From positions 141,977 through 205,976 of the forward strand of contig NZ_JACESE010000007.1 in NCBI RefSeq assembly GCF_013911965.1: 64,000 bases of DNA. Direction: 5' to 3'. This document shows, in pieces, positions 1 to 64,000 of this stretch. The stretch is from Phenylobacterium sp. Lineage in GTDB: Bacteria; Pseudomonadota; Alphaproteobacteria; Caulobacterales; Caulobacteraceae. The position numbers were made by a program, and so were the translations under genes. Position 1 is the stretch's first letter, and each line of letters starts with the position of its first letter. Under the pieces are notes generated by a model. It saw only the letters and a list, made by a program, of their open reading frames with translations. It did not search any database and had not been told where the DNA came from.

Positions 1-1598
1 CGCCCCTCCAGGAACCAGCGCCGCCCCTTCTCCGAACCGCCGCGCACATGGGCGATGGCGTAGACGAAGCCTTGCTCGACGAGCGCGATGGCGGGGATCG
101 AGAACTCCGCCTCGCTGGAGACGCCGTAGGCGCCGTAGGCGTAGAGGAGGAGAGGGCTTGAGCCGTCGAGCCTGGTCCCCTTGCGCATCAGAAGGGTGAT
201 CGGGACCTGCTGGCCGTCCTCTGTCGGGGCGGAAAGGCGGCGGACCTCGAAGGCCTCCGCCGAATAGCCGCCGCCGATGCGGCGCTGCTTCACCACCTCG
301 CGGGCGCCGGTCGCCAGGTCGCAGGCCAGCCACTGCGTCGGGGTGCGCGGCGACTGATAGGTCAGTCGCAGCACGGCGGTGTCGTATTCCTGCTGCGGCT
401 CCAGCGCGACGGCGTAGGCCGGCTCGTCGAAGGCGACTTCGGTCTGCGCGCCCTGGCGGTCGACGGCCACGACCTCCAGCCGGCCGTCCCGCCGCTGCAG
501 CCGGACCAGATGGTCGCGCAACGGACGCAGGCCCAGGATGTGGCGGCCGGGCTGATGCGGAATCCAGTCCTGCCAGTTCGCCCGGCCCGGCGTCTGCGGC
601 GGTGCGGTCATGATCTTGCCGTCGATCGCGCCGTCGGCGTTGGTCAGGATGACCAGCTGGCCGTTCCACGCCTGCACCTGATAGTGCAGGCCGGGCTGGC
701 GCGGCTCGACCAGGATGGGTTCGGCGGTCGGCGCCTCCGCCGGGATCAGGCGGAATTCGTCGACGTCGGGCCCCTGGATATGGATGGCGGCATAGGCGTT
801 CGAGGCCATGCGCATCAGCGACATGAAGAGCGCCGGGTCGCGCTCCTCATAGACCAGCTCGTCGGTCTCGCCGCGTGCGGGCCGGCGATAGACCTTGGCC
901 GGCCGGCCCAGCGGGTCGCGCCAGATCCAGAACACCCATTGCGAGCAGGGCGAGACGGTCAGCCCCTCCCACCCGTAGGCCTCGGCCTCGCCGGTGGTGC
1001 GGATCTCGCCGGTCTTCAGGTCGCGGACGCAGACCCGATAGCGGTCGCCGCCCGACAGGTCCTCGGCCCAGACGAAGAGGCTGTGGTCGGGGCTGTGGGC
1101 CGCGCCCTCGGTGCGGAAGTAGTCGCGGCCCGCCGCGCGTTCCTGTTCGTCCAGCAGGATCTCTTCCGGCCCGCCGGCGACCGGACGGCGCGCATGGACG
1201 GCATGATCTTCGCCGGGGCGGACATAGGTGTAGTAGGCCCAGGGGCCGTCCGGCACGGGCGGCTCGGCGTCGTCGCCGGCGGCCAGGGCCATCATCCGCT
1301 CGGCATAGGCGTCCTGACGGGGCCGGACCGGCGCCAGCAGGGCCTCGGCATAGCGGTTCTCCGCTTCCAGATGCGCCCGGATCTCCGGCTGCATCAGGCT
1401 CGTGTCGCGGGAGACCTCGGCCCAGTTGGGGTCGCGGAGCCAGGCATAGGGGTCGTTGCGCCGCCGGCCCAGCTGCTCGATCCAACGGTCCCGCCGCGGC
1501 GGGATCGGCGGCTGGGGCGCCGCCGGATCGGCGCCCCAGGAAAGTCCGGGCGCAAGGGCGGCGCTCCCCGCCAGCAGCAACAGCCGTCTGCGGTCCAT
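1..1598 (-). CDS. S9 family peptidase, oligopeptidase B-like, C-terminus cut by window edge
   Basis: Serine peptidase of the prolyl oligopeptidase family that should cleave short peptides. About 532 N-terminal residues are present; the family is usually about 690, so the catalytic Ser, Asp and His lie beyond the edge. The start MDRRRLLLLAGSAALAP looks like an export signal with an arginine cluster (Tat or Sec). The seven-bladed propeller region follows, and near the edge are YGAYG and RGGSEKGRRW, which are typical of oligopeptidase B rather than true prolyl oligopeptidase. ATG at 1598 follows a GGGAGG-like site. It lies 37 bases after the TonB receptor gene on the same strand, so receptor and peptidase probably form a peptide-uptake operon. 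Family confident; exact specificity (Lys/Arg) is inference. Confidence 0.85.
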   Translation of the reverse strand, partial: MDRRRLLLLAGSAALAPGLSWGADPAAPQPPIPPRRDRWIEQLGRRRNDPYAWLRDPNWAEVSRDTSLMQPEIRAHLEAENRYAEALLAPVRPRQDAYAERMMALAAGDDAEPPVPDGPWAYYTYVRPGEDHAVHARRPVAGGPEEILLDEQERAAGRDYFRTEGAAHSPDHSLFVWAEDLSGGDRYRVCVRDLKTGEIRTTGEAEAYGWEGLTVSPCSQWVFWIWRDPLGRPAKVYRRPARGETDELVYEERDPALFMSLMRMASNAYAAIHIQGPDVDEFRLIPAEAPTAEPILVEPRQPGLHYQVQAWNGQLVILTNADGAIDGKIMTAPPQTPGRANWQDWIPHQPGRHILGLRPLRDHLVRLQRRDGRLEVVAVDRQGAQTEVAFDEPAYAVALEPQQEYDTAVLRLTYQSPRTPTQWLACDLATGAREVVKQRRIGGGYSAEAFEVRRLSAPTEDGQQVPITLLMRKGTRLDGSSPLLLYAYGAYGVSSEAEFSIPAIALVEQGFVYAIAHVRGGSEKGRRWFLEG

Positions 1599-1635
1599 GC
1601 CGTACGCCTCCCTTACGCCCGTCCGTCCTGCTCTC

Positions 1636-3861
1636 TTACAGGGCCCAGTTCAGAGTGATGCCGAAGGTGCGGGGCCGCACAAGGCCCTGGCTCAGGCCAT
1701 TGGCCTCCGGCAGGGTCCGCGTGACGCCCCGCTCGTCGCCGAGATTGGAGCCGAACAGGGTCACCGTCGTCTGGCCGAAGTTCGCCCGCAGACGCAGATC
1801 GATCAGGTTGTAGTCGCCCTGGGTGTTCGGCGTGATGCCCGGAACGGCGGAGTTCAGGTCGCTGATGCCCGAGGACAGGTAGCGGTGCGACAGGATCAGC
1901 GTCGGGTCGTAGGCCGTCTCGAACCGGTAGGAGAGCGTGTTCGACACCGACCAGTCCGCCGACCCTGGCAGGCGCGAGCCCTCGGGCGCCGTGCCGTACC
2001 AGAGGATGAACAGCGGCTCGTCCAGACGCGCCTCCATCCAGGTGACGGTGGACTGCAGGTCGAGCTGGGGCGTCGGGCTGTAGCTGGCCGACACCTCCAG
2101 GCCCTTGATCTTCGCCGCGCCGCCATTGGCCGCGTAGTTGTAGTTGTCCGGCGTCAGCAGGCGCAGCTGGATGTCCGACCAGTCGATGTAGAAGGCCGTC
2201 GCATCGAGCAGCAGGGCGTCGTTCAGCAGGTTGGACCGGACGCCCACCTCGTAGTTCTTCAGGCTGTCGCTCTCCGAACCCGACGGCACCGGATAGGACG
2301 ACAGGCCCTGCATGTTCGGCGTCCCGAAGCGGAAGCCTTCGGAGTAGAGGCCGTAGACCATGAAGTCGTCATTGGGCGCGTAGGTCAGCGACACCTTGGG
2401 CGAGAAGCCGTCCTGCTCGTCGACGGTCGCTTCCACGACCGGCGCGCCGGGATAGGTGGAGAAGCCGACCCGGGTCGAGACGCTGTCGATCTCGGTCTTG
2501 AAGAGGCGGCCGCCGACCATGAGCTTCAGCTCCGGCGTGAAGTTGAAGCTCGCCTCGCCGAAGAGGGCGGTCTCCTTGGCCTTCAGGTCCGTGAAGTAGG
2601 CGTTGAAGATCTCCCCGTCGGGCGAGATCACCGCGCCCGATCCCGGCCCGTAGAGGGGCGAGGCGTCGAAGGCCGCGGCCGCGCCGGCCGCGCCGATCTG
2701 TTCGTAGAGGAACTTGTCGCTCTCATAGTACATGCCGCCGAACAGCCACTCGAAGCGGCCCTCGCCGTTGGAGGCCAGGCGGACTTCCAGGCTCTTGCCC
2801 TCCGACTCGCCGCCGCTCTCGATATAGAGGGGCGAGGTGAGGTTGAGGCCCAGGTCGGCGTTGTAGGCGCTGCGCCAGGGCGTGTAGTCGAACAGGAAGT
2901 CCTGCGACTTCTCCTGATAGGCGGCCAGCGCCGTCAGGGTGGCGAAGCCGAAGTCCTGGTCGAGGCGAAGGCTGTGCAGCGTGACGTCGGTGTCGTTGGG
3001 CTCGGCGAGCGCCGTGGAGCGCGCCAGGTCGCCGATCGCCGGGTTGCGGTAAGGCGCGTCGTCGGCCTCGGTCTTCTGATAGAGGCTCATCCACGAGAGT
3101 TCGGTGGCGTCGCTGGGCGTCCACACGACGGAGAGCCGGCCGCCGGAGATGGTGATGTCGCTCGACCCGTCCTCGCCGATGCCGACATTGTCGAGATAGC
3201 CGGGATCGTTGCGGTAGGTCCCGACCGCACGCACCGCCAGGGTGTCTTCGATGATCGGGATGTTGATCATCCCCTTCAGACCGCCGCCCAGGTCGGCGTT
3301 CTTGGTCTGGGAGAGCGTGCCCTCGACCTCGGCGTCATAGCCCGAGGCGTCGGCCTTGTTGGCCACGTAGTTGACGGCGCCGCCCATGGAGGCCGAGCCG
3401 AACAGCGAACCCTGCGGACCGCGGAGGATTTCGACGTGATCGACATCGAAGGCGTCGATGTCGGGGATGACGATGGTCCAGCCCGGTTCGGTCAGCGGGA
3501 CTTCGTTGATGTAGTAGCCGGTCGTGCCCTGGCCCTGGACGTTGCCCGAGCTGGTGGCGACGCCGCGGATCACCACGTGCGAGGTGCCGGGCTGGAACTC
3601 GTTGAACACCACGCCCGGGGTGCGGGCGATGTAGTCGGCGTAGGACTGGGCGCCGAGCGCCTCCAGCTGCGCGCCGCTGACGGCGCTGACCGAGCCGGAG
3701 ATTTCGCGCACGCTCTCCTCGCGCTTGGTGGCGGTGACGATGATCTCCTCCACCAGGGTGGAGCCGCGCGACTGCTGCGCGGTCTGGGCGGCGGCCGGAA
3801 CGGCCACCAGGCAGGCGGCCCCGGCCAGAAGCAGGCCGCGGAACGACTTGAGACGCGTCAT
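1636..3861 (-). CDS. TonB-dependent outer-membrane receptor
   Basis: Outer-membrane gated channel of 741 residues that imports a ligand using TonB energy. It has a signal peptide (MTRLKSFRGLLLAGAACLVA...AAAQ), a TonB-box-like stretch EEIIVTATKREES, a plug domain with VEILRGPQGSLFGSASMGGAVNYV, and a beta-barrel ending in FGITLNWAL with a C-terminal hydrophobic pattern. ATG at 3861 was chosen because the signal peptide begins there and a GGGGG stretch sits just upstream; the longer reading frame to 3990 adds a non-signal tail. The next gene is an exported S9 peptidase, suggesting a peptide or peptide-like ligand, but siderophore receptors share this architecture. Ligand unknown. Confidence 0.93.
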   Translation of the reverse strand: MTRLKSFRGLLLAGAACLVAVPAAAQTAQQSRGSTLVEEIIVTATKREESVREISGSVSAVSGAQLEALGAQSYADYIARTPGVVFNEFQPGTSHVVIRGVATSSGNVQGQGTTGYYINEVPLTEPGWTIVIPDIDAFDVDHVEILRGPQGSLFGSASMGGAVNYVANKADASGYDAEVEGTLSQTKNADLGGGLKGMINIPIIEDTLAVRAVGTYRNDPGYLDNVGIGEDGSSDITISGGRLSVVWTPSDATELSWMSLYQKTEADDAPYRNPAIGDLARSTALAEPNDTDVTLHSLRLDQDFGFATLTALAAYQEKSQDFLFDYTPWRSAYNADLGLNLTSPLYIESGGESEGKSLEVRLASNGEGRFEWLFGGMYYESDKFLYEQIGAAGAAAAFDASPLYGPGSGAVISPDGEIFNAYFTDLKAKETALFGEASFNFTPELKLMVGGRLFKTEIDSVSTRVGFSTYPGAPVVEATVDEQDGFSPKVSLTYAPNDDFMVYGLYSEGFRFGTPNMQGLSSYPVPSGSESDSLKNYEVGVRSNLLNDALLLDATAFYIDWSDIQLRLLTPDNYNYAANGGAAKIKGLEVSASYSPTPQLDLQSTVTWMEARLDEPLFILWYGTAPEGSRLPGSADWSVSNTLSYRFETAYDPTLILSHRYLSSGISDLNSAVPGITPNTQGDYNLIDLRLRANFGQTTVTLFGSNLGDERGVTRTLPEANGLSQGLVRPRTFGITLNWAL

Positions 3862-4090
3862 GACAATCCCCCTTTTTGGTTGTCCCAACTCGTGCCGGAC
3901 CTTCCGCCGGTCACAGGCAGGGAGGCTATGACGGTCCTGTGACGCGGGCTCGCCAAGCGGGGCCGGATGCTGTCGCGGCCGGGCCACCACGCAAACGGCC
4001 GGCGGAGAGGCTCCGCCGGCCGCAGGTTCCAGGCCCTGGAAAGGGGCGAGCGGGCTCTAGAAGACGGTGGCGCCATGGGCGGGACGGCTG

Positions 4091-4127
4091 GAAGGAAAAG
4101 GGCGCCGCGGGGGGAGCCGCGGCGCCC
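4091..4127 (-). terminator. Rho-independent terminator after the 4178-4684 gene
   Basis: A perfect 11-bp stem (4100-4110 with 4117-4127, GGGCGCCGCGG and its complement, 6-base loop) is followed on the minus strand by CTTTTCCTT (4099-4091). It is correctly placed to end the minus-strand transcript of the membrane protein gene. The rest of the 3862-4177 gap holds the promoter and leader of the TonB receptor and nothing else I can recognise. Confidence 0.75.
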
Positions 4128-4177
4128 GGGCGAAGGCGCGTGGGGTGTCCGGGGGCGGGGCGCGCCTTCGCCGGTCC

Positions 4178-4684
4178 TCAGCCGAAGACGAGGGTCGTGC
4201 GCGGCTGCTTGGCCTCGCGCGCCTCGTGCCGCAGGGCGTACTCCGCGGCGATGACCACGGCGGCCATCAGGCCGTTCACCAGGGTCATGACGAGGTGCAG
4301 GTCCTCGCCGCGGCTCATGGCCCTGATCTGCTCGGCGCTCAGGCCGGCGGCCAGGCCGTTGACGAGGGCCTCATGGCTCGGGATGGCCAGGCCCAGCCAG
4401 GGCGTGCTGTGCAGCGCCAGGTAAAAGACCGACAGGGCCGCGGCCAGCAACGCGCCCAGCATCCGGGTCCGGGCGATGAACAGCATCACGATGCTCGCCA
4501 GGGTGACGGCGCCGGCCGCCCAGCGGACATAGGGGTCCATGGCGGAGAACCCGCTCAGAAGCTCGCTCCAGCCGAACACCGGATGCACCTCGTAGCCGGC
4601 CCAGAACTTGGGATAGGCCCAGACCCAGACCATCAGCAGGGCCAGGATGACCGCGCTGGTCAGGCTCCACATCTTGTTCAACAT
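4178..4684 (-). CDS. Small integral membrane protein, four predicted helices
   Basis: A 168-residue protein of unknown function. Hydrophobic segments lie near residues 7-25, 50-70, 74-95 and 135-152, with an amphipathic segment (SHEALVNGLAAGLSAEQIRAMSRGEDLH) between the third and fourth helices. No catalytic motif is evident and I do not recognise the family. ATG at 4684 is preceded by an AGGGAGG-like site. It is followed by a strong terminator, so it is probably a single-gene transcript. It could be a DUF-type inner-membrane protein; function not assignable. Confidence 0.75.
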   Translation of the reverse strand: MLNKMWSLTSAVILALLMVWVWAYPKFWAGYEVHPVFGWSELLSGFSAMDPYVRWAAGAVTLASIVMLFIARTRMLGALLAAALSVFYLALHSTPWLGLAIPSHEALVNGLAAGLSAEQIRAMSRGEDLHLVMTLVNGLMAAVVIAAEYALRHEAREAKQPRTTLVFG

Positions 4685-5034
4685 CTCAGTCCTCCCTTCT
4701 CCGCCTCAGATGGCGGTGTCGTGAGGTTCGAGATTGGAGGCGGGCGCGGCTTTCGCGCCCCCCGCGGCGGCCATGGTCGTCATGAGCGCCGCTGATGATG
4801 CGCCCGGGTCTCACGGACGATTCATCATGGCCATTGCGGCCGCCAATGACGGTTCGCCTTGAACCGACGCGTCCGGACCCCGAAATTCTCCAGTGCGGGC
4901 CGGGCCCCTCTGGCGATCATGGTGATCGCGATGTCGGACCGCAGCGGGCGCGTCCGGCTGCGGAGCGGAGATCTCTCCCCCAACAGCCCCTCCGTTTCGG
5001 GCCGGGCGCGCCCTCCATTCTTGGAGGAGCCCAC
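4685..5034. other. 350-base gap without a recognisable gene
   Basis: Only short unconvincing reading frames on both strands. It must contain the promoter of the minus-strand membrane protein and of the plus-strand YdcH-like gene, since the two are divergent. I see no clear operator or RNA structure. Confidence 0.5.
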
Positions 5035-5217
5035 ATGCATCACATCCGCCTCTATCGCCTTCGGAACGAGCACCGCTGGCTGGATCGCGAGATCCGCCGG
5101 GAGGAAAGGCGGCCGAACCGCGACGAACTGCGGATCCAGGAACTGAAGCGGCGCAAGCTCAACCTGCGGGACCAGATCTTCCTGGCCGAGGCCGGGCTTT
5201 CGCCCGTCCGCTTCTGA
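5035..5217 (+). CDS. DUF465/YdcH-like small protein
   Basis: A 60-residue, highly charged, probably helical protein (MHHIRLYRLRNEHRWLDREI then ELRIQELKRRKLNLRDQI) matching the YdcH/DUF465 pattern common in alphaproteobacteria, usually about 60-75 residues. The function of the family is not established. ATG at 5035 is supported by a clear GGAGGAG ribosome site at 5023-5029; longer in-frame extensions have no such site. A 10-bp hairpin follows the stop. Confidence 0.8.
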   Translation: MHHIRLYRLRNEHRWLDREIRREERRPNRDELRIQELKRRKLNLRDQIFLAEAGLSPVRF

Positions 5218-5226
5218 GACGGTTGT

Positions 5227-5254
5227 CCGGGGCGGCCGCCTTGCGCCGCCCCGG
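5227..5254 (+). terminator. GC-rich hairpin after the YdcH-like gene
   Basis: CCGGGGCGGC (5227-5236) pairs perfectly with GCCGCCCCGG (5245-5254) over an 8-base loop, just after the stop at 5217. There is no T-tract, so it may act only as a weak terminator or a 3' stabilising hairpin. The remaining bases to 5512 hold nothing I recognise apart from the AT-richer LysR promoter region. Confidence 0.45.
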
Positions 5255-5512
5255 CCTGCGCCATGCCCCCCTCAGAAATAGCCGCGTCGCTTCTTGGCCT
5301 GGAGCGTGTCGTGGCGGCTTCCAGAACCGGCCAAAACCGGCAGGCTGGCCGTCATCAACCCGGGGTCGACGCCGTCGCCGAGCCTGACGGTCCTGGGATG
5401 GTGGCGAGGGCGGGCGTGGAGGTGCTCAGAAGAGCCGGATCGTCCCGCCCCGGTCTCGCTCGACAATCTGCTTCCTTGATTGTCGCCATCTCATAGATAA
5501 TGAACTCAAATC

Positions 5513-6415
5513 ATGCCGGCCGCTGAACGCTTCGACAATCTCGACCTCGACCTCGTCCGCACCTTCGTCACCATCGCCGAGGCGCAGAATTTCACGCGGG
5601 CCGGCGAGCGATTGGGCCGCACCCAGTCGGCGGTGAGCCTGCAATTGCGGCGGCTGGAGGAGCGCCTGGGCGCGACGCTCTTCCTGCGCGATCCGCGGCG
5701 GGTGGTCCTGACGGCGGAGGGCGAGGCCCTGCTGCCGCAGGCGCGGCGCCTGCTGCGCCTTAACGACGAGATCATCGCCGGCCTTCGCGGCGACGAACTG
5801 CAGGGCGAGGTCCGCCTCGGCGCGCCCGAGGACTTCGCCACCCTTTACCTGCCGGAGATTCTCGGCGCCTTCGCGCGCGCCCACCCGCACGTGGCGCTGA
5901 CGGTCACCTGCGACCTCACCCTGCGGCTGCTGGACGGCTTGCGCGACGGCGCCTTCGACCTCGTGCTGGTCAAGCGCGAGCCGCTGGGGCCCGACATGGG
6001 CGTGCGGGTCTGGCGCGAGCCGCTGGTCTGGGTGGCGGCCGACCGCGGCGTGCTCGATCAGGCCGCCCAGGTGCCGCTGGTGCTTGCGCCGTCGCCCTGC
6101 GTCTATCGCAAGCGCGCCATCGCGGCCTTGGAGAGCCGCAATGTCGGCTGGCGGGCGGCCTATACCAGTCCGTCCCTGGCCGGGCAGCACGCGGCCCTGC
6201 GCGCAGGTCTGGGGGCGACGGTCCTGCCGCGGGACATGACTCCGCCGGATCTGGAGATCCTGCCGGAGGAGGCGGGCCTGCCGCCCCTGGCCGACGCCGA
6301 GATCGCCCTGCTGCGCAGCCGCTCGGCGGTGCCCCCGGCCGCCGAGGCGCTGGCCGACCACATCCTGTCCGCTCTGGACCGCCGTCTGGCCCACCGGCCG
6401 CCGGCGACCGGCTAG
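5513..6415 (+). CDS. LysR family transcriptional regulator
   Basis: A 300-residue DNA-binding regulator. An N-terminal winged helix-turn-helix spans about residues 10-70 (LVRTFVTIAEAQNFTRAGERLGRTQSAVSLQLRRLEE in part), followed by the two-lobed periplasmic-binding-like effector domain. ATG at 5513 leaves a short 10-residue lead before the HTH, normal for the family. The upstream 35 bases are AT-richer than the surroundings. No divergent partner gene lies beside it, so its target is unclear. Its stop codon shares a CTAG with the stop of the convergent LytTR gene. Confidence 0.92.
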   Translation: MPAAERFDNLDLDLVRTFVTIAEAQNFTRAGERLGRTQSAVSLQLRRLEERLGATLFLRDPRRVVLTAEGEALLPQARRLLRLNDEIIAGLRGDELQGEVRLGAPEDFATLYLPEILGAFARAHPHVALTVTCDLTLRLLDGLRDGAFDLVLVKREPLGPDMGVRVWREPLVWVAADRGVLDQAAQVPLVLAPSPCVYRKRAIAALESRNVGWRAAYTSPSLAGQHAALRAGLGATVLPRDMTPPDLEILPEEAGLPPLADAEIALLRSRSAVPPAAEALADHILSALDRRLAHRPPATG

Positions 6416-7224
6416 AGGCCGGCCCGCAACCGGCTGAGCGCCTCGGGGAAGCGCCGCGAGATCGGCGCCTCGACCGGGCCCAGCACGACCCGGTAGTCCC
6501 CGGAGGACTCCGGCCGCAGTTCGCGCACCTGGCCGGCGTTGACCAGCCACGAGCGGTGCGTGCGGACGAAGCCGTGGGGCCCCAGTTCGGCCTCCAGGGC
6601 CGAGAGCGAGATTCGCATCATCGGTCGCCGGCCGTCGGCCAGGTGGAACTCCACATAGTTGCCGGCGGAGGTGGCGGCGAGGATCTCCGAAACCGGCGTG
6701 CGGATCAGCTTGGCGCCGTCGCGGATGTCGAAGCGCGGCGGCTCCTGCGTCGCCTCCGCCGGCGCCCGGGCGGTGTCGTTCCGCTCGGCCAGGCGGGTCA
6801 GCGCCCAGAAGGTCGCCACCCCCACGGCGTAGCCGACCAGGTCCTTGCGGAACTCGTACGGGAAGTTGGCCAGGGAGCCGAACTCGTAGCTGCGGCCCAG
6901 GGCGCCGAAGACCAGCTTCCGCAGGATCACGAACAGGCTCACGTGGAGCGCCGACAGGGTCACCGCGCCCACGGCGTGGACCAGCAGACTGCGCCAGATC
7001 GGGGTGCGGTCCGGCGGCGCCAGGCGGAAGGCGAACCAGCCCACCAGTATGGCCGGCGGCGCGGCGAGGAAGCTGGTGATCTCCAGCACCACCGGCACGA
7101 CCGGATCGGTTCCGGGCGCGTCCCGCAGGATGGAGAAGATGTTCACGGTGTTGAGCAGCAGCACATAGGCGCTGAGCGCCGTCAGCCCCTGCCACAGGAC
7201 GCGCCGCTCGCCGCTGGTCCCCAT
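6412..7224 (-). CDS. LytTR-domain membrane-bound transcriptional regulator
   Basis: About 270 residues: four hydrophobic segments in the first 150 residues (YVLLLNTVNIFSI, FLAAPPAILVGWFAF, VHAVGAVTLSALHVSLFVIL, GYAVGVATFWALTRL) and a C-terminal LytTR DNA-binding domain from about residue 165 (IRTPVSEILAATSAGNYVEF ... FVRTHRSWLVN). It is thus a one-component membrane sensor, not a response regulator. The start is uncertain: GTG at 7242 would give 276 residues, but it lies inside one copy of a direct repeat likely to be its own operator, so ATG at 7224 is preferred. It is divergent from an acyltransferase-3 gene, a common LytTR pairing. Confidence 0.88.
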   Translation of the reverse strand: MGTSGERRVLWQGLTALSAYVLLLNTVNIFSILRDAPGTDPVVPVVLEITSFLAAPPAILVGWFAFRLAPPDRTPIWRSLLVHAVGAVTLSALHVSLFVILRKLVFGALGRSYEFGSLANFPYEFRKDLVGYAVGVATFWALTRLAERNDTARAPAEATQEPPRFDIRDGAKLIRTPVSEILAATSAGNYVEFHLADGRRPMMRISLSALEAELGPHGFVRTHRSWLVNAGQVRELRPESSGDYRVVLGPVEAPISRRFPEALSRLRAGL

Positions 7225-7230
7225 CAGGCC

Positions 7231-7262
7231 GCCGTTCGTCACAGCCGCCCGCCGTTCGTCAC
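7231..7262. promoter_or_regulatory. Two direct repeats of GCCGTTCGTCAC, candidate LytTR operator
   Basis: GCCGTTCGTCAC occurs at 7231-7242 and again at 7251-7262, exactly 20 bp apart, in the divergent promoter between the LytTR regulator and the acyltransferase. Each copy contains CCGTTCGTC, the consensus described for the LytTR-domain protein AlgR of Pseudomonas. Paired direct repeats about two helical turns apart are the usual LytTR arrangement. Binding by the adjacent regulator is inference. Confidence 0.7.
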
Positions 7263-7352
7263 CGGCGGCCGGCCGAACGGCCCCGGCCGCCTTGCGGCGG
7301 ACGCTCCGGTGCGCACCGTCACGGCCAAACGCATCTCCATGGGACCCCGACC

Positions 7353-8552
7353 TTGCCCGCCGCCGCTTCCACCGACCGCCGCTACGACCTCGACTGGATC
7401 CGGGTCATCGCCTTCGGCCTGCTGATTCTCTATCACGTGGGCATGTTCTACGTGCCCTGGGACTGGCACGTGAAGTCGCCGCAGCCGGTCGAGTGGCTCG
7501 AGCCGGTGATGGTGTTCACCAATCCCTGGCGCCTGACCCTGCTGTTCCTCGTCTCGGGCGCGGCCACCCGATTCATGGCGGACAAGATGAGCGCAGGCGC
7601 GCTCACCCGCTCGCGCGTGGCCCGGCTCCTGCCGCCGCTGGTCTTCGCCATGTTCGTGATCGTGCCGCCGCAGAGCTATTACGAGATCGTCGAGCAGATC
7701 GGCTATGCGGGGACCTTCGCCGACTTCTATCCCAGATATGCGACCTCCAGCGGCCACTGGTGCGACGCCGACGGCTGCCTGATCACGCCCACCTGGAACC
7801 ACATGTGGTTCGTGGCCTATCTGCTGGTCTACAGCCTGGCCCTCGGCGGTCTTCTGGCCCTGGCGCGCGGACGGATCGCGGCCGTGCAGAAGGGGTTGGA
7901 GCAGGCGCTGGCGGGGCCGGGCGTGCTGATCTGGCCGGCCGCCTTCCTGATCCTGCTGCGGCTCACCCTGGCCCCGCTCTTCGAGATCACCCACGCGCTT
8001 GTGGACGACTGGTACAACCACGCGCTCTCGTTCAGCGCCTTCCTGTTCGGCTTCCTGATCGCCAAGTCGGAGCGGCTGAAGGCGGGCTTCGTCGCCTGGC
8101 GCTGGCCGGCCCTGGCCGTGGCGCTCGCCGCCTATGGATGCTGGGCCGGCTACGCCTGGGTCTATCGCGGGGAGGGCGCCGTTCCGCCGGAGGCGCTGCG
8201 GTGGGCGGGCCGCGTCGCCTATGGCCTGGACCAGTGGGCCTTCATCGCCGCGGCCCTGGGGTTCGGCGCCAGGCATCTGAACCGGGGCGGTCCGGCGCTC
8301 CGCTACCTGACGGTCGGGGTCTTCCCCTTCTACATCGTCCACCAGACGGTGATCGTGGTCGCGGGCCATCACCTGGCGAGGGCGGGGCTGCCGCAGGCCC
8401 TGGAGGCGGCCGTCCTGATCGCCGTCACCTTCGCCGCCTGCTTCGCCAGCTACGAGATCGTTCGGCGGCTGGGGCCGCTGCGCCCCCTGTTCGGGCTGAA
8501 GGGGGGCGTGGCGGCGAACGCCGGCGCCTCGACCGCCGCAGCTCGCGCATAA
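7353..8552 (+). CDS. Acyltransferase family 3 membrane protein
   Basis: A 399-residue polytopic membrane protein expected to transfer an acyl group to a sugar, lipid or other acceptor at the inner membrane. The first helix carries the family's R-X10-H motif (R17 and H28 in DWIRVIAFGLLILYHVG). About ten hydrophobic segments follow, with a conserved-looking TWNHMWFVAYLLVYS. The start is TTG at 7353; the nearby ATG at 7339 is out of frame. It is divergent from the LytTR regulator and probably controlled by it. Substrate unknown. Its stop overlaps one copy of the GCAT-N5-ATGC palindrome. Confidence 0.88.
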   Translation: MPAAASTDRRYDLDWIRVIAFGLLILYHVGMFYVPWDWHVKSPQPVEWLEPVMVFTNPWRLTLLFLVSGAATRFMADKMSAGALTRSRVARLLPPLVFAMFVIVPPQSYYEIVEQIGYAGTFADFYPRYATSSGHWCDADGCLITPTWNHMWFVAYLLVYSLALGGLLALARGRIAAVQKGLEQALAGPGVLIWPAAFLILLRLTLAPLFEITHALVDDWYNHALSFSAFLFGFLIAKSERLKAGFVAWRWPALAVALAAYGCWAGYAWVYRGEGAVPPEALRWAGRVAYGLDQWAFIAAALGFGARHLNRGGPALRYLTVGVFPFYIVHQTVIVVAGHHLARAGLPQALEAAVLIAVTFAACFASYEIVRRLGPLRPLFGLKGGVAANAGASTAAARA

Positions 8553-8559
8553 GTCATGC
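8547..8559. promoter_or_regulatory. GCAT-N5-ATGC palindrome upstream of exported peptidase
   Basis: GCAT AAGTC ATGC, a perfect copy of the palindrome repeated in the 22-35 kb peptide locus. It overlaps the acyltransferase stop and ends 81 bp before the start of the HExxH peptidase, nearly the same distance as at the 22096 site. Confidence 0.6.
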
Positions 8560-8640
8560 AGGAGTTGGGCGAAGGCCTCCTCGATCGAAAGGGATTTTCC
8601 GCCCCCAGCAGATAGAGTGGGCTCCGAACGGGAGGGGCCC

Positions 8641-10347
8641 ATGAAGACGACCTTGCTCTGCGCCATCGCGGCCATCGCCATTGCGATCACCTCACCCTCA
8701 GCCGCCCAGGGGCCGCCGCCGAGGCTCGAACTGAAGCTGGCGCCCCATCCGGCCGCCACGCCGGACGAAGGCTATATCGCCGTCGAGATGCGCATGGAGG
8801 CGCCCAGGCTGGCGAAGGGCGAGGGCCTGGTCCGCCTGCCGCTGACGCTCGTCGGCATTCCCAGCGCCCGCTACGACGGCGAAGCCCTGCAGGCCCGCGA
8901 CGACGCCGGGCCCCTGCCGCTGACGCAGGACGAGGAGCCGCCGACGCCGCAGGGCGTCTATCGCCGCTGGAGCGTCGGCCGCGCCACCCGGGGGGATGTG
9001 ATCGTCACCTATCGCGCCACGCCCCGCCACGTCACGGCGGCCACCAACAATGGCCCGCTCTTCGACCTCCGCGCCGAGGGGCAGGCCTTCCTGGGCGCCG
9101 GCAACGGCTTCATCGCCACGCCCGTCGCGCCCGGACCGTGGCGCATCCGTCTGGAATGGGACCATTCGGCCGAGCCCGCCGGCGCCCGCGGCGTCTGGTC
9201 CATGGGCGAAGGAACGGTCGAAACCGTCGGGCCGTCCCAGCTCCTCGGTTTCAGCTATTACGCCAGCGGCCCGCTGAAGCGGTATCCGGAGGCGGATCCG
9301 CACTTCGGCCTCTTCTGGATGAGCGACCCGCCGTTCGATCCCCAGGTGCTGGGCGAGGGCGTGCGCAAGCTCTACGAGGCCATGTCCGCCTTCTTCGGCG
9401 AGGCGGCCGGCCAGTACCGCGTCTTCATGCGCTCAAACCCCTATGTGGGCACGGGCGGCACGGGCCTCGCCCGGTCCTTCATGTTCGGCTACCACGCGCC
9501 GTCCGAGCCGACGGTCGATGACCTGCAGGGCCTGCTGTCGCACGAGATCGCCCACACCTGGCCCTCCATGGAGGGCGAGCACGGCGACACCGCCTGGTAC
9601 AGCGAGGGCAATGCCGAGTTCTACTCGCTGGCGCTCTCCTGGCGCTCCGGCGCCATCGGTCTCGACCGCGTCGTCGAGACGATGAACGAGCGGGCGGACG
9701 CCTACTATTCCAATCCCTATCGCGGCCTGACCAATCCGGAGGCCGCCAAGATCTTCTGGACCGATCCGGTGGCCCAGACGGTCCCCTATGGCCGCGGCTG
9801 GATGTACCTGCTGCAGACCGATGCGGCGATCCGCGCGGCCACCGACGGCGCCGAGAGCCTGGACGACGTGGTCAAGGAGATGCGCCGGCGTCAGGTCGCG
9901 GGCGAGTCCTACGGGATCGCCGACTGGCTGCGGCTCGTGGGCGCGCGGCTCGGCGAGGACGAGGCGAAGGCCATGTACGACCACATGGTCTCCGGCGGCC
10001 TGCTGATCCCGCCGGAGGAGCTCTATGCGCCGTGCCTGAAGGTGGTGAAGCGGCCGGTGCGGGTGTTCGAGCTCGGCTTCGCGCGCGCCTCCCTGAACGA
10101 CGAGCGTATCGTCCGTGAGCTCGATCCGGCCTCCGAGGCGGCCAAGGCGGGCCTGCGCGAAGGCGACCGGATCGCCGAGGTGAAGGACCTGAACACCGCC
10201 CGAAAGACGCAGGACGGGACGGTCACCCTGGTGGTCGAGCGCGAGGGCGGGCGCCAGACGATCACCTTCCTGCCCCGCGGCGCGGCGGTCGAGGCGTACG
10301 GATGGGCGCGCGATCCGGCGACGCCGGAAAGCGCCTGCCGCTTCTAG
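8641..10347 (+). CDS. Exported M61/M1-like zinc metallopeptidase with C-terminal PDZ-like domain
   Basis: A 568-residue secreted or periplasmic protein. It has a Sec signal peptide (MKTTLLCAIAAIAIAITSPSAAQ), a beta-rich N-terminal region, and a zinc site HEIAHTW (H301, E302, H305) with a downstream YSEGNAEFY that supplies the third ligand (E322), as in gluzincins such as the M61 glycyl aminopeptidases. The last 90 residues (ELGFARASLNDERIVRELDP ... GLREGDRI) resemble a PDZ domain. ATG at 8641 has a GGGAGGGG site. It stands alone on its strand but carries the GCAT-N5-ATGC palindrome 81 bp upstream, linking it to the peptide locus. Peptidase activity is inferred from the motif. Confidence 0.82.
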   Translation: MKTTLLCAIAAIAIAITSPSAAQGPPPRLELKLAPHPAATPDEGYIAVEMRMEAPRLAKGEGLVRLPLTLVGIPSARYDGEALQARDDAGPLPLTQDEEPPTPQGVYRRWSVGRATRGDVIVTYRATPRHVTAATNNGPLFDLRAEGQAFLGAGNGFIATPVAPGPWRIRLEWDHSAEPAGARGVWSMGEGTVETVGPSQLLGFSYYASGPLKRYPEADPHFGLFWMSDPPFDPQVLGEGVRKLYEAMSAFFGEAAGQYRVFMRSNPYVGTGGTGLARSFMFGYHAPSEPTVDDLQGLLSHEIAHTWPSMEGEHGDTAWYSEGNAEFYSLALSWRSGAIGLDRVVETMNERADAYYSNPYRGLTNPEAAKIFWTDPVAQTVPYGRGWMYLLQTDAAIRAATDGAESLDDVVKEMRRRQVAGESYGIADWLRLVGARLGEDEAKAMYDHMVSGGLLIPPEELYAPCLKVVKRPVRVFELGFARASLNDERIVRELDPASEAAKAGLREGDRIAEVKDLNTARKTQDGTVTLVVEREGGRQTITFLPRGAAVEAYGWARDPATPESACRF

Positions 10348-11270
10348 ACCGCCGCGCGCAGGCGGCGCGACGTCTCCCGCGCCAGGGCGTCGAACACCGC
10401 CCGCAGGGTTGGGCTGCGGCGCAGGTCGTCATTGGCCACGATCCACACGCCCATGCGGCCGAAGTCCGCCTGCGGCAGGAGGCGGATAAGGTTCGGGTCG
10501 CGGTCGCCGATCCAGGTGTGGCACGGGCCGAGGCCGAGCCCCGCCCGCAACAGGGCCAGGCGGTGGCGCAGGTCGTCCGAGCGAAGCGCCCTGAGGTTCG
10601 CAAGCGCGTCGTCCAGGCCGGCTGCGGCGGCGCCGGCCTCCAGGACCGCCTGGTCCAGCGGCGCGATCCACCGATGGCCGAGAAGCTCGCGTCGGGTCTG
10701 CGGCGTCCCATGCTCGGCCAGATAGGCGCGGGCGGCGTAGAGGCCCAGCGTCACCTCGCCGATCCGCCGGGCCACCAGCTCGGGCTGGCGCGGCTCGATC
10801 ATGCGAAGGGCGATGTCGGCGTCGCGCCTCAGCAGGTCCTGGACCCCATCGCTGGGCAGGACCTCCAACGCCGCCTGCGGCGCCGCGACCTGCAGGGCCG
10901 GCAGCAAGCTCGGCAGCATTTCGTCGGCCAGCAGTGTGGGCAGGGTCAGCCGGACGGGCCGCGCCTCGCCCGGGTCCTCCGCACGGCCGAACTCGCGCAC
11001 CAGGCCCGAGACGGCGCGCGAGACGTCAAGCGCGCGGGGAAAGAGGGCCAGGGCCCGCTCGGTGGGCGTGAGCCTTTGTCCGCGTCGGAAGAAGAGCGTC
11101 ACGCCGGACCGACGCTCGAGTTCGCGAATCTGTCGGCCCAGCGTCGGCTGCGTCGCGCCCGTGCGATGGGCCGCAGCGCTGAGGCTGCCCGTCTCCATGA
11201 CGGCGACGAAGGCGCGAACGAGTCGCCAGTCGGCTTCGTCGATCTCGGCGCTTTGCATGCATCCATGCAT
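10344..11270 (-). CDS. LysR family transcriptional regulator
   Basis: About 308 residues with an N-terminal HTH (DWRLVRAFVAVMETGSLSAA ... TQPTLGRQIRELERR) and an effector domain. The start is ambiguous: in-frame ATGs at 11270 and 11258 both lie in a TGCATGCA repeat; no good ribosome site is visible, and the longer frame to 11330 looks unrelated. It is divergent from the Tat-exported nitroreductase-like gene with 74 bases between, the typical LysR regulator/target layout. Its stop shares CTAG (10344-10347) with the peptidase stop. Confidence 0.88.
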   Translation of the reverse strand: MHGCMQSAEIDEADWRLVRAFVAVMETGSLSAAAHRTGATQPTLGRQIRELERRSGVTLFFRRGQRLTPTERALALFPRALDVSRAVSGLVREFGRAEDPGEARPVRLTLPTLLADEMLPSLLPALQVAAPQAALEVLPSDGVQDLLRRDADIALRMIEPRQPELVARRIGEVTLGLYAARAYLAEHGTPQTRRELLGHRWIAPLDQAVLEAGAAAAGLDDALANLRALRSDDLRHRLALLRAGLGLGPCHTWIGDRDPNLIRLLPQADFGRMGVWIVANDDLRRSPTLRAVFDALARETSRRLRAAV

Positions 11271-11273
11271 GCA
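11254..11273. promoter_or_regulatory. 20-bp TGCATGCA inverted repeat over LysR start
   Basis: TGCATGCATCCATGCATGCA: 9-bp arms (11254-11262 and 11265-11273) pair perfectly around CC. It covers the possible LysR start codons in the divergent LysR/nitroreductase promoter. It may be an autoregulatory operator; it differs in spacing from the GCAT-N5-ATGC palindrome. Confidence 0.45.
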
Positions 11274-11344
11274 TTGAGACCGCAGACAGTCAATTGGCAT
11301 GGCTGGCGCGCGGCCATACCGTCGACCCATCGAGGGAGGCGACC

Positions 11345-12520
11345 ATGGATCGCAGGCGGTTTCTGGTGACGGCCACGGCCGTCGGCGGCGGCGCCGCCGC
11401 CATCGGCGCGGCCGGTGCGGGGTGGCGGGCCCATGAGGCCGGTCTGATCTATCAGGACCCCGCGCCCTTTGCGCCCTGGTTCAGCTTGGGTCAGTACGGC
11501 CCTGGCGAGCGCGAGGGCCTGTGCGCCGCGGCGATCCTGGCCTCCAATCCGCACAACACCCAGCCGTGGCGCGTCGGCCTGTCCGACGCCGCGCTGGTCG
11601 TCGAGGCGGACGAGGCGCGTCACCTCGGCGCCTTCGACCCCTTCCGGCGCGAAATGTGGATCGGCCTTGGCGGCGCCTTCGGGGCGGCGGAAGTCGCCGC
11701 GCCCGGGCTGGGCCTTGCGCTGGCCGAGCCGCAGATCGCCTGGTCGGGCGCCGCCGGGGCGGGGCGGATCGAGGCGTCGATCGCGCGCGCCGCCGTGGCC
11801 CCGCACCCGCTGGCGGCGGCCCTGGCGGAGCGGCGGACCAACCGCGCGCCCTACGATCCGGCGCCCGTCGCGCCGGATCAGATCGAGCGTGTTCTGGCCC
11901 TGACCGGGCCTGTGGCCGGCGCCCGGATCGTGCTGACCGGGCGGGAGACCGAGGCGGGGCGTCGCCTGGCCGCCATGACGCTGGAGGCGACGGAGGCGAT
12001 CAACGCCGACGCGCAGATGAGCCGGGACGGCCACGTGTGGTTCCGCAACACGGCGCGCGAGGTGGCCGAACACCGGGACGGCGTCTCGGTGGCCACGGCA
12101 GGGCTCTCGCCGGTGATGACGGCGCTTGGCCAGATGCTGCCTCCGGTCGACGCCGCAACGTCCGGGCGCTACTGGCTGGCCTCGACGAAGGACCAGCTGG
12201 CCGGCGCGGGCGGCTTCGGCTGGATCCTGGTGGACGACCTCGACGACCGTGCGGGGCAGATCGCCGCCGGGCGGCTTTGGCAGCGGCTGCACCTGGCTTT
12301 CACGGCCGAGGGGCTGGCCGCTCAGCCCCTGAACCAGGTTCCGGAAATGGCGGATCGCGACCGCCAGCTCGGCCGGGACGGCCCTTGGGGGAAGCGGGTG
12401 GCGGAACTCGCCGGCGGCGGGGGCCGGCTCACCTTCGCCTTCCGCTTCGGCCGCCCGCTCAAGGCCGTGCCGCATGCCGCGCGCCGTCCCCTGGAGTGGG
12501 TGGATCTGCAGGGCGCCTGA
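11345..12520 (+). CDS. Tat-exported Acg-like nitroreductase family protein
   Basis: A 391-residue protein of the FMN nitroreductase superfamily, Acg type. It begins MDRRRFLVTATAVGGG, a clear twin-arginine export signal, then has LCAAAILASNPHNTQPWRVGL, the conserved early motif of the Acg/nitroreductase group, and a second half with RRTNRAPYD. Members may bind FMN but many are poorly characterised; the electron partner here is unknown. ATG at 11345 is supported by GAGGGAGG at 11333-11340. A divergent LysR gene is the likely regulator. The stop abuts the stop of the convergent Rieske gene (TGATCA). Confidence 0.82.
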   Translation: MDRRRFLVTATAVGGGAAAIGAAGAGWRAHEAGLIYQDPAPFAPWFSLGQYGPGEREGLCAAAILASNPHNTQPWRVGLSDAALVVEADEARHLGAFDPFRREMWIGLGGAFGAAEVAAPGLGLALAEPQIAWSGAAGAGRIEASIARAAVAPHPLAAALAERRTNRAPYDPAPVAPDQIERVLALTGPVAGARIVLTGRETEAGRRLAAMTLEATEAINADAQMSRDGHVWFRNTAREVAEHRDGVSVATAGLSPVMTALGQMLPPVDAATSGRYWLASTKDQLAGAGGFGWILVDDLDDRAGQIAAGRLWQRLHLAFTAEGLAAQPLNQVPEMADRDRQLGRDGPWGKRVAELAGGGGRLTFAFRFGRPLKAVPHAARRPLEWVDLQGA

Positions 12521-12883
12521 TCAGGCGGTGACGATCATCCCCCCACGCACCTCGAGCGGCCAGGGCGTGAGCCTGGCGCCCACGCACGGCCCACCGACGC
12601 AGGCGCCGGTTTCGGGGTCGAAGAGGGCGCCGTGCCAGCTGCAGGCGATGAGGTCGCCGGAGGGCGTCAGATACTCGTCGAGCGTCTGGGCCAGCGGCAG
12701 GCCGGCGTGGGGGCAGCGGTCGACATAGCCGCGAACCTCCTCGCCCAGGCGCACGGCGAAGCCGTGGAAATAGGCCTCGCCGATCTGCAGGACGAAGTTG
12801 CGCGCCGCCCCCTCGGCGATCAGGTCGAGGGGGCCGAGCGTCACGCCTGCGGGCGTCTTGTGGATGCGGGCGGGCGCGTTCAC
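12521..12883 (-). CDS. Rieske [2Fe-2S] domain protein, last gene of the tyrosine operon
   Basis: A 120-residue cytoplasmic ferredoxin-like protein. The cluster ligands are visible as CPHAG and, 18 residues later, CSWHG (Cys-X-His and Cys-X2-His). GTG at 12883 overlaps the fahA stop as GTGA, so translation is coupled. Its role in phenylalanine/tyrosine breakdown is not established; it could reduce the phenylalanine hydroxylase or dioxygenase iron, or serve an unrelated oxygenase. No signal peptide. Confidence 0.85.
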   Translation of the reverse strand: MNAPARIHKTPAGVTLGPLDLIAEGAARNFVLQIGEAYFHGFAVRLGEEVRGYVDRCPHAGLPLAQTLDEYLTPSGDLIACSWHGALFDPETGACVGGPCVGARLTPWPLEVRGGMIVTA

Positions 12884-14193
12884 GCCTTCGGGGCCGGCGC
12901 GACCACGCCTGAGCAGGGACCAAAGCCGATGGCGACAAGGCCCTCGGCCACAGCGCGGCCGGCCAGGATCAGCTCGTCGCCGTCCTCCAGGAAGGTTCGC
13001 GTCTCGCCGTTCGGCAGGGTGAGCGGTTCCTTGCCGCCGCGGGTCAGCTCCAGCAGGCTGCCCAGGCCGCTGTCGTCGGGCGTGGAGATGGTGCCCGAGC
13101 CGAAGAGGTCGCCGGGGCGCAGGTCGCAGCCGCCGACCGTGTGGTGGGTCACGAGCTGGGCCATAGTCCAGTAGAGGTTGGTGGCCGGTCCCTTGCCCAG
13201 CCGATGCGCCGGCACTCCGGCCTCGCGCATGGCGCGGGTGCGGATCAGCGCCTCCAGCTCCAGGGCGTAGGCGCCGCTCGCCTGGTCGGCCTCGTCCATC
13301 AGATAGGGCAGGGGCGCCGGATCGCCCTCGGGCCGCTTCGGCTGGGCCGTACGGAACGGGGCCAGCGCTTCGGCGGTGATGATCCAGGGCGAGACCGTGG
13401 TCATGAAGTTCTTGGCCAGGAAGGGGCCGAGAGGCTGGTACTCCCAGGCCTGAAGGTCCCGCGCCGACCAGTCGTTGAGCAGGCAGAGGCCGGCGATGTG
13501 GGCGTCGGCCTCGCCGATGGGGACGGGCTCGCCCAGCGCATTGCCGGGGCCGATCCAAACGCCGAGCTCCAGCTCCAGGTCGAGGCGCCTGGCCGGGCCG
13601 AACACGGGGGCGTCGGCCTCGGGCGCCTTCTGCTGGCCGTTGGGCCTGCGCACGGCTGCGCCAGAGACGCGGACCGAGGAGGCGCGGCCGTGATAGCCGA
13701 TGGGCACGTGCTTGTAGTTGGGCAGCAGCGGATTGTCGGGGCGGAACTGCCGGCCGACGTTCAGGGCGTGATGGATGCCGGCGTAGAAGTCGGTGTAGTC
13801 GCCGATGGCGCAGGGCAGGCGCAACTCGCAGTCGGCGGCGGCGTAGAGCCAGGTCTCCACCTCCGCCCGGTCCGGCGCGCCTTCGGTCAGCAGGTCCGAG
13901 AGCCGGCGGCGCAGGGCCCGGCGCGGTCCGGCGCCCAGGCCGAGCAGGGCGTTCAGCGTCTCGCCCGCGGCGGCCTCGGCCGCGGCCCGGGCCTCTCCGC
14001 TGAGCAGGCCCGAACGGGCGGCCAGAGACAGGTCGAGGATGCGGTCGCCGATGGCGACGCCGCCGCGCGGACGGCCGCCCTTGGGACTGAAGACGCCGAA
14101 CGGCAGGTTCTGGATCGGGAAGTCCGAGCCCTGCGCCGAGGCGACCCAGCTTCGGCGGGACGGATCGTGGGTTTCGTCGATCTGGACGCTCAC
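12880..14193 (-). CDS. fahA: Fumarylacetoacetase
   Basis: The last step of tyrosine breakdown: hydrolyses fumarylacetoacetate to fumarate and acetoacetate in the cytoplasm. 437 residues, normal for the family. The N-terminal domain has [14 protein letters not shown]; the catalytic domain has [29 protein letters not shown] and [20 protein letters not shown] with metal-binding acidic residues, and ends with [12 protein letters not shown]. The GTG start at 14193 overlaps the hmgA stop as GTGA. Part of a six-gene operon running from phhA. Confidence 0.95.
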
Positions 14194-15500
14194 GGGCGGA
14201 CCTCCGCCTTTTCGAAGCCGTCCCAGCAGGCGTCGTAGTCGGCCTGCAGCAGGGGCGTCTCCATGGCGAAGCGGGTCGGGCGGAAGACGAAGCGGCTCTC
14301 GAACATGAAGGCCATGGTGTCTGTGATCTTGTGGGGGGCGAGTTCGGCGGCCGTGGCCTTGGCGTGGCTCTCGCGGTCGGGACCGTGCGCGCTCATGCAG
14401 TTGTGCAGGGAGGCCCCGCCGGGCGCGAAGCCGCCGGCCTTGGCGTCGTACTGGCCATGGATCAGCCCCATGAACTCGCTCATGACGTTGCGGTGGAACC
14501 AGGGCGGCCGGAAGGTGTCCTCCGCCACCATCCAGCGCGGCGGGAAGATGACGAAGTCGCAGTTGGCCGTGCCCGGAACCTCGGACGGCGAGGTCAGGAC
14601 GGTGAAGATGGACGGGTCCGGATGATCGAAGCTGACCGTGCCCATGGTGTTGAACCGGGCCAGGTCGTACTTCACCGGCGCCAGGTTGCCGTGCCAGGCG
14701 ACCACGTCGAGCGGCGAATGGTCGAGCGTGGTCGTCCAGAGGCCGCCCTGGAACTTCTGGACCACCTCGACGGGCGCTTCGCGGTCCTCGTACCAGGCGA
14801 CGGGTGAGAGGAAGTCCCGCGCATTGGCCAGGCCGTTGGCGCCGATGGGGCCGAGCTCCGGCAGGCGGAAGGGCGCGCCGTAGTTCTCGCAGACATAGCC
14901 GCGCGAGGGGCCGGAGAGCTCGACGCGGAAGCGGACGCCGCGGGGGACCAGGGCGATCTCGCCCGGCGACACCTCCAGGCGTCCAAGCTCGGTCGCCAGC
15001 CGGAGCAGCCCTTGCTGCGGCGCGATCAGCAGCTCGCCGTCGGCGTCATAGAAGACGCGGTCCGTCATGGACCGGTCGGCGGCGTAGAGGTGGACCGCGA
15101 TCCCGGCCTGGGCCGCCGGATCGCCCGCGCCGGCATAGGTCACCAGACCGTCCACGAAATCGACGCCCTCGGCGATCTCCGGCGGATCCCACCGCAGCCG
15201 GTTGGGCGAGGGCGGGACCTCGTCGAACGGACCCGACCGCAGGAGGCCGGCGCCTCGGTAGGGGCGATAGGGCGGATGGCCGGCCGAGGGGCGCAGGCGA
15301 TAGAGCCACGAACGGCGGTTCTCGCACCGCGGCGCGGTGAAGGCCGCGCCCGAGAGCTGCTCGGCGTAGAGGCCGAAGGCCGGCCGCTGGGGCGAGTTGC
15401 GGCCTTCGGGCAGGGCGCCGGCGACGGCCTCGGTGGAAAAGCTGTTCCCGAAGCCGCTCTGGTAGGCCAGGGGGGCGTTCGCCCCGCGCGTGGTGCTCAC
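14190..15500 (-). CDS. hmgA: Homogentisate 1,2-dioxygenase
   Basis: Opens the ring of homogentisate with O2 to give maleylacetoacetate, using Fe(II). 436 residues, the usual length. Recognised from [13 protein letters not shown] near the N-terminus, the [16 protein letters not shown] stretch, and the C-terminal iron region [20 protein letters not shown] and [15 protein letters not shown]. The start is GTG at 15500, 8 bases before the hppD stop side. Its product needs a maleylacetoacetate isomerase, which is not in this window. Confidence 0.96.
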
Positions 15501-15508
15501 GTTCGTCT

Positions 15509-16567
15509 CTACGCCTCGACCTTGATGACGCCGCGCCGGATCTGGTCCAGCTCGATGGACTCGAACAGCGCCTGGAAGTTGCCGTTCCCGAAGCCCTCGT
15601 TGCCCTTGCGCTGGATGATCTCGAAGAAGATCGGCCCGAACAGGTTCTCGGTGAAGATCTGCAGGAGGATGCCCTCCTTCTCCACGTCGCCGTCGATCAG
15701 GATGCGGTTCTTCTTCAGCCGCTCCAGGTCCTCGCCATGGCCGGGCACGCGCTTGTCGACCAGCTCGTAATAGGTCTCGATGGTGTCCTGAAGCTTCACG
15801 CCGCGGGCGCGCAGCTTCTCCACCGTCTCGAAGATGTCGTCGGTGGTCAGCGCCAGGTGCTGGATGCCTTCGCCATTGTACTCGCGGATGAACTCCTCGA
15901 TCTGGCTCTTGTCGTCCTGGCTTTCGTTCAGCGGGATGCGGATGGCCTTGTCGGGCGCGATCATCGCCTGGCTGAAGAGGCCGGTCGCCTGGCCCTTGAT
16001 GTCGAAGTACTTCTGCTCCTCGAAACCGAAGATCTGATTGTAGAAGCTCGACCAGGTGCGCATCTGGCCGCGGCGCACATTGTGGGTCAGGTGGTCGAGC
16101 AGGTCGAGGCCGACGCTGTTGACCCGCTCGGCCTCGGCCGCGCCGGGAACGGCCTCCCAGTCGGCGTAGAGGTCGGCCGCGTCGACCAGATAGAGCAGCG
16201 AGCCGCCGATGCCTTCCAGCGCATAGGAACCCTCGCCCAGGACGCCCTGGGAGGCATCGGCCGCCTTGGCGCCGCGCGCGAGCGCGGTCTCATAGGCGCT
16301 CTTCGCATTGGCCACGCGGAAGGCCATGCCGTTGGCTGAGGGGCCGTGGGCGGCGCGGAACTCGGCGACCTGGCCCGCCTGCTCCTGGTTGACCAGCAGG
16401 TTGATGCGGCCCTGCTTGTAGCGGACCACGTCCTTGGTCTTGTGCCTGGAATAGGCGGTGAAGCCCATCTGCTCGATCAGCGCCTTCATGCGCGCCGGAT
16501 CGGGGCTGGTGAATTCGACGAACTCGAAGCCGTCCAGGCCGAGCGGGTTCTCAGGGGTGATGGTCAT
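15509..16567 (-). CDS. hppD: 4-hydroxyphenylpyruvate dioxygenase
   Basis: Converts 4-hydroxyphenylpyruvate to homogentisate using Fe(II) and O2. 352 residues, typical of bacterial enzymes. Two vicinal-oxygen-chelate halves: the first from [14 protein letters not shown], the second with the iron histidine in [15 protein letters not shown] and the C-terminal iron glutamate in [23 protein letters not shown] at 16567; it follows the aminotransferase by 6 bases in the phh-hpp-hmg operon. Confidence 0.96.
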
Positions 16568-16573
16568 GACGGA

Positions 16574-17770
16574 CTACTCCTCTGCGCAGGCGCGGAAGGC
16601 GCGGACGAAGGCGGGGATGTTGGAAGGGGTGAGACCGGCCAGGTTGATGCGGCCGTTGCCGAGCATGTAGACGCCGAAGTCCTGGCGCATCCGGCCGACC
16701 TGGTCGGGCGTGAGCGGCAGGATGGAGAACATGCCCTTCTGCTCGCCGATGGCCGCCAGGCGCGGCTCGGCCTCGGCGAGGGCCTGGCGCACCGAGGCCA
16801 GGCGCCGCCGGCAGGTCTCCAGCTCCGCGCGCCACTCGGCGGACAGCGCCTCGTCCTCCAGGATGATGCGGGCGGCCGCAGCGCCGTGGTCGGGCGGCAT
16901 GGACCAGGCGCATCGGGCGAACTTCAGCACATTGGTGCGCGCCGCTTCCTGGTGACGGCCGGCGCGGACGAAGAGGGCGCCGGTCCGCTCGCGATAGAGG
17001 CCGAAGCTCTTGTCGCAGGAATAGGCGACCATGGCCGTCTCGCAGGCGGCCAGCACGGCGCGCAAGCCTGCGGCGTCGGGTTCGAGCCCGTCGCCCAGCC
17101 CCTGGTAGGCGAGATCGATCAGGGGGACGAGGCCGCGCTCGGCGACCAGGGTCGCGATCTGCCGCCACTGTTCGGCGCTGGGATCGGCGCCCGAGGGGTT
17201 GTGGCAGCAGCCGTGCAGCAGGACGACGTCGCCGGCCTCGGCCCGGCCGAGCGCCGTCATCATCTCTTCGAACATCAGACGCTGCTCGAAGGCGTCGTAC
17301 TGCTCGAAGGTGCGGACGGTCAGGCCGGCCTCGGCGAAGATCTGGCTGTGGATGGGCCAGCTCGGCGTTCCGAGCCAGATGCGTGCGCCGGGGCGGCCCG
17401 CATTGGCCAGCTCCGCGGCCAGGCGCAGAGCGCCGGTGCCGCCGGGCGTCTGCACGCCGAACATGCAGACGGCCGAAAGGCTCTGGCCAAAGGCGATCGG
17501 AGCGATGGCCTCAAGGAAGCCGAAGTCGCCCTCCGGCCCCAGGTAAGACTTGGTCTCCTGCGTCGCCAGCAGCCGCGCCTCGGCGGCCTTCATGGCGGCG
17601 AAGACGGGGGTGCGGCCGGCCGCGTCCCTGTATACGCCGACGCCGAGGTCGATCTTGCCTTCGCGCGGGTCCTCGGCGAAGGCGCGGATCAGCGACAGCA
17701 CAACGTCCGGCGGTTGCGGCGTCAGGCCTTCGAAGAGGGCGTCGGAACGGGCCGCGACAGCGGTGGTCAT
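16574..17770 (-). CDS. Aromatic amino-acid aminotransferase (class I PLP enzyme)
   Basis: A 398-residue PLP enzyme of the aspartate/tyrosine aminotransferase type, here expected to convert tyrosine to 4-hydroxyphenylpyruvate. It shows IDLGVGVYRDAAGRTPVF at the N-terminus, LLHGCCHNPSGADPS, DLAYQGLGDGLE and the PLP lysine in AYSCDKSFGLYRERTGAL, all tyrB/aspC-like. ATG at 17770 overlaps the phhA stop (ATGA), so it is translationally coupled between phhA and hppD. A longer frame to 18541 runs antisense to nothing useful and overlaps phhA, so it was rejected. Confidence 0.92.
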   Translation of the reverse strand: MTTAVAARSDALFEGLTPQPPDVVLSLIRAFAEDPREGKIDLGVGVYRDAAGRTPVFAAMKAAEARLLATQETKSYLGPEGDFGFLEAIAPIAFGQSLSAVCMFGVQTPGGTGALRLAAELANAGRPGARIWLGTPSWPIHSQIFAEAGLTVRTFEQYDAFEQRLMFEEMMTALGRAEAGDVVLLHGCCHNPSGADPSAEQWRQIATLVAERGLVPLIDLAYQGLGDGLEPDAAGLRAVLAACETAMVAYSCDKSFGLYRERTGALFVRAGRHQEAARTNVLKFARCAWSMPPDHGAAAARIILEDEALSAEWRAELETCRRRLASVRQALAEAEPRLAAIGEQKGMFSILPLTPDQVGRMRQDFGVYMLGNGRINLAGLTPSNIPAFVRAFRACAEE

Positions 17771-18648
17771 CTCGCGGTCTCCTGTTTGGATCGGGCGTAG
17801 TGCTGGGTCCCCCGGGTCAGCACCGCATCGCCCGGCTGCAGCGTGGCGAGGTCGAGGTCCGGGGCGGTTTCCAGCTGGCGGTAGAGCGGGGCGAGGTCGG
17901 CCTCCAGCGTCTGGCGCAGGAGGTCTTCGAAGCTCTCGATGACGAAATAGGTCTGCTGGTAGTCGTCGATGCGGTAGGGCGTGCGCATCACACGGCCGAT
18001 GTCGAAGCCCACCCGGTTGGGCGAGGGATCGTCCAGGGCGAAGACGGACTCGCCATAGCTGGAGACGATGCCGGCGCCATAGATGCGCAAGGCCCCGGCC
18101 TCGCGCACGAGGCCGAATTCGACCGTGTACCAGTAGAGGCGCGCCAGTCGGTGCAGGGCCCCCAGGCCCAGGGACTTCAGGCCGCCCTCGCCATAGGCCT
18201 GCATGTAGTCGGCGAAGACGGGGTCTGCGAGCAGGGGCACATGGCCGAAGACGTCGTGGAAGACGTCCGGCTCCTGCAGATAGTCCATCTGGTCGGGACG
18301 CCGGATGAAGCGGCCGGCGACGAAGGTGCGATTGGCCAGGTGCCGGAAGAAGACGTCGTCGGGCACGAGGCCCGGCACGGCGACCACCCGCCAGCCGGTG
18401 GCCTTGGTCAGGCGCTCCGACAACTCGTCGAAGTCGGGAATGCCGGGCTTGGACAGGCGAAGGACGTCGAGGCCCTTCAGGAAGGCCTCGCTCGCGCGGC
18501 CCGGCAGCATCTGCGACTGGCGCGCGAACAGCCGGTCCCACATGGCGTGTTCATCCGCCGTGTAGTCGGCCCAGCCCTGCGGGATGGTCCAGTCCGCCGC
18601 CGCGCCAGCGGGCGGAGTCGTCAAAGGATGTGCGCTGCCATCGCTCAT
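17767..18648 (-). CDS. phhA: Phenylalanine 4-monooxygenase
   Basis: Hydroxylates phenylalanine to tyrosine using tetrahydrobiopterin and non-heme iron. 293 residues, the single-domain bacterial form. Iron ligands are visible as HDVFGHVPLL (two His) and the Glu in YWYTVEFGLV. First gene of the operon; the promoter lies in the 102-base gap to the divergent Lrp-type regulator. The usual partner pterin carbinolamine dehydratase (phhB) is not adjacent. Confidence 0.96.
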   Translation of the reverse strand: MSDGSAHPLTTPPAGAAADWTIPQGWADYTADEHAMWDRLFARQSQMLPGRASEAFLKGLDVLRLSKPGIPDFDELSERLTKATGWRVVAVPGLVPDDVFFRHLANRTFVAGRFIRRPDQMDYLQEPDVFHDVFGHVPLLADPVFADYMQAYGEGGLKSLGLGALHRLARLYWYTVEFGLVREAGALRIYGAGIVSSYGESVFALDDPSPNRVGFDIGRVMRTPYRIDDYQQTYFVIESFEDLLRQTLEADLAPLYRQLETAPDLDLATLQPGDAVLTRGTQHYARSKQETAR

Positions 18649-18712
18649 GCGACAAGTTTGCGCGCAAACGAGCGAAAAGGGGTTTCAGACTTTAGGCGAA
18701 CTCGATGATATT

Positions 18713-18736
18713 CGGAATGAGATTTCTCAAATTCCG
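18713..18736. promoter_or_regulatory. CGGAAT-N12-ATTCCG dyad, candidate Lrp-type operator
   Basis: Perfect outer arms CGGAAT (18713-18718) and ATTCCG (18731-18736), with an inner GAGA-TT-TCTC offset by one base. It lies 14 bp before the Lrp-type gene and 64 bp before phhA, suitable for an autoregulator that also controls the tyrosine operon. The flanks are unusually AT-rich for this genome. Confidence 0.6.
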
Positions 18737-18750
18737 CGAGGGGCGAAACG

Positions 18751-19212
18751 ATGGTCGCCATGGACGAGATCGACCGCAAGCTGGTGCGCGCCCTGCAGGA
18801 GGACGCGACTCTCAGCCACGCGGCCCTGGCCGAGCGGGTCGGCGCCTCGCCCACCTCCTGCTGGCGACGGATCAAGGCGCTGGAGGAGGCCGGTGTGCTG
18901 ATGAAGCCCGTGCGGCTGGTCGATCCGCAGGCCGTGGCCCGGGGCGTCAGCGTCATGCTGCAGATCCGCGCCAAGTCGCACGACCCGGAGGCCCGGCGCG
19001 AGCTGGAGACCTATCTGCGCGGCCGGCCGGAGATCATGGAGTGCTACTCCATGTCCGGCGAGTGGGACTATCTGATGCGCATCGTCGTCGCCGATGTGGC
19101 CGGCTACGAGCGGTTCCTGATGCGCGAGCTGCTGAACCACCCGAATGTGGCGACCTCGGCCTCGCACTTCGCCATGAGCCAGGTGAAGTACACCACGGCC
19201 CTGCCGGTCTGA
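18751..19212 (+). CDS. Lrp/AsnC family regulator of the phenylalanine/tyrosine operon
   Basis: A 153-residue regulator with an N-terminal HTH (DEIDRKLVRALQEDATLSHA ... GASPTSCWRRIKALEEAG) and a C-terminal RAM ligand-binding domain (VMECYSMSGEWDYLMRIV-like pattern). It is divergent from phhA, which together with the dyad at 18713 suggests it senses an aromatic amino acid and controls the operon, as comparable Lrp-type regulators of phh/hmg genes do. ATG at 18751 follows GAGGGG at a good distance; ATG at 18760 is possible. Confidence 0.93.
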   Translation: MVAMDEIDRKLVRALQEDATLSHAALAERVGASPTSCWRRIKALEEAGVLMKPVRLVDPQAVARGVSVMLQIRAKSHDPEARRELETYLRGRPEIMECYSMSGEWDYLMRIVVADVAGYERFLMRELLNHPNVATSASHFAMSQVKYTTALPV

Positions 19213-19216
19213 GCCG

Positions 19217-20755
19217 CTACTTCGCCGCCGCGATCAGGGCCCGCACGTCGTCGGAGAAGGCCGCGGCCGTGTCGCCCAGATAGAGCATGTGGCCCGACGG
19301 GTAGTCCTTGAAGGTCACGCGGTCGGACGGAAGGCCGGCCTCCTCGATCTGCCGCCGCGCGGCCGCTGGCGTGGTGACGAGGTCGTAGTGGCCGGAGGCC
19401 ACCAGCACCCGCAGGTCCGGATTGCGGCGCATGGCGATGGCCAGGTCCTGGGCGAAGCTCTGGCCCGGCGCGACCTGGGCGCGGTCCCATTTCCAGTTGG
19501 CCAGCAGGTCCTTCCAGACGATGGCGCCATAGGGCCGCTTCATCACAACCTTCAGGTCGTCGCGGAGCATCTGGTGAAACGCGGCGACGAAGCCGGGGAC
19601 ATAGCGGGTCATGGCCGGATCGTCGGCGACCGGCTCGCCGCCTGTCGGCTCCAGCGGCAGGGTGTAGCGGCCGTCGTAGAGGCCGAGCGCCAGCCCCTGG
19701 TCGGCCAGCAGGGTACGGGCGAAGGCGCCGCTCGGCACGGCCAGGCTTTCGGCGTAGGCGGTGGCCGGCAGCCCCGTATAGCCGGTCAGCGTCCGAACGA
19801 CGGCGGCGCGCGCGCCGGGGCTCAGCGCGCCGGACCGCTCGGCGCGCAGGGCGTCCGAATAGGCGCCGCGGGCGAACGCCTCCACCTCGGCCTGGAAGGC
19901 GGGCAGGGCGCTCGCCTGATGCGCGGTTCGCCCGTGCGCCCAGGCGGTGGCGGCCTGGGCGGTCAGATCGCTCGCCGCCGAGGATACGGCGCGGTCCGGA
20001 TCCGGCGGTCCGCCTCGCCCGCCCAGCGTCGTGCCCAGCAGCACGACGCCGTTGACGGTGATCCCGCGCATGACGCCCACATAGGTGGGCCCGCCCATCA
20101 GGGCGCGGGGCAGGAGGGCGGCGCGGACGCTGCCATAGCTCTCGCCCATCAGGAACTTGGGCGAGGTCCAGCGGCCGTTTTCGGACAGCCAGAGCTCGAT
20201 GAACTGGGCGACGGAGTCGGCGTCCTGATCGACCCCCCAGAAGTCCTCCGGCCTTCCGGCCCCGATGGCGCGGCTGTAGCCCGTGCCGACAGGGTCGATG
20301 AAGACCAGGTCGGCGACGTCCAGCAGGCTGTCGGGATTGTCCGCCACGCCGAACGGCGGGACGTTGGCGGGGTTCACCTCCTGGTCCAGCACGACGCGGC
20401 GCGGTCCGACGGCGCCCATGTGCAGCCAGAGGGACGATGAGCCGGGACCTCCGTTGAAGACGAACATCACCGGGCGGTCGGGCTCGCGGGGGCCGTCCTT
20501 CACATAGGAGAAGGCGAAGAGGCTGGCGACGGGATCGCCCGCGGCGTTGAACAGGTGCGTCTCGCCGGCCGTGGCCACATAGTCGATCGTCTTTCCGCGG
20601 ATCGTCGTGCGGTGGCGGGTGACGAAGCGCTGCGGCGCGGGAACCGGCGCCTGCGATCGCGCCGCGCCGTCCGGAGAGGTCACCAGCGTCATGTCCTGGG
20701 CGACTGAGGGCGGGGCGGCGCAGATGAGGGCTGCGGCGAGAAGGAGCCTGCGCAT
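19217..20755 (-). CDS. S10 serine carboxypeptidase-like exported protein (paralogue 1)
   Basis: A 512-residue periplasmic hydrolase that should remove C-terminal residues from peptides. Signal peptide MRRLLLAAALICAAPPSVAQ. Motifs: oxyanion region FNGGPGSSS (about 100-108), FIDPVGTGYSR, nucleophile GESYGS (S206), an Asp in SGHYDLVTTP and a C-terminal His in PSGHMLYLG. ATG at 20755 overlaps the stop of the upstream Tat PLP enzyme (TGATG), so the two are one operon. First of four S10 paralogues between 19 and 36.5 kb. Confidence 0.9.
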   Translation of the reverse strand: MRRLLLAAALICAAPPSVAQDMTLVTSPDGAARSQAPVPAPQRFVTRHRTTIRGKTIDYVATAGETHLFNAAGDPVASLFAFSYVKDGPREPDRPVMFVFNGGPGSSSLWLHMGAVGPRRVVLDQEVNPANVPPFGVADNPDSLLDVADLVFIDPVGTGYSRAIGAGRPEDFWGVDQDADSVAQFIELWLSENGRWTSPKFLMGESYGSVRAALLPRALMGGPTYVGVMRGITVNGVVLLGTTLGGRGGPPDPDRAVSSAASDLTAQAATAWAHGRTAHQASALPAFQAEVEAFARGAYSDALRAERSGALSPGARAAVVRTLTGYTGLPATAYAESLAVPSGAFARTLLADQGLALGLYDGRYTLPLEPTGGEPVADDPAMTRYVPGFVAAFHQMLRDDLKVVMKRPYGAIVWKDLLANWKWDRAQVAPGQSFAQDLAIAMRRNPDLRVLVASGHYDLVTTPAAARRQIEEAGLPSDRVTFKDYPSGHMLYLGDTAAAFSDDVRALIAAAK

Positions 20756-22014
20756 CACGCCGGCGGCGCCTTGGGCAGGGCGGCGAACAGCCGGTCGAGG
20801 TCGTTCATGTCGTTGAAGACGGACAGCGAGACGCGGAACCGATTGCGCGAGACGGTGATCCGCACGTCCTTCTCGCGCAGGAGCGGGCCGAGCTTGCCGT
20901 AGGCGTCCTTCAGCGCGAAGGCGACGAGCGGCGTTGGGCTTCCCATCGGCGTCAGCGGTTCGTAGCCGCGGCCGCGCAGCTCGGTCTGCACGGCGTCCGC
21001 CAGGGGCTGCCGCCAGGCCTGGATGCGGGCGACGTCGAGCTGGCGGATCCAGGGCAGGGTGGTGGCGAGCTGCACCACGCCCGTCCACGAGGTCGTGCCC
21101 ATGGCGAAGTAGCCCTCCGCCGTCTCCGAAGCGGCGTAGTCGGCCACCGTCTCGCCGGGCGGATCGTAGGGCAGGACGTGGGAGGTGAAGCGCGAGACCT
21201 GATGATAGCCCCACCACGGCCGCGCGATTTCGGAGAGCACCTCCTTGCGCGCATAGAGGAAGCCCAGGCCGAAGTCGCCCATCAGCCACTTGTAGGAAGA
21301 GGTCGCCGCGAAATCGACGCCCGCCGCCCGCAGGTCCAGCGGCACAGTCCCGGCGGCGTGGGCCAGGTCGACATAGACGTAGGCCCCGTGGGCGTGAGCC
21401 AGGTCGCAGACCGCCTTGAGGTCGTGCTGAAAGCCGTTGACCGTGGAGACGGCGCTGATCGCCACCAGCTTCGTCTTGCCGTCGATGGCCGCGGCCATGG
21501 CGTCCATGTCGGTCTTGCCCTCAGGCGTCATGGGTAGGGTGACGACGTCCATGCCGGCTTCGCCGAGGCGGCCATAGGTGTAGTAGGAGCCGAAGAAGTG
21601 CAGGGCGTCGGTGACGATCCGACCGCCCGAGGCCGGGATGCCGAGCGCCTGCAGGACCAGGTTCTCGCCCATGGTCGTGGACTGGATGACGGCGATCTCG
21701 TCGGCCGTCCCGCCCACCAGGGCGGCGAAGTTCTCCACCATGGTCTTTTGGAGTTCGCCCATGTCGAGGTCGGGCGCACCCTTCGCCCGGGTCTTGTAGG
21801 CGAGGTAGTCGGAAAGCGCCGCCTTCGCCGCCAATGGCATCGGATGCGTGGCGCCGGAATCCAGATAGACGAAGGGCATCTCGGCGAAGGCCGACCTGGC
21901 GGGAAGCTCCGTCGGCAGGGGCGGCGGCGACGCCGTCTCGGCGCGGGCGGCGCCGGCGCCCAGGGCCGGCGTGGCGGCCGCAGCGGCGACCAGGGCGCGT
22001 CGGGTGAAGTCCAT
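20755..22014 (-). CDS. Tat-exported class V PLP enzyme (isopenicillin N epimerase/PvdN-like)
   Basis: A 419-residue PLP enzyme with an export signal MDFTRRALVAAAAATPALGAGAARAE carrying a twin-arginine pattern, so it probably folds with PLP in the cytoplasm and acts in the periplasm. The class V fold is seen in FVYLDSGATHPMP, QSTTMGENLVL, VYVDLAHAAGTVPLDL and the PLP lysine SSYKWLMGDFG. A known Tat-exported relative is PvdN, which alters a side chain of a periplasmic peptide siderophore. ATG at 22014 is preceded by AGGAGG. It is coupled to a downstream S10 peptidase and has a GCAT-N5-ATGC site 81 bp upstream. Reaction unknown. Confidence 0.85.
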   Translation of the reverse strand: MDFTRRALVAAAAATPALGAGAARAETASPPPLPTELPARSAFAEMPFVYLDSGATHPMPLAAKAALSDYLAYKTRAKGAPDLDMGELQKTMVENFAALVGGTADEIAVIQSTTMGENLVLQALGIPASGGRIVTDALHFFGSYYTYGRLGEAGMDVVTLPMTPEGKTDMDAMAAAIDGKTKLVAISAVSTVNGFQHDLKAVCDLAHAHGAYVYVDLAHAAGTVPLDLRAAGVDFAATSSYKWLMGDFGLGFLYARKEVLSEIARPWWGYHQVSRFTSHVLPYDPPGETVADYAASETAEGYFAMGTTSWTGVVQLATTLPWIRQLDVARIQAWRQPLADAVQTELRGRGYEPLTPMGSPTPLVAFALKDAYGKLGPLLREKDVRITVSRNRFRVSLSVFNDMNDLDRLFAALPKAPPA

Positions 22015-22095
22015 CACACCTCCTCGGACGGCGGCAGCTTAGCCGCCGGCCACGGGATTATCCTTGCGGAGTGGATCGCGCGGCGTCCGCAGCCG

Positions 22096-22108
22096 GCATT
22101 GTTTATGC
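22096..22108. promoter_or_regulatory. GCAT-N5-ATGC palindrome upstream of Tat PLP enzyme/S10 operon
   Basis: GCAT TGTTT ATGC lies between the end of the Lrp gene and the start of the class V PLP enzyme, about 80 bp from the start codon. The gap suggests this operon has its own Lrp-type promoter control. Confidence 0.65.
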
Positions 22109-22152
22109 GCCAGCCCGGAAGGCGCCGCGGCGTATGATCTGGCGATCGGCGT

Positions 22153-22635
22153 CTATCGGAATTGACGCGCCCGCAGCGGTACGGCCGTCGTGCTCTTGGA
22201 CTCGGCCAGGGTCACGATCGAGCGCACGTCGACAACACCGGGCAGCTTCAGCAGCACCGCGAAGATGAAGTCCTGATACCAGGAGACGTCCGGGGCCATG
22301 ATCTTCAGCATGGCGTCCATCTCGCCGAACACGGTCCAGCATTCCAGGATCTCCGGGATGTTGTGGATCGCCTTGTAGAAGTTTTCCCGCTCCTCCTCGG
22401 TCAGGGTCGTCATCTTCACCTGGGCGAAGATCTGCATGGTGAAGCCGAGCTTCTGGTGGTCGACGATGGCCACCACGGCCTTGATGTACCCTTCCTCGCG
22501 CAGGCGCTGGATGCGCCGCCAGCAGGGCGATTGCGACAGGCCGACGCGCTCGGCGAGCTCGGCGGTCGACAGCGAAGCGTCGCGCTGCATCAGGTCGAGG
22601 ATCTTGATGTCGATCGCGTCGAGAGTGAACGGCAT
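22153..22635 (-). CDS. Lrp/AsnC family regulator, proposed master of the peptide locus
   Basis: A 160-residue regulator: HTH at about residues 5-50 (DAIDIKILDLMQRDASLSTA ... GLSQSPCWRRIQRLREEGYI), then a RAM domain with IPEILECWTVFGEMDAMLKI. It is divergent from a PLP enzyme (22796), with two perfect and one near-perfect GCAT-N5-ATGC palindromes between them; the near-perfect copy (GCAT ACCTT ATGT) overlaps its own start, suggesting autoregulation. The same palindrome precedes the S10, TonB receptor and HExxH peptidase genes. The ligand is probably an amino acid, as for the family. Confidence 0.92.
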   Translation of the reverse strand: MPFTLDAIDIKILDLMQRDASLSTAELAERVGLSQSPCWRRIQRLREEGYIKAVVAIVDHQKLGFTMQIFAQVKMTTLTEEERENFYKAIHNIPEILECWTVFGEMDAMLKIMAPDVSWYQDFIFAVLLKLPGVVDVRSIVTLAESKSTTAVPLRARQFR

Positions 22636-22675
22636 ACCTTATGTGCCTCCCAGCTTAGAGATGCATAGCGAATGC
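22632..22675. promoter_or_regulatory. Phased pair of Lrp-type palindromes (one perfect, one near-perfect)
   Basis: GCAT AGCGA ATGC (22663-22675) is perfect; GCAT ACCTT ATGT (22632-22644), 31 bp away, differs at one base and overlaps the Lrp start codon. The spacing matches the 32 bp between the two sites at 34819 and 34851. Confidence 0.65.
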
Positions 22676-22730
22676 GCGCCCCGCCGGTGTCAAGCACCAC
22701 AAAGACAAGAAAAACCCTGAGCCCGGATTA

Positions 22731-22743
22731 GCATCGCCTATGC
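22731..22743. promoter_or_regulatory. GCAT-N5-ATGC palindrome upstream of PLP enzyme
   Basis: GCAT CGCCT ATGC, extended by one more pair (A22730/T22744), 52 bp before the start of the class I/II PLP enzyme and 68 bp from the 22663 site. Confidence 0.65.
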
Positions 22744-22795
22744 TCTCCAGCGGGCGTTCTGCGCTGCGAGGCATGCAGTAGGGACGGGGGACGGC

Positions 22796-23965
22796 GTGAC
22801 ATTTTCCAGCGCGGCGCAGGGCCGCGAAGCATCCCCCCGTCCGGCCGACAGCTATCCTCGCTGGGTGCGCTCGGTGCTGGCGCGGGTCGCCGCCGAGCCC
22901 AAGGCGGCCCTTCTCTTCGACTCCACCATTCGCGAGCCCACCGAGCTCCTGGCGCAGGTCGTCCGCAAGGCCTTCGCCGGTCCGGTGACGGACCGGTACG
23001 AGAGCGTCTTCTCGGCCGGCAACCGCTATGTCGCCCGCGCGGTCGCGTCGCGCCACGGCGTGTCGCCGGGCCAGGTCATCGCCGCCACCGGCGCGACCTC
23101 GGCCATGGCCATGGCCATCCGCGCCTTCGTGCGGCCAGGCGACCACGTGGTGGTCGAGACGCCATGCTTCGACCTGCTGCCGCAACTGGCGCAGGACGCC
23201 GGGGCGCGAATTTCCTATGTCAGCCGCCGTCCGCCCGCCTTCGGGGTCGACCCTGGCGAGCTGGCCGCGGCCATCGGCCCGGACACCCGGCTGATCATCC
23301 TGACCCAGTTGCACAACCCCTCGGGCGCCGCGCTCGACGAGGGCGCTCTGGAGGCGCTGGCGCGCGTGGCCCGCCAGGCGCGCACGCCGATCCTGGTGGA
23401 CGAGGTCTATGCCGACTTCATCGGCGGCGGGGCGAGCGCCCTGCGTGTGGCGCCGGAATTCATCGTCGCCGGCAGCCTGACCAAGGTCCAGGGGCTGTTC
23501 GCCCTGCGCTGCGGCTGGCTCGTGGCCGCGCCGGAGCATGTCGCGCGCATCGAGGCGGCCAATCCGCAGGGCGATCTGGGGGTCTCCAAGCTGGCCCATG
23601 CCGTCGCCGCCCTGGTGCTGGAGGCGCCCGAGCCGTTCGAAGCCCACTGGCGCGGCGTGCTGGCCGAGACGCGCCCCGTCATGGCGCGCCACGCCCAGGC
23701 GATGATCGACGACGGCCTGCTGGCCGGCGATCTCCCGCCCTATGGCTGCATGTACTTTCCGCAGGTGGTCGGCGTCTCCGACACCCGGTCACTGGCTGAA
23801 GAGCTTTGGTCCAAGCACGGACTGGTGGTCGCCCCGGGCGAATACTTCGGCCTTCCGGGCCACATCCGCGTCGGCTTCGGGGGCGACGCCGGGGAACTCG
23901 ATGCCGGCCTTGCCCGGTTGCACGCCGCCCTGGCTTCGCGGCGGCCGCGTTCGGCGCATAGCTGA
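22796..23965 (+). CDS. Class I/II PLP-dependent aminotransferase
   Basis: A 389-residue fold-type I PLP enzyme, probably cytoplasmic (no signal). Visible: ATGATSAMAMAIRAFVRPGD (PLP phosphate region), LTQLHNPSGA, PILVDEVYADF, and the PLP lysine in GSLTKVQGLFALRCGW. It resembles histidinol-phosphate/aromatic-type aminotransferases but the substrate is not readable. The start is GTG at 22796 after GGGGGA; no better start is in frame. Divergent from the Lrp gene with shared palindromes, the classic layout for an Lrp-type regulator and its local amino-acid target gene. Confidence 0.88.
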   Translation: MTFSSAAQGREASPRPADSYPRWVRSVLARVAAEPKAALLFDSTIREPTELLAQVVRKAFAGPVTDRYESVFSAGNRYVARAVASRHGVSPGQVIAATGATSAMAMAIRAFVRPGDHVVVETPCFDLLPQLAQDAGARISYVSRRPPAFGVDPGELAAAIGPDTRLIILTQLHNPSGAALDEGALEALARVARQARTPILVDEVYADFIGGGASALRVAPEFIVAGSLTKVQGLFALRCGWLVAAPEHVARIEAANPQGDLGVSKLAHAVAALVLEAPEPFEAHWRGVLAETRPVMARHAQAMIDDGLLAGDLPPYGCMYFPQVVGVSDTRSLAEELWSKHGLVVAPGEYFGLPGHIRVGFGGDAGELDAGLARLHAALASRRPRSAHS

Positions 23966-23968
23966 TGC
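23956..23968. promoter_or_regulatory. GCAT-N5-ATGC palindrome upstream of large TonB receptor
   Basis: GCAT AGCTG ATGC overlaps the stop of the PLP enzyme, 169 bp before the receptor start. A weak partial copy (GCAT GACCA ATCT, 23987-23999) lies 31 bp further on, the same phasing as elsewhere. The rest of the 24000-24137 leader shows no other clear element. Confidence 0.6.
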
Positions 23969-24137
23969 GTCTGCATCACGACCATTGCATGACCAATCTG
24001 TGTCGGGCAGGCCAAGGGCGTGACTACGCAAAGAAATGCCGGTCGGACATGACTAGCCTTTCAGGCAAGCCAAGCCCGCGGAGTCGGGCGGCTATTGGGG
24101 TTTTGGGCAGTCATCGACAGAGCAGTTGGGGGATCAG

Positions 24138-27098
24138 ATGGTTGGAAGTTCAGTGAAGGGGCGCCTGTTCGCCTCCAGCGTGATTGGCGGGGCGGCCCTG
24201 ATGGCGACCTTCGCCGCGGCTCCGGCCAGCGCCCAGACGCCGGCGGCGGCCGAGCCGCAGGTGGTGGACGAGATCGTCGTCACCGGTTCGCGCATCCGGC
24301 GCGCCGAGACGACCACCGAGGCTCCGGTGACGGTCATCGACGCCCAGTCGATTTCCGAGCGCGGCTTCGTCTCCCCGGGTCAGGCGCTGAACGAAATGAC
24401 CGCGGTCGTCCCGTCCTATCCGCAGGCTGACGGTTCGGGGGCGAGCTCGGGCAGCGGTCAGCAGTTCCCCAACCTCTTCGGCCTCGGCCCGGGCCGGACG
24501 CTGACCCTGGTGAACGGCCGCCGCTTCGTGACGTCCTCGCAAGGGCTGGGCGACCGGGTGGTGGACACCAACATCATCCCGACCGGCCTGATCGAGCGGA
24601 TCGACGTGGTGCAGGCCGGCGGCGCCGCCGTCTACGGCTCCGACGCCATCGCCGGCGTGATCAACTACGTCCTGAAGGACAACTTCGAGGGGCTGGAACT
24701 CGACGCCTACTACGGCATCTCCTCGCGTGAGGACTATCCGCAGGGCAGCCTGCGCGTCACCGGCGGCAAGAACTTCCTGGACGACCGCGCCAACGTCGCG
24801 GTGAACCTGGAGTGGTCGAAGACCGACTCCCTGCTGAACTACGATCGCCCGATCTCCAACCTGGGCCGCCTGACGGCGACCAATCCGGCGAACACGGGGC
24901 CGAACGACGGCATCCCGGCGGTGACCGAGGTGTTCAACGCCCGCTTCTGGGAGTTCAACTACAACGGCCTGCTGTTCACGCCCGCGCCGGCGCCCCGTCC
25001 GGATTTCATCTTCAGCCGGGCCGGCGTGCCGCAGCAGTTCAGCGCCGATGGCCAGTCGCTGATCCCCTACGACATCGGGACGCGGTTTGGCGTGCCCTTC
25101 GCGTCCGGCGGAGAGGGCTGGGACTATCGCGAGATCTCCTCGTTGCGCACGGGCGTCGAGCGCTGGAGCGGCAATGTCATCGGGCATGTCGACCTGACCG
25201 ACCGCATCCGCCTCTTCGGCGAGGCCATGTACGCCGAGGTCGAGGGGCGAAATCCGTACGGGACCTACTTCAGCACCACGATCTTGAACGGCGCGGCCAC
25301 CGGCTTCGGCGCCATCCCGATCAGCCGCACCAACCCCTACCTCTCCGACTCGGTCCGTGCGGCGCTCGGCCCGGGCGGTCCGCCGCTGTACCTTTCCAAG
25401 GTCTGGGGCGATGACCTGCTGCCGACGCGGGAAGTCCTCACCAACACCGAGACCTATCGCGTCCTGGCCGGCGTCGAGGGCGACTTCGACATCGGCGAAC
25501 GCAACTTCTACTGGAGCGTCTCGGCCAGCCGCGGCCAGACCGAGGGCAAGGAAGAAGGCTGGGGCGTCATCACGGCCAACTTCAACAAGGCGGTCAACGC
25601 CGTGCGCGACAGCGCCGGCAACATCGTCTGCGCGGTCAACGCCGACGCCGATCCGACCAACAACGACGCCGCCTGCGCGCCGCTGAACCCGTTCGGGGTG
25701 GGCAACGCCAGCTTCGAAGCGCGCAACTACGTGACCACGCCGATCGGCGAAGAGTTCCTGAACACCCAGGATGACTATCTCGCCACCCTGGGCGGCGAAC
25801 TGTTCGACCTGCCGGCCGGCCCGGCCCAGTTCAGCGTGGCCTTCGAGCGCCGCGAAGAGTCGGCCAAGTTCACGCCGTCGGAAGCCGAGCAGCGCGGCCT
25901 CACGGGTTCGGGTGTGGCCACGGTCGCCCAGTCGGCCAGCTACAACACCAACGAATGGTCGGCCGAGGTGCTGGTGCCCGTCCTCGGCGGCGACTTCAGC
26001 CTGCCGTTCGCGCAGTCGGTCGAACTGAACGGCGCCTATCGCTGGGTCGATCACTCCATCGCCGGCGAAGAGACCGTCTGGGGCGCGGGCCTGAAGTGGG
26101 AGGTCGTCGACGGCCTGACCTTCCGCGCCTCGAAGAGCCGCAACTTCCGTGCGCCGACGCTCGAGCAGCTGTTCGCACCCACCCGCGTGGCCCTGGGCTC
26201 CGTCGGCCAGGATCCCTGCGACTTCCGCTATATCAACGCCGGCCCGGCGCCTTCGGTGCGGCAGGCCAACTGCCAGGCCGAATGGACGGCGAACGGCTAT
26301 GGCGACCTGACGCAGCACCAGAACGACTCGACCAACTTCTCTTCGGCCAACGTCACCACCGGCGGCAACCGGGACCTGCAGAACGAGGTCTCCGACACGG
26401 TCACCTACGGCGTCGTCTTCCAGCCGAGCTTCGTTCCGGGCCTGACGATCGTCATCGACCGGGTCGAGGTGGATCTGACCGACGGTCTCTCGGCCTTCGC
26501 GCCGGAGAACTTCATGGCGACCTGCTATGACTCCACGGTTCGTCCGGACGAGATCTGCGCCACCTTCACCCGCAATGCGCAAGGCGATGTGATCTCGGCC
26601 CTGAACACCACCTTCAACGCCGGCCAGATCACCTATCGGGGTGAGGTCTACAACATCAACTACGCCTTCCCGCTGGGCCAGTTCTTCGGCGATCGCGACC
26701 TGGGCTCGATCGAGCTCAACGCCGAGGCCACCCACACGGCCAAGCTCGAGACCTCCGTCACGGGCTTCGACCTGACGCGGACCGACAATACGGTGGCGAT
26801 CCCGGACTGGAGCGGCCGCTTCGACGCCCGCTACCGCCGCGGTCCGCTGCGGGCGACCTACACGCTGAACTACCTCTCCGAGGTGCTCAGCGCCCAGGGC
26901 GACACCATCGAACAGCGCGAGCACTGGCTGATCGACGCCAACATCCGCCACAGCCTGTCGGCCTCCTACGACTTCGGGACCTACGTGCTGCGCGGCGGGG
27001 TGAACAACTTCACCGACGAGGAGCCGTCCTACCCGACCCGCACCCACGGCGACATCATCGGTCGCTACTACTTCATGGGTGTGACCGCGCGGTTCTAA
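24138..27098 (+). CDS. Large TonB-dependent receptor, first gene of the peptide-uptake cluster
   Basis: A 986-residue outer-membrane receptor. Signal peptide up to AAAPASAQT, TonB box VVDEIVVTGSRIRR, plug domain (RTLTLVNGRRFVTSS, IERIDVVQAGGAAVYGSDAIAGVINYVL) and a large barrel ending RYYFMGVTARF. The SRIRR-type plug and near-1000-residue length are typical of the expanded receptor set of Caulobacterales, sphingomonads and xanthomonads. ATG at 24138 has GGGGGAT upstream; TTG at 24126 is less likely. A terminator-like hairpin separates it from the downstream cyclodeaminase genes. A peptide ligand is inferred from the neighbours. Confidence 0.94.
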   Translation: MVGSSVKGRLFASSVIGGAALMATFAAAPASAQTPAAAEPQVVDEIVVTGSRIRRAETTTEAPVTVIDAQSISERGFVSPGQALNEMTAVVPSYPQADGSGASSGSGQQFPNLFGLGPGRTLTLVNGRRFVTSSQGLGDRVVDTNIIPTGLIERIDVVQAGGAAVYGSDAIAGVINYVLKDNFEGLELDAYYGISSREDYPQGSLRVTGGKNFLDDRANVAVNLEWSKTDSLLNYDRPISNLGRLTATNPANTGPNDGIPAVTEVFNARFWEFNYNGLLFTPAPAPRPDFIFSRAGVPQQFSADGQSLIPYDIGTRFGVPFASGGEGWDYREISSLRTGVERWSGNVIGHVDLTDRIRLFGEAMYAEVEGRNPYGTYFSTTILNGAATGFGAIPISRTNPYLSDSVRAALGPGGPPLYLSKVWGDDLLPTREVLTNTETYRVLAGVEGDFDIGERNFYWSVSASRGQTEGKEEGWGVITANFNKAVNAVRDSAGNIVCAVNADADPTNNDAACAPLNPFGVGNASFEARNYVTTPIGEEFLNTQDDYLATLGGELFDLPAGPAQFSVAFERREESAKFTPSEAEQRGLTGSGVATVAQSASYNTNEWSAEVLVPVLGGDFSLPFAQSVELNGAYRWVDHSIAGEETVWGAGLKWEVVDGLTFRASKSRNFRAPTLEQLFAPTRVALGSVGQDPCDFRYINAGPAPSVRQANCQAEWTANGYGDLTQHQNDSTNFSSANVTTGGNRDLQNEVSDTVTYGVVFQPSFVPGLTIVIDRVEVDLTDGLSAFAPENFMATCYDSTVRPDEICATFTRNAQGDVISALNTTFNAGQITYRGEVYNINYAFPLGQFFGDRDLGSIELNAEATHTAKLETSVTGFDLTRTDNTVAIPDWSGRFDARYRRGPLRATYTLNYLSEVLSAQGDTIEQREHWLIDANIRHSLSASYDFGTYVLRGGVNNFTDEEPSYPTRTHGDIIGRYYFMGVTARF

Positions 27099-27142
27099 GA
27101 AGGAACGCAGGAGCCGGGTCCGTTCGCGCCCGGCTTCCCGCA

Positions 27143-27186
27143 GGGCGGCGCCTCCACCCCACGGCGGCGCCGCCCACGTCTTTTTT
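27143..27186 (+). terminator. Terminator or attenuator between TonB receptor and downstream operon
   Basis: GGGCGGCGCC (27143-27152) pairs perfectly with GGCGCCGCCC (27166-27175), followed after five bases by TTTTTT (27181-27186). The T-tract abuts the ribosome site of the next gene (GAGAGGGGG). It may end most receptor transcripts while letting some read through. A second weaker hairpin lies just upstream (AGCCGGG/CCCGGCT). Confidence 0.6.
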
Positions 27187-27200
27187 GAGAGGGGGCCTCG

Positions 27201-28142
27201 ATGACCGGCGCCGTGACCACGGCCGGCCTGCGGATCTGGGACGCCCAGGCGGTCCGCTCGGCCCTGACCTACGACGCGGCCATCCCGGTTGTGCGCCAGG
27301 CCATGGCGGCGCTCTCCTCGGGCGAGGTGCGCCAGCTTCTGCGCAGCTTCATCGGGCTGGGCGAGGGGCGGACCTTCGCCATCATGCCTGCCGCCCTCGA
27401 CCGTCCGGCCGTCTTCGGCGCCAAGCTGGTCTCCGTCTTCGCCGACGGTCGCGGCCGGAAGAGCCATGAGGGGCTGGTCGTGCTCTTCTGCCTGGCCGAC
27501 GCCGGCGAGGTGACCGCCATCCGCACGGCCGCGGCCAGCGCGGCGGCGACCGACGCCCTGGCTCGCACGGGCGCGGCGCGTCTGGCCATTCTCGGGCTCG
27601 GTCGCCAGGCCGAGGCCCACATCGAGGCCATCTCCAAGGTCCGCGATCTGCGCGAGGTGCGCGTCTGGGGGCGCGACGCCGCCCGCGCCGGCGCCTTCGC
27701 AGACGCCGTCCGCAGCCGCACCGGCCTTTCGGTGACCGCCTATGCCGGCGCCCGCGAGGCCGTGGCCGGGGCCGACATCGTCTGCACGGTCAGCGCTGCG
27801 GCCGATCCGATCCTGGAAGGCGGCTGGGTCTCGCCCGGCGCCCACGTCAACCTGGTCGGCTCCAGCGGTCCGGCCCAGGCCGAGGCGGATGCCGAGCTGG
27901 TGGCGATGTCCCGCTTCATCGTCGACCATCGCGAGCACGTCCTGGTCCATGGCGGCGAGTTCCTTCGCGCCAAGGCCGCCGGTCGGGTGGACGACGCCCA
28001 CATCGCGGGTGAGATCGGCGAGGTCTATGCCCGCCGGCTCCCTGGCCGCACCTCGGCCGAGGAGATCACGGTCTACAAGTCGCTGGGTCACGCCGTGCAG
28101 GACCTGGCCTGCGTGGCATGGCTCGACGGGCGGAGGGACTGA
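27201..28142 (+). CDS. Ornithine cyclodeaminase/mu-crystallin family protein (copy 1)
   Basis: A 313-residue cytoplasmic NAD(P)-binding enzyme. It has the conserved FGAKLVSVF lysine region, a Rossmann nucleotide site LAILGLGRQAEAHIEAI, and ADIVCTVSAAADPIL. Where ornithine cyclodeaminases have a GGDCPGK-like stretch with the catalytic Asp, this protein has GSSGPAQAEAD, closer to mu-crystallin, which reduces cyclic imines. Thus an imine reductase or amino-acid dehydrogenase is as likely as a cyclodeaminase. ATG at 27201 after GAGAGGGGG; its stop overlaps the start of copy 2 (TGATG). Confidence 0.85.
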   Translation: MTGAVTTAGLRIWDAQAVRSALTYDAAIPVVRQAMAALSSGEVRQLLRSFIGLGEGRTFAIMPAALDRPAVFGAKLVSVFADGRGRKSHEGLVVLFCLADAGEVTAIRTAAASAAATDALARTGAARLAILGLGRQAEAHIEAISKVRDLREVRVWGRDAARAGAFADAVRSRTGLSVTAYAGAREAVAGADIVCTVSAAADPILEGGWVSPGAHVNLVGSSGPAQAEADAELVAMSRFIVDHREHVLVHGGEFLRAKAAGRVDDAHIAGEIGEVYARRLPGRTSAEEITVYKSLGHAVQDLACVAWLDGRRD

Positions 28143-29089
28143 TGCGCGTCATCGATCGCGACGAGGTGCGTGCGCGCCTGACCTATGAGGTCTGCATCCC
28201 GCTCGTGCGCCAGGCGATGATCGCCTTCTCGCGCGGCCAGACGCGCCAGCTGCTGCGTTCGATCATCCCCCTGGGCGAGGGGCGCGCCTTCGGCGTCATG
28301 CCGGGCGCGCTCGGGGAGCGCGCCGTCTTCGGCGCCAAGCTGGTCAGCGTCTATCCGGAGAACTTCGCGAAGGGGCGGCAGTCGCACCAGGGGGTGGTGG
28401 TCCTGTTCGACGGCGAGCACGGTCGCCCCGTCTGCGTCGCCCATGCGGGCGAGATCACCGCCATCCGCACCGCGGCCGCCAGCGCCGTGGCCACCGACGC
28501 GCTCGCCCGCCCGGACGCCACACGGCTGGCCATTCTCGGCTATGGCGAGCAGGCCCACACCCACGCCCACGCCATCGCCAAGGTGCGGCCGCTGTCGTCC
28601 ATCACCGTCTGGGGGCGCTCGCCCGATCGCGCCTCGGCCTTCGCCGCGCGACTCTGGCACGAGCTTGGCGTCTGTACGCGGCCCTATGTGACCGCGCAGG
28701 AAGCGGTCGCGGACGCCGACATCATCTGCACCGTCACCGGCGCCGCCGAGCCGATCCTGATGGGGCGCTGGGTGAGGCCCGGCGCGCATGTGAATCTCGT
28801 CGGCTCCAGCTATGCCGGACCGGCGGAGGCCGACGAAGACCTGGTGGCGGGCTCGCGCTTCATCGCCGACAGCCGCGAGGGCGTCCTGGCCCAGGGGGCG
28901 GAGTTCCTGAACGCCAAGGCGAGCGGCCGGGTGGACGACGACCATGTCGTCGGCGAAATCGGTCAGGTCCTGGCGGGCGACCTTGCCGGTCGGCGTTCGG
29001 CGGAGGAGATCACCGTCTACAAGTCACTCGGCCACATCGTTCAGGACCTGGCGGCCGCCGAGGCCCTCTATCGCAGCGGGGAGAGCTGA
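28142..29089 (+). CDS. Ornithine cyclodeaminase/mu-crystallin family protein (copy 2)
   Basis: A 315-residue paralogue of the previous gene, similar along its whole length: VFGAKLVSVYPEN, LAILGYGEQAHTHAHAI, ADIICTVTGAAEPIL, and GSSYAGPAEAD where cyclodeaminases carry the catalytic Asp. It has a slightly longer substrate loop (YPENFAKGRQSHQG). ATG at 28142 overlaps the copy 1 stop; the following amidohydrolase starts directly after its stop. The tandem pair may form a hetero-oligomer or act on two related imines; both are inference. Confidence 0.85.
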   Translation: MRVIDRDEVRARLTYEVCIPLVRQAMIAFSRGQTRQLLRSIIPLGEGRAFGVMPGALGERAVFGAKLVSVYPENFAKGRQSHQGVVVLFDGEHGRPVCVAHAGEITAIRTAAASAVATDALARPDATRLAILGYGEQAHTHAHAIAKVRPLSSITVWGRSPDRASAFAARLWHELGVCTRPYVTAQEAVADADIICTVTGAAEPILMGRWVRPGAHVNLVGSSYAGPAEADEDLVAGSRFIADSREGVLAQGAEFLNAKASGRVDDDHVVGEIGQVLAGDLAGRRSAEEITVYKSLGHIVQDLAAAEALYRSGES

Positions 29090-30463
29090 GTGCTCCGCCT
29101 ATCGCCCCTGGCCCTGTCGCTGGCCGCCCTGTCCCTCTGCGCCTGCGCCACGCAAGGTCCGGCGCCGGCGCCGGCCGCCGCGGCCGGCGAGCCGCCCAAG
29201 GCGCTGACCCAGAGCGACCCGCCGTTCGCCTCCAGCTACAGGCCGGCCGACGCGCCGCCGGTGGCCATCGTCAACGCCGTCATCCTGACCGGCGCGGGTG
29301 AGAAGATCGCCAGGGGCGCCCTGATCGTGCGCGACGGGCGCATCGCCGAGGTCGGCGCGGACGTGACGCCGCCGGCCGGCATGCGGGTGATCGACGCCGG
29401 CGGACGCTTTCTGACGCCGGGCATCGTCGACCCCCACGCCCATATCGGCGTCGGCTCCAGCCCGACCGAGGCCAATGGCGACGGCTCCAACGAGTCCGGC
29501 CCCAATCCTGGCGGCGTCTGGGTGGAGCATTCGGTCTGGCCGCAGGATCCGATGTTCGAACGCGCCCTGCAGGCGGGCGTCACCACCATCCAGATTCTCC
29601 CGGGCTCGGCCAATCTGTTCAACGGCCGGACGGTGGTCGTGAAGAACGTGCCGGCGCTTTCGCCCCAGCAGATGAAGTTCCCCGGGGCGCCCTACGGCGT
29701 GAAGATCGCCTGCGGCGAGAACCCCACCGGCGGTCCGGGCAAGCCCAGCACCCGCGCCGGCTCCATGCAGGCCTATCGAAAGACGTGGGCCGCGGCGCGC
29801 GCCTACGCCGCCAAGCCCGGCGCCGAGGATCCGGCGATGGAGACCCTGGCCGGTGCGCTCAAGGGCGATATCAAGGTCCACATCCACTGCTACCGCGCCG
29901 ACGAGATGCTGCAGATGATCGAGCTCTCCCACGAGTTCGGCTTCAAGATCGCGGCCTTCCACCACGCGCTGGAGGCCTTCAAGATCGCGCCCAGGCTGGT
30001 CGAGGAGGACATCGCCGTCGTCACCTGGGCCGGCGACTGGTTCGGCTACAAGATGGAGGCCTTCGACTCCATCGTGGAGAACGCCGCCTTCGTCGAGGCC
30101 GCGGGCGGGGTCGTGGCCATGCACTCCGACAATGTCGCCCTGATGCAGCATCTGAACCAGGAGGCTGCCCGCGCGCTCGCCGCCGGGCAGGCGGCGGGCC
30201 TGCCGGTGACCGAGGAAGACGCCATCGCCTGGGTGACCTCCCAGCCGGCCAAGATCCTCGGCGTCGACGGCGAAACCGGCTCGCTGGAACCCGGCAAGGC
30301 GGCGGACCTCGTGCTGTGGGACAAGGATCCGCTCAGCGTCTATTCGCGCGCCGATCTGGTCTTCATCGACGGCGTTCTGCTCTACGACCGCAGCGCCGCG
30401 CCCGAGACGCCGCGTTCGGACTTCGAGCTCGGCGTCCGCAAGCCGCCGGAGTTCCAGCCGTGA
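29090..30463 (+). CDS. Amidohydrolase family lipoprotein, active-site residues intact
   Basis: A 457-residue metal-dependent hydrolase of the imidazolonepropionase-like amidohydrolase group. The signal MLRLSPLALSLAALSLCAC has a plausible lipobox (LCAC, C19), so it is probably membrane-anchored outside the cytoplasm. Metal ligands: DPHAHIG (H116, H118), HIHCYRADE, AFHHALEAF, and the Asp in AMHSDN. Related Caulobacter enzymes once called prolidases hydrolyse dipeptides with basic or hydrophobic C-termini, fitting this locus. The GTG start at 29090 directly follows the previous stop; its own stop overlaps the next gene. Confidence 0.87.
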   Translation: MLRLSPLALSLAALSLCACATQGPAPAPAAAAGEPPKALTQSDPPFASSYRPADAPPVAIVNAVILTGAGEKIARGALIVRDGRIAEVGADVTPPAGMRVIDAGGRFLTPGIVDPHAHIGVGSSPTEANGDGSNESGPNPGGVWVEHSVWPQDPMFERALQAGVTTIQILPGSANLFNGRTVVVKNVPALSPQQMKFPGAPYGVKIACGENPTGGPGKPSTRAGSMQAYRKTWAAARAYAAKPGAEDPAMETLAGALKGDIKVHIHCYRADEMLQMIELSHEFGFKIAAFHHALEAFKIAPRLVEEDIAVVTWAGDWFGYKMEAFDSIVENAAFVEAAGGVVAMHSDNVALMQHLNQEAARALAAGQAAGLPVTEEDAIAWVTSQPAKILGVDGETGSLEPGKAADLVLWDKDPLSVYSRADLVFIDGVLLYDRSAAPETPRSDFELGVRKPPEFQP

Positions 30464-31749
30464 TCGCCCGCCTGCTGGCTGTACTGATCCTCGCCGTCGC
30501 GGCGCCGGCCGCCGCCGAGACCCTGGCCATCGTCGATGCGCGCCTCGTCACCCTCGGGCCGGCCGGCGACATCGCCAAGGGGACGATCGTCCTGCGCGAC
30601 GGGCGCATCGCCGCCCTGGGGCGCGACGTGCGGCCGCCGGCGGGGGCGAGGATCATCGAGGGCGCAGGTCTGACCGTCACCCCCGGCCTCGTCGCGACCG
30701 TCACGCCGCTCGGCCTGAACGACCTGATCGGCAGCGGCTGGCCGGGCCTGACCTCCAGCGCCGACCGCCTCAGCGCGGGTTTCAGCATTGCGGCCGACTA
30801 CAACCCCGACAACGTCCAGATCCCCGAGGCGCGGGTGGAGGGCGTCACCCGCGCCGTCGTCACGCCAAATCCGCCGCCGGCCTCCAAGAGCGGCGGCCGC
30901 AAGGCGTTCGCCGGCCAGGCCGCCCTGGTCAGCCTGGGCGAGGGGCGGCCGCCGATCCTGGACGCCGCCGTCGCCGTCGTCGCTTCCGGCGGGGACGCCG
31001 GCGCAGCTGCGGCCGGGGGCGGGCGAGGGGCCTGGCGCACCCTGGTGTCCGAACAGCTCGCGCTCGCCCGGCTCCACGCCCGCACGCCGGGCGCCGTCAC
31101 CCCCGACAGGCTGGAGGCGCTCTCCCTCTCGCAGGCCGATCTGGAAGCGCTCAGGCCCGTCGTCGCCGGTCGCGCGCCCTTGCTCGTGGAGGCCAACCGC
31201 GCGGCGGACATCGCCATGGTGCTGGACCTGGCGCGCGCCGAGAAGGTCCGGGTGATCCTGTCGGGCGCCGCAGACGCCTGGCGGCTGGCCGACGAAATCG
31301 CCGCCGCCGGCGTTCCCGTCGTGCTCGACGCCGAGGAGAACCAGGCCTTCACCTTCGAGACGGTCAACGCGACCTACGAGAACGCCGCCATCCTGCACGC
31401 CGCCGGCGTCAAGATCGCCTTCAAGCCCGGCATCGCCCGCATCGTCTTCCTGATCCGCACGCCGCGGTTCCTGGCCGGCCGCACCGTCCGCTACGGCCTG
31501 CCGTGGGAGGCCGCCCTGGCGGCGATCACCCGCAACCCGGCGGAGATGTTCGGCTATGCCGACGAAGCCGGAACCCTGGAGGTGGGCAAGGCCGCCGACC
31601 TCGTCGTCTGGAGCGGCGATCCGCTGGAGACCCGCACGGTGGCCCGCCACGTCGTCATCGGCGGCGAAGTCCAGCCTCTGACCTCGCGCAGCCGCCTGCT
31701 GCGTGACCGCTACATCGAGGATGTGCGCGCAGCCGCCGCCGCACGTTAG
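30460..31749 (+). CDS. Amidohydrolase-like exported protein lacking metal ligands (pseudoenzyme)
   Basis: A 429-residue partner of the preceding gene with signal peptide MIARLLAVLILAVAAPAAAE and the same fold: N-terminal AIVDARLVTLGPAGDIAKGT, C-terminal AGTLEVGKAADLVVWSGDP. The catalytic positions are changed: TPGLVATVTPLG replaces TPGIVDPHAHIG, VEANRAAD replaces IHCYRADE, LSGAADAW replaces FHHALEAF, and FKPGIA replaces MHSDN. It is unlikely to bind the usual metals. GTG at 30460 overlaps the upstream stop (GTGA). It may be a structural or regulatory subunit of the active amidohydrolase. Confidence 0.85.
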   Translation: MIARLLAVLILAVAAPAAAETLAIVDARLVTLGPAGDIAKGTIVLRDGRIAALGRDVRPPAGARIIEGAGLTVTPGLVATVTPLGLNDLIGSGWPGLTSSADRLSAGFSIAADYNPDNVQIPEARVEGVTRAVVTPNPPPASKSGGRKAFAGQAALVSLGEGRPPILDAAVAVVASGGDAGAAAAGGGRGAWRTLVSEQLALARLHARTPGAVTPDRLEALSLSQADLEALRPVVAGRAPLLVEANRAADIAMVLDLARAEKVRVILSGAADAWRLADEIAAAGVPVVLDAEENQAFTFETVNATYENAAILHAAGVKIAFKPGIARIVFLIRTPRFLAGRTVRYGLPWEAALAAITRNPAEMFGYADEAGTLEVGKAADLVVWSGDPLETRTVARHVVIGGEVQPLTSRSRLLRDRYIEDVRAAAAAR

Positions 31750-31762
31750 AGGGACCTGCATC

Positions 31763-33235
31763 ATGAGACTGACCCGCCGCGCCCTCACAGGCGGCCTGAC
31801 GCTCGGCCTGGCGACCACGAGCCTCGCCGTCGGGCGCGCCTGGTCGGCCGAGCCCCTGGCGCCTGAACCGGCCGTGATCCGAGGCGAGGCGAAGGCCGGC
31901 GGCCGGACGGTGGCCTACCGCGCCGTGGCCGCCGAGACGGTGCTGCCCGGTCCGGACGGAGCGCCGGAGGCGACCCTCTTCTCCACCGCCTATTTCGCCG
32001 AGGGCGAGGATGCGGCGGCGCGGCCGGTGACCTTCTTCTTCAACGGCGGTCCGGGCGCCGCCACCATCGACCTGCGCGAGGGCCTGGCGCCGGTCCACAC
32101 CCGCAACGCTGCGGGCCGGGGCTTCCGGCTGGCCGACAATCCCGACACCCTGATCGACGCCAGCGACCTCGTCTTCGTCGATCCCGGCGGCATCGGCTAC
32201 AGCCGCTTTCTGAAGCCTGGCGTCGCCGCCCGCTACTGGGGCGTCGACGAGGACGCCCGCGCCGTGGCCGATTTCATCGCCATCTGGCTGAAGGCCAACG
32301 GCCGCGAGGCCTCGCCGAAGTACCTGGTGGGCGAGAGCTATGCCGGGATCCGCGTCGGCATGGTCGCCGAGCGGATGGCGCGGCTGCCGGAACCGGTCCG
32401 TTTCGACGGCGTCGTCCTGGTTTCGCCCTCCACCGGCACGCGGGGCGCGAAGGATCTCGCCGCCGCCGCCGATCCGGCCGTCCGCGCCCTGCCGAGCCAG
32501 GCGGCGACGGCGCTCTACTACGGCAAGTCGGCCCATGCGGGCGCAGAGCCGGCCGTCCTGGCCGAGGCTGCGCGCGGCTGGGCCGAGGGCGACTACGCCC
32601 GCGCGCTTGCGAAAGGCGAAACGATCTCCCCGGCTCTGAGCGCCAAGGTGGCGCGCGAACTCTCCGGCTATCTGGGCCTGCCGGAGGCCCAGATCCTCGC
32701 CGCAGATCTGCGGATTCCCATGGACCGCTTCATCCGCGAACTCCTGGCCGAACGGGAGGCGCGTATCGGCCTGTCGGACGCCCGCGCCCACGCGCCGTAC
32801 TTCGTCACCGACGTGCAGCGGCCGCCCTATGACGATCCGTCCACCTCGCCCTATACGCTGACCTACAACCTGACCGAGGCGGTGGAGCATCTCTATCGTC
32901 AGGTCTTCGGCTACAGGCCGCTGGGCCCCTATGTGCGGCTCTCCTACGAGGCCAACGGCGGCTGGAACCACGAGGTCGAAGGCGGCCCCCGCGCCATGCC
33001 GCTCGTCTTCAAGGAGCTGATGGCGGCCGACCCGGACCTGCGGGTCAGCCTGATGCTGGGCTGCTACGACCTCAACATTCCCTATGCCGGGCCGCTGAAC
33101 GAGTATCTGGCGGCCGACCTGCCGAGCGACCGGTTCGCCCACCGCCTGTTCGAGGCGGGCCACTCCATCTTCTCCGACCCCGTCGGCCGGCGCCAGGCGA
33201 GCGCCGACCTGCGGACCTTCGTTCAGGCGGGGTGA
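31763..33235 (+). CDS. S10 serine carboxypeptidase-like, Tat-type signal (paralogue 2)
   Basis: A 490-residue exported peptidase. The signal MRLTRRALTGGLTLGLATTS has a twin-arginine pattern, unlike paralogues 1 and 4. Oxyanion region FNGGPGAAT (94-102), FVDPGGIGYSR, nucleophile GESYAG (S192, the classical S10 motif), an Asp in GCYDLNIPYAG and a His in EAGHSIFSD. It is the last gene of the run that starts at 27201, 13 bases after the pseudo-amidohydrolase, and is convergent with paralogue 3. It should trim C-terminal residues from imported or extracellular peptides. Confidence 0.9.
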   Translation: MRLTRRALTGGLTLGLATTSLAVGRAWSAEPLAPEPAVIRGEAKAGGRTVAYRAVAAETVLPGPDGAPEATLFSTAYFAEGEDAAARPVTFFFNGGPGAATIDLREGLAPVHTRNAAGRGFRLADNPDTLIDASDLVFVDPGGIGYSRFLKPGVAARYWGVDEDARAVADFIAIWLKANGREASPKYLVGESYAGIRVGMVAERMARLPEPVRFDGVVLVSPSTGTRGAKDLAAAADPAVRALPSQAATALYYGKSAHAGAEPAVLAEAARGWAEGDYARALAKGETISPALSAKVARELSGYLGLPEAQILAADLRIPMDRFIRELLAEREARIGLSDARAHAPYFVTDVQRPPYDDPSTSPYTLTYNLTEAVEHLYRQVFGYRPLGPYVRLSYEANGGWNHEVEGGPRAMPLVFKELMAADPDLRVSLMLGCYDLNIPYAGPLNEYLAADLPSDRFAHRLFEAGHSIFSDPVGRRQASADLRTFVQAG

Positions 33236-33240
33236 GACGG

Positions 33241-33257
33241 GCCGGCCTCAGGCCGGC
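33241..33257. terminator. Short hairpin between convergent S10 genes
   Basis: GCCGGCC (33241-33247) and GGCCGGC (33251-33257) form a perfect 7-bp stem whose loop is the stop codon of the minus-strand S10 gene. No T-tract on either side; it may give weak two-way termination. Confidence 0.35.
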
Positions 33258-34729
33258 TTGCCGCCGGTCACGAAGACGCGGATGTCGCCGTTGAAGGCCT
33301 TCAGCGTCCGCTCGTCGGTATAGGCCATGTGGCCGCCGACATATTCGCGCTGGATCACCCGGTCGCGGGGATAGTCGCTGCGGGCGACCATGTAGCGGGC
33401 CGGTCCCACCGTGGTGGTCAGGTCGTAGACGCCGGTTCCGATCATGAGCCGGAAGTCCGGATTGGCCGCGAACGCCTTGGAGATCTCGGCCGGATAGTCG
33501 AAGTCGAGGAACGGTCCGCCGGGGCCGAGCGTGCCGTTCCATTCCCAGTCGCCGGTCTCCGGGGCCGAGGGGCGATACTCGGCCGCCGACCAGGGGACGT
33601 TCAGGAACCGGGCGTAGTGCTCCAGCATCATCGGCTGGATGGCCTGCATGGGCTTGGCCGAAGGATCTGGGATCCGCTCTCCGTCCGCCGGGACGGGCCC
33701 CACATAGCGGGCGTCGTATGTCCCCAGCCGCAAGCCCTTGTCCTTCAGGAGCTCGCGGGCGAAGGCGATCTTGGTGATGGCGAGATCGTTGGCCAGGTAG
33801 TAGTCGGCGCCGACGCCGGTCAGAGCTTGCAGCCGGGCCGCGATCTGCGCCCGTTCGGCCTGCGGCAGGTCGTAGCCGCGCACCAGGGCCATCAGATAGG
33901 GGCCCATGCCCCAGGTCCAGGCCTCGTCGATGATCTCGCCCACCGGCCGGTCGCTGCGTTCGGCCCGGCCGTGATAGGCGGCGATGGCGGCGAGCGCGGT
34001 GAGGTTGGTGGCGTAGGCCAGGGCGTTCTTCGCCCGCTGGCTGGTCTCGATCATGTTGACCGCCTGGCCGAACAGGAAGACGCCGTCGAGCGGCGCAGTC
34101 TCGGCCAGCAGGCCCGCCATCATCGCCGCCCGGATGGTGCCGTAGCTCTCGCCCAGCACGTATTTCGGCGAGGCCTCGCGGCCGTTGGCCCTGCTCCAGG
34201 CGAGGACGAAATCCGACACCGCTCGCGCGTCGCCATTGACGGAATAGACATCTTCCCGGCTGCCGCCGGCCAGGACGCGGGAGAAGCCCGTCTCGGGCGG
34301 GTCGATCATGACGATGTCCGCCACGTCCAGAACGCACTCGGCGTTGTCCACCGTCTGCGGCGGGGGTTCGGGCGCGTCGAGGTCTTGAGCTACCAGGATC
34401 CGCTTCGGTCCGAGCGCGACCATGTGCAGGGTGGCCGAGGAACTGCTGGGCCCGCCGTTGAAGGCGAACAGGACCGGGCGACGGGCCTTGTCCACGCCCT
34501 CGCGGACATAGGAGGTGGTGACGAAACGCACCGCCGGCGCACCGGCCGGGTTCGTCACTACGGTCTCGGCCACCGTGGCGACGTAGCGCACGCGCTCGCC
34601 GTTGAAGACGCCCTGATGACGCGTCACGAAGGGCGGTGCGGCCGGCTGGGCCATGACCCTTCCCGCCGCCGCCAGGCCTGCGGCCGCCGTGGCCGCGGTG
34701 AGCACTTGCCGCTTGGTGATCAACGCCAT
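33248..34729 (-). CDS. S10 serine carboxypeptidase-like (paralogue 3), altered oxyanion motif
   Basis: A 493-residue exported S10 protein. Signal MALITKRQVLTAATAAAGLAAAGRVMAQ (a KR rather than RR pair). Nucleophile GESYGT (S195), an Asp in GTGVYDLTTTVG and a His in YVGGHMAYTD are present. The oxyanion-hole stretch is NGGPSSSS (91-98) where the paralogues have NGGPG, so activity or specificity may differ. ATG at 34729. It is divergent from paralogue 4, with two GCAT-N5-ATGC sites between them. Confidence 0.9.
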   Translation of the reverse strand: MALITKRQVLTAATAAAGLAAAGRVMAQPAAPPFVTRHQGVFNGERVRYVATVAETVVTNPAGAPAVRFVTTSYVREGVDKARRPVLFAFNGGPSSSSATLHMVALGPKRILVAQDLDAPEPPPQTVDNAECVLDVADIVMIDPPETGFSRVLAGGSREDVYSVNGDARAVSDFVLAWSRANGREASPKYVLGESYGTIRAAMMAGLLAETAPLDGVFLFGQAVNMIETSQRAKNALAYATNLTALAAIAAYHGRAERSDRPVGEIIDEAWTWGMGPYLMALVRGYDLPQAERAQIAARLQALTGVGADYYLANDLAITKIAFARELLKDKGLRLGTYDARYVGPVPADGERIPDPSAKPMQAIQPMMLEHYARFLNVPWSAAEYRPSAPETGDWEWNGTLGPGGPFLDFDYPAEISKAFAANPDFRLMIGTGVYDLTTTVGPARYMVARSDYPRDRVIQREYVGGHMAYTDERTLKAFNGDIRVFVTGGKPA

Positions 34730-34818
34730 ATCCGCCCCCAATTCTGTCCGTCTGCGCCAGATTAGCGGCGGCGGCCCGGCATTTCTTTTCGAACAGCCGC
34801 GTCGCATCGGCGGGGCTC

Positions 34819-34863
34819 GCATAGCCTATGCCGGACCCTCGCGCAGTCGTGCATCAGCCATGC
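34819..34863. promoter_or_regulatory. Two phased GCAT-N5-ATGC palindromes between divergent S10 genes
   Basis: GCAT AGCCT ATGC (34819-34831) and GCAT CAGCC ATGC (34851-34863) start 32 bp apart, about three helical turns, in the 236-base divergent promoter. The first is 89 bp from the minus-strand start, the second 102 bp from the plus-strand start, so one regulator could control both directions. Confidence 0.7.
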
Positions 34864-34965
34864 GGCCGATCGGAGGCGCCGCTGGCAGTTCGAATAGAAA
34901 TGCCTGGTCTGGAAGGTAGGATGATGCGCAGTGGGTTGTCGTCTCGGGCGGGGGAAGTTCGAACC

Positions 34966-36441
34966 ATGTCGATGCGCAGTTTCGCCCTGGCCGCGGCGCT
35001 TGTCCTGGTCGGACCGGGGGCCATCGCATCCGCCGAGCCCGCGGCCGCCGTGGCCGCTCGCGCGCCGCAGGTCGCCGAAACGCGTCATACCGGCCGCTTC
35101 AACGGCAAGGAGGTGCGCTACCGCGCGCTCGTCTCGGAGACCTTCCTGACCGATGAGGCCGGCGCGCCGGCCGCCTCGGTGGTGACGACGGCCTATCTGC
35201 GCGAAGGCGCGGACGCCGCCTCCCGCCCGATCATGTTCATCTTCAACGGCGGTCCCGGCGCCTCGACCACGCCGCTGCACTTCGGCGCCTTCGGCCCGAA
35301 ACGGCGGCTGGGCGAGGGGGCGGCCCAGGTGATGGTCGACAATCCCGACAGTCCGCTGGACGCCGTCGACCTCGTCTTCATCGATCCCGTCGGCACCGGC
35401 TACAGCCGGCCGCTGCCGGGGCATGAGGGCCAGCCGTACTGGAGCCGCTCAGGCGACGCGGCCTCGGTGTCCAAAGTCATCGAGACCTGGCTCGCCGCCA
35501 ACGGCCGCGAGGCCTCGCCGCGCTACCTGCTCGGCCAGAGCTACGGCACCACCCGCGCCGCCCTGATCGTGAAGCTGGGTGAGGTGAAGTTCGACGGCGT
35601 CCTGCTGTTCGCCCTGGTGGCGAGCCCCGAGGGACTGGAGATGCCCTATGTCACCAGCCTGCCGAGCTATGCGGCGGTCGCCTGGTGGCACCGGAAGATC
35701 GACCGCGACGGCCGCACCGCTCAGCAGATCTATGACGAGGCGGTGGAGTTCGCGCGAACCGACTATGTCAGCGCGCTGATCCGCGGCGCCAGCCTGCCTG
35801 CGGCGGAGAAGCGCCGGATCGCGCAGCGCATGTCGGACCTGATCGGCCTGCCCGCCGACTATATCGAGTCCAAGGATCTGCGGCTGAAGAACGAGGACTT
35901 CATGTTCCAGCTTCTGGCCGACCAGGGGCTGCGCACGGGCCAGCTCGACGGCCGCGCCACGCGTCGCCTGGATGCGCCGGCCCAGCGCCCGCCCTATGAC
36001 GACCCCGGCCTCAACTTCAGCCTGGAACCGCCGCCGGCCGCACCGCCGGCGCCGCCGAAGGTCGAGGGCGTGGCGGCGACCAGCGACGAGCCGCCGGCGC
36101 TGGAGGCCTACTACCGCCAGACGCTCGGTTTCGAGAGCGCCGAGACCTACAACTCCCTGAACCTGGACGTGAACTCGGCCTGGGACTTCGAGGGCGGGGG
36201 CGACGCCAACGGCTTCCTGGGCCAGGCCATGCAGGCCGATCCGAACCTGCGCCTCTTCTGGGTCTCGGGCCTCTACGACCTGACCACGCCCTCCTATCGG
36301 GGCCGCTACATCCTCGACCAGTCGGGCGTCCCGCCCGAGCGCCTGGTCGCCGCCCAGTTTCCCGGCGGGCATTCGGTCTTCACGGAGGAGACCAACCGAA
36401 AAGCCCTGGCCGACGCCGTCCGCGCCTTCGTGCGGCCGTGA
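34966..36441 (+). CDS. S10 serine carboxypeptidase-like (paralogue 4), Glu-to-Gln beside nucleophile
   Basis: A 491-residue exported S10 protein. Sec signal MSMRSFALAAALVLVGPGAIASA. Oxyanion FNGGPGAST, FIDPVGTGYSR, nucleophile GQSYGT (S192), where the usual Glu before the Ser is Gln (Q191); Asp in SGLYDLTTPS and His in PGGHSVFTE. A proline-rich insert (PPPAAPPAPPKVEG) lies near residue 350. ATG at 34966 follows GCGGGGGAAG. First gene of a transcript continuing with an amidohydrolase (11-base gap) and an APC permease. Confidence 0.9.
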   Translation: MSMRSFALAAALVLVGPGAIASAEPAAAVAARAPQVAETRHTGRFNGKEVRYRALVSETFLTDEAGAPAASVVTTAYLREGADAASRPIMFIFNGGPGASTTPLHFGAFGPKRRLGEGAAQVMVDNPDSPLDAVDLVFIDPVGTGYSRPLPGHEGQPYWSRSGDAASVSKVIETWLAANGREASPRYLLGQSYGTTRAALIVKLGEVKFDGVLLFALVASPEGLEMPYVTSLPSYAAVAWWHRKIDRDGRTAQQIYDEAVEFARTDYVSALIRGASLPAAEKRRIAQRMSDLIGLPADYIESKDLRLKNEDFMFQLLADQGLRTGQLDGRATRRLDAPAQRPPYDDPGLNFSLEPPPAAPPAPPKVEGVAATSDEPPALEAYYRQTLGFESAETYNSLNLDVNSAWDFEGGGDANGFLGQAMQADPNLRLFWVSGLYDLTTPSYRGRYILDQSGVPPERLVAAQFPGGHSVFTEETNRKALADAVRAFVRP

Positions 36442-36452
36442 AGGAGTATCCC

Positions 36453-38480
36453 ATGCGCATGTCCCTCCTGGGCGCGAGCCTCGCCGCCCTGATCAGCCTG
36501 GCCGGTCCGGCCGCCGCCGAGACGGAGAGCTACGTCGTCATCGCCAATGGCGAGCGCGTCGGCCATCTGACCGCCGAGGTCGAAGGTTCGCAGGTCGAGA
36601 TCGACTACGCGGTCAGCAACAACGGGCGCGGCCCCAAGGCGCAGGAGAGGATCACGCTCGGTCCGGACGGCGTTCCCGTCGAGTGGTCGATCAAGGGCTC
36701 GTCTCTGTTCGGCAATGCGGTGGACGAACGCTACGCCTGGAAGGATGGCGAGGCCGCCTGGAAGAGCGCGCCGGACGAAGGCGAGGTGGAGGCCGCGGCG
36801 CCCATCTTCTACGTGCCCGCCGACGCCAGCCCCTGGATCGAGGGGCAGTTCGCCCGCGTGCTGCTCAAGGCGCCGGGCCAGACCCTGCCGGTCCTGCCGT
36901 CCGGCTCGCTGAAGCTCGAGAAGGTGCGCGACGTGACCCTGGGGGAGGGGAGCCGCGCGAAGGCGCTGACCATCTACGAGATGAGCGGCATCGACCTGGA
37001 GCCCGGCTATGTGGTGCTGGAGGCGGACGGCGACCTCTTCGCCCTGCCGGGCGCCGGCGTCGTGCGCGAGGGCTACGAGGCCGAGCTGCAGGCGCTTCGC
37101 GACATGAACCGGGACCTGGCGATGGACCGCGCCAAGGCCGCGCGCGACAAGCTGGCCCACAGCTTCGACGGGCCGGTGCGCATCGCCGATGTCCGGGTCT
37201 TCGATCCCCTGACCATGAAGCTCGGCGCGCCTTCGGACGTGCTGATCGAAGGCGACAGGATCGTCTCCGTCACCGCCCACGGCGCGGCCAGGCCCGCCGC
37301 CGGCGAGACGGTGATCGACGGGCAGGGCGGGGCGCTGCTGCCCGGCCTGCACGACATGCACCACCATACGAGCCTGTCCTCGGCCCTCTTCAACCTTGCG
37401 GCCGGCGTCACCGCCGTGCGCGACCAGGGCAATGAGAACGAGGCCCTGCTGGAATGGACGAAGCTCTTGGAGGCGGGCGAGATCGCCGGCCCGCGGATCG
37501 TCCGCAACGGCTTCCTGGAGGGGCGCAGCCCTTACTCCGCGCGGCACGGCTTCATCGCCGACAGCCTGGAGGAGGCGTTGAAGGACGTGGAGTGGTACCA
37601 CGACCACGGCTACTGGCAGATCAAGATCTATAACTCCTTCAATCCCGACTGGGTGGCCCCGGTCATCGAGAAGGCGCACGCCCTGGGCATGGGCGTCACC
37701 GGCCACGTGCCGGCCTTCTCCAGCCCCGACCGGGTGATCTTCGAGGGCTATGACGACATCGCCCACGTCAACCAGCTGATGCTGGGCTGGATCCTGGAGG
37801 CGGGGGAGGACACCCGTACGCCCCTGCGCCTGACCGGTATGGCCCGCGGCGCGAACCTCGACCTGTCTTCGCCGCGCGTGCGCGAGACGGTGGAGGCGAT
37901 GAAGGCTAACGAGGTCGCGCTCGACACCACCGCGGTCATCCTGGAGCGCCTGATGCTGTCGCGTTCGGGCGAGGTGAACCCCGGCGACGCGCCCTACCTG
38001 TCGCACGTGCCGATCGGCTATCAGCGCTACCGCAAGCGGGGTTTCGTCTCGCTCTACGGTCCGGACGACGACCGCGCCTATCGTCAGGGATTCCAAAAGG
38101 TGCTCGACACCCTGAAGCTGCTGGACGACGAGGGCGTGCTGCTGCTTCCGGGCACCGACGACGGCACCGGCTTCACCCTGCTGCGCGAGCTGGAGCTCTA
38201 CGTGAAGGCCGGTATTCCGGCGGGCAAGACCCTGCGGCTGGCCACCTACGACATGGAGGCCTATTTCGGCCGTGAGGACGAGCTCGGCTCCATCGAGGCG
38301 GGCAAGCTCGCCGACCTGATCCTCGTCGCCGGCGATCCGACCGCCGACATCAGCGACATCCGCAAGACGCGCATGACCATGGTGGGCGGCGTCGCCTACT
38401 TCCCGGCCGAGATCTACGAGCATTTCAGCATCGAGCCCTTCGCGCCGCCGCCGCCGGTGCGTCCGGCGCAGGCCGACTAG
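36453..38480 (+). CDS. Exported amidohydrolase with extra N-terminal beta domain
   Basis: A 675-residue metal-dependent hydrolase. Signal MRMSLLGASLAALISLAGPAAA; a roughly 220-residue beta-rich N-terminal domain (SYVVIANGERVGHLTAEV onward) not found in the other two; then the amidohydrolase barrel with MHHHTS (H303-H305), the likely carboxylated lysine in WQIKIYNSF, histidines in GVTGHVPAF and DIAHVNQ, and the Asp in PGTDDGTGF. All ligands appear intact. ATG at 36453 has AAGGAG at 36441-36446. It is probably a periplasmic dipeptidase-like enzyme acting with the S10 peptidase upstream and the permease downstream. Confidence 0.87.
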   Translation: MRMSLLGASLAALISLAGPAAAETESYVVIANGERVGHLTAEVEGSQVEIDYAVSNNGRGPKAQERITLGPDGVPVEWSIKGSSLFGNAVDERYAWKDGEAAWKSAPDEGEVEAAAPIFYVPADASPWIEGQFARVLLKAPGQTLPVLPSGSLKLEKVRDVTLGEGSRAKALTIYEMSGIDLEPGYVVLEADGDLFALPGAGVVREGYEAELQALRDMNRDLAMDRAKAARDKLAHSFDGPVRIADVRVFDPLTMKLGAPSDVLIEGDRIVSVTAHGAARPAAGETVIDGQGGALLPGLHDMHHHTSLSSALFNLAAGVTAVRDQGNENEALLEWTKLLEAGEIAGPRIVRNGFLEGRSPYSARHGFIADSLEEALKDVEWYHDHGYWQIKIYNSFNPDWVAPVIEKAHALGMGVTGHVPAFSSPDRVIFEGYDDIAHVNQLMLGWILEAGEDTRTPLRLTGMARGANLDLSSPRVRETVEAMKANEVALDTTAVILERLMLSRSGEVNPGDAPYLSHVPIGYQRYRKRGFVSLYGPDDDRAYRQGFQKVLDTLKLLDDEGVLLLPGTDDGTGFTLLRELELYVKAGIPAGKTLRLATYDMEAYFGREDELGSIEAGKLADLILVAGDPTADISDIRKTRMTMVGGVAYFPAEIYEHFSIEPFAPPPPVRPAQAD

Positions 38481-38493
38481 GAAGGGCAGGGCC

Positions 38494-39819
38494 ATGACCG
38501 AACCCTCCGTCACCGCGGCCGGGCTGAAGCGCGGCGTCCGACTGATCGACGTCATCATGCTGGGGGCCGGCACCGCGATCGGCGCGGCCATCTTCACAGT
38601 GCTGGGCCCGGCGGCCCAGGTCGGCGGGTCGGGCATCCTCATCGCCACCGCGCTCGCCGCCGTGCCGATGGGGCTCTTCGCGCTCGTCTACGCCTACCTC
38701 TCCTCGACCGCGCCCCGGACGGCGGCCTCCTACGAGTGGCAGCGGCAGTTCACCAGCCCGTCGCTGGCCTTCGCCATCGTCTGGATGCGGGTCCTGTCCA
38801 ATGCGGTGGTGATGATCGTGCTGGCCCGGGTCCTGACCAACTACCTCTCCATGGTCGTCGACTTCCCGGCCACGCCGGCCATCCTGGCCATGTTCGCCGC
38901 CATCTTCGCCCTGAACTATGTGGGCGTCGCGGTCGCCGCCCGCGCTCAGACCATCCTGATGTTCCTGCTGCTCGGGGCGCTCGCCGTCTTCGTGGCGGCC
39001 GCTGCGCCGTCCTTCCGGCCAGCCCTGTTCGTCGAGGCGGCGGAAGGGGGGCTCCTGCCCATCGTCGCGGCCCTGCCGCTGATGATCCAGCTCTTCCTCG
39101 GCATCGAGACCGCCACCGAGGTCGGCGAGGAGGTGGCCGACGCCAAGCGCGTGGTCCCGCTCGGCATGGCGGGCGCCCTGGCGCTGACCGTCTTCGTCTA
39201 TCTGACCGTCACCTTCGCGGCGCTCAGCCTGGTGGGGCCGCAGGTGCTGGCCGGCAGCACCGCGCCCCTGCTCGACGCCGCCAAGGTCGCGCTCGGCCCG
39301 TTCGCCACGCCGCTGATCGTCACCGCGGCCGTCTTCGCGCTCGCCAAGTCGATGAACGCGGTCTTCCTGGTCTATGCGCGCTTCCTGTTCGCCATGGGCC
39401 GGACCGGCGTGCTGCCGTCGGCGCTGGGCGCGGTGCACCCGCGCTTCGGCACGCCGCACGTGGCCACCATCGTCGCCTTCTGCGCCTGCGTGGCGGCGGT
39501 TTTCCTGCCGTCGAGCCTGCTCTTCCTGCTGCTGGCGGTGAACGTGCCGACCATGATGAAGTACATGGGCACCTGCCTGGCCGCCTTCAGCGTGGCGCGG
39601 AACCATCCGGAGGTTCACGCCGAGGCGCGCCTGCGGTTCAGCCGGGCGACCGTGCAGGTCCTCTCCGCCCTCGGCGTCCTGGCGGCCGTCGGCATCGCCG
39701 CCCTTGGGCTGGAGACGGACAGGCGGCCCTACGCCCTGCTGCTCGCCTGGCTGGTGATCGGCCTGCTCTGGTACGCCTGGACCACCCGCAAGGGGCGGGG
39801 CGCCGCAGCGACGGCCTGA
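38494..39819 (+). CDS. APC superfamily amino-acid permease
   Basis: A 441-residue inner-membrane transporter with about 12 hydrophobic segments. The N-terminal LIDVIMLGAGTAIGAAIF has the unwound-helix glycine motif of APC carriers, and IQLFLGIETATEVGEEVADAKRVVP is the conserved TM6/loop region. It starts 13 bases after the amidohydrolase, so it most likely imports the amino acids released in the periplasm. The substrate is not identifiable from sequence. Confidence 0.9.
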   Translation: MTEPSVTAAGLKRGVRLIDVIMLGAGTAIGAAIFTVLGPAAQVGGSGILIATALAAVPMGLFALVYAYLSSTAPRTAASYEWQRQFTSPSLAFAIVWMRVLSNAVVMIVLARVLTNYLSMVVDFPATPAILAMFAAIFALNYVGVAVAARAQTILMFLLLGALAVFVAAAAPSFRPALFVEAAEGGLLPIVAALPLMIQLFLGIETATEVGEEVADAKRVVPLGMAGALALTVFVYLTVTFAALSLVGPQVLAGSTAPLLDAAKVALGPFATPLIVTAAVFALAKSMNAVFLVYARFLFAMGRTGVLPSALGAVHPRFGTPHVATIVAFCACVAAVFLPSSLLFLLLAVNVPTMMKYMGTCLAAFSVARNHPEVHAEARLRFSRATVQVLSALGVLAAVGIAALGLETDRRPYALLLAWLVIGLLWYAWTTRKGRGAAATA

Positions 39820-39924
39820 TCTCTTCCGTCCTCCCTGGGAACAGCATCGGCGACTGACAAGTTGCCGGCTTGCTCAGCGCCCGGCGCATCCGACGGCCGG
39901 GCCGGAGGACAGGGGACTAGGAAG

Positions 39925-40293
39925 ATGAGGCGCAGCGCGGCCCCGGCCGCCGCCCTCGGGCTGGCGGCCTTGGCGGTCGTCGGCCTGGCGGCGGCGGTCT
40001 ACAGCTATTTCACACCCGCGACCGGCATCGACGGCACGCCCGGCGCGCTCCTGGTGATCGTCTCCACGACGCTCCTGGCCGGCGCAGCGCTCCTGATCGG
40101 CTTCGTCGCGGCCCTGCCGGGCTGGGGCTGGGTCACGCTGCTGGCGCTCTGCCTGCTGGACGTGCTGGGCACGGGCCTGGCGGCCTATTTCCTTCAGGCC
40201 TGGGTGCTGCTGGCCGCCATGGCCCTGGCGCTCCTGGCTTGGCTGGTTCTCGCCTTCGGCGGCGGGGCTCGACGGGAAGGAGCCTTCGCATGA
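39925..40293 (+). CDS. Small membrane subunit before PQQ dehydrogenase
   Basis: A 122-residue protein with about four helices (ALGLAALAVVGLAAAVYSYF, GALLVIVSTTLLAGAALLIGFVAAL, WVTLLALCLLDVLGTGLAAYFL, VLLAAMALALLAWLVLAF). In membrane-bound PQQ glucose/quinate dehydrogenases a domain of this kind is fused to the N-terminus of the enzyme; here it is a separate gene whose stop overlaps the next start (ATGA). It probably anchors the enzyme and passes electrons to ubiquinone. ATG at 39925 with AGGAAG upstream. Confidence 0.75.
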   Translation: MRRSAAPAAALGLAALAVVGLAAAVYSYFTPATGIDGTPGALLVIVSTTLLAGAALLIGFVAALPGWGWVTLLALCLLDVLGTGLAAYFLQAWVLLAAMALALLAWLVLAFGGGARREGAFA

Positions 40294-42275
40294 TCGCCCG
40301 CGCCGCCCTGATCGCCGCCCCCGTGGCGGCGGCCCTCGTCGGCGTCGCCGCCCTGGCGCAGTCGCAGGCGCCCCCGTCCGGTCCGTCGCCGCAGGCTGCC
40401 ACATCGGCGGCCAACCGGACTCCCGAAGGCGCCTGGGCGAGCTTCAACGGCCAGCCGAACGGACAGAAGTACTCACCCGCCGCACAGATCACGCCCGACA
40501 ATGTGGACGAACTGGAGGTCGCCTGGGAACTGCACACCGGCGACGTTTCCGACGGCGAGGGCGACCTGCCGTCGACCGTCTGGTCGGCCACGCCGCTCTT
40601 CGTCAATGACACGGTCTATGTGGGCACGCCCTTCTACCGCATCTTCGCCGTCACCCCGGACACGGGCGAGGTGAAGTGGATCTACGACTCCAAGGCCGAG
40701 CTCAAGGCCGTCACCCAGCCCTCGCTCAAGAACCGCGGTCTCGCCTACTGGCAGGCCGCCGAGCCCGTGGCCGGGGCGGCGTGTCAGAAGCGCCTCTACC
40801 TCGGCACCATGATGGGCGAACTGCATGCCGTCGACGCCGACACCGGCCGACCGTGCGCCGAGTTCGGCGTGAACGGCGTCCTCGACGTCAATCAGTGGAA
40901 CGCCCCCGACGCCAAGTGGCCGCTGTCTCAGCTCCAGCCGCCCACCGTCTATCGCGACACCCTGATCCTCGGCTGGGCGGGCAAGGACTGGGAAAGCCAG
41001 GAGACGCCTCCGGGCAGCGTCTTCGGGGTCGACGCCCGCACGGGCGAGCGCAAGTGGACCTTCCACACCCTGCCGCCGGAGGTGGCGGCGACGTCGGGAA
41101 CGGCCAACGTGTGGACCGCCATGTCGGTCGACGAGGAGGCCGGGCTCGTCTACCTGCCGGTCTCCTCGCCCAGCCCCAACTTCTATGGCGGAAACCGTCT
41201 GGAGCGGGCCCCGCACGCCACCTCGATCACCGCCCTCGACGCCGAGACGGGGGAAGAGGTCTGGGCCTACCAGATGGTCCACCACGACATCTGGGACTAT
41301 GACGGCACCAGCGCGCCCACGCTGGTGGACATCCGCCGCGGCGGGGAGACGATCCCGGCCCTGATCGAGGCGACGAAGCAGGGCCATTTCTTCGTCCTCA
41401 ACCGCCTGACCGGCGAGCCCATCTACCCGATCGAGGAGCGCCCGGTTCCGGCCTCCGACGTGCCGGGCGAGCGGGCCTATCCGACCCAGCCCTACGTCCC
41501 GCGCCCGGAACCGGTGATCGCCGACCGCTGGCCGGGCGTCTCGAGGCTCGCCGACATACTGAGCCTCGGCTACTGCAGCCGGAAGGCTGAAGCCCTGCGC
41601 CATGACGGCCTTTTCACGCCGCCGAGCCTGGGGGAGGGGAGCCTCGTCTTTCCGGGCACGCCGGGCGGGGTGGAATGGGGCGGCGGAGCGCTCGACCCGC
41701 GCACCAACACCTATGTGGTCAACAGTTCGCACGTGGCGATGATCTATCGCCTGCTCACGCGGGAGGACTACGAGCGCGAGACGAGCGGACAGGAGAAGCT
41801 GACCGGCTATCACCCCCAGACAGGGTCGCCCTACGGCCTGCGGCTGACCAACTTCCTCAATCCGCTGGGCATGCCCTGCTGGAAGCCGCCCTACGGCTCG
41901 ATCTCGGCCTACGACATGGATACGGGCGAGCTTCTGTGGCGCAAGCCCTTCGGCGTCGTCCAGAAGTGGGGCTTCTACATGCCCAAGTCGTGGGGCTCGG
42001 TGACCATCGGCGGTCCCGCCGTCACCGCCTCGGGCCTCATCTTCATCGGCGCGTCCATGGACGCCCGGGTGAGGGCGCTCGACATCCGCAACGGAGAGGT
42101 CCTGTGGAAGGCGCAGGTCGACGCGCCGGCCGTCGCCAATCCCGCCGTCTACACCTATCGCGGCCGCCAGTACGTGGCCTTCGTCGTCGGCGGCAACTCG
42201 ATCCTCAAGCCGGAGGTCAGCGACCAGCTCATCGCCTTCGCCCTGCCGGCGGAGGGACCGGACGCGGGCGGGTGA
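40290..42275 (+). CDS. PQQ-dependent dehydrogenase (glucose/quinate/shikimate type)
   Basis: A 661-residue periplasmic quinoprotein that should oxidise a sugar, polyol or cyclic acid with PQQ. Signal MIARAALIAAPVAAALVGVAALAQ; an eight-bladed propeller with W-motifs such as DTGEVKWIYDSK; the family signature MVHHDIWDYDG (H331-D338); a late KWGFYMPKSWGSVTIGGPAVT. There is no adjacent Cys-Cys pair of the methanol dehydrogenase type. It lacks the membrane anchor, supplied by the gene just upstream, to which it is coupled. No PQQ biosynthesis genes in the window. Confidence 0.9.
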   Translation: MIARAALIAAPVAAALVGVAALAQSQAPPSGPSPQAATSAANRTPEGAWASFNGQPNGQKYSPAAQITPDNVDELEVAWELHTGDVSDGEGDLPSTVWSATPLFVNDTVYVGTPFYRIFAVTPDTGEVKWIYDSKAELKAVTQPSLKNRGLAYWQAAEPVAGAACQKRLYLGTMMGELHAVDADTGRPCAEFGVNGVLDVNQWNAPDAKWPLSQLQPPTVYRDTLILGWAGKDWESQETPPGSVFGVDARTGERKWTFHTLPPEVAATSGTANVWTAMSVDEEAGLVYLPVSSPSPNFYGGNRLERAPHATSITALDAETGEEVWAYQMVHHDIWDYDGTSAPTLVDIRRGGETIPALIEATKQGHFFVLNRLTGEPIYPIEERPVPASDVPGERAYPTQPYVPRPEPVIADRWPGVSRLADILSLGYCSRKAEALRHDGLFTPPSLGEGSLVFPGTPGGVEWGGGALDPRTNTYVVNSSHVAMIYRLLTREDYERETSGQEKLTGYHPQTGSPYGLRLTNFLNPLGMPCWKPPYGSISAYDMDTGELLWRKPFGVVQKWGFYMPKSWGSVTIGGPAVTASGLIFIGASMDARVRALDIRNGEVLWKAQVDAPAVANPAVYTYRGRQYVAFVVGGNSILKPEVSDQLIAFALPAEGPDAGG

Positions 42276-42287
42276 GCCTCGGCGCCC

Positions 42288-42707
42288 TCAGACGCCGTCC
42301 TCCTCCGCGCCAGGCTCGATCGCGCTTTCGACCAGCGCCCGCCAGGTGGGATCGGTGTCGTCGACCAGGTCGACGTCCTCCATCAGGGCCACCGCCGCGC
42401 CGCCGTCCGGCAGGATGAGGCCCAGGACCTCCATCTCCTCGCCGTCGGAATTGACGTGGACCTCGGCCTGGACCGCGACCGCCGCCTGCTCGCCGTCATC
42501 CTCCCACCAGATCACAGGCTGCGGCAGGGGCAGCGCCATCGGACGCGGGTCGTGCGTGTCGGCGAGGGCGAAGACGGCGCGCCTGGCCTGCACGTCCGCC
42601 AGGTCCGCCACCGCCCCGGCGAACGGCTTCAGCCGCGCCCAGTCGTCGGCGTCGAACCCGCCGCCGTCTTCGGCATCTTCGTCTTCGGGGCCCATGGCGT
42701 TTCCCAT
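42288..42707 (-). CDS. Acidic hypothetical protein downstream of RTX protease
   Basis: A 139-residue, strongly acidic protein (GPEDEDAEDGGGFDADDWARL near the start; DVDLVDDTDPTW near the end), without a signal peptide or helix. I do not recognise the family. It lies 46 bases after the RTX protease on the same strand and could be co-transcribed. ATG at 42707 or 42695; neither has a strong ribosome site. Confidence 0.55.
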   Translation of the reverse strand: MGNAMGPEDEDAEDGGGFDADDWARLKPFAGAVADLADVQARRAVFALADTHDPRPMALPLPQPVIWWEDDGEQAAVAVQAEVHVNSDGEEMEVLGLILPDGGAAVALMEDVDLVDDTDPTWRALVESAIEPGAEEDGV

Positions 42708-42753
42708 CGGAGGAGGCGGGAGGCGCGCCTCCCGCAGCGGTTCGCGTCCGGCG

Positions 42754-45087
42754 TCAGGCGAACACGAAATCGGTGGCGGTGAGGCTGCCCAACTGGACGT
42801 CGACGAGGACGATCGTCTGGTCGTCCAGCGTAATGACCGTGTCGGCGCCCACGGTGGCGGCGTTCTGCATCAGGGCGGCGAAGTCCGGCGCGTCGGCGAT
42901 CGCAATCCTCAGGCGGTCCCCGCCGGCGACGTCGAAGTCGGTGACCACGTCGCGGCCCTGGCCGCCGACGAAGTTGAAGACGTCGGCCTCGGCGCCGCCG
43001 GTCAGGACGTCGTCGCCCATGTCGCCGGAGAGCCAGTCGGCGCCCTCGCCGCCGAGCAGGCGGTCCGCGCCCTGGCCGCCGTGAACCGTATCGGCCCCCA
43101 GGTCGCCGGACACGATGTCGTCGCCGGCGTTGCCGTGGACGAAGTCATCGCCCTGACCCCCATGGGCGGTGTCGGCCCCGTCGCCGGCCGAGGCCCAGTC
43201 GTCGCCGCTGTTGCCCTGCAGGAAGTCGTCGCCGATCCCGCCGTACAGCAGATCGACCCCGCCGCCGCCTTCGAGGCTGTCGGCCCCCTGGTCGCCGAAC
43301 AGGTTGTCGTCGCCGTCCTCGCCCAGCAGGCGGTCGTTGTCCTGGCCGCCGAGCACGGTGTCCGATCCGCCGCCGCCGTGCAGGGTGTCGTTCCCCTGAT
43401 TGCCGTGGAGCCAGTTGGCTTCGCTGAAGGCGATCACGACGTCGCCGCCCGGGCCTGCGGACAGGGGCTCCGGACCCGCGGTCAGGTTGTCGGCGCCCGC
43501 CGTCGGCGCCGGCGGCGCCGGCGGGCTGGGAATCGGCTCCAGAATGATCTCTCCGCCGGCCTTGAGGCTCACCTGGAGCCCGGCCGGGACGCCGCCGTCC
43601 AGGGTGACGGAGATGGCGGCCCCCGCGGCCGGACCGTCGGCGTCGATGGTCAGGACCGAGGCGGCGTAGGTCGCGGTGGCGGTCGCCGGATCGAGACCGG
43701 TCACGAGGATGCGGTCGCCGGCTTCAAACCCGATGATCACGTCTCCATCGCCGACGCGCAAGGTGTCCGCGCCCGCGCCGCCTGCGAGCGTGTCGGCGTC
43801 GCCGCCGCCCGTCAGGTCGTCGTCGCCGTCGCCGCCCTCCAGCCGGTCCGCGCCGAGACCGCCGGTCAGCTGGTCCGCGCCCGATCCGCCGCTGAGGGTG
43901 TCGGCGCCTGCGCTCCCATCAAGGGTGTCCGCGTCGGCTCCGCCGCTGAGGCTGTCGACGCCGGCGCCGCCGGTCAGGCTGTCGGCGCCGGCATCGCCCT
44001 GCAGGGTGTCGGCGTCGTCGCCGCCCGAAAGCTCGTCCGCGCCGTCCCCGCCCGCGAGGCTGTCCTGGCCCGCACCCCCCAGCAGGGTGTCGGCTCCGGC
44101 CGCGCCCTGCAGCGTGTCGTCGCCGCCGGCGCCTTGCAGCCGGTTGTCGGCCTGGTTGCCCTGCAACAGGTCGTCGCCGCTCCCCCCGTTGGCGTTCTCG
44201 ATCAGCGAGCGCACGTCGTCCTGATAGAGGTGGGACATGCGGACATTGCCGCTGGCGTAGGTCGGGGCGACATTGTCGAGAACGGCGAACTGTCCGCCCA
44301 GGTCGCTCCATGCGCCGGGCCGAAGGTCGATCTCCAGGTCCGTCGTGAAGCTGGCGAAGTTGAGGGTGTCGACGCCGCCGCCGTCCCATAGCGTCAGGAA
44401 GATGACCGACGCCGAAGGATCGAAGCTGTAGGTCGTGTCGCCGGCGTTGGTGGTCCAGTTGGCCCCGTAGAGGTACTGGATCGCGGCGATGTCGTCGGCC
44501 ATCGGACTGGTCGGGTAGGAGCCGGACGCGATCGTATAGGCTCCGGTCGACCCGCCCAGGACGCTCCGATAGCTCATGACGGAGTTCTCGACGCCGTCGG
44601 TGGCGGCGTCGGCGGCCGGGAAGCCGTTCGCCGTCATGTTCGGGTGCTTCAGGCCCAGCGCGTGGCCGATCTCGTGGACGAGCGTGAAGAACTGGAACCG
44701 TCCCGGGGTGAAGTCGCCGGCGACGGCGGCGCCGATCTGGATGTCGCCGCCCTCGGGCGACGCGCCCGGATAGCTCACCACCCGGGCGGTCAGGTTGCCG
44801 CCGTCGTCATAGCGATAGAGGCGGAGGTCCGACGTCTCGGCCGTGGTCTCGGTGAACGTGATGTTCGCCACGTCCGCCCATTCCCGCAGGGCCGCCCGGA
44901 AGGCGGCTATCTCTGTTGCCGTCAGAGCCTGGAAGTGGGACGGATCGGGCGGCGTCGTATAGCCGGTGACCTCGCTCGCCAGGGCAGGGAAGCCGTAGGT
45001 GAGGGCGGTCCCGTCCCACTTCGTACCGTAAAGCAGGGAATCGATCGACGAGGAGCCACTTGCTCCGACAACAACGCCACTGGCCAC
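42754..45087 (-). CDS. Serralysin-like RTX metalloprotease, type I secreted
   Basis: A 777-residue extracellular zinc protease of the M10B (serralysin) type. The catalytic site is HEIGHALGLKH (H138, H142, H148) and the Met-turn is SVMSY. Many GGxGxDxL/xG calcium-binding repeats follow in two blocks: about residues 300-440 and, after a Pro-rich linker (PSPPAPPAPT), about 535-715. The C-terminus ends DFVFA, like type I secretion signals; no N-terminal signal peptide. GTG at 45087 was chosen for the AGGAG 7 bases upstream. No ABC/HlyD/TolC-type exporter genes are in the window. Confidence 0.92.
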   Translation of the reverse strand: MASGVVVGASGSSSIDSLLYGTKWDGTALTYGFPALASEVTGYTTPPDPSHFQALTATEIAAFRAALREWADVANITFTETTAETSDLRLYRYDDGGNLTARVVSYPGASPEGGDIQIGAAVAGDFTPGRFQFFTLVHEIGHALGLKHPNMTANGFPAADAATDGVENSVMSYRSVLGGSTGAYTIASGSYPTSPMADDIAAIQYLYGANWTTNAGDTTYSFDPSASVIFLTLWDGGGVDTLNFASFTTDLEIDLRPGAWSDLGGQFAVLDNVAPTYASGNVRMSHLYQDDVRSLIENANGGSGDDLLQGNQADNRLQGAGGDDTLQGAAGADTLLGGAGQDSLAGGDGADELSGGDDADTLQGDAGADSLTGGAGVDSLSGGADADTLDGSAGADTLSGGSGADQLTGGLGADRLEGGDGDDDLTGGGDADTLAGGAGADTLRVGDGDVIIGFEAGDRILVTGLDPATATATYAASVLTIDADGPAAGAAISVTLDGGVPAGLQVSLKAGGEIILEPIPSPPAPPAPTAGADNLTAGPEPLSAGPGGDVVIAFSEANWLHGNQGNDTLHGGGGSDTVLGGQDNDRLLGEDGDDNLFGDQGADSLEGGGGVDLLYGGIGDDFLQGNSGDDWASAGDGADTAHGGQGDDFVHGNAGDDIVSGDLGADTVHGGQGADRLLGGEGADWLSGDMGDDVLTGGAEADVFNFVGGQGRDVVTDFDVAGGDRLRIAIADAPDFAALMQNAATVGADTVITLDDQTIVLVDVQLGSLTATDFVFA

Positions 45088-45227
45088 TGAGACACTCCTG
45101 AACACCCCGCCGGCCTTCGCCGGAGGCGCGAAACCCGATCGCGGGCGTGCCTTACCACGACAGCGCCACCTTGGCGTGCGGCGGCATCAGAAAAATTGCG
45201 GGCGATGATCGCGGGTCGGCTCGCCGG

Positions 45228-45854
45228 TCAATCGCGGCCCGGAGACCTCTTTTGGATCAATTGGAGCACCGCCTGCGGATTGTCATCCAGCAAGACGTGC
45301 CCGCCGGCTATCTCGCCGTAGTCGACGTTCGGGTGGGCGGACAGGCGGTCGCGGGCGGCCTGGGGAAGGATGCCATTCGATGCGCAGACCGCCTCGACCC
45401 GCTGGTCCTGGCTGTCGAGCAGGGACCAGTAGTCGCTCGTGATCAGGGGCTGGAGCCAGGGCGCGACATTGCCGCAGCGGATCTCGTGCGCCACGGCCGG
45501 GGTCGGTTCCATGGGGGGATCGAGGAGGATCCGGCGCTCGGCTTCCATATGGAGGGCGATGACGCCGCCCAGGCTCTCGCCGACGAGAGTTATCGGCTGG
45601 GCCGCCCAGAGCTGCCGCAACGCGGCCTGAAACGCCGCGGCCCAGACCTCGACCTTGGCCTCGATCATCGGCGCCTGTCCATGCCCCGGCAGCTCGACGA
45701 GCACAGCGCTCCGCTCCGCCCACGGCTTGAGCTGCAGCGATCGCCGGGCCGCGCCGTGGATGATGGCGAGCACCTCGGCGCGCGCCAGGCGATCGAAGAC
45801 GAGGCTCACCTCGCCGTGGGGCGCCGGAACGAAGTACCGTCTGAGATCATCCAT
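45228..45854 (-). CDS. Small alpha/beta hydrolase
   Basis: A 208-residue protein with the alpha/beta-hydrolase pattern: AVLVELPGHGQAP, nucleophile elbow VGESLGGVIAL, and a C-terminal GGHVLLDDN that supplies the His. No signal peptide. Shorter than typical (about 250-300), with a reduced cap. Substrate unknown. ATG at 45854; it lies 140 bases before the RTX gene on the same strand, too far to call an operon. Confidence 0.75.
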   Translation of the reverse strand: MDDLRRYFVPAPHGEVSLVFDRLARAEVLAIIHGAARRSLQLKPWAERSAVLVELPGHGQAPMIEAKVEVWAAAFQAALRQLWAAQPITLVGESLGGVIALHMEAERRILLDPPMEPTPAVAHEIRCGNVAPWLQPLITSDYWSLLDSQDQRVEAVCASNGILPQAARDRLSAHPNVDYGEIAGGHVLLDDNPQAVLQLIQKRSPGRD

Positions 45855-45973
45855 GCGGAGGCGTTCAACGGATCACCCGCGCCTCGGTTTCGCGCCGTGC
45901 GCCGAGACCTTCAGGCCCTGAGGCGAATTCCAAGGCGGCGCTCAGCCCGCAACGCCAATTCAATCGGAAGGAA

Positions 45974-46048
45974 TGGTGGATGCGACAGGGATTGAACCTG
46001 TGACCCCCTCGGTGTGAACGAGGTGCTCTCCCGCTGAGCTACGCATCC
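45974..46048 (-). tRNA. tRNA-Val (anticodon CAC), CCA encoded
   Basis: A complete cloverleaf on the minus strand: acceptor GGATGCG/CGCATCC, D-arm GCTC...GAGC, anticodon stem CCTCG/CGAGG around loop TTCACAC (anticodon CAC, reads GTG), T-arm ACAGG-TTCAATC-CCTGT, discriminator A and genomic CCA. Length 75. All stems pair without mismatch. Confidence 0.97.
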
Positions 46049-46064
46049 GCCGGAAGGGGTGCGC

Positions 46065-46802
46065 CTATAACGCGTCGCTTCGCGCAGGGCAAGCGGTCAG
46101 AAGCCGCAAGGCGGCGGCCGGCAGGTCGAGATAGCTGTGGATCAGTTCGTCGGGCTCCAGCTCGGCCACGGGGATCTCGGTGTAGCCGAAGCTGACGAGC
46201 ACCAGCGGCACCCCGGCGTTGCGCGCCGCGCCGGCGTCCGGGGCGGCGTCGCCGACCATCAGGGCGCGATCGGGCGCCCCGCCGGCCTTGGCGATGGCGG
46301 TCTCCAGGTGGCGGCGGTCGGGCTTCTGGGCCGGGGCGGCGTCGGCGCCGACGATGGCGGCGAAGTGGCGGGTCATGCCCAGGGTGTCGAGGAGGTTGGT
46401 GGAGAGGTCCGTGCGCTTGTTCGTACAGACCACCAGGCGCGCGCCGGCCTCGGAGAGCGCCTCCAGCGTCTCGATCACGCCGTCGAAGGGGCGGCTTTCG
46501 TCGGCGATGTGGGCGTTGTAGCGGGCGATGAAGCGTTCGAAGAGGCCGGGCATCAAGGTCTCTTCTATCGGCGCGCCGGCGGCGGTGAAGCCGCGCTGCA
46601 GCAGGAAGCGGGCGCCGCGGCCGATGAAGGGGCGGGCGTCGTCCACAGGCAGGGGGGCGTGGCCTTCCTCCTGCAGGATGTGGTTGAGCGTGCCGACCAG
46701 GTCCGGGGCGGTGTCGACCAGGGTGCCGTCGAGGTCGAAGGCGAGCGTGGCGCCGGCCAGCGGCGAGAGGTCGAGGGCGGCGAAGTGCGGATGGGCGGAC
46801 AA
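46065..46802 (-). CDS. gph: Phosphoglycolate phosphatase (HAD family)
   Basis: A 245-residue HAD phosphatase that dephosphorylates 2-phosphoglycolate. Motif I is FDLDGTLVDTAPD, motif II is VVCTNKR, and motifs III/IV are KPDRRHLETAI and MVGDAAPDAGAARNAG. The start is TTG at 46802 with AGGAGG upstream (slightly distant). Divergent from glmU with 92 bases between. Family certain; the exact substrate is by analogy. Confidence 0.88.
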   Translation of the reverse strand: MSAHPHFAALDLSPLAGATLAFDLDGTLVDTAPDLVGTLNHILQEEGHAPLPVDDARPFIGRGARFLLQRGFTAAGAPIEETLMPGLFERFIARYNAHIADESRPFDGVIETLEALSEAGARLVVCTNKRTDLSTNLLDTLGMTRHFAAIVGADAAPAQKPDRRHLETAIAKAGGAPDRALMVGDAAPDAGAARNAGVPLVLVSFGYTEIPVAELEPDELIHSYLDLPAAALRLLTACPARSDAL

Positions 46803-46894
46803 GGCGAGGCGCCTCCTGCGTCGAAACCTGTCGCGGTTTCGGCTAAACGCCGCAAGATTGCAAACCTCGCCGCCGACTCGGGAGCCTGTCGCCC

Positions 46895-48256
46895 ATGACC
46901 GAACGCGCCGCCGTCATCCTCGCCGCCGGACAGGGCACGCGGATGAAGTCGCCCCTTCCGAAGGTGCTGCACAAGGTCGGCGGGCGCACCATGCTCGACC
47001 GCGCCATCGATGCGGTTCAGGCGGCCGGCTGCGAGAAGGTGGTGGTCGTCGTGGGCGCGCATGAGACGGGCGCTCAGGTGCGGGCCGCCGCCGTCGCCCG
47101 CCTCGGCGAAAACGCCATCGCCGTGCAGGACCCGCCGCTCGGCACCGGCCATGCGGTGCTCGCCGCCCAAGGGGCGCTGGCGGCCTTCCATGGCGACGTG
47201 CTGGTCACCAACGCCGACTGCCCGCTGCTGGAGGGCAGGGACCTCGAGCCCCTGTTCGAACTGCGCCAGAAGGGGGCGACGCTGGCCCTGCTGGGGTTCG
47301 AACCGGCCGATCCGGCGCTCTATGGCCGGCTGATCCGCGGCGCCGACGGCCACGTGATCCGCATCGTCGAGGCGCGCGACGCCAGCCAGGAGGAGCGGAA
47401 CGTCCGCGCCTGCTATTCGGGCATGATGGTCGCCGACCGCGACCGGCTGTTCGGCTGGCTCGCCAAGGTCGGCAACGACAACGCCAAGGGCGAATACTAC
47501 CTGACCGAGGTGGTCGCCCACGCCGTGGCCGAGGAGGCGCAGGTGCGGGCGGTGTTCGCCCCCGAGACGGCCGTGATGGGGGCGGACTCGCAGGCCCAGC
47601 TCTCGGCCGCCGAAGCCATCTTCCAGCAGCGCCGCCGCGCCCACTTCCTCGGCGCCGGCGTGGCCATGCCGGCGCCGGACACCGTGCACTTTTCCTGGGA
47701 CACGCAGATCGAGCCGGGCGCGACGGTCGAACAATTCGTCGTCTTCGCGCCAGGCGTGAAGGTGGCGACCGGCGCCGTCATCCGCGCCTTCAGCCACCTG
47801 GAGGGCGCAAGCGTGGCCGAGGGCGCGCTGGTCGGTCCCTATGCGCGGCTGCGGCCGGGCGCCGAGATCGGGCCGCAGGCGCACATCGGCAACTTCGTCG
47901 AGGTGAAGAAGGTCAAGGTGGGCGAAGGCGCCAAGGCCAATCACCTGACCTATCTGGGCGACGGCACGGTCGGCGCGGGCGCCAACATCGGGGCCGGCAC
48001 GATCTTCTGCAACTATGACGGCTTCGACAAGCACGAGACGCATGTGGGCGAGGGGGCCTTCATCGGCTCCAACACCGCGCTCGTCGCCCCCGTGCGCGTG
48101 GGCGCAGGCGCCTATACGGGCTCGGGCTCGGTGATCACCCGCGACGTGGAGCCCGACGCCTTGGCCCTGGAGCGCGCGGTTCAGGCCGAGAAGCCCGGCT
48201 GGGCCGCCCGCTTCCGCGCCGCCAAGATGGCGAAGAAGTCCAAGGCCAAGGGCTGA
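46895..48256 (+). CDS. glmU: Bifunctional UDP-N-acetylglucosamine pyrophosphorylase/glucosamine-1-phosphate acetyltransferase
   Basis: Makes UDP-GlcNAc for peptidoglycan and lipid A. 453 residues. The N-terminal uridylyltransferase shows [22 protein letters not shown] and the C-terminal left-handed beta-helix acetyltransferase shows [25 protein letters not shown] and [18 protein letters not shown] at 46895. Followed 63 bases later by rpiA on the same strand. Confidence 0.96.
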
Positions 48257-48319
48257 CGGCGGCGCGGCGGGCGCCTATGAACGGACCCTTGTCCGGACCA
48301 GGAGCATCGAGAGAGCGCG

Positions 48320-49003
48320 ATGGACGCTGACGCACAGAAGAGAGCCGCGGGCGAGGCCGCCGCCGCCCTGGTGGAGCCGGGCATGACGGTGGGCCTGGGC
48401 ACCGGCTCCACGGCCGCCTGGTTCGTGAAGGCGCTGGCGGCGCGCGGGATCGACGTCCTGGGCGTGCCGACCTCGCTCGCCACGGCCGAGCTGGCGCAGG
48501 GCCTCGGCGTGCGGCTGGGCGAACTGGGCCAGGTGAAGTCCATCGACCTGACCGTGGACGGCGCCGACGAGATCGGACCCGCCCTTTCCCTCATCAAGGG
48601 GGGCGGCGCGGCCCTGCTGCGCGAGAAACTGGTCTGGGAGGCCTCGAAGCGGTGCGTCGTCATCGCCGACGCCGCCAAGCAGGTGAAGACGCTCGGCAAG
48701 TTCCCCCTGCCCATCGAAGTGGTCGCCTTCGGCCACGAGACCACCGCCCTGCGGATCTGCGACGCCCTGGCCGAGTGCGACCTCGGCGTCGCGCCGCGCC
48801 TGCGCATGAAGGACGGCGCCCCGGTGCGGACCGACGGCGGAAACCTCATCTATGACGCGGCCTGCGGCCGGATCGAGGAACCCGCGGCGCTGGCCGATGC
48901 GCTGAAGAGCGTCACCGGCGTGGTCGATCACGGCCTCTTCCTCGACCTGGCCGACATGGCCCTGGTGGGAACGCCCGACGGCGTGATCACCCTGGAACCG
49001 TAA
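48320..49003 (+). CDS. rpiA: Ribose-5-phosphate isomerase A
   Basis: Interconverts ribose 5-phosphate and ribulose 5-phosphate in the pentose phosphate pathway. 227 residues. Signature stretches: GMTVGLGTGSTAAWFV, DLTVDGADEIGPALSLIKGGGAALLREK and a late TDGGNLIYD. ATG at 48320. The gor gene follows after 13 bases, so the two are probably co-transcribed. Confidence 0.96.
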   Translation: MDADAQKRAAGEAAAALVEPGMTVGLGTGSTAAWFVKALAARGIDVLGVPTSLATAELAQGLGVRLGELGQVKSIDLTVDGADEIGPALSLIKGGGAALLREKLVWEASKRCVVIADAAKQVKTLGKFPLPIEVVAFGHETTALRICDALAECDLGVAPRLRMKDGAPVRTDGGNLIYDAACGRIEEPAALADALKSVTGVVDHGLFLDLADMALVGTPDGVITLEP

Positions 49004-49016
49004 GGAGCGCGCCCCC

Positions 49017-50399
49017 GTGGCTGAGTACGACTACGACCTCTTCGTCATCGGCGCCGGCTCCGGCGGGGTGCGCGCGGCGCGCCTGGCGGCGATCAGCGGC
49101 GCCCGCGTTGCGGTGGCCGAGGAACACCGCGTCGGCGGGACCTGCGTGATCCGCGGCTGCGTCCCCAAGAAGTTCATGGTCTACGCCTCGGAGTACGCCA
49201 GCCATTTCAAGACGGCGAAGGCCTACGGCTGGACGCTGGGCGAGCCGAGCTTCGACTGGAGCGCCTTCCTGGCCGAGAAGGACAAGGAGATCGCCCGCCT
49301 CTCGGGGATCTACGTCACCAACCTGCAGAACGCCGGCGCCGAGCTCGTCCACGCCAAGGCGCGGCTTCTCGACGCCCACACCGTCGAACTGGTCGGCAAG
49401 GACAGGACGGTGACGGCCGAAAAGATCCTGATCGCCACCGGCGGCCGGCCCTGGCTGCCGCGGGGCCTGGAGGGGATCGAGCACGTCATCACCTCCGACG
49501 AGGCCTTCCATCTGGAGCGCCTGCCCAAACGCATGGTGATCGCCGGCGGGGGTTACATCGCCGTGGAATTCGCCTGCATCTTCAAAGGGCTGGGCGTGGA
49601 TGTGACGCTGGTGCATCGGGGGCCGAACATCCTGCGCGGCTTCGACGACCACGTGCGCGCCCACCTCGCCGAGGAGATGGAGAAGAAGGGGATCAACGTC
49701 CTGCTGGGCAGCCAGCACGAGAAGGTGGAGAAGACGGCCTCGGGCTTGGTCAGCCACCTGACCGGCGGCGCCAGGGTGGAGGCCGACGTGGTGCTCTTCG
49801 CCCTGGGTCGGGAGGCCTATGTGGAGGGGCTGGGCCTGGAGAAGGCGGGCGTGGAGCTGACGGACGGAGCCATCGCCGTCGACGCCTATTCCCGCACGAA
49901 TGTGGCGAACATCTGGGCCGTCGGGGACGTCACCAACCGGATCAACCTGACGCCGGTGGCCATCCGCGAGGGCGCCGCCTTCGCCCAGACGGAATTCTAC
50001 GGCAACCCCACCACCTTCGACCACGAGATGGTCGCCTCGGCGGTCTTTTCGCAGCCGGCGATCGGAGCCGTGGGCATGAGCGAGGCCGAGGCGCGCCACG
50101 CCGGCCATAAGGTGGACATCTATCTGTCCCGCTTCCGGGCCATGAAGAACACCTTCGCCGGCGGCGACGAGCGGGCGCTGATCAAGCTGGTGGTGGAGCA
50201 GGGGAGCGAGCGCATCCTCGGCTGCCATGTGGTGGCCCCCGACGGCCCGGAGATCATCCAGATGGCGGCCATCGCGCTCAAGATGGGCGTGACCAAGCCG
50301 CAGTGGGACGCCACCTGCGCCGTCCATCCGACGCTCGCCGAGGAGCTGGTGACCATGCGGGAGAAGCACGTGCCGCAGGAACTGGGCGCGGCGGCGTGA
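49017..50399 (+). CDS. gor: Glutathione-disulfide reductase
   Basis: An FAD/NADPH flavoenzyme that regenerates glutathione. 460 residues. FAD site FVIGAGSGGVRAAR, redox-active disulfide GGTCVIRGCVPKK, NADPH site VIAGGGYIAVEFACIFKGLG, and C-terminal interface His in AVHPTLAEELV. The start is GTG at 49017. Its stop overlaps the next gene as GTGA. Confidence 0.95.
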   Translation: MAEYDYDLFVIGAGSGGVRAARLAAISGARVAVAEEHRVGGTCVIRGCVPKKFMVYASEYASHFKTAKAYGWTLGEPSFDWSAFLAEKDKEIARLSGIYVTNLQNAGAELVHAKARLLDAHTVELVGKDRTVTAEKILIATGGRPWLPRGLEGIEHVITSDEAFHLERLPKRMVIAGGGYIAVEFACIFKGLGVDVTLVHRGPNILRGFDDHVRAHLAEEMEKKGINVLLGSQHEKVEKTASGLVSHLTGGARVEADVVLFALGREAYVEGLGLEKAGVELTDGAIAVDAYSRTNVANIWAVGDVTNRINLTPVAIREGAAFAQTEFYGNPTTFDHEMVASAVFSQPAIGAVGMSEAEARHAGHKVDIYLSRFRAMKNTFAGGDERALIKLVVEQGSERILGCHVVAPDGPEIIQMAAIALKMGVTKPQWDATCAVHPTLAEELVTMREKHVPQELGAAA

Positions 50400-51643
50400 C
50401 GGCGAGCGAGGGCCGGTTCGGCCCCTTCTTCGCCCGTTGGTGCGGCTGGGTCCTCGTCTTCGCGGCCGTGATGACGCCGCTGCTCGGCTGGCTGGGGCCG
50501 CTGGGTTTTGCGCCGCTGATGGCGATCGTCGGCCTGCTCACCCTGCCGGCCTTCGAGGTGCGCGAAGCCGACCGGCCGGCGGCCATCGCCCTGCTGGTCA
50601 CGGTGCTCTGGGCGGCGAGCTCGATGATCTGGAGCCCGTTCCAGCCGGACGTGATCTGGAGCGGCACGGCGGCGAAACTCGCCGCGCAGGGGCTTCTCTA
50701 CTGGGCCGCCTGGTGCGCCGTGCGCCGGGCTGACCCCGCGATCCTGCGGCAGGCCCTGTGGGTCTTCCTGGCCGGCATGAGCCTGCTGTCGGCCGTCGTC
50801 ATCTTCGAAGCGGCGACAGGCGCACGGCTCTACCAGGCCGTCCGTGCGGCCATCGGCGATCCGATCCGGCCCGACCTGGCGGTGAAGAACGTCGCCCAGG
50901 GCGTCTTCGTCCTCGCCGTCCTGTGGGCGCCGGCGGCGCTCGCGGCGATCCGGCTGGGCTGGTGGCAGCTCGCCGTCCTGCTGGCGGCGGCCGTCGCCGC
51001 GGGCAGCATCGGCCTGGCCGCCGATGCGCCGATCATCGCGCTCGCCGCCGGCGTGACCGCCGCGGCCGCCGTATGGCGCTGGCCCCTCGGCGCGCCGCGG
51101 GTGATGGCCGCCGGCGCGGCGGTCTTCTTCCTCGCCGCGCCGCTGATCGTCTGGGGTCTGCAGCAGTCGGGGCTCTACGCCCGCCTGCAGGCGGCGGTGT
51201 CGCTCTCCTGGAGCATGCGGATGGACTACTGGAGCTATGCGCTCGGCTGGATCGGCGACAAGCCGTTCCGCGGCTGGGGCCTGGACGCCAGCCGCATGTT
51301 CGGGCCGGGCATCCGCCTGCACCCGCACAACGGCGCCCTGCAGATCTGGCTCGAGCTCGGCCTGATAGGCGCGGCTGCGGCGGCGGTCTTCTGGGCGAGC
51401 CTGTTCCACCGGCTGGAGCGCCGCGCCCCGGATCCCGGCGCCATGGCCGGCGCCGCCGCGGCCGTGGCCTATCTCACCTTTGCGGCCGTCAGCTTCGGCG
51501 TGTGGCAGGAATGGTGGCTGGCGCTGGGCGCTCTGGCCGTCGTGGCGAGCCTCGGCGCGCAGCGGCTGGCGGCGGGCGCGGGCGCCCCCGCGGCCTCTTC
51601 CGTGCGTGCGAAGGCATCGACCTATCCCCATCTGTCGGAGTAG
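50396..51643 (+). CDS. O-antigen ligase-like polytopic membrane protein
   Basis: A 415-residue inner-membrane protein with about 10-12 hydrophobic segments. Near the C-terminus GPGIRLHPHNGALQIWLELGLIG matches the Wzy/WaaL-type periplasmic loop that carries a functional His. It could ligate O-antigen to lipid A-core or polymerise exopolysaccharide. GTG at 50396 overlaps the gor stop. No other surface polysaccharide genes are nearby, so the role is uncertain. Confidence 0.82.
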   Translation: MTASEGRFGPFFARWCGWVLVFAAVMTPLLGWLGPLGFAPLMAIVGLLTLPAFEVREADRPAAIALLVTVLWAASSMIWSPFQPDVIWSGTAAKLAAQGLLYWAAWCAVRRADPAILRQALWVFLAGMSLLSAVVIFEAATGARLYQAVRAAIGDPIRPDLAVKNVAQGVFVLAVLWAPAALAAIRLGWWQLAVLLAAAVAAGSIGLAADAPIIALAAGVTAAAAVWRWPLGAPRVMAAGAAVFFLAAPLIVWGLQQSGLYARLQAAVSLSWSMRMDYWSYALGWIGDKPFRGWGLDASRMFGPGIRLHPHNGALQIWLELGLIGAAAAAVFWASLFHRLERRAPDPGAMAGAAAAVAYLTFAAVSFGVWQEWWLALGALAVVASLGAQRLAAGAGAPAASSVRAKASTYPHLSE

Positions 51644-51695
51644 AAACCCCGTCTTTCTTCCGCCGCTGGTCGCCGGCGGCCCGGAGCGTTGAGCC

Positions 51696-53075
51696 ATGAG
51701 CGAGAACTGGAAGCCCTCCGCCTGGCGGGCCAAGCCCGCCAAGCACATCCCGCAGGACTATCCGGACCCCGCGGCGGTCGAGCGGGTGGAGCAGACCCTG
51801 CGCGGCATGCCGCCCCTGGTCTTCGCGGGCGAGGCGCGGCGGCTGAAGACCCTGCTGGGCGATGTGGCGCAGGGTCGCGCCTTTCTGCTGCAGGGCGGCG
51901 ATTGCGCCGAGAGCTTCAAGGAATTCCACGCCGACAACATCCGCGACACCTTCCGCCTGATCCTGCAGATGGCGGTGGTCCTGACCTTTGCGGGCGGAAA
52001 GCCGGTGGTGAAGGTGGGCCGCATGGCCGGCCAGTTCGCCAAGCCGCGCTCCTCGCCGGTGGAGAAGGTGGGCGATGTCGAGCTGCCCTCCTACCGCGGC
52101 GACAACATCAACGGCATGGAGTTCACGGCCGAGGCGCGCACGCCCGATCCGGAGCGCCTGCTGAAGGCCTACGCCCAGTCCTCGGCCACGCTGAACCTGC
52201 TCCGCGCCTTCGCCGGCGGCGGCTATGCCGACCTCTACAACATCCATCGCTGGACCCTGGGCTTCGTGCAGGACAGCCCGCAGGGCGCCCGCTACCGCGA
52301 GCTGTCGGAGAAGATCAGCGAAGCCCTGACCTTCATGGCCGCCATCGGCGTGACGCCGGAGAGCCAGCCGGACCTGCACCGGGTGGAGTTCTTCACCTCT
52401 CACGAGGCCCTGCTGCTGGGCTTCGAGGAGGCCATGACCCGCGTCGATTCCACCTCCGGCGACTGGTACGACACCTCGGCCCACCTGCTCTGGATCGGCG
52501 AGCGGACCCGCCAGCTCGACGGCGCGCACGTGGAGTTCTGCCGCGGCGTGAAGAATCCCATCGGGGTGAAGGTGGGCCCGACCGTCGAGCCCGACGAACT
52601 GCTGCGCCTGATCGACGTGCTGAGCCCCCGCAACGAGCCCGGCCGCCTGACCCTCTACGGGCGCTTCGGCCACGACAAGATTGCCGACCGGCTGCCGCGC
52701 CTGATGCAGGCGACCAAGGCCGGCGGCCGCAACGTGGTCTGGGCGATCGACCCGATGCACGGCAACACGCTGACGGCGGCCACGGGCTACAAGACTCGGC
52801 CCTTCGACCGCATCCTGTCGGAGGTGAAGTCCTTCGTGGAGATCGCCAAGGCCGAGGGCGTCCATCCCGGCGGGGTCCACCTGGAGATGACCGGCCAGAA
52901 TGTCACCGAGTGCCTGGGCGGCGCCCGGGCGCTGACGGAGGGCGACCTGGCGGACCGCTACCACACCCACTGCGACCCGCGCCTGAACGGGGAGCAGGCG
53001 CTGGAGCTGGCCTTCCTGGTGGCCGAGAAGCTCAAGGAAGAGCGGACCGAGGTGGCCCAGCGGGCGGCGAGCTGA
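51696..53075 (+). CDS. Class II 3-deoxy-D-arabino-heptulosonate 7-phosphate (DAHP) synthase
   Basis: First enzyme of the shikimate pathway, plant-like class II type. 459 residues: [19 protein letters not shown] at the start, [62 protein letters not shown] and [18 protein letters not shown] at 51696. Its last 44 bases overlap the end of the convergent hydrolase gene, so both C-termini are encoded on opposite strands of the same stretch. Confidence 0.96.
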
Positions 53076-54474
53076 GACGCGCTGCGGCGTTGAGTTCGAG
53101 GCTTGCCCCGGCCCTGCGGGCCGCAGCCTTGAGCGGCTCGATGGAGGCGCCCCGCAGGGCGTGATCGAAGAAGGCGATCGCCGCGCTCGTCGTGAGCTGG
53201 CCCACGACGCCCGGCTTCGCCGGACCGATCAGGCCGAGCCTCCGTCCGACAGGCCCCGGCGCCATCAGGGCGGCGTCCGAGAAGTCCACGTGGTAGGCCC
53301 CCGGGGCGCGCAGGACGTATCCCGGCGCCGCCATTCCAGACCAGGCCGAAGCGATGGTCTCCTGCGTTTCGGCGACGTCGATTTCCGCCCAGCCCTCGCG
53401 CCGCATGGTCTCGGCGTCCCGCGTGATCCAGAGCGTCGGCTGCGAAAGGCCGCCCGCGGCCGCCGCCGGCGGCATATAGACGTCGATCGGAAGACAGGCT
53501 CGGATTCGCTGGTCAAGAACGCAGGCCTGGGCGATCACCGCCCCGCCCAGCGAGACTCCGGCCGCCCCGAGGCGGGTCAGATCGAAGCGCGCCTTCCACC
53601 GTTCGTGCAGGTCGCCAGCATTCAGCCTCTGCAATGCGTCGATGAGAAAGGTGATGTCTTCGGCCAGGGCCGGCGCCATGGCGTGCGCGAAGGCGCGGTC
53701 GGCCATGCGCGGATCGAAGTCCAGCCTTCGCCCGTCGGGCAACCGCACGCCGGCCGCCGCGCCGGGCTGATCGAGAGCGACGACGACATAGCCATGCGAG
53801 GCCAGCGCCTCCACAAGGCCGGTGTTGTGCTGGCGAAAGCCGCCGCGCCCATGGGCGAAGATCACGACCGGCCAGCGTTCGGACGAAGCCGCCATAGCCG
53901 CCTCGCTGCGGGCATGGGTTCGCACCAGGGCGAGATGGCCCAACGCCCAGCCCGGCAGGCCGAGGAGCCGCGCAAGGGGCGCGAGGGCTGCGCCGTCCTC
54001 CATGTAAGGCGCCGCGCCGACGCCCGTCCCGGCTTGCGCCGGATACCAGATCTGAGCGACCAGCCGCCGGCCCGGTTCGCCCGTGAAGGGGTCGGCCCGG
54101 TCCCAGTCGGTCAGGGCGATGCTGCTGGTCCCGATCGGATATGGTCCAGGCGGGGCTGGAAGACGAAACACTGGGACGGCCAGTCCGGCCGCCGCTGCGG
54201 CGAGGACGCCGACAAGGCCGAGGGCGGCGCCGTACGGCCAAAGGGTCGGCGCGGGACCGAAGAGGCGCCCCGCCACGAGGGCTGCGAGCCCGAAGGCGGA
54301 GGCGTAGGCCGGGATCATCTGCCACCGCGCGCCGTCGACCGTCAGATGGACGAGAAGCAGCCCGCCGACGAGCAGTACGCTGGCGGCGAGTCGGCCGAGC
54401 CCAGCGAGCGAGGTGAACCCGAGCAGGAAGGCCGCCGCGAGAGAGGCCAGGAACAGGGCTTCGGCGGGGCGCAT
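53032..54474 (-). CDS. PAF-acetylhydrolase-like alpha/beta hydrolase with membrane N-terminus
   Basis: A 480-residue protein: four or five hydrophobic segments in the first 110 residues, then a hydrolase domain with [37 protein letters not shown], nucleophile [13 protein letters not shown] and a late His in YHVDFSDAA. This resembles the platelet-activating-factor acetylhydrolase/dienelactone hydrolase group, with the enzyme outside the membrane. It overlaps the DAHP synthase gene by 44 bases, tail to tail. Substrate unknown. Confidence 0.8.
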
Positions 54475-54658
54475 CTCTCTCTCCGGATCGAGCGAATTCT
54501 ATCGACCGCCCGGCGGCCGCCATTGAGGGAGCGCAATCTCCGCTGTGCCCTTCCAGCCACCCCCGCCGCGGAACCGGCGCGGAGGCGGAGCCGGGGGCTT
54601 GCGCGGCGAGGGGAGCGCGCTCACTTTCCGCGCCCTATTTCTCATTCCAGGTGCTCCC

Positions 54659-56035
54659 ATGGCCGGTCTGTCGGCCCCCACGGCGCCGGCGCCCGCCGGA
54701 CGCCCCAGTCTCGTTCGCGCCGACCTCGCCAAGCTCCTGAAGCTCGCGGGGCCGGTGGTTCTGGCGCGCCTGGGCATCATGACCATGGGGCTGATGGACG
54801 CCATCGTGGTCGGGCGCTTCTCGGCCGAGCAGCTGGGATTCCACGCCCTGGCCTGGGCCCCGACCTCGGTCGTGCTGACCATGGCCATCGGCCTGCTCAC
54901 CGGCGTGCAGGTGATGACGGCGCGCGCCGTCGGCGAAGGACGGCGCCAGGAGAGCGGGGCGGTCCTGCGCCGGGGCATGGTCTATGGCGCCTGGATCGGG
55001 ATCGCCTCGGCCGTGGCCCTGGCCATCCTCGGCCCCCTTGGCCTGCCGCGCATGGGCCTGGAGGCGAGCCTGGCGAACGGCGCCGTCGTGCCGGTCATCG
55101 TCTTCGCATTGTCGCTGCCGACCTATGTGCTCTCCTGTGTCGCCTCGTTCTGGCTGGAGGGTCTGTCGCGGCCGGGGCCGGCGACCGTCGCCATGTGGCT
55201 GGCCAACATCGTCAACCTGGCCTTCCTGCTGCTGCTGGTGCCCGGCGCCTTCGGCCTGCCGGCGCTCGGCGCGGTGGGGGCGGCCTGGGCGACCTTCGCC
55301 GCGCGCGGCTTCCTGCTGATCGCGCTGCTGGCCTACATCGCCAACATGGCTGAGGCGCGCAGCCTCGGCGTCTTCGACAAACCCGTCCGTGACCGCGTGG
55401 CCGAGGCCGAGCAGCGCAGGGTCGGCTACGGCGCCGGCGCCTCCAACTTCTTCGAGGTGGCGGCCTTCGCCTCGCTGAACGTGGTCGCTGGGTGGATCGG
55501 CGCCCTGGCGCTCGCCGCCTGGACCGTGGTCCTCAACGTCGTCGCCATCGTCTTCATGGCCCCGCTGGGCATCGCCGCGGCGACCGCCGTGCTGGTCAGC
55601 AGCGCCTATGGCGCCCGCGAGCGGGAGGGCGTGGTCCGCGCCGGCCTGGTCGGCTTCGGGGTGACGGCCGTCTTCGGCGTCGCGGTCTCGCTGATCGTCT
55701 GGCCCGCAGCGCCATGGATCGCGGCGGCCTACACCACCAATCCCGAAGTGCTGGCGGTGGCGACGGGCGCGCTCGTCCTGTCGTGCCTCTTCCTGCTGGC
55801 CGACGGGATGCAGGTGGTGATCGCCCATGCCCTGCGAGCCCGCGGCGACATCTGGCTTCCGACCTTCACCCACCTGACCAGCTACATCCTGATCATGATG
55901 CCGCTCGCCTGGTGGCTGGCCCTGCCGCGCGGCCTGGGGGTCGCCGGCATCGTCTGGGCGGTCATCATCGCCAGCCTGATCTCGGCGGGCCTGCTGGCGG
56001 GACGCTTCTGGATCCTGGCGCGACGGCCGATCTAG
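54659..56035 (+). CDS. MATE family efflux transporter
   Basis: A 458-residue inner-membrane carrier with 12 hydrophobic segments in two similar halves (KLAGPVVLARLGIMTMGLMDAIVVGRF in the first; SNFFEVAAFASLNVVAGWIGALA in the second). MATE proteins export drugs or metabolites against Na+ or H+. ATG at 54659 begins just before the first helix; a longer frame to 54545 adds an Arg/Pro-rich tail and is unlikely. The stop shares CTAG with the convergent gene. Confidence 0.9.
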   Translation: MAGLSAPTAPAPAGRPSLVRADLAKLLKLAGPVVLARLGIMTMGLMDAIVVGRFSAEQLGFHALAWAPTSVVLTMAIGLLTGVQVMTARAVGEGRRQESGAVLRRGMVYGAWIGIASAVALAILGPLGLPRMGLEASLANGAVVPVIVFALSLPTYVLSCVASFWLEGLSRPGPATVAMWLANIVNLAFLLLLVPGAFGLPALGAVGAAWATFAARGFLLIALLAYIANMAEARSLGVFDKPVRDRVAEAEQRRVGYGAGASNFFEVAAFASLNVVAGWIGALALAAWTVVLNVVAIVFMAPLGIAAATAVLVSSAYGAREREGVVRAGLVGFGVTAVFGVAVSLIVWPAAPWIAAAYTTNPEVLAVATGALVLSCLFLLADGMQVVIAHALRARGDIWLPTFTHLTSYILIMMPLAWWLALPRGLGVAGIVWAVIIASLISAGLLAGRFWILARRPI

Positions 56036-56934
56036 CGTCCGGCCCCGAGGATCCAGCCTTCCTCGCGCTCGGCGTCGACCACCACCGCAGGATCCATGTC
56101 GGCGGCGGGACCGAACTGCTCGGCGAGCTTGCCGGCTTCGTCCAGGCGGGCGAAGTGCTCGGCGGTCTCACGAACCTGGACGAGATCCTTCACCTCGCCC
56201 GGCGCGGCCTTGATCTTCAGAAGCGAAGGGTAGACCTCGGCCACCACGGCCTCGACACCCTCCAGATCGGCCTCGTTCAGCGCCTTGAACCCCGTCTCGA
56301 AGGGCCAGACCCGCACCGCCTCGCCGCGAGCGGCCTTCAGCCGCTTGATCGCCGGGATGCCGAGCAGGGCCTGACCGCCGACCGAGCCATTGTAGTAGAG
56401 CTTCCAGATCGAGGCCGCGCCCTTGGCCGCCAGGTCCGTGTGCCGGAATTCCGGCAGGTCGCCCGGCCCGTGGGCGCGGGTGCGCTTGGGCTGCAGAGTG
56501 GTCAGCGCATCCTTCGGCGGACAGCCCCAGAACGGGAAGGGGCCGCCGGTGATCCGCCGATTGAGCTCGGAGCCGACGCCGAAACGGTTGTTGGTGTTGT
56601 CGGCCTTGTCCTTGACCATCTTGTCGACCTGGTCCCAGACCGCCCGCCAGGGCGGATCGCCCGTCAGCTTCAGGGCGTCTGCGAAGCCGCGGGGGAATCC
56701 CAGAGGAAAATCAAAGCCGAGCAGGGCGCGCTCGCCACGCTTCTTCAGGTCGTCCAGCACCGTAGCCAGGACCTTCTCGGCCTCCTGACGCGTGGCGGGA
56801 TTGTGGGACTCGAAGGACATGCGGAAGCGCACGTCGCGCTTGAGCACGCCGATCCAGACGGAGTCCGCGCCGGTGGCGGGCTTGGCGGCCGCGCTCCAGT
56901 CGACGATCACATAGGCGCTGAAGAGGCGCGTCAC
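56032..56934 (-). CDS. Uncharacterised protein, possible DUF429-like RNase H fold
   Basis: About 300 residues, cytoplasmic. The start LFSAYVIVDWSAAAKPATGADSVWIGV, then RALLGFDFPLGFPRGFADAL and late VVAEVYPSLLKI, suggest an acidic-residue fold similar to DUF429 proteins. I cannot assign a function. The start is uncertain: GTG at 56934 places the first strand at the N-terminus; GTG at 57018 would add 28 unlikely residues. Confidence 0.65.
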   Translation of the reverse strand: MTRLFSAYVIVDWSAAAKPATGADSVWIGVLKRDVRFRMSFESHNPATRQEAEKVLATVLDDLKKRGERALLGFDFPLGFPRGFADALKLTGDPPWRAVWDQVDKMVKDKADNTNNRFGVGSELNRRITGGPFPFWGCPPKDALTTLQPKRTRAHGPGDLPEFRHTDLAAKGAASIWKLYYNGSVGGQALLGIPAIKRLKAARGEAVRVWPFETGFKALNEADLEGVEAVVAEVYPSLLKIKAAPGEVKDLVQVRETAEHFARLDEAGKLAEQFGPAADMDPAVVVDAEREEGWILGAGR

Positions 56935-57064
56935 GGGTCTGAACTCCGGGGGTGGGGGTGAGCCGGTTGTAGCCGCTTTGACCCTCGCGGGCCAATGGCG
57001 TGGTCGTTCACAAGACACACAAGATCGCTATGGTGCGCCTTCGTTCGGATCCGGAGAATCCCTG

Positions 57065-57415
57065 ATGAGAGCTTTCGTCCTCGCCGCCGCCCTGGTCTCC
57101 ACCCTCGCGCTCGCCAGCTGCGGGCAGTCTTCGGAGACCCAGGGCGCCGCGCCGGCCGCGGTCGGCGGCGGCGACGTCGAGCCGGTCCCCACCGGCCCGG
57201 TCCTCAGCGGCGTGGGCACGGTGGCCAGCCTCGAGGGCCGCACCATGGCCATCGACCACGAGGCGGTGGAGGGCGGCCTGCCCGCCGGCCGGCACGAGTT
57301 CCGCGCCTACGCGACCGTCCTGGCCGAAGCCCCGCTGGAGCCGGGTTCGCGGGTGGCCTTCAGCTATCAGGCGGCCGAGCCCATGCCGGTCCTGACCGAG
57401 CTGTCCGCCCGCTAG
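57065..57415 (+). CDS. CusF-like periplasmic lipoprotein
   Basis: A 116-residue protein with a lipoprotein signal (MRAFVLAAALVSTLALASC, lipobox LASC). The rest (GVGTVASLEGRTMAIDHEAV ... GSRVAFSYQAAEPMPVLTEL) resembles the small beta-barrel of CusF. The tryptophan and two methionines used by CusF to bind copper are not visible; only the His in IDHEAV is retained, so copper binding is doubtful. ATG at 57065 with GGAGAA upstream. No copper efflux genes nearby. Confidence 0.7.
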   Translation: MRAFVLAAALVSTLALASCGQSSETQGAAPAAVGGGDVEPVPTGPVLSGVGTVASLEGRTMAIDHEAVEGGLPAGRHEFRAYATVLAEAPLEPGSRVAFSYQAAEPMPVLTELSAR

Positions 57416-57483
57416 GAGCCTTCCGCCGCAGTGGCGCGCCGCGCACGGATCATGCTAGGCGCGGCGCGGACAGCGGAGGCCAC

Positions 57484-58407
57484 ATGAGCAAGACCTTGCG
57501 CGGCGGCGTGATCGGCGCCGGCGTCTTCGGGACCTACCACGCCCGGCAGTATGCGCGCCTGGAGGGCGTCGATTTCATCGGCGTCCTCGACCCGCATCCG
57601 GAACGCGCGGCGGGCCTCGCCATGCCGCTCGGCGGCCGCGCCTTCGCCCAGATGGACGAGTTCCTGGAGGCGGTGGACGTGGTCACCGTGGCCTCGCCTG
57701 CGCCCTTCCACGCCGAGCAGGCCCTGGCGGCCGTGAAGGCCGGCAAGTCCGTCTATATCGAAAAGCCGATCGCCATCGACGTGGCCAAGGCTCAGGCGGT
57801 GGCCGACGAGGCGGCCCGACGCGGCGCCGTGGTCGCCTGCGGCCATCAGGAGCGCGTCCTCTTCCAGGTCATGGGCCTGTTCGACATCCCCGCTCGCCCC
57901 CTGCGGCTGGAGGCCGTGCGCCATGGCACGCCGTCCGAGCGCAGCCTCGACGTCTCGGTGGTGCTGGACCTGATGATCCACGATCTCGATCTGGCGCTTT
58001 CGCTGTCGGCCGCCGAGCCGGTCACCGCCGAGGGGGAGGGGACCATCGTGCGCAGCGGGTCGTGGGACACGGCCCGTTCGGAAGTCACCTTCGACGACGG
58101 CTTCACCGCGATCTTCGACGTCTCCCGCCAGGCCGAGGCCCGCGAGCGGACGATGAAGGTGGTCTATCCCAGCGGCGAGCTGGAGATCGATTTCCTGACG
58201 CGGGCCTTCCGCAACACCACGGGCTTCACCCTCGATCCCGACTTCGCCGAGACGCCGGCGGCCAGGGACACCCTGGGCGCCAGCATCGAGGGCTTCCTCG
58301 CCGCCGTGCGCGGCGAGGCGCCGCGTCCGATCGTCACCGCCGCGGAGGCGATCCGGGCGCTGGACCTGGCGCTCGCCGTCGAACAGGGCCTCGAACAGAT
58401 CGGCTGA
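57484..58407 (+). CDS. Gfo/Idh/MocA family oxidoreductase
   Basis: A 307-residue NAD(P)-dependent dehydrogenase. N-terminal Rossmann motif GVIGAGVFGTYHARQYARL, the conserved EKP motif in SVYIEKPIAID, and MIHDLDLALSL in the catalytic region. Such enzymes act on sugars, inositols or their derivatives, some in cell-surface sugar synthesis. ATG at 57484. Shorter than most members (about 330-350). Substrate unknown. Confidence 0.88.
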   Translation: MSKTLRGGVIGAGVFGTYHARQYARLEGVDFIGVLDPHPERAAGLAMPLGGRAFAQMDEFLEAVDVVTVASPAPFHAEQALAAVKAGKSVYIEKPIAIDVAKAQAVADEAARRGAVVACGHQERVLFQVMGLFDIPARPLRLEAVRHGTPSERSLDVSVVLDLMIHDLDLALSLSAAEPVTAEGEGTIVRSGSWDTARSEVTFDDGFTAIFDVSRQAEARERTMKVVYPSGELEIDFLTRAFRNTTGFTLDPDFAETPAARDTLGASIEGFLAAVRGEAPRPIVTAAEAIRALDLALAVEQGLEQIG

Positions 58408-58419
58408 GCCGGCCGCGCC

Positions 58420-59793
58420 TCAGTGGTGGCGGCGCAGGAACTCGATGAAGGCCGCGCCGTCGGTGACGAGCAGCCACAGGCCGCCGGCGAAGATCAGGAC
58501 GGCGACCGCCTTCAGCCCGATGTCGAGGGCCTCGAGCGCCGGCGGCCGCCGTTCGGCGCCGACGGCGAGCATGGCGAGGTCGCCGAGGCCGAACAGAACG
58601 CCGGCGGCGCCGCCCACGATGGCGAAGAGGAAGAACCCCATGGCCCAGGGGCGGCGCGCGTGCGCGCGGTCCTGGAACTGCGGCTCGGTCGGAGCCTGGA
58701 AGGCGATCTCGTAAGCGGGGGCGTCGGCCAGGGGCGCGCCGGCGCCGGGACCCGGGGCGATCCGCAGCCGGTAGCCGGCGCCTGCGATCCAGGGCCTCTC
58801 CGCCTCGATCTGGAAGGCCAGATCGACGTCGTGTCCGGGGATGTCGATATAGGGCCAGATCCGGACCGGCGCCGGCCCGGCCGGGCCGGTCAGCGTCACC
58901 ATGTCGGGCGTGAGGTCGCGGACGTCGAACCGCTGCGCCGTCACCACCGTGATCCGGCCGTAGCCGTCGAGGGCCTCGGCGCTGGGCAGACGGCCGCCGT
59001 CGGCAGGGATGCTGAAGACGAAGAAGGGCGCGGGTCGACCATGGGCCTGCGCCCAGATCGCCTCCCAGCCGGCCGCCACCGCCCGGGCGTTGGACTCGTA
59101 GCCGCCGGGGGCCTTGGCGAGATTGGCCGCACCCCACGGCCAGGCGCGCCGTGAATAGCCCGCCGAAAGGAAGGAGAGCAGCTTCAGCTGCCGCTCCAGG
59201 TCGGCGCTTCGCCCCATGGTGTCGCGCATGACCTCGGCGAGGTTGTCGGCGTTCAGCCGCGTCTCGCCGAAATAGGCCGAACGCTCATAGATCCGTGCGA
59301 AGTCGGCGTCGGGCACGAAGGGACGGTAGGTCCAGCGCAGCAGGCCCTCGCCGGCGATGCCCAGCATCGCGTTTTCCATGTCGTCGCGGTCCGGCTCCCC
59401 GACCGCCTTGGCGTGCTTCTTCAGCGTGGCGTCGAGGACGCGGTCCTCCACCACGTGGGCGTAGGCGCCGAGATAGTGGGCGAAGAGCTCGTCGTGGTTC
59501 GGCTGGGCCTGCGTCTGCGGCCGCTGCAGATCGCTCCAGGCGGCGTCGAGATAATGGGCGTGCAGGGCTTCGCCGTGCGGCTTCAGCCCATGGCCCCAGT
59601 CGGGGAAGGCGACGCCCGACTGCACGGCGTCGCGGTGCGTCTGCAGGAAGCGACGGAGCTCCGGCGTCTGGACCTGCTCGACGGCCAGATCGGTGATGTG
59701 GCCGTGGGTGACGCCGTCCCAGGCGCAGGCCGGCGCCGCTGGAAGCAGGGCGAGGGCGGCGCAGAGGCCGGCGGCGATCCTGGAGAGCTTCAT
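58420..59793 (-). CDS. Zinc-dependent phospholipase C-like exported enzyme with C-terminal membrane anchor
   Basis: A 457-residue protein. The signal peptide ends ...PAACA-like (PACA/W25), leaving Trp as the first mature residue; in Bacillus cereus phospholipase C the N-terminal Trp is a zinc ligand. Further His/Asp candidates: DGVTHGHI (H30), FPDWGHG, HAHYLD, FAHYLGAYAHVVEDRVLD, consistent with the Zn_dep_PLPC family. Two C-terminal helices (MGFFLFAIVGGAAGVLFGLG; AVAVLIFAGGLWLLV) suggest anchoring. ATG overlaps the upstream small gene's stop (ATGA), and the TonB receptor gene lies before that. Confidence 0.8.
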   Translation of the reverse strand: MKLSRIAAGLCAALALLPAAPACAWDGVTHGHITDLAVEQVQTPELRRFLQTHRDAVQSGVAFPDWGHGLKPHGEALHAHYLDAAWSDLQRPQTQAQPNHDELFAHYLGAYAHVVEDRVLDATLKKHAKAVGEPDRDDMENAMLGIAGEGLLRWTYRPFVPDADFARIYERSAYFGETRLNADNLAEVMRDTMGRSADLERQLKLLSFLSAGYSRRAWPWGAANLAKAPGGYESNARAVAAGWEAIWAQAHGRPAPFFVFSIPADGGRLPSAEALDGYGRITVVTAQRFDVRDLTPDMVTLTGPAGPAPVRIWPYIDIPGHDVDLAFQIEAERPWIAGAGYRLRIAPGPGAGAPLADAPAYEIAFQAPTEPQFQDRAHARRPWAMGFFLFAIVGGAAGVLFGLGDLAMLAVGAERRPPALEALDIGLKAVAVLIFAGGLWLLVTDGAAFIEFLRRHH

Positions 59794-59984
59794 CCGGTCA
59801 CCGCATGGAAGAGGCCGACGAAGCCGGAGGCGGCCGCGAGCATGACGAAGCCGGCTGCCGAAACGGCCGCGCCCAGTCGTCCCCGCCGCACGTTCGGCCG
59901 CCGCCGCAGGAGGACCAGGCAACCGCTCGCCGCGGCCAGGAAGGCGGCGGCGAGCAGCAGCGGCTGGAGCACGTAGGGGTCCAA
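59790..59984 (-). CDS. 64-residue membrane protein between TonB receptor and PLC-like gene
   Basis: Two hydrophobic segments (LLLAAAFLAAASGCLVLL and LGAAVSAAGFVMLAAASGFVGL) joined by an Arg-rich loop (RRRPNVRRGR). The start is TTG at 59984, 9 bases after the receptor stop, and the stop overlaps the PLC-like start. No known family recognised; tight coupling on both sides supports it being real. Confidence 0.65.
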   Translation of the reverse strand: MDPYVLQPLLLAAAFLAAASGCLVLLRRRPNVRRGRLGAAVSAAGFVMLAAASGFVGLFHAVTG

Positions 59985-59993
59985 GGTCCCGTC

Positions 59994-62426
59994 CTAGTAG
60001 CGCGCTTCGAGGGAGACGCCGAACACCCGCGGTTCGCCCAGCAGCGGCCGGGCGGCGTTGGCGTCCTTCACGTAGTCCACGTCGAAGAGATTGCGCACGA
60101 AGACAGCGCCCGTGACCCGGCCGAAGTCGTAGCCCGCCTTCACGTTCACCAGGGTGCGGGCCTCGTTCTTCCGCGTATTGCCCGTGTCGGCGAAACTCGT
60201 GCTCTGGTAGTTGGCGTTGGCGCTGGCGAAGAAGCCGTCCTCGCCCTGCCAGGCGCCGCCCAGCACGGCGGTCCATTCCGGCGCATAGGCGAAGCTGTTG
60301 CCCTCCAGGCCGTCCAGCCGGGTGGGGTCGACGGTGATGCCGAGCGCCGCGGCGGCCTCCGGCACGGTGACGTCGAACTCGGTGAACTCGGTGTGGCTGT
60401 AGCCCAGGCCGCCATAGAGCTTCAGGTTCCGGCTCACATCGAAGTCGCCCTGCAGTTCGAAACCGTAGAGCTCCGCCTGGCCGGCGTTTGCACCGATGCT
60501 GTCGGTCTCCTGGTCGGAGAGGTCGATGGTGACCTGCAGGTCCTTCCAGTCGACATAGTAGAGATTGGCGTTGAAGCGGGCGCGCTTGTCGAACAGCTCC
60601 GAGCGCAGGAAGAGCTCGTAGTTCCACGTGTATTCCGGCTTCAGCGGGGTCACCAGCTGGCGCACGACGTTCACGCTGACCCCGCCGGCGCGATAGGCGC
60701 GCTGGGCGACGGCGCCGACCGAGACGTCCTCGGTCAGGTCGTAGCGGACGGAGGCCTTGGGCAGCCAGGCGTGGAAGGTCTGCGTGGCCTCTCTCTCGGC
60801 CTCGGCGAAGGGGTCGAGGGCGGCGTTGATGCCCGCCGCGAGCGCCGCAAGCTGCGGGCTGATCGGGGCGAGCTGGGCCGGATTGGCCAAGCCCAACACC
60901 AGGCCGGAATTGGTGATCCGCGAGGTGTTCTCCTCGTGGTCGTAGCGCAGGCCGAAGGCCAGGGTCAGGCGCTCGGTGGCCTCGAACTCGCCCTCGCCAT
61001 AGGCGGCGTAGTTGGTCACGCTGACCGGCTGGGCGTTGAAGGTGTAGAGCGGCGCATCGTTGGAATAGAAGCTGGCCAGCAGGTTCGCCGTGGCGCCGGT
61101 CAGGCCGAAGCCGGCGGCCGTCTGAACCACCAGCGGACGGACATTGCGGAAGACGAGGAAGGTGAAGTTGTCCTCCGACTCGTGCTCGCGGGTGAAGTAG
61201 AGGCCGCCCAGCGCCTTCAGCCGGCCGCCGGCGTCGTACTTCAGGCGCAGCTCCTGGCTGAAGATCTCGACCGTCTCCTCCTGCAGCTCGACAGGATCGA
61301 CAGGAAGGGTTCCGTCGCCCAGATAGCCGAAATCGCCGATGCCGTAGGGGTTCTGCAGCGTCACCGGCTGGGCGTAGCCGTAGGCGAAGACGCCGCCGTC
61401 GCCGTCGCGCTGCTTGTAGTTCTCCGAGTGCTGGCCGGCCGTCTCGGAAATGAGGGTGAGGGCCGGATTGAGGCGCCACTCCGCCGTCAGGGCGCCGGCC
61501 CACGTCTCGGTCGTATCGAACTCCGGCACGTTGACGAAGCTCAGGCGGCGCTCGGCGCCGTCCTGCCCGGCGACCCCCGCCTCGAAGCCGGGGCCCTTCT
61601 GCCCCGCGTCGAGATAGCCGTTCGCGCCCAGGATGCGAGTGTCGGACGGCGCATCGCGGCGGTCGATGTCGGCATAGTTGACCGCCAGGCGGACGGTCAG
61701 GTCGTCGGTCGGCTCGAACAGCAGCTTGCCGCGAACCTGGAGGTCGTCGGCATAGTCCACCTTGTCGGTCCCAAGGACCGGGTTCTCGAGGAAGCCGTCA
61801 CTGAGGCGCCGTTCGGCCGAGAGCCGGAAGGCGAGCGTGTCGGCGATCAGGGGACCGCCGAGCGCGACCGCATAGTCCTGGCCGCCGCCATCCGATGCGA
61901 TCACCCGGCCCTTGGCCTGCCAGTCATAGCTGGGGTCGACGGACTTGATGTAGATGGCGCCGGCCAGGGCGTTGCGCCCCTGCAGGGTCGATTGGGCGCC
62001 GCGCAGCACCTCGATCGACTGGACGTCCCACAGCAGGTCCGGGCCGAAGCGGGTCGACTTGTCGCTCATCCGGACATTGTCGACATAGAGGGTGCCGAGG
62101 GCGCCGAAGCCCGCGCCGGTGATGTTGTCGAAGGCCACGCCGCGGATGGCGAACCGTCCGTTCGCCCCGGCGGTGTTCACGTTCACCAGCCGCTCGAACA
62201 CGTCGCGGCCGGAGATCATGGAGGAGGTTTCGATATCCTCGGCGGAGACGTAGCCGACGCTGGTCGCCGTCTCCTGCATGTTCCGGCCGAACTTCTCTCC
62301 GGTGACGATGATCTCGTCCACCTGCGTGGTCGCCGCGGCCTCCTGGGCTGCGGCGCCGGTGGACAGGCCCGCGCAAAGGGCGGCCACGGACGCGCACGCC
62401 GCCAGCTTCAGCTTCATCTCCAACAT
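59994..62426 (-). CDS. TonB-dependent outer-membrane receptor
   Basis: An 810-residue receptor. Signal peptide to ...GAAAQ, TonB box QVDEIIVTGEKFGRN, plug with VQSIEVLRGAQSTLQGRNALAGAIYIK, and a barrel ending FGVSLEARY. It begins the operon with a small membrane protein and a phospholipase C-like enzyme, so the ligand might be released from a phospholipid or phosphoester; siderophore uptake is equally possible. ATG at 62426 or 62417. The TetR gene upstream on the same strand may regulate it. Confidence 0.93.
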   Translation of the reverse strand: MLEMKLKLAACASVAALCAGLSTGAAAQEAAATTQVDEIIVTGEKFGRNMQETATSVGYVSAEDIETSSMISGRDVFERLVNVNTAGANGRFAIRGVAFDNITGAGFGALGTLYVDNVRMSDKSTRFGPDLLWDVQSIEVLRGAQSTLQGRNALAGAIYIKSVDPSYDWQAKGRVIASDGGGQDYAVALGGPLIADTLAFRLSAERRLSDGFLENPVLGTDKVDYADDLQVRGKLLFEPTDDLTVRLAVNYADIDRRDAPSDTRILGANGYLDAGQKGPGFEAGVAGQDGAERRLSFVNVPEFDTTETWAGALTAEWRLNPALTLISETAGQHSENYKQRDGDGGVFAYGYAQPVTLQNPYGIGDFGYLGDGTLPVDPVELQEETVEIFSQELRLKYDAGGRLKALGGLYFTREHESEDNFTFLVFRNVRPLVVQTAAGFGLTGATANLLASFYSNDAPLYTFNAQPVSVTNYAAYGEGEFEATERLTLAFGLRYDHEENTSRITNSGLVLGLANPAQLAPISPQLAALAAGINAALDPFAEAEREATQTFHAWLPKASVRYDLTEDVSVGAVAQRAYRAGGVSVNVVRQLVTPLKPEYTWNYELFLRSELFDKRARFNANLYYVDWKDLQVTIDLSDQETDSIGANAGQAELYGFELQGDFDVSRNLKLYGGLGYSHTEFTEFDVTVPEAAAALGITVDPTRLDGLEGNSFAYAPEWTAVLGGAWQGEDGFFASANANYQSTSFADTGNTRKNEARTLVNVKAGYDFGRVTGAVFVRNLFDVDYVKDANAARPLLGEPRVFGVSLEARY

Positions 62427-62438
62427 CCCCGATCTGAG

Positions 62439-62512
62439 GTCCGCATGCGAGCGGACTGGCGCGCGCCCTGGCGTCGCGCCGGCCTATCCCCGACGACGGA
62501 AAAATCCGTCAG
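62439..62512. promoter_or_regulatory. Inverted repeats upstream of TonB receptor
   Basis: GTCCGC-N6-GCGGAC (62439-62456) lies 12 bp before the receptor start, and GACGGA-AAAA-TCCGTC (62495-62510) further up. Just after the latter is GTCAGTC (62508-62514), also found inside the palindrome before the TetR gene. Candidate TetR-controlled promoter; weak evidence. Confidence 0.4.
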
Positions 62513-62580
62513 TCGCTGTCATAATCGGCGGAAGTGACGTTCGTCTGACGGTTCGGTGAAGGGACGGCGGCTTGGCGGAC

Positions 62581-63264
62581 TCAGCGCGGCGGAACGCGTC
62601 GAAAGGCGGCGACGGCGGTGTCCGCATAGGCCTGGGCGGCCAGGATCGTGGGCTCCACGTTCGCCCAGCCGATCTCCGCATAGAGGCGCAGTTCGCCGGG
62701 GAGTTCGCCCCGCAGCCACTCCCGGAACATCGGCCGGATGGTCCCGAAGAGCACCGAGGCGACGATGCGCGACTCGAGCGTCGGCCGCCCTTGCCGCGCG
62801 AAATAGGCCTCGGCTCCGTCGAGGGCGAAGGCGGTCAGCTCGTCGATGCGCATCTGGTGGCCGCGTTCGATGGCCTGCAGCTGATCGGAGCCCTGGATGA
62901 TGGCGTAGACCTGCGAAACCGAAGCGCGGTTCGCCTCATAGAAGCCGGTCAGAGACTGGAAGGCGGAGCGCACCGCATCATAGGGCCTCGGCCAGATGGA
63001 CATGGCCTCGTTCAGGAAGGCCTCGTAGCGGTCCACATAGTCGTAGCGCCGCGCGTAAAGGATCAGCTCCTTGCGGGGGAAGTAGCGGAACAGGGTGCGC
63101 TGGGTGACGCCGGCCGCCCGGGCGATCTGCTCGGTGGTCACGGCGTCGTAGCCGCAGGCCTGGAAGAGCGGCAGCGCAGCGTCGACGATCGCTTCAGCCG
63201 TCCGCTGCTTGGCCAGGGCGCGGACGCCCAGGGGCTCGATGGAAGGATTCGGAGCGGAAGGCAT
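62581..63264 (-). CDS. TetR family transcriptional regulator
   Basis: A 227-residue repressor-type protein. HTH at about residues 20-65 (RTAEAIVDAALPLFQACGYD ... TTEQIARAAGVTQRTLFRYFPRKEL), then an all-helical ligand domain. It lies 154 bases upstream of the TonB receptor on the same strand, and a 15-bp palindrome lies before its start, consistent with autoregulation. Ligand unknown. Confidence 0.92.
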   Translation of the reverse strand: MPSAPNPSIEPLGVRALAKQRTAEAIVDAALPLFQACGYDAVTTEQIARAAGVTQRTLFRYFPRKELILYARRYDYVDRYEAFLNEAMSIWPRPYDAVRSAFQSLTGFYEANRASVSQVYAIIQGSDQLQAIERGHQMRIDELTAFALDGAEAYFARQGRPTLESRIVASVLFGTIRPMFREWLRGELPGELRLYAEIGWANVEPTILAAQAYADTAVAAFRRVPPR

Positions 63265-63282
63265 GGCGGGATGCGGAACAAC

Positions 63283-63297
63283 TGTCAGTCAGTGACA
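63283..63297. promoter_or_regulatory. TGTCA-N5-TGACA palindrome, candidate TetR operator
   Basis: TGTCAGTCAGTGACA sits 19 bp upstream of the TetR start codon. Perfect 5-bp arms around GTCAG, the size and symmetry typical of TetR operators. It is also within reach of the divergent glutathione peroxidase promoter. Confidence 0.6.
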
Positions 63298-63406
63298 AGA
63301 TATAGCTGGCGGGCCGCCGGGCCAAGCGCCCGGCGCCGCGGTCGGATTCGGCGTCCCGAGGGGCGCAGGCTTGGGCTAGACTGGACCTGAACCGAGGGAG
63401 CGCGCC

Positions 63407-63883
63407 ATGACCAACGCCTACGACTATTCTTTTCAGTCCATCGAGGGCGGCGAACTGCCGCTGGCGACCTTCAAGGACAAGGTCGTGCTGGTGGTGAATA
63501 CGGCCTCGAAATGCGGCCTGACCCCGCAGTACGAGGGGCTGGAGAAGCTCTACTCCGATTACCGCGACCAGGGGCTCGTGGTGCTCGGCGTACCCTGCAA
63601 CCAGTTCATGGGGCAGGAGCCCGGGACCGAGGCCGAGATCAAGGACTTCTGCGAGACGCGCTTCTCCGTCGATTTTCCGCTGACGGCCAAGACCGACGTG
63701 AAGGGCGAGGGCGCCCACCCCTTCTATAAGTGGGCCAAGGCGGAACTCGGCGAGGCGGCCGATCCGGCCTGGAACTTCCACAAGATCCTGGTGGGCAAGG
63801 ACGGCGCCCTCATCGGCGCCTTCGGCCCCCGGACCGAACCGCAGGATCCGGAGGTGGTTTCGGCGGTGAAGGCTGCGCTCTAG
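63407..63883 (+). CDS. Glutathione peroxidase family protein
   Basis: A 158-residue thiol peroxidase reducing peroxides with glutathione or thioredoxin. NTASKCGLTPQY carries the peroxidatic Cys, VLGVPCNQFMGQEPG the Gln, and DPAWNFHKILV the Trp/Asn of the tetrad. Non-selenium form. ATG at 63407 after GAGGGAG. Its stop codon (in CTAG, 63880-63883 region) is directly followed by what looks like the left end of an insertion sequence. Confidence 0.93.
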   Translation: MTNAYDYSFQSIEGGELPLATFKDKVVLVVNTASKCGLTPQYEGLEKLYSDYRDQGLVVLGVPCNQFMGQEPGTEAEIKDFCETRFSVDFPLTAKTDVKGEGAHPFYKWAKAELGEAADPAWNFHKILVGKDGALIGAFGPRTEPQDPEVVSAVKAAL

Positions 63884-63884
63884 G

Positions 63885-64000
63885 TTCTGAACCCATAAAG
63901 CTTGCTGGTTGAGGGCGACGCTGATTCAAGGCTTCCGAAAGGAGCTTGAGATGGCGCGCTACGACCTGAGTGAAGCGGAGTGGCGGCTGATTGAGCCGCT
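63885..64000 (+). mobile_element. Left end of an IS5-like insertion sequence, cut by window edge
   Basis: Just after the glutathione peroxidase stop begins a stretch that differs from the surroundings, leading within about 65 bases to a transposase start. The preceding CTAG could be the target site, as IS5-type elements often use YTAR or TNA sites. The exact end and terminal repeat cannot be fixed without the right end. Confidence 0.6.
63951..64000 (+). CDS. IS5-family transposase, N-terminal fragment (edge)
   Basis: Only 16 residues are in the window: MARYDLSEAEWRLIEP, the typical opening of IS5-group transposases (DUF4096-type N-terminus). ATG at 63951 is preceded by AAAGGAG (63937-63943). 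The catalytic DDE residues lie beyond the edge. Confidence 0.8.
   Translation, partial: MARYDLSEAEWRLIEP

Follow-up and report, generated by a model that had tools for sequence, protein, structure and literature searches.

A palindromic operator candidate and a predicted local Lrp-type regulon in Phenylobacterium

A stretch of 64,000 nucleotides from Phenylobacterium sp. (the window) carries seven perfect copies of the palindrome GCAT-N5-ATGC near genes for peptidases, PLP enzymes, a TonB-dependent receptor and an Lrp/AsnC-type regulator. This raises the question of whether the copies are operators, which protein would read them, and whether the regulon is scattered over the genome, as a first-pass annotation had proposed, or confined to the island of genes around lrp.

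Abundance of the palindrome in the window and in the genome

All seven copies lie exactly where the first-pass annotation had placed them, there is no eighth in the window, and their placement is also as it described: the copies at 8547 and 23956 overlap the ends of the preceding genes (ORF 7353-8552 and 22796-23965, respectively), and the other five (22096, 22663, 22731, 34819 and 34851) sit between genes. Dinucleotide-shuffled versions of the window contain 1.02 +/- 0.95 copies, about twice the earlier estimate of 0.5 expected copies; none of 100 shuffles reached seven. Half-sites separated by gaps from N0 to N15 other than N5 occur in 0-3 copies apiece. From the site density elsewhere in the genome, 0.24 copies are expected in the 26.3-kb stretch that holds the cluster (Poisson P 6e-9, uncorrected for the roughly 147 stretches of this length that the genome contains). 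Across 33 genomes, the 1.03 Mb around lrp contains 112 exact sites where the remainder of these genomes predicts 8.5 (13-fold), and 64 versus 8.4 when counted more than 250 bp away from any lrp start. GCAT-N5-ATGC ranks first of 1280 dyads scanned, both in the 33 lrp loci (112 observed, 9.4 expected) and in the first 50 kb of the window.

The whole genome has 41 such sites in 3.86 Mb, which is the background level; of the 34 outside the seven, 26 are intragenic and 8 intergenic according to a simple gene caller. Genomes with and without lrp are alike in overall site density (P 0.21), and where an lrp-bearing genome has a second, unlinked copy of the receptor or OCD gene, the 1.5-2 kb upstream of it contain an exact site in 0/5 cases. 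The comparison of genome-wide frequency with expectation, which had been put forward as a check, thus gave equality and speaks against a genome-wide regulon. We rejected that proposal, since there is no excess of sites and, among the 150 of 7359 first-look candidates scored, no promoter-model match with E<0.005 outside the island. A local cluster far beyond chance in a genome that is not enriched indicates a local regulon rather than a scattered one.

The lrp gene and its promoter

The protein encoded by lrp consists of an AsnC-type winged helix-turn-helix (PF13404, HTH_AsnC-type, 67.0 bits, cut-off 27) and an Lrp/AsnC ligand-binding domain (PF01037, AsnC_trans_reg, 60.7 bits, cut-off 25). Of 101 Phenylobacterium genomes, 33 have an ortholog, with 39 lrp copies in total, and the S10d gene is co-inherited with it (31/33 genomes with lrp versus 0/68 without). 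The window holds further regulator genes, namely a second Lrp-like gene (18751-19209) and LysR-like ORFs.

The operator is exact at the same position of the lrp promoter in 32 of the 33 genomes and has one mismatch in the remaining one; counted by gene, it is exact in 38/39 copies, with one mismatch in the last, and is present in all six tandem second copies. Among 20 promoters of lrp paralogs (at most 48% identity), none has the exact palindrome within 200 bp. Genome G102 has kept lrp (69% identity) and its operator, with none of the region's other 23 proteins found in the 30 kb around lrp. Conservation in orthologous promoters, another check that had been suggested, therefore came out clearly for the link to Lrp, and the choice of this gene as candidate regulator is upheld insofar as comparison ties a symmetric site to it. 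The view that the spacers share no sequence fails within one promoter class, since the lrp copies mostly have CCGCT (28 of 39) or CCGTT (7). A second operator lies at +31 with at most one mismatch in 23/39 copies; in the window it is also the -71 operator of the divergent aminotransferase gene. The box 12 bp before the first operator reads TTGACA in 30 copies, TTGACT in 7 and otherwise in 2.

Layout of the target promoters

Five island promoters (those of the aminotransferase, the aminotransferase_5/S10 operon, the TonB receptor and the two divergent S10 genes) share one layout, in which an A-rich box is preceded by operators at 71-72 and 40 bp and followed, after 11-12 bp, by TANNNT. The sites at 22096, 22663, 23956, 34819 and 34851 fit this layout. 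The box has the consensus A-S-W-W-CG-N-AARGAWAATCCG, occurs in every type of target promoter and is rare elsewhere in the genomes searched; that of the receptor is one of five genome matches to CGMAWRGRWWWNCCG.

The 31 bp between paired operators (31-32 bp over all pairs) correspond to three helical turns; short (semi-)palindromic operators clustered at whole-turn spacing, as seen here in the 13-bp dyad and its partner sites, are a trait of the Lrp/AsnC family (PMC2995911). In 6/8 site groups the top-ranking offset for a partner is +/-31 bp (two of the six being both ends of one pair; the S10c|S10d and AT5tat groups have another top offset), and the mean score for this partner is reached by 0/300 column-permuted controls. 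With a score cut of 8 bits, the A-rich box was found in 131/204 promoters examined, including only 10/22 of AHc and 5/43 of M61. Among these 131, operator matches of at least 6/8 lie at -71/72 in 110 and at -40/41 in 90 (1.1% at control offsets), and TANNNT follows 11-12 bp after the box in 118. When exact sites 20-99 bp before a box are considered, 81/83 are at 39-41 or 70-72 bp. Each of the two receptor operator positions has a match of at least 6/8 in 29/29 box-bearing receptor promoters.

Table 1. Positions of regulatory elements and genes in the window.
Feature	Position	Strand	Remarks
Palindrome before M61-like peptidase gene	8547..8559	.	Not conserved; membership unproven
Aminotransferase class V-like protein (target)	20758..22017	-	Pfam; twin-arginine-like leader by eye
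A-rich box CGCAAGGATAATCCC, aminotransferase_5 promoter	22054..22068	-	TAAGCT at 22036-22041
Operator, aminotransferase_5 gene	22096..22108	.	40 bp before A-rich box
lrp (proposed reader of operators)	22153..22635	-	160-aa Lrp/AsnC-type regulator
Second lrp operator GCATACCTTATGT	22632..22644	.	1 mismatch; over lrp start codon; 31 bp from first
First lrp operator	22663..22675	.	Also -40 operator of divergent aminotransferase gene
TTGACA, candidate -35 of lrp	22688..22693	-	12 bp before lrp operator
A-rich box, aminotransferase promoter	22703..22717	+	TAGCAT after it at 22729-22734
Extra palindrome over presumed -10 of aminotransferase gene	22731..22743	.	Not conserved
Class I/II aminotransferase-like PLP enzyme (target)	22796..23965	+	Pfam Aminotran_1_2
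Operator, TonB receptor gene	23956..23968	.	71 bp before A-rich box
Degenerate partner operator GCATGACCAATCT, TonB receptor	23987..23999	.	2 mismatches; 31 bp on from 23956 operator
A-rich box CGCAAAGAAATGCCG, TonB receptor promoter	24027..24041	+	TAGCCT at 24054-24059
986-aa TonB-dependent receptor (target)	24138..27098	+	Pfam Plug and barrel
Left S10 serine carboxypeptidase-like gene (target; start inferred)	33248..34729	-	Pfam Peptidase_S10
A-rich box, left S10 gene	34777..34791	-	TAATCT at 34759-34764
Operator common to two divergent S10 genes	34819..34831	.	-40 left gene, -72 right gene
Operator common to two divergent S10 genes	34851..34863	.	-72 left gene, -40 right gene
A-rich box, right S10 gene	34891..34905	+	TAGGAT at 34917-34922
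Right S10 serine carboxypeptidase-like gene (target)	34918..36441	+	Pfam Peptidase_S10

Promoter-model searches and individual targets

A promoter model (R1) trained without the genome of the window (G000) and searched on it, with 150 of 7359 first-look candidates scored, gave five matches with E<0.005, all in the island. In the window, the model matches 22631-22725 for the aminotransferase (E 9.8e-12), 22036-22128 on the minus strand for aminotransferase_5 (E 5e-11), 23955-24060 for the receptor (E 2.4e-8), and 34761-34864 on the minus strand (E 7.6e-13) and 34818-34904 on the plus strand (E 2.7e-10) for the divergent S10 genes. The best match outside the island (G000:C2:7094, E 0.011) lies within a 308-aa ORF; with a box-only model the same stretch scores best in G000 (E 0.042) and the island boxes reach only E 0.16-0.93. 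Six genomes with lrp have, among the matches listed, all 29 with E<1e-4 inside the island, and the best value in eight genomes without lrp is 0.0056. Partner genomes in this search and in that with the box-only model supplied some of the training promoters, and G000 is therefore the only out-of-sample test. In the eight genomes searched with the box-only model, all 10 matches with E<0.02 are in islands (G022, G029 and G068).

The target list of the first-pass annotation stands for the aminotransferase_5/S10 operon, in which an S10 peptidase gene (19220-20770) comes after the aminotransferase, and for Lrp, the class I/II aminotransferase, the receptor and the divergent S10 genes; membership of the HExxH peptidase behind the 8547 site is unproven. 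That site lies 39 bp before a box-like CGAAAGGGATTTTCC (2.4 bits, under the cut), is given 9.9 bits by the promoter model (window E 0.049) and is absent among the 63 genome-wide promoter-model matches up to E 10. An exact copy at the place of the 22731 site, 28 bp after the box start, occurs in G000 only. The left S10 gene matches Peptidase_S10 with 25.1 bits (cut-off 21.9), and the right one more likely starts at the in-frame ATG at 34966, after its presumed -10. For the product of 22796-23965, guanitoxin/capreomycidine-type enzymes are the best NCBIfam matches, and we rejected this assignment as far under the cut-off (158 versus 415 bits).

Proposed mechanism and alternative explanations

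We consider it highly probable that the Lrp/AsnC-type protein from 22153-22635 recognizes GCAT-N5-ATGC as its operator, within a local, putatively autoregulated module for peptide use. A common tag at fixed distances in the promoters of a regulator and its neighbors implies that the regulator most likely controls both itself and them. Lrp dimers would bind pairs of sites 31-32 bp apart, one of them often degenerate. Because the pair in the lrp promoter spans the stretch behind TTGACA and the lrp start codon, binding should lower lrp expression; the same pair would serve the divergent aminotransferase gene, from 71 and 40 bp before its A-rich box. Provided that TANNNT is the -10, operator centers would fall near -104 and -73 and the A-rich box in the place of the -35, which fits activation from upstream; whether a target would be activated or repressed is judged here from operator position. 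Regulator and promoters may form one inherited module for uptake and breakdown of peptides or an unusual amino acid. Lrp binding, target activation, autorepression and the kind of substrate are what we infer from the observed sites, distances, conservation and co-inheritance. Somewhat speculatively, the island could even have its own promoter code, in which a wrapped multimer of Lrp, or an island-borne partner, would replace the usual -35 contact via the A-rich box in a portable, self-contained transcription module; we regard this as possible but rather unlikely.

A different DNA-binding protein might read the palindrome, given the further regulator genes in the window and the fact that Lrp is a reader predicted from sequence. 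However, the site accompanies lrp in nearly every genome and in all tandem second copies, persists in G102 where the island is absent, and is missing from the paralog promoters; its 13-bp symmetry and three-turn phasing also suit Lrp proteins (PMC2995911, PMC10201364). We consider another reader quite unlikely. It is very unlikely, too, that the 13-mer before lrp serves chiefly as a core promoter element, with GCTATGC acting as a -10-like box behind TTGACA and its symmetry incidental. TTGACA/T does lie exactly 12 bp before it in 37/39 copies, and its spacer is mostly CCGCT, but both half-sites are conserved, the left one included, and the dyad recurs with other spacers in six further promoter classes at other distances to TANNNT. 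Moreover, the gap from TTGACA to TATGC would be 20 bp, which is longer than sigma-70-type promoters usually allow. Finally, the background-level genome counts and the lack of conservation of two of the seven sites (8547 and 22731) could suggest that a short palindrome clustered by chance in this GC-rich genome; the shuffling result, the 13-fold enrichment over 33 genomes and the conserved, fixed positions and distances contradict this and make it extremely improbable.

Comparison with known Lrp systems

The Lrp family includes members with 13-bp sites and with sites spaced by two or three helical turns (PMC2995911, PMC10201364). As described in PMC2995911, archaeal FL11 has a 13-bp palindromic site, and FL11 and Ss-LrpB resemble the island in clusters of imperfect sites, center distances of two or three turns and autoregulation (predicted here). 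The site sequence differs, however, and the island promoters belong to a bacterium and have, in addition, an A-rich box whose distance is constant; the island system is a prediction from sequence. For BarR and E. coli Lrp, PMC10201364 reports three-turn spacing among others and control of neighboring amino-acid genes, as in the island, whereas the island is a single local promoter set with 31-bp pairs and the operator GCAT-N5-ATGC. The E. coli global Lrp (NF008370; PDB 2gqq) is homologous over its full length and has the same two domains, but the island protein scores 117 bits against this global Lrp equivalog (below the cut-off of 233), and its site set is local.

We found no publication on such a regulon in Phenylobacterium in the open-licence PubMed Central literature. 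The proposed regulon is a clean new example of an already familiar type of gene control; for Lrp-type regulation in Caulobacteraceae it provides a predicted operator, a predicted reader and a distance rule (31 and 40 bp). One signal shared by S10 peptidase, amidohydrolase, cyclodeaminase-like and aminotransferase genes may aid in finding the substrate.

Related islands outside the genus

Islands of similar gene content in Brevundimonas and Sphingomonadales encode an Lrp with 53-65% identity. In 15 of their 16 loci the region before lrp has no exact operator, the sole exception being L142 (at -136); both Brevundimonas loci have a one-mismatch site at -41. The recognition-helix region of these proteins is nearly identical despite the missing operator. 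A scan of these islands for an equivalent dyad gave nothing convincing, and promoter-model matches are weak, the best (4.7e-4) being in Brevundimonas L133. Strong promoter-model matches occur in Caulobacter segnis FS L115 (2.1e-13, 1.6e-9 and 2.4e-4).

Local enrichment of the dyad

All seven exact GCAT-N5-ATGC sites reported by the first-pass annotation are present at their positions in the window, while shuffles of the window contain 1.02 +/- 0.95 such sites and none of 100 reaches seven. The whole genome (3.86 Mb, 33 contigs) holds 41 sites, fewer than the ~60 predicted by the shuffle rate of the window, and 26 of the 34 found elsewhere are intragenic when genes are called by a simple script. 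Site density does not differ between the 33 genomes of the genus that carry an ortholog of lrp (lrp+) and the 68 that do not (lrp-), at 8.79 versus 8.63 per Mb (P 0.21). Since density is equal in both sets and the genome total lies below the shuffle rate, the excess is local, and the proposal of a regulon scattered over the genome is not supported. Going by the remainder of those genomes, the 33 lrp loci (1.03 Mb) should contain 8.5 exact sites, but 112 are observed; when 250 bp around the lrp starts are removed, 8.4 are expected and 64 observed. An unbiased scan of 256 half-sites with gaps of 3-7 bases places this dyad first by Poisson value, both in the 33 loci (112 versus 9.43 expected) and in the first 50 kb of the window alone (7 versus 0.37). 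As the 33 loci are mutually related, these values are not independent trials.

Features of the window discussed in the text
Feature	Position	Remark
Exact site	8547	M61-like peptidase gene behind it; poor A-box
Exact site	22096	in modelled promoter
Exact site	22663	in modelled promoter
Exact site	22731	over the presumed -10 of AT12
Exact site	23956	in modelled promoter
Exact site	34819	in modelled promoter
Exact site	34851	in modelled promoter
Operator pair	22632/22663	31 bp apart
Operator pair	23956/23987	31 bp apart; partner with two mismatches
Operator pair	34819/34851	32 bp apart
A-rich box	22054-22068	-35 place
A-rich box	22703-22717	-35 place
A-rich box	24027-24041	-35 place
A-rich box	34777-34791	-35 place
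A-rich box	34891-34905	-35 place
lrp	22153-22635 (-)	160 aa
AT5tat	20758-22017	aminotransferase_5
AT12	22796-23965	class I/II aminotransferase
Receptor	24138-27098	TonB receptor
S10c	33248-34729	S10 peptidase, divergent from S10d
S10d	34918-36441	S10 peptidase
Second Lrp-like gene	18751-19212	37% to lrp
Genes adjoining it	12880-18648	

Association of the dyad with lrp

The lrp product contains both Lrp/AsnC domains; its orthologs (E<=1e-55) occur in 33 of 101 genus genomes at identities of at least 69%, and the next relatives beyond this set reach at most 48%. Comparison of related genomes strongly supports a tie between the site and the lrp promoter: in 32 of 33 lrp+ genomes 27-29 bp separate an exact copy from the start codon, and in the remaining one (G073) the copy at this place differs by a single base, with an exact copy at -118. 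Exact operators precede 38 of 39 lrp copies in total, including the second copy in all six genomes with two; the promoters of 20 paralogs (genus, 15; order, 5) lack one within 200 bp. TTGACA or TTGACT stands 12 bp ahead of the site in 37 of 39 copies. A second site, exactly 31 bp on and over the start codon, has at most one mismatch in 23 of 39 copies and is degenerate in 16. The duplicated copies (genomes G005, G093, G076, G089, G106 and G105; loci L053/L054, L084/L085, L089/L090, L091, L092/L093 and L094/L095) lie on the same strand 4-6 kb apart, each with an operator of its own, and in five of the six second copies the start codon falls within a perfect second operator.

In most lrp+ contigs lrp is surrounded by Pfam-assigned aminotransferases, a TonB receptor, cyclodeaminase-like (OCD) genes, amidohydrolases, an APC permease, and M61-like and S10 peptidase genes. 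S10d orthologs (E<=1e-110) occur in 31 of 33 lrp+ versus 0 of 68 lrp- genomes, and the receptor (E<=1e-180) in 31 of 33 (identity at least 53%) versus 4 of 68 (at most 51%); OCD2 is spread more widely (59 of 101). Among named records, loci of this kind were found in Phenylobacterium and one Caulobacter segnis strain. G102 retains lrp (69% identity) and the operator with none of the other 23 region proteins at E<=1e-25 in the 30 kb around lrp, which argues for the site as a part of lrp and not of some other gene of the island.

Several observations count against control by Lrp through this operator. Brevundimonas and sphingomonad loci share many of these genes and an lrp of 53-65% identity with a nearly identical helix-turn-helix, but the operator is missing at the corresponding place and no alternative dyad is clearly prominent in the dyad scan. 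In lrp+ genomes none of the 5 unlinked extra copies of receptor and OCD genes has an exact site upstream, compared with 1 of 7 lrp- controls (1.9 kb upstream). Loci L132 and L133 (Brevundimonas), L134 and L142 have many of the island genes in changed order, with the operator different or unseen.

Architecture of target promoters

Target promoters contain an A-rich box near CGAAAAGAAAATCCG, which is absent from the lrp promoter itself. A weight matrix blind to operators passed 8 bits in 131 of 204 upstream regions from seven gene classes (AT12 28/29, receptor 29/32, AT5tat 22/27, S10c 20/25, S10d 17/26, AHc 10/22, M61 5/43); five further regions were excluded because their match started too deep within the gene. 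Among exact operators 20-99 bp before the box, 81 of 83 sit either 39-41 bp or 70-72 bp away from it; those between two divergent genes were counted for both. Matches of at least 6/8 occur at -71/72 in 110 of 131 regions and at -40/41 in 90, against 1.1% at control offsets, and TANNNT follows the box by 11-12 bp in 118. If TANNNT is the -10 element, the centres of the operators fall near -104 and -73 and that of the box near -32. Such operator positions fit activation from upstream, the mode proposed for these promoters.

When the dyad was scored at each offset from exact sites (maximum 8), offsets +31 and -31 stood out (4.01 and 3.59; background 1.99, sd 0.50), and none of 300 column-permuted control sets reached the observed maximum. 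The 31-bp partner is the top offset in six of eight site groups, two of the six being both ends of one pair, and is not the top offset in S10c/S10d, AT5tat or background sites.

A model of 36 such promoters, all from other genomes, matched S10c (4.6e-11), AT12 (5.9e-10), AT5tat (2.6e-9), the receptor (1.5e-6) and S10d (1.3e-3) in the genome of the window, with nothing further under 0.01 among the 150 scored of 7359 first-look candidates; these E-values are rough. The same five lead the ranking when the window is scanned in full. Every one of the 29 listed matches with E<1e-4 in six lrp+ genomes falls inside the island, the best match in eight lrp- genomes has E 0.0056, and Caulobacter segnis FS has three promoters of island type.

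Five of the seven sites proposed as regulon sites lie in modelled promoters. The site at 22731 overlies the presumed -10 of AT12 and occurs there only in the genome of the window. The site at 8547 lies 39 bp ahead of a poor A-box, with TAGAGT 12 bp further on; it scores 9.9 bits in the window scan and is not among 63 genome-wide matches. Each of these two may be a genuine site of recent origin or a product of chance.

Proposed regulation

From the sites, their distances and their inheritance we infer a scheme of repression and activation in which Lrp dimers would occupy two sites three turns apart. Bound to the site that follows TTGACA and to the one that covers the start codon, Lrp would repress its own gene; from upstream, it would activate promoters with the A-box in the -35 place, and a putative ligand from peptide breakdown could set the balance. 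In the divergent lrp/aminotransferase region one operator pair would serve for repression and activation alike. S10c and S10d, which are also divergent, have one symmetric pair in common, at -72 and -40 for each.

No exact dyad precedes the second Lrp-like gene within the window, which adjoins genes for phenylalanine hydroxylase and HPPD-, homogentisate- and FAH-like proteins (the last three named by eye). Among NCBIfam families AT12 matches GntC and VioD best, though far under cut-off; both are PLP enzymes that form arginine-derived rings.
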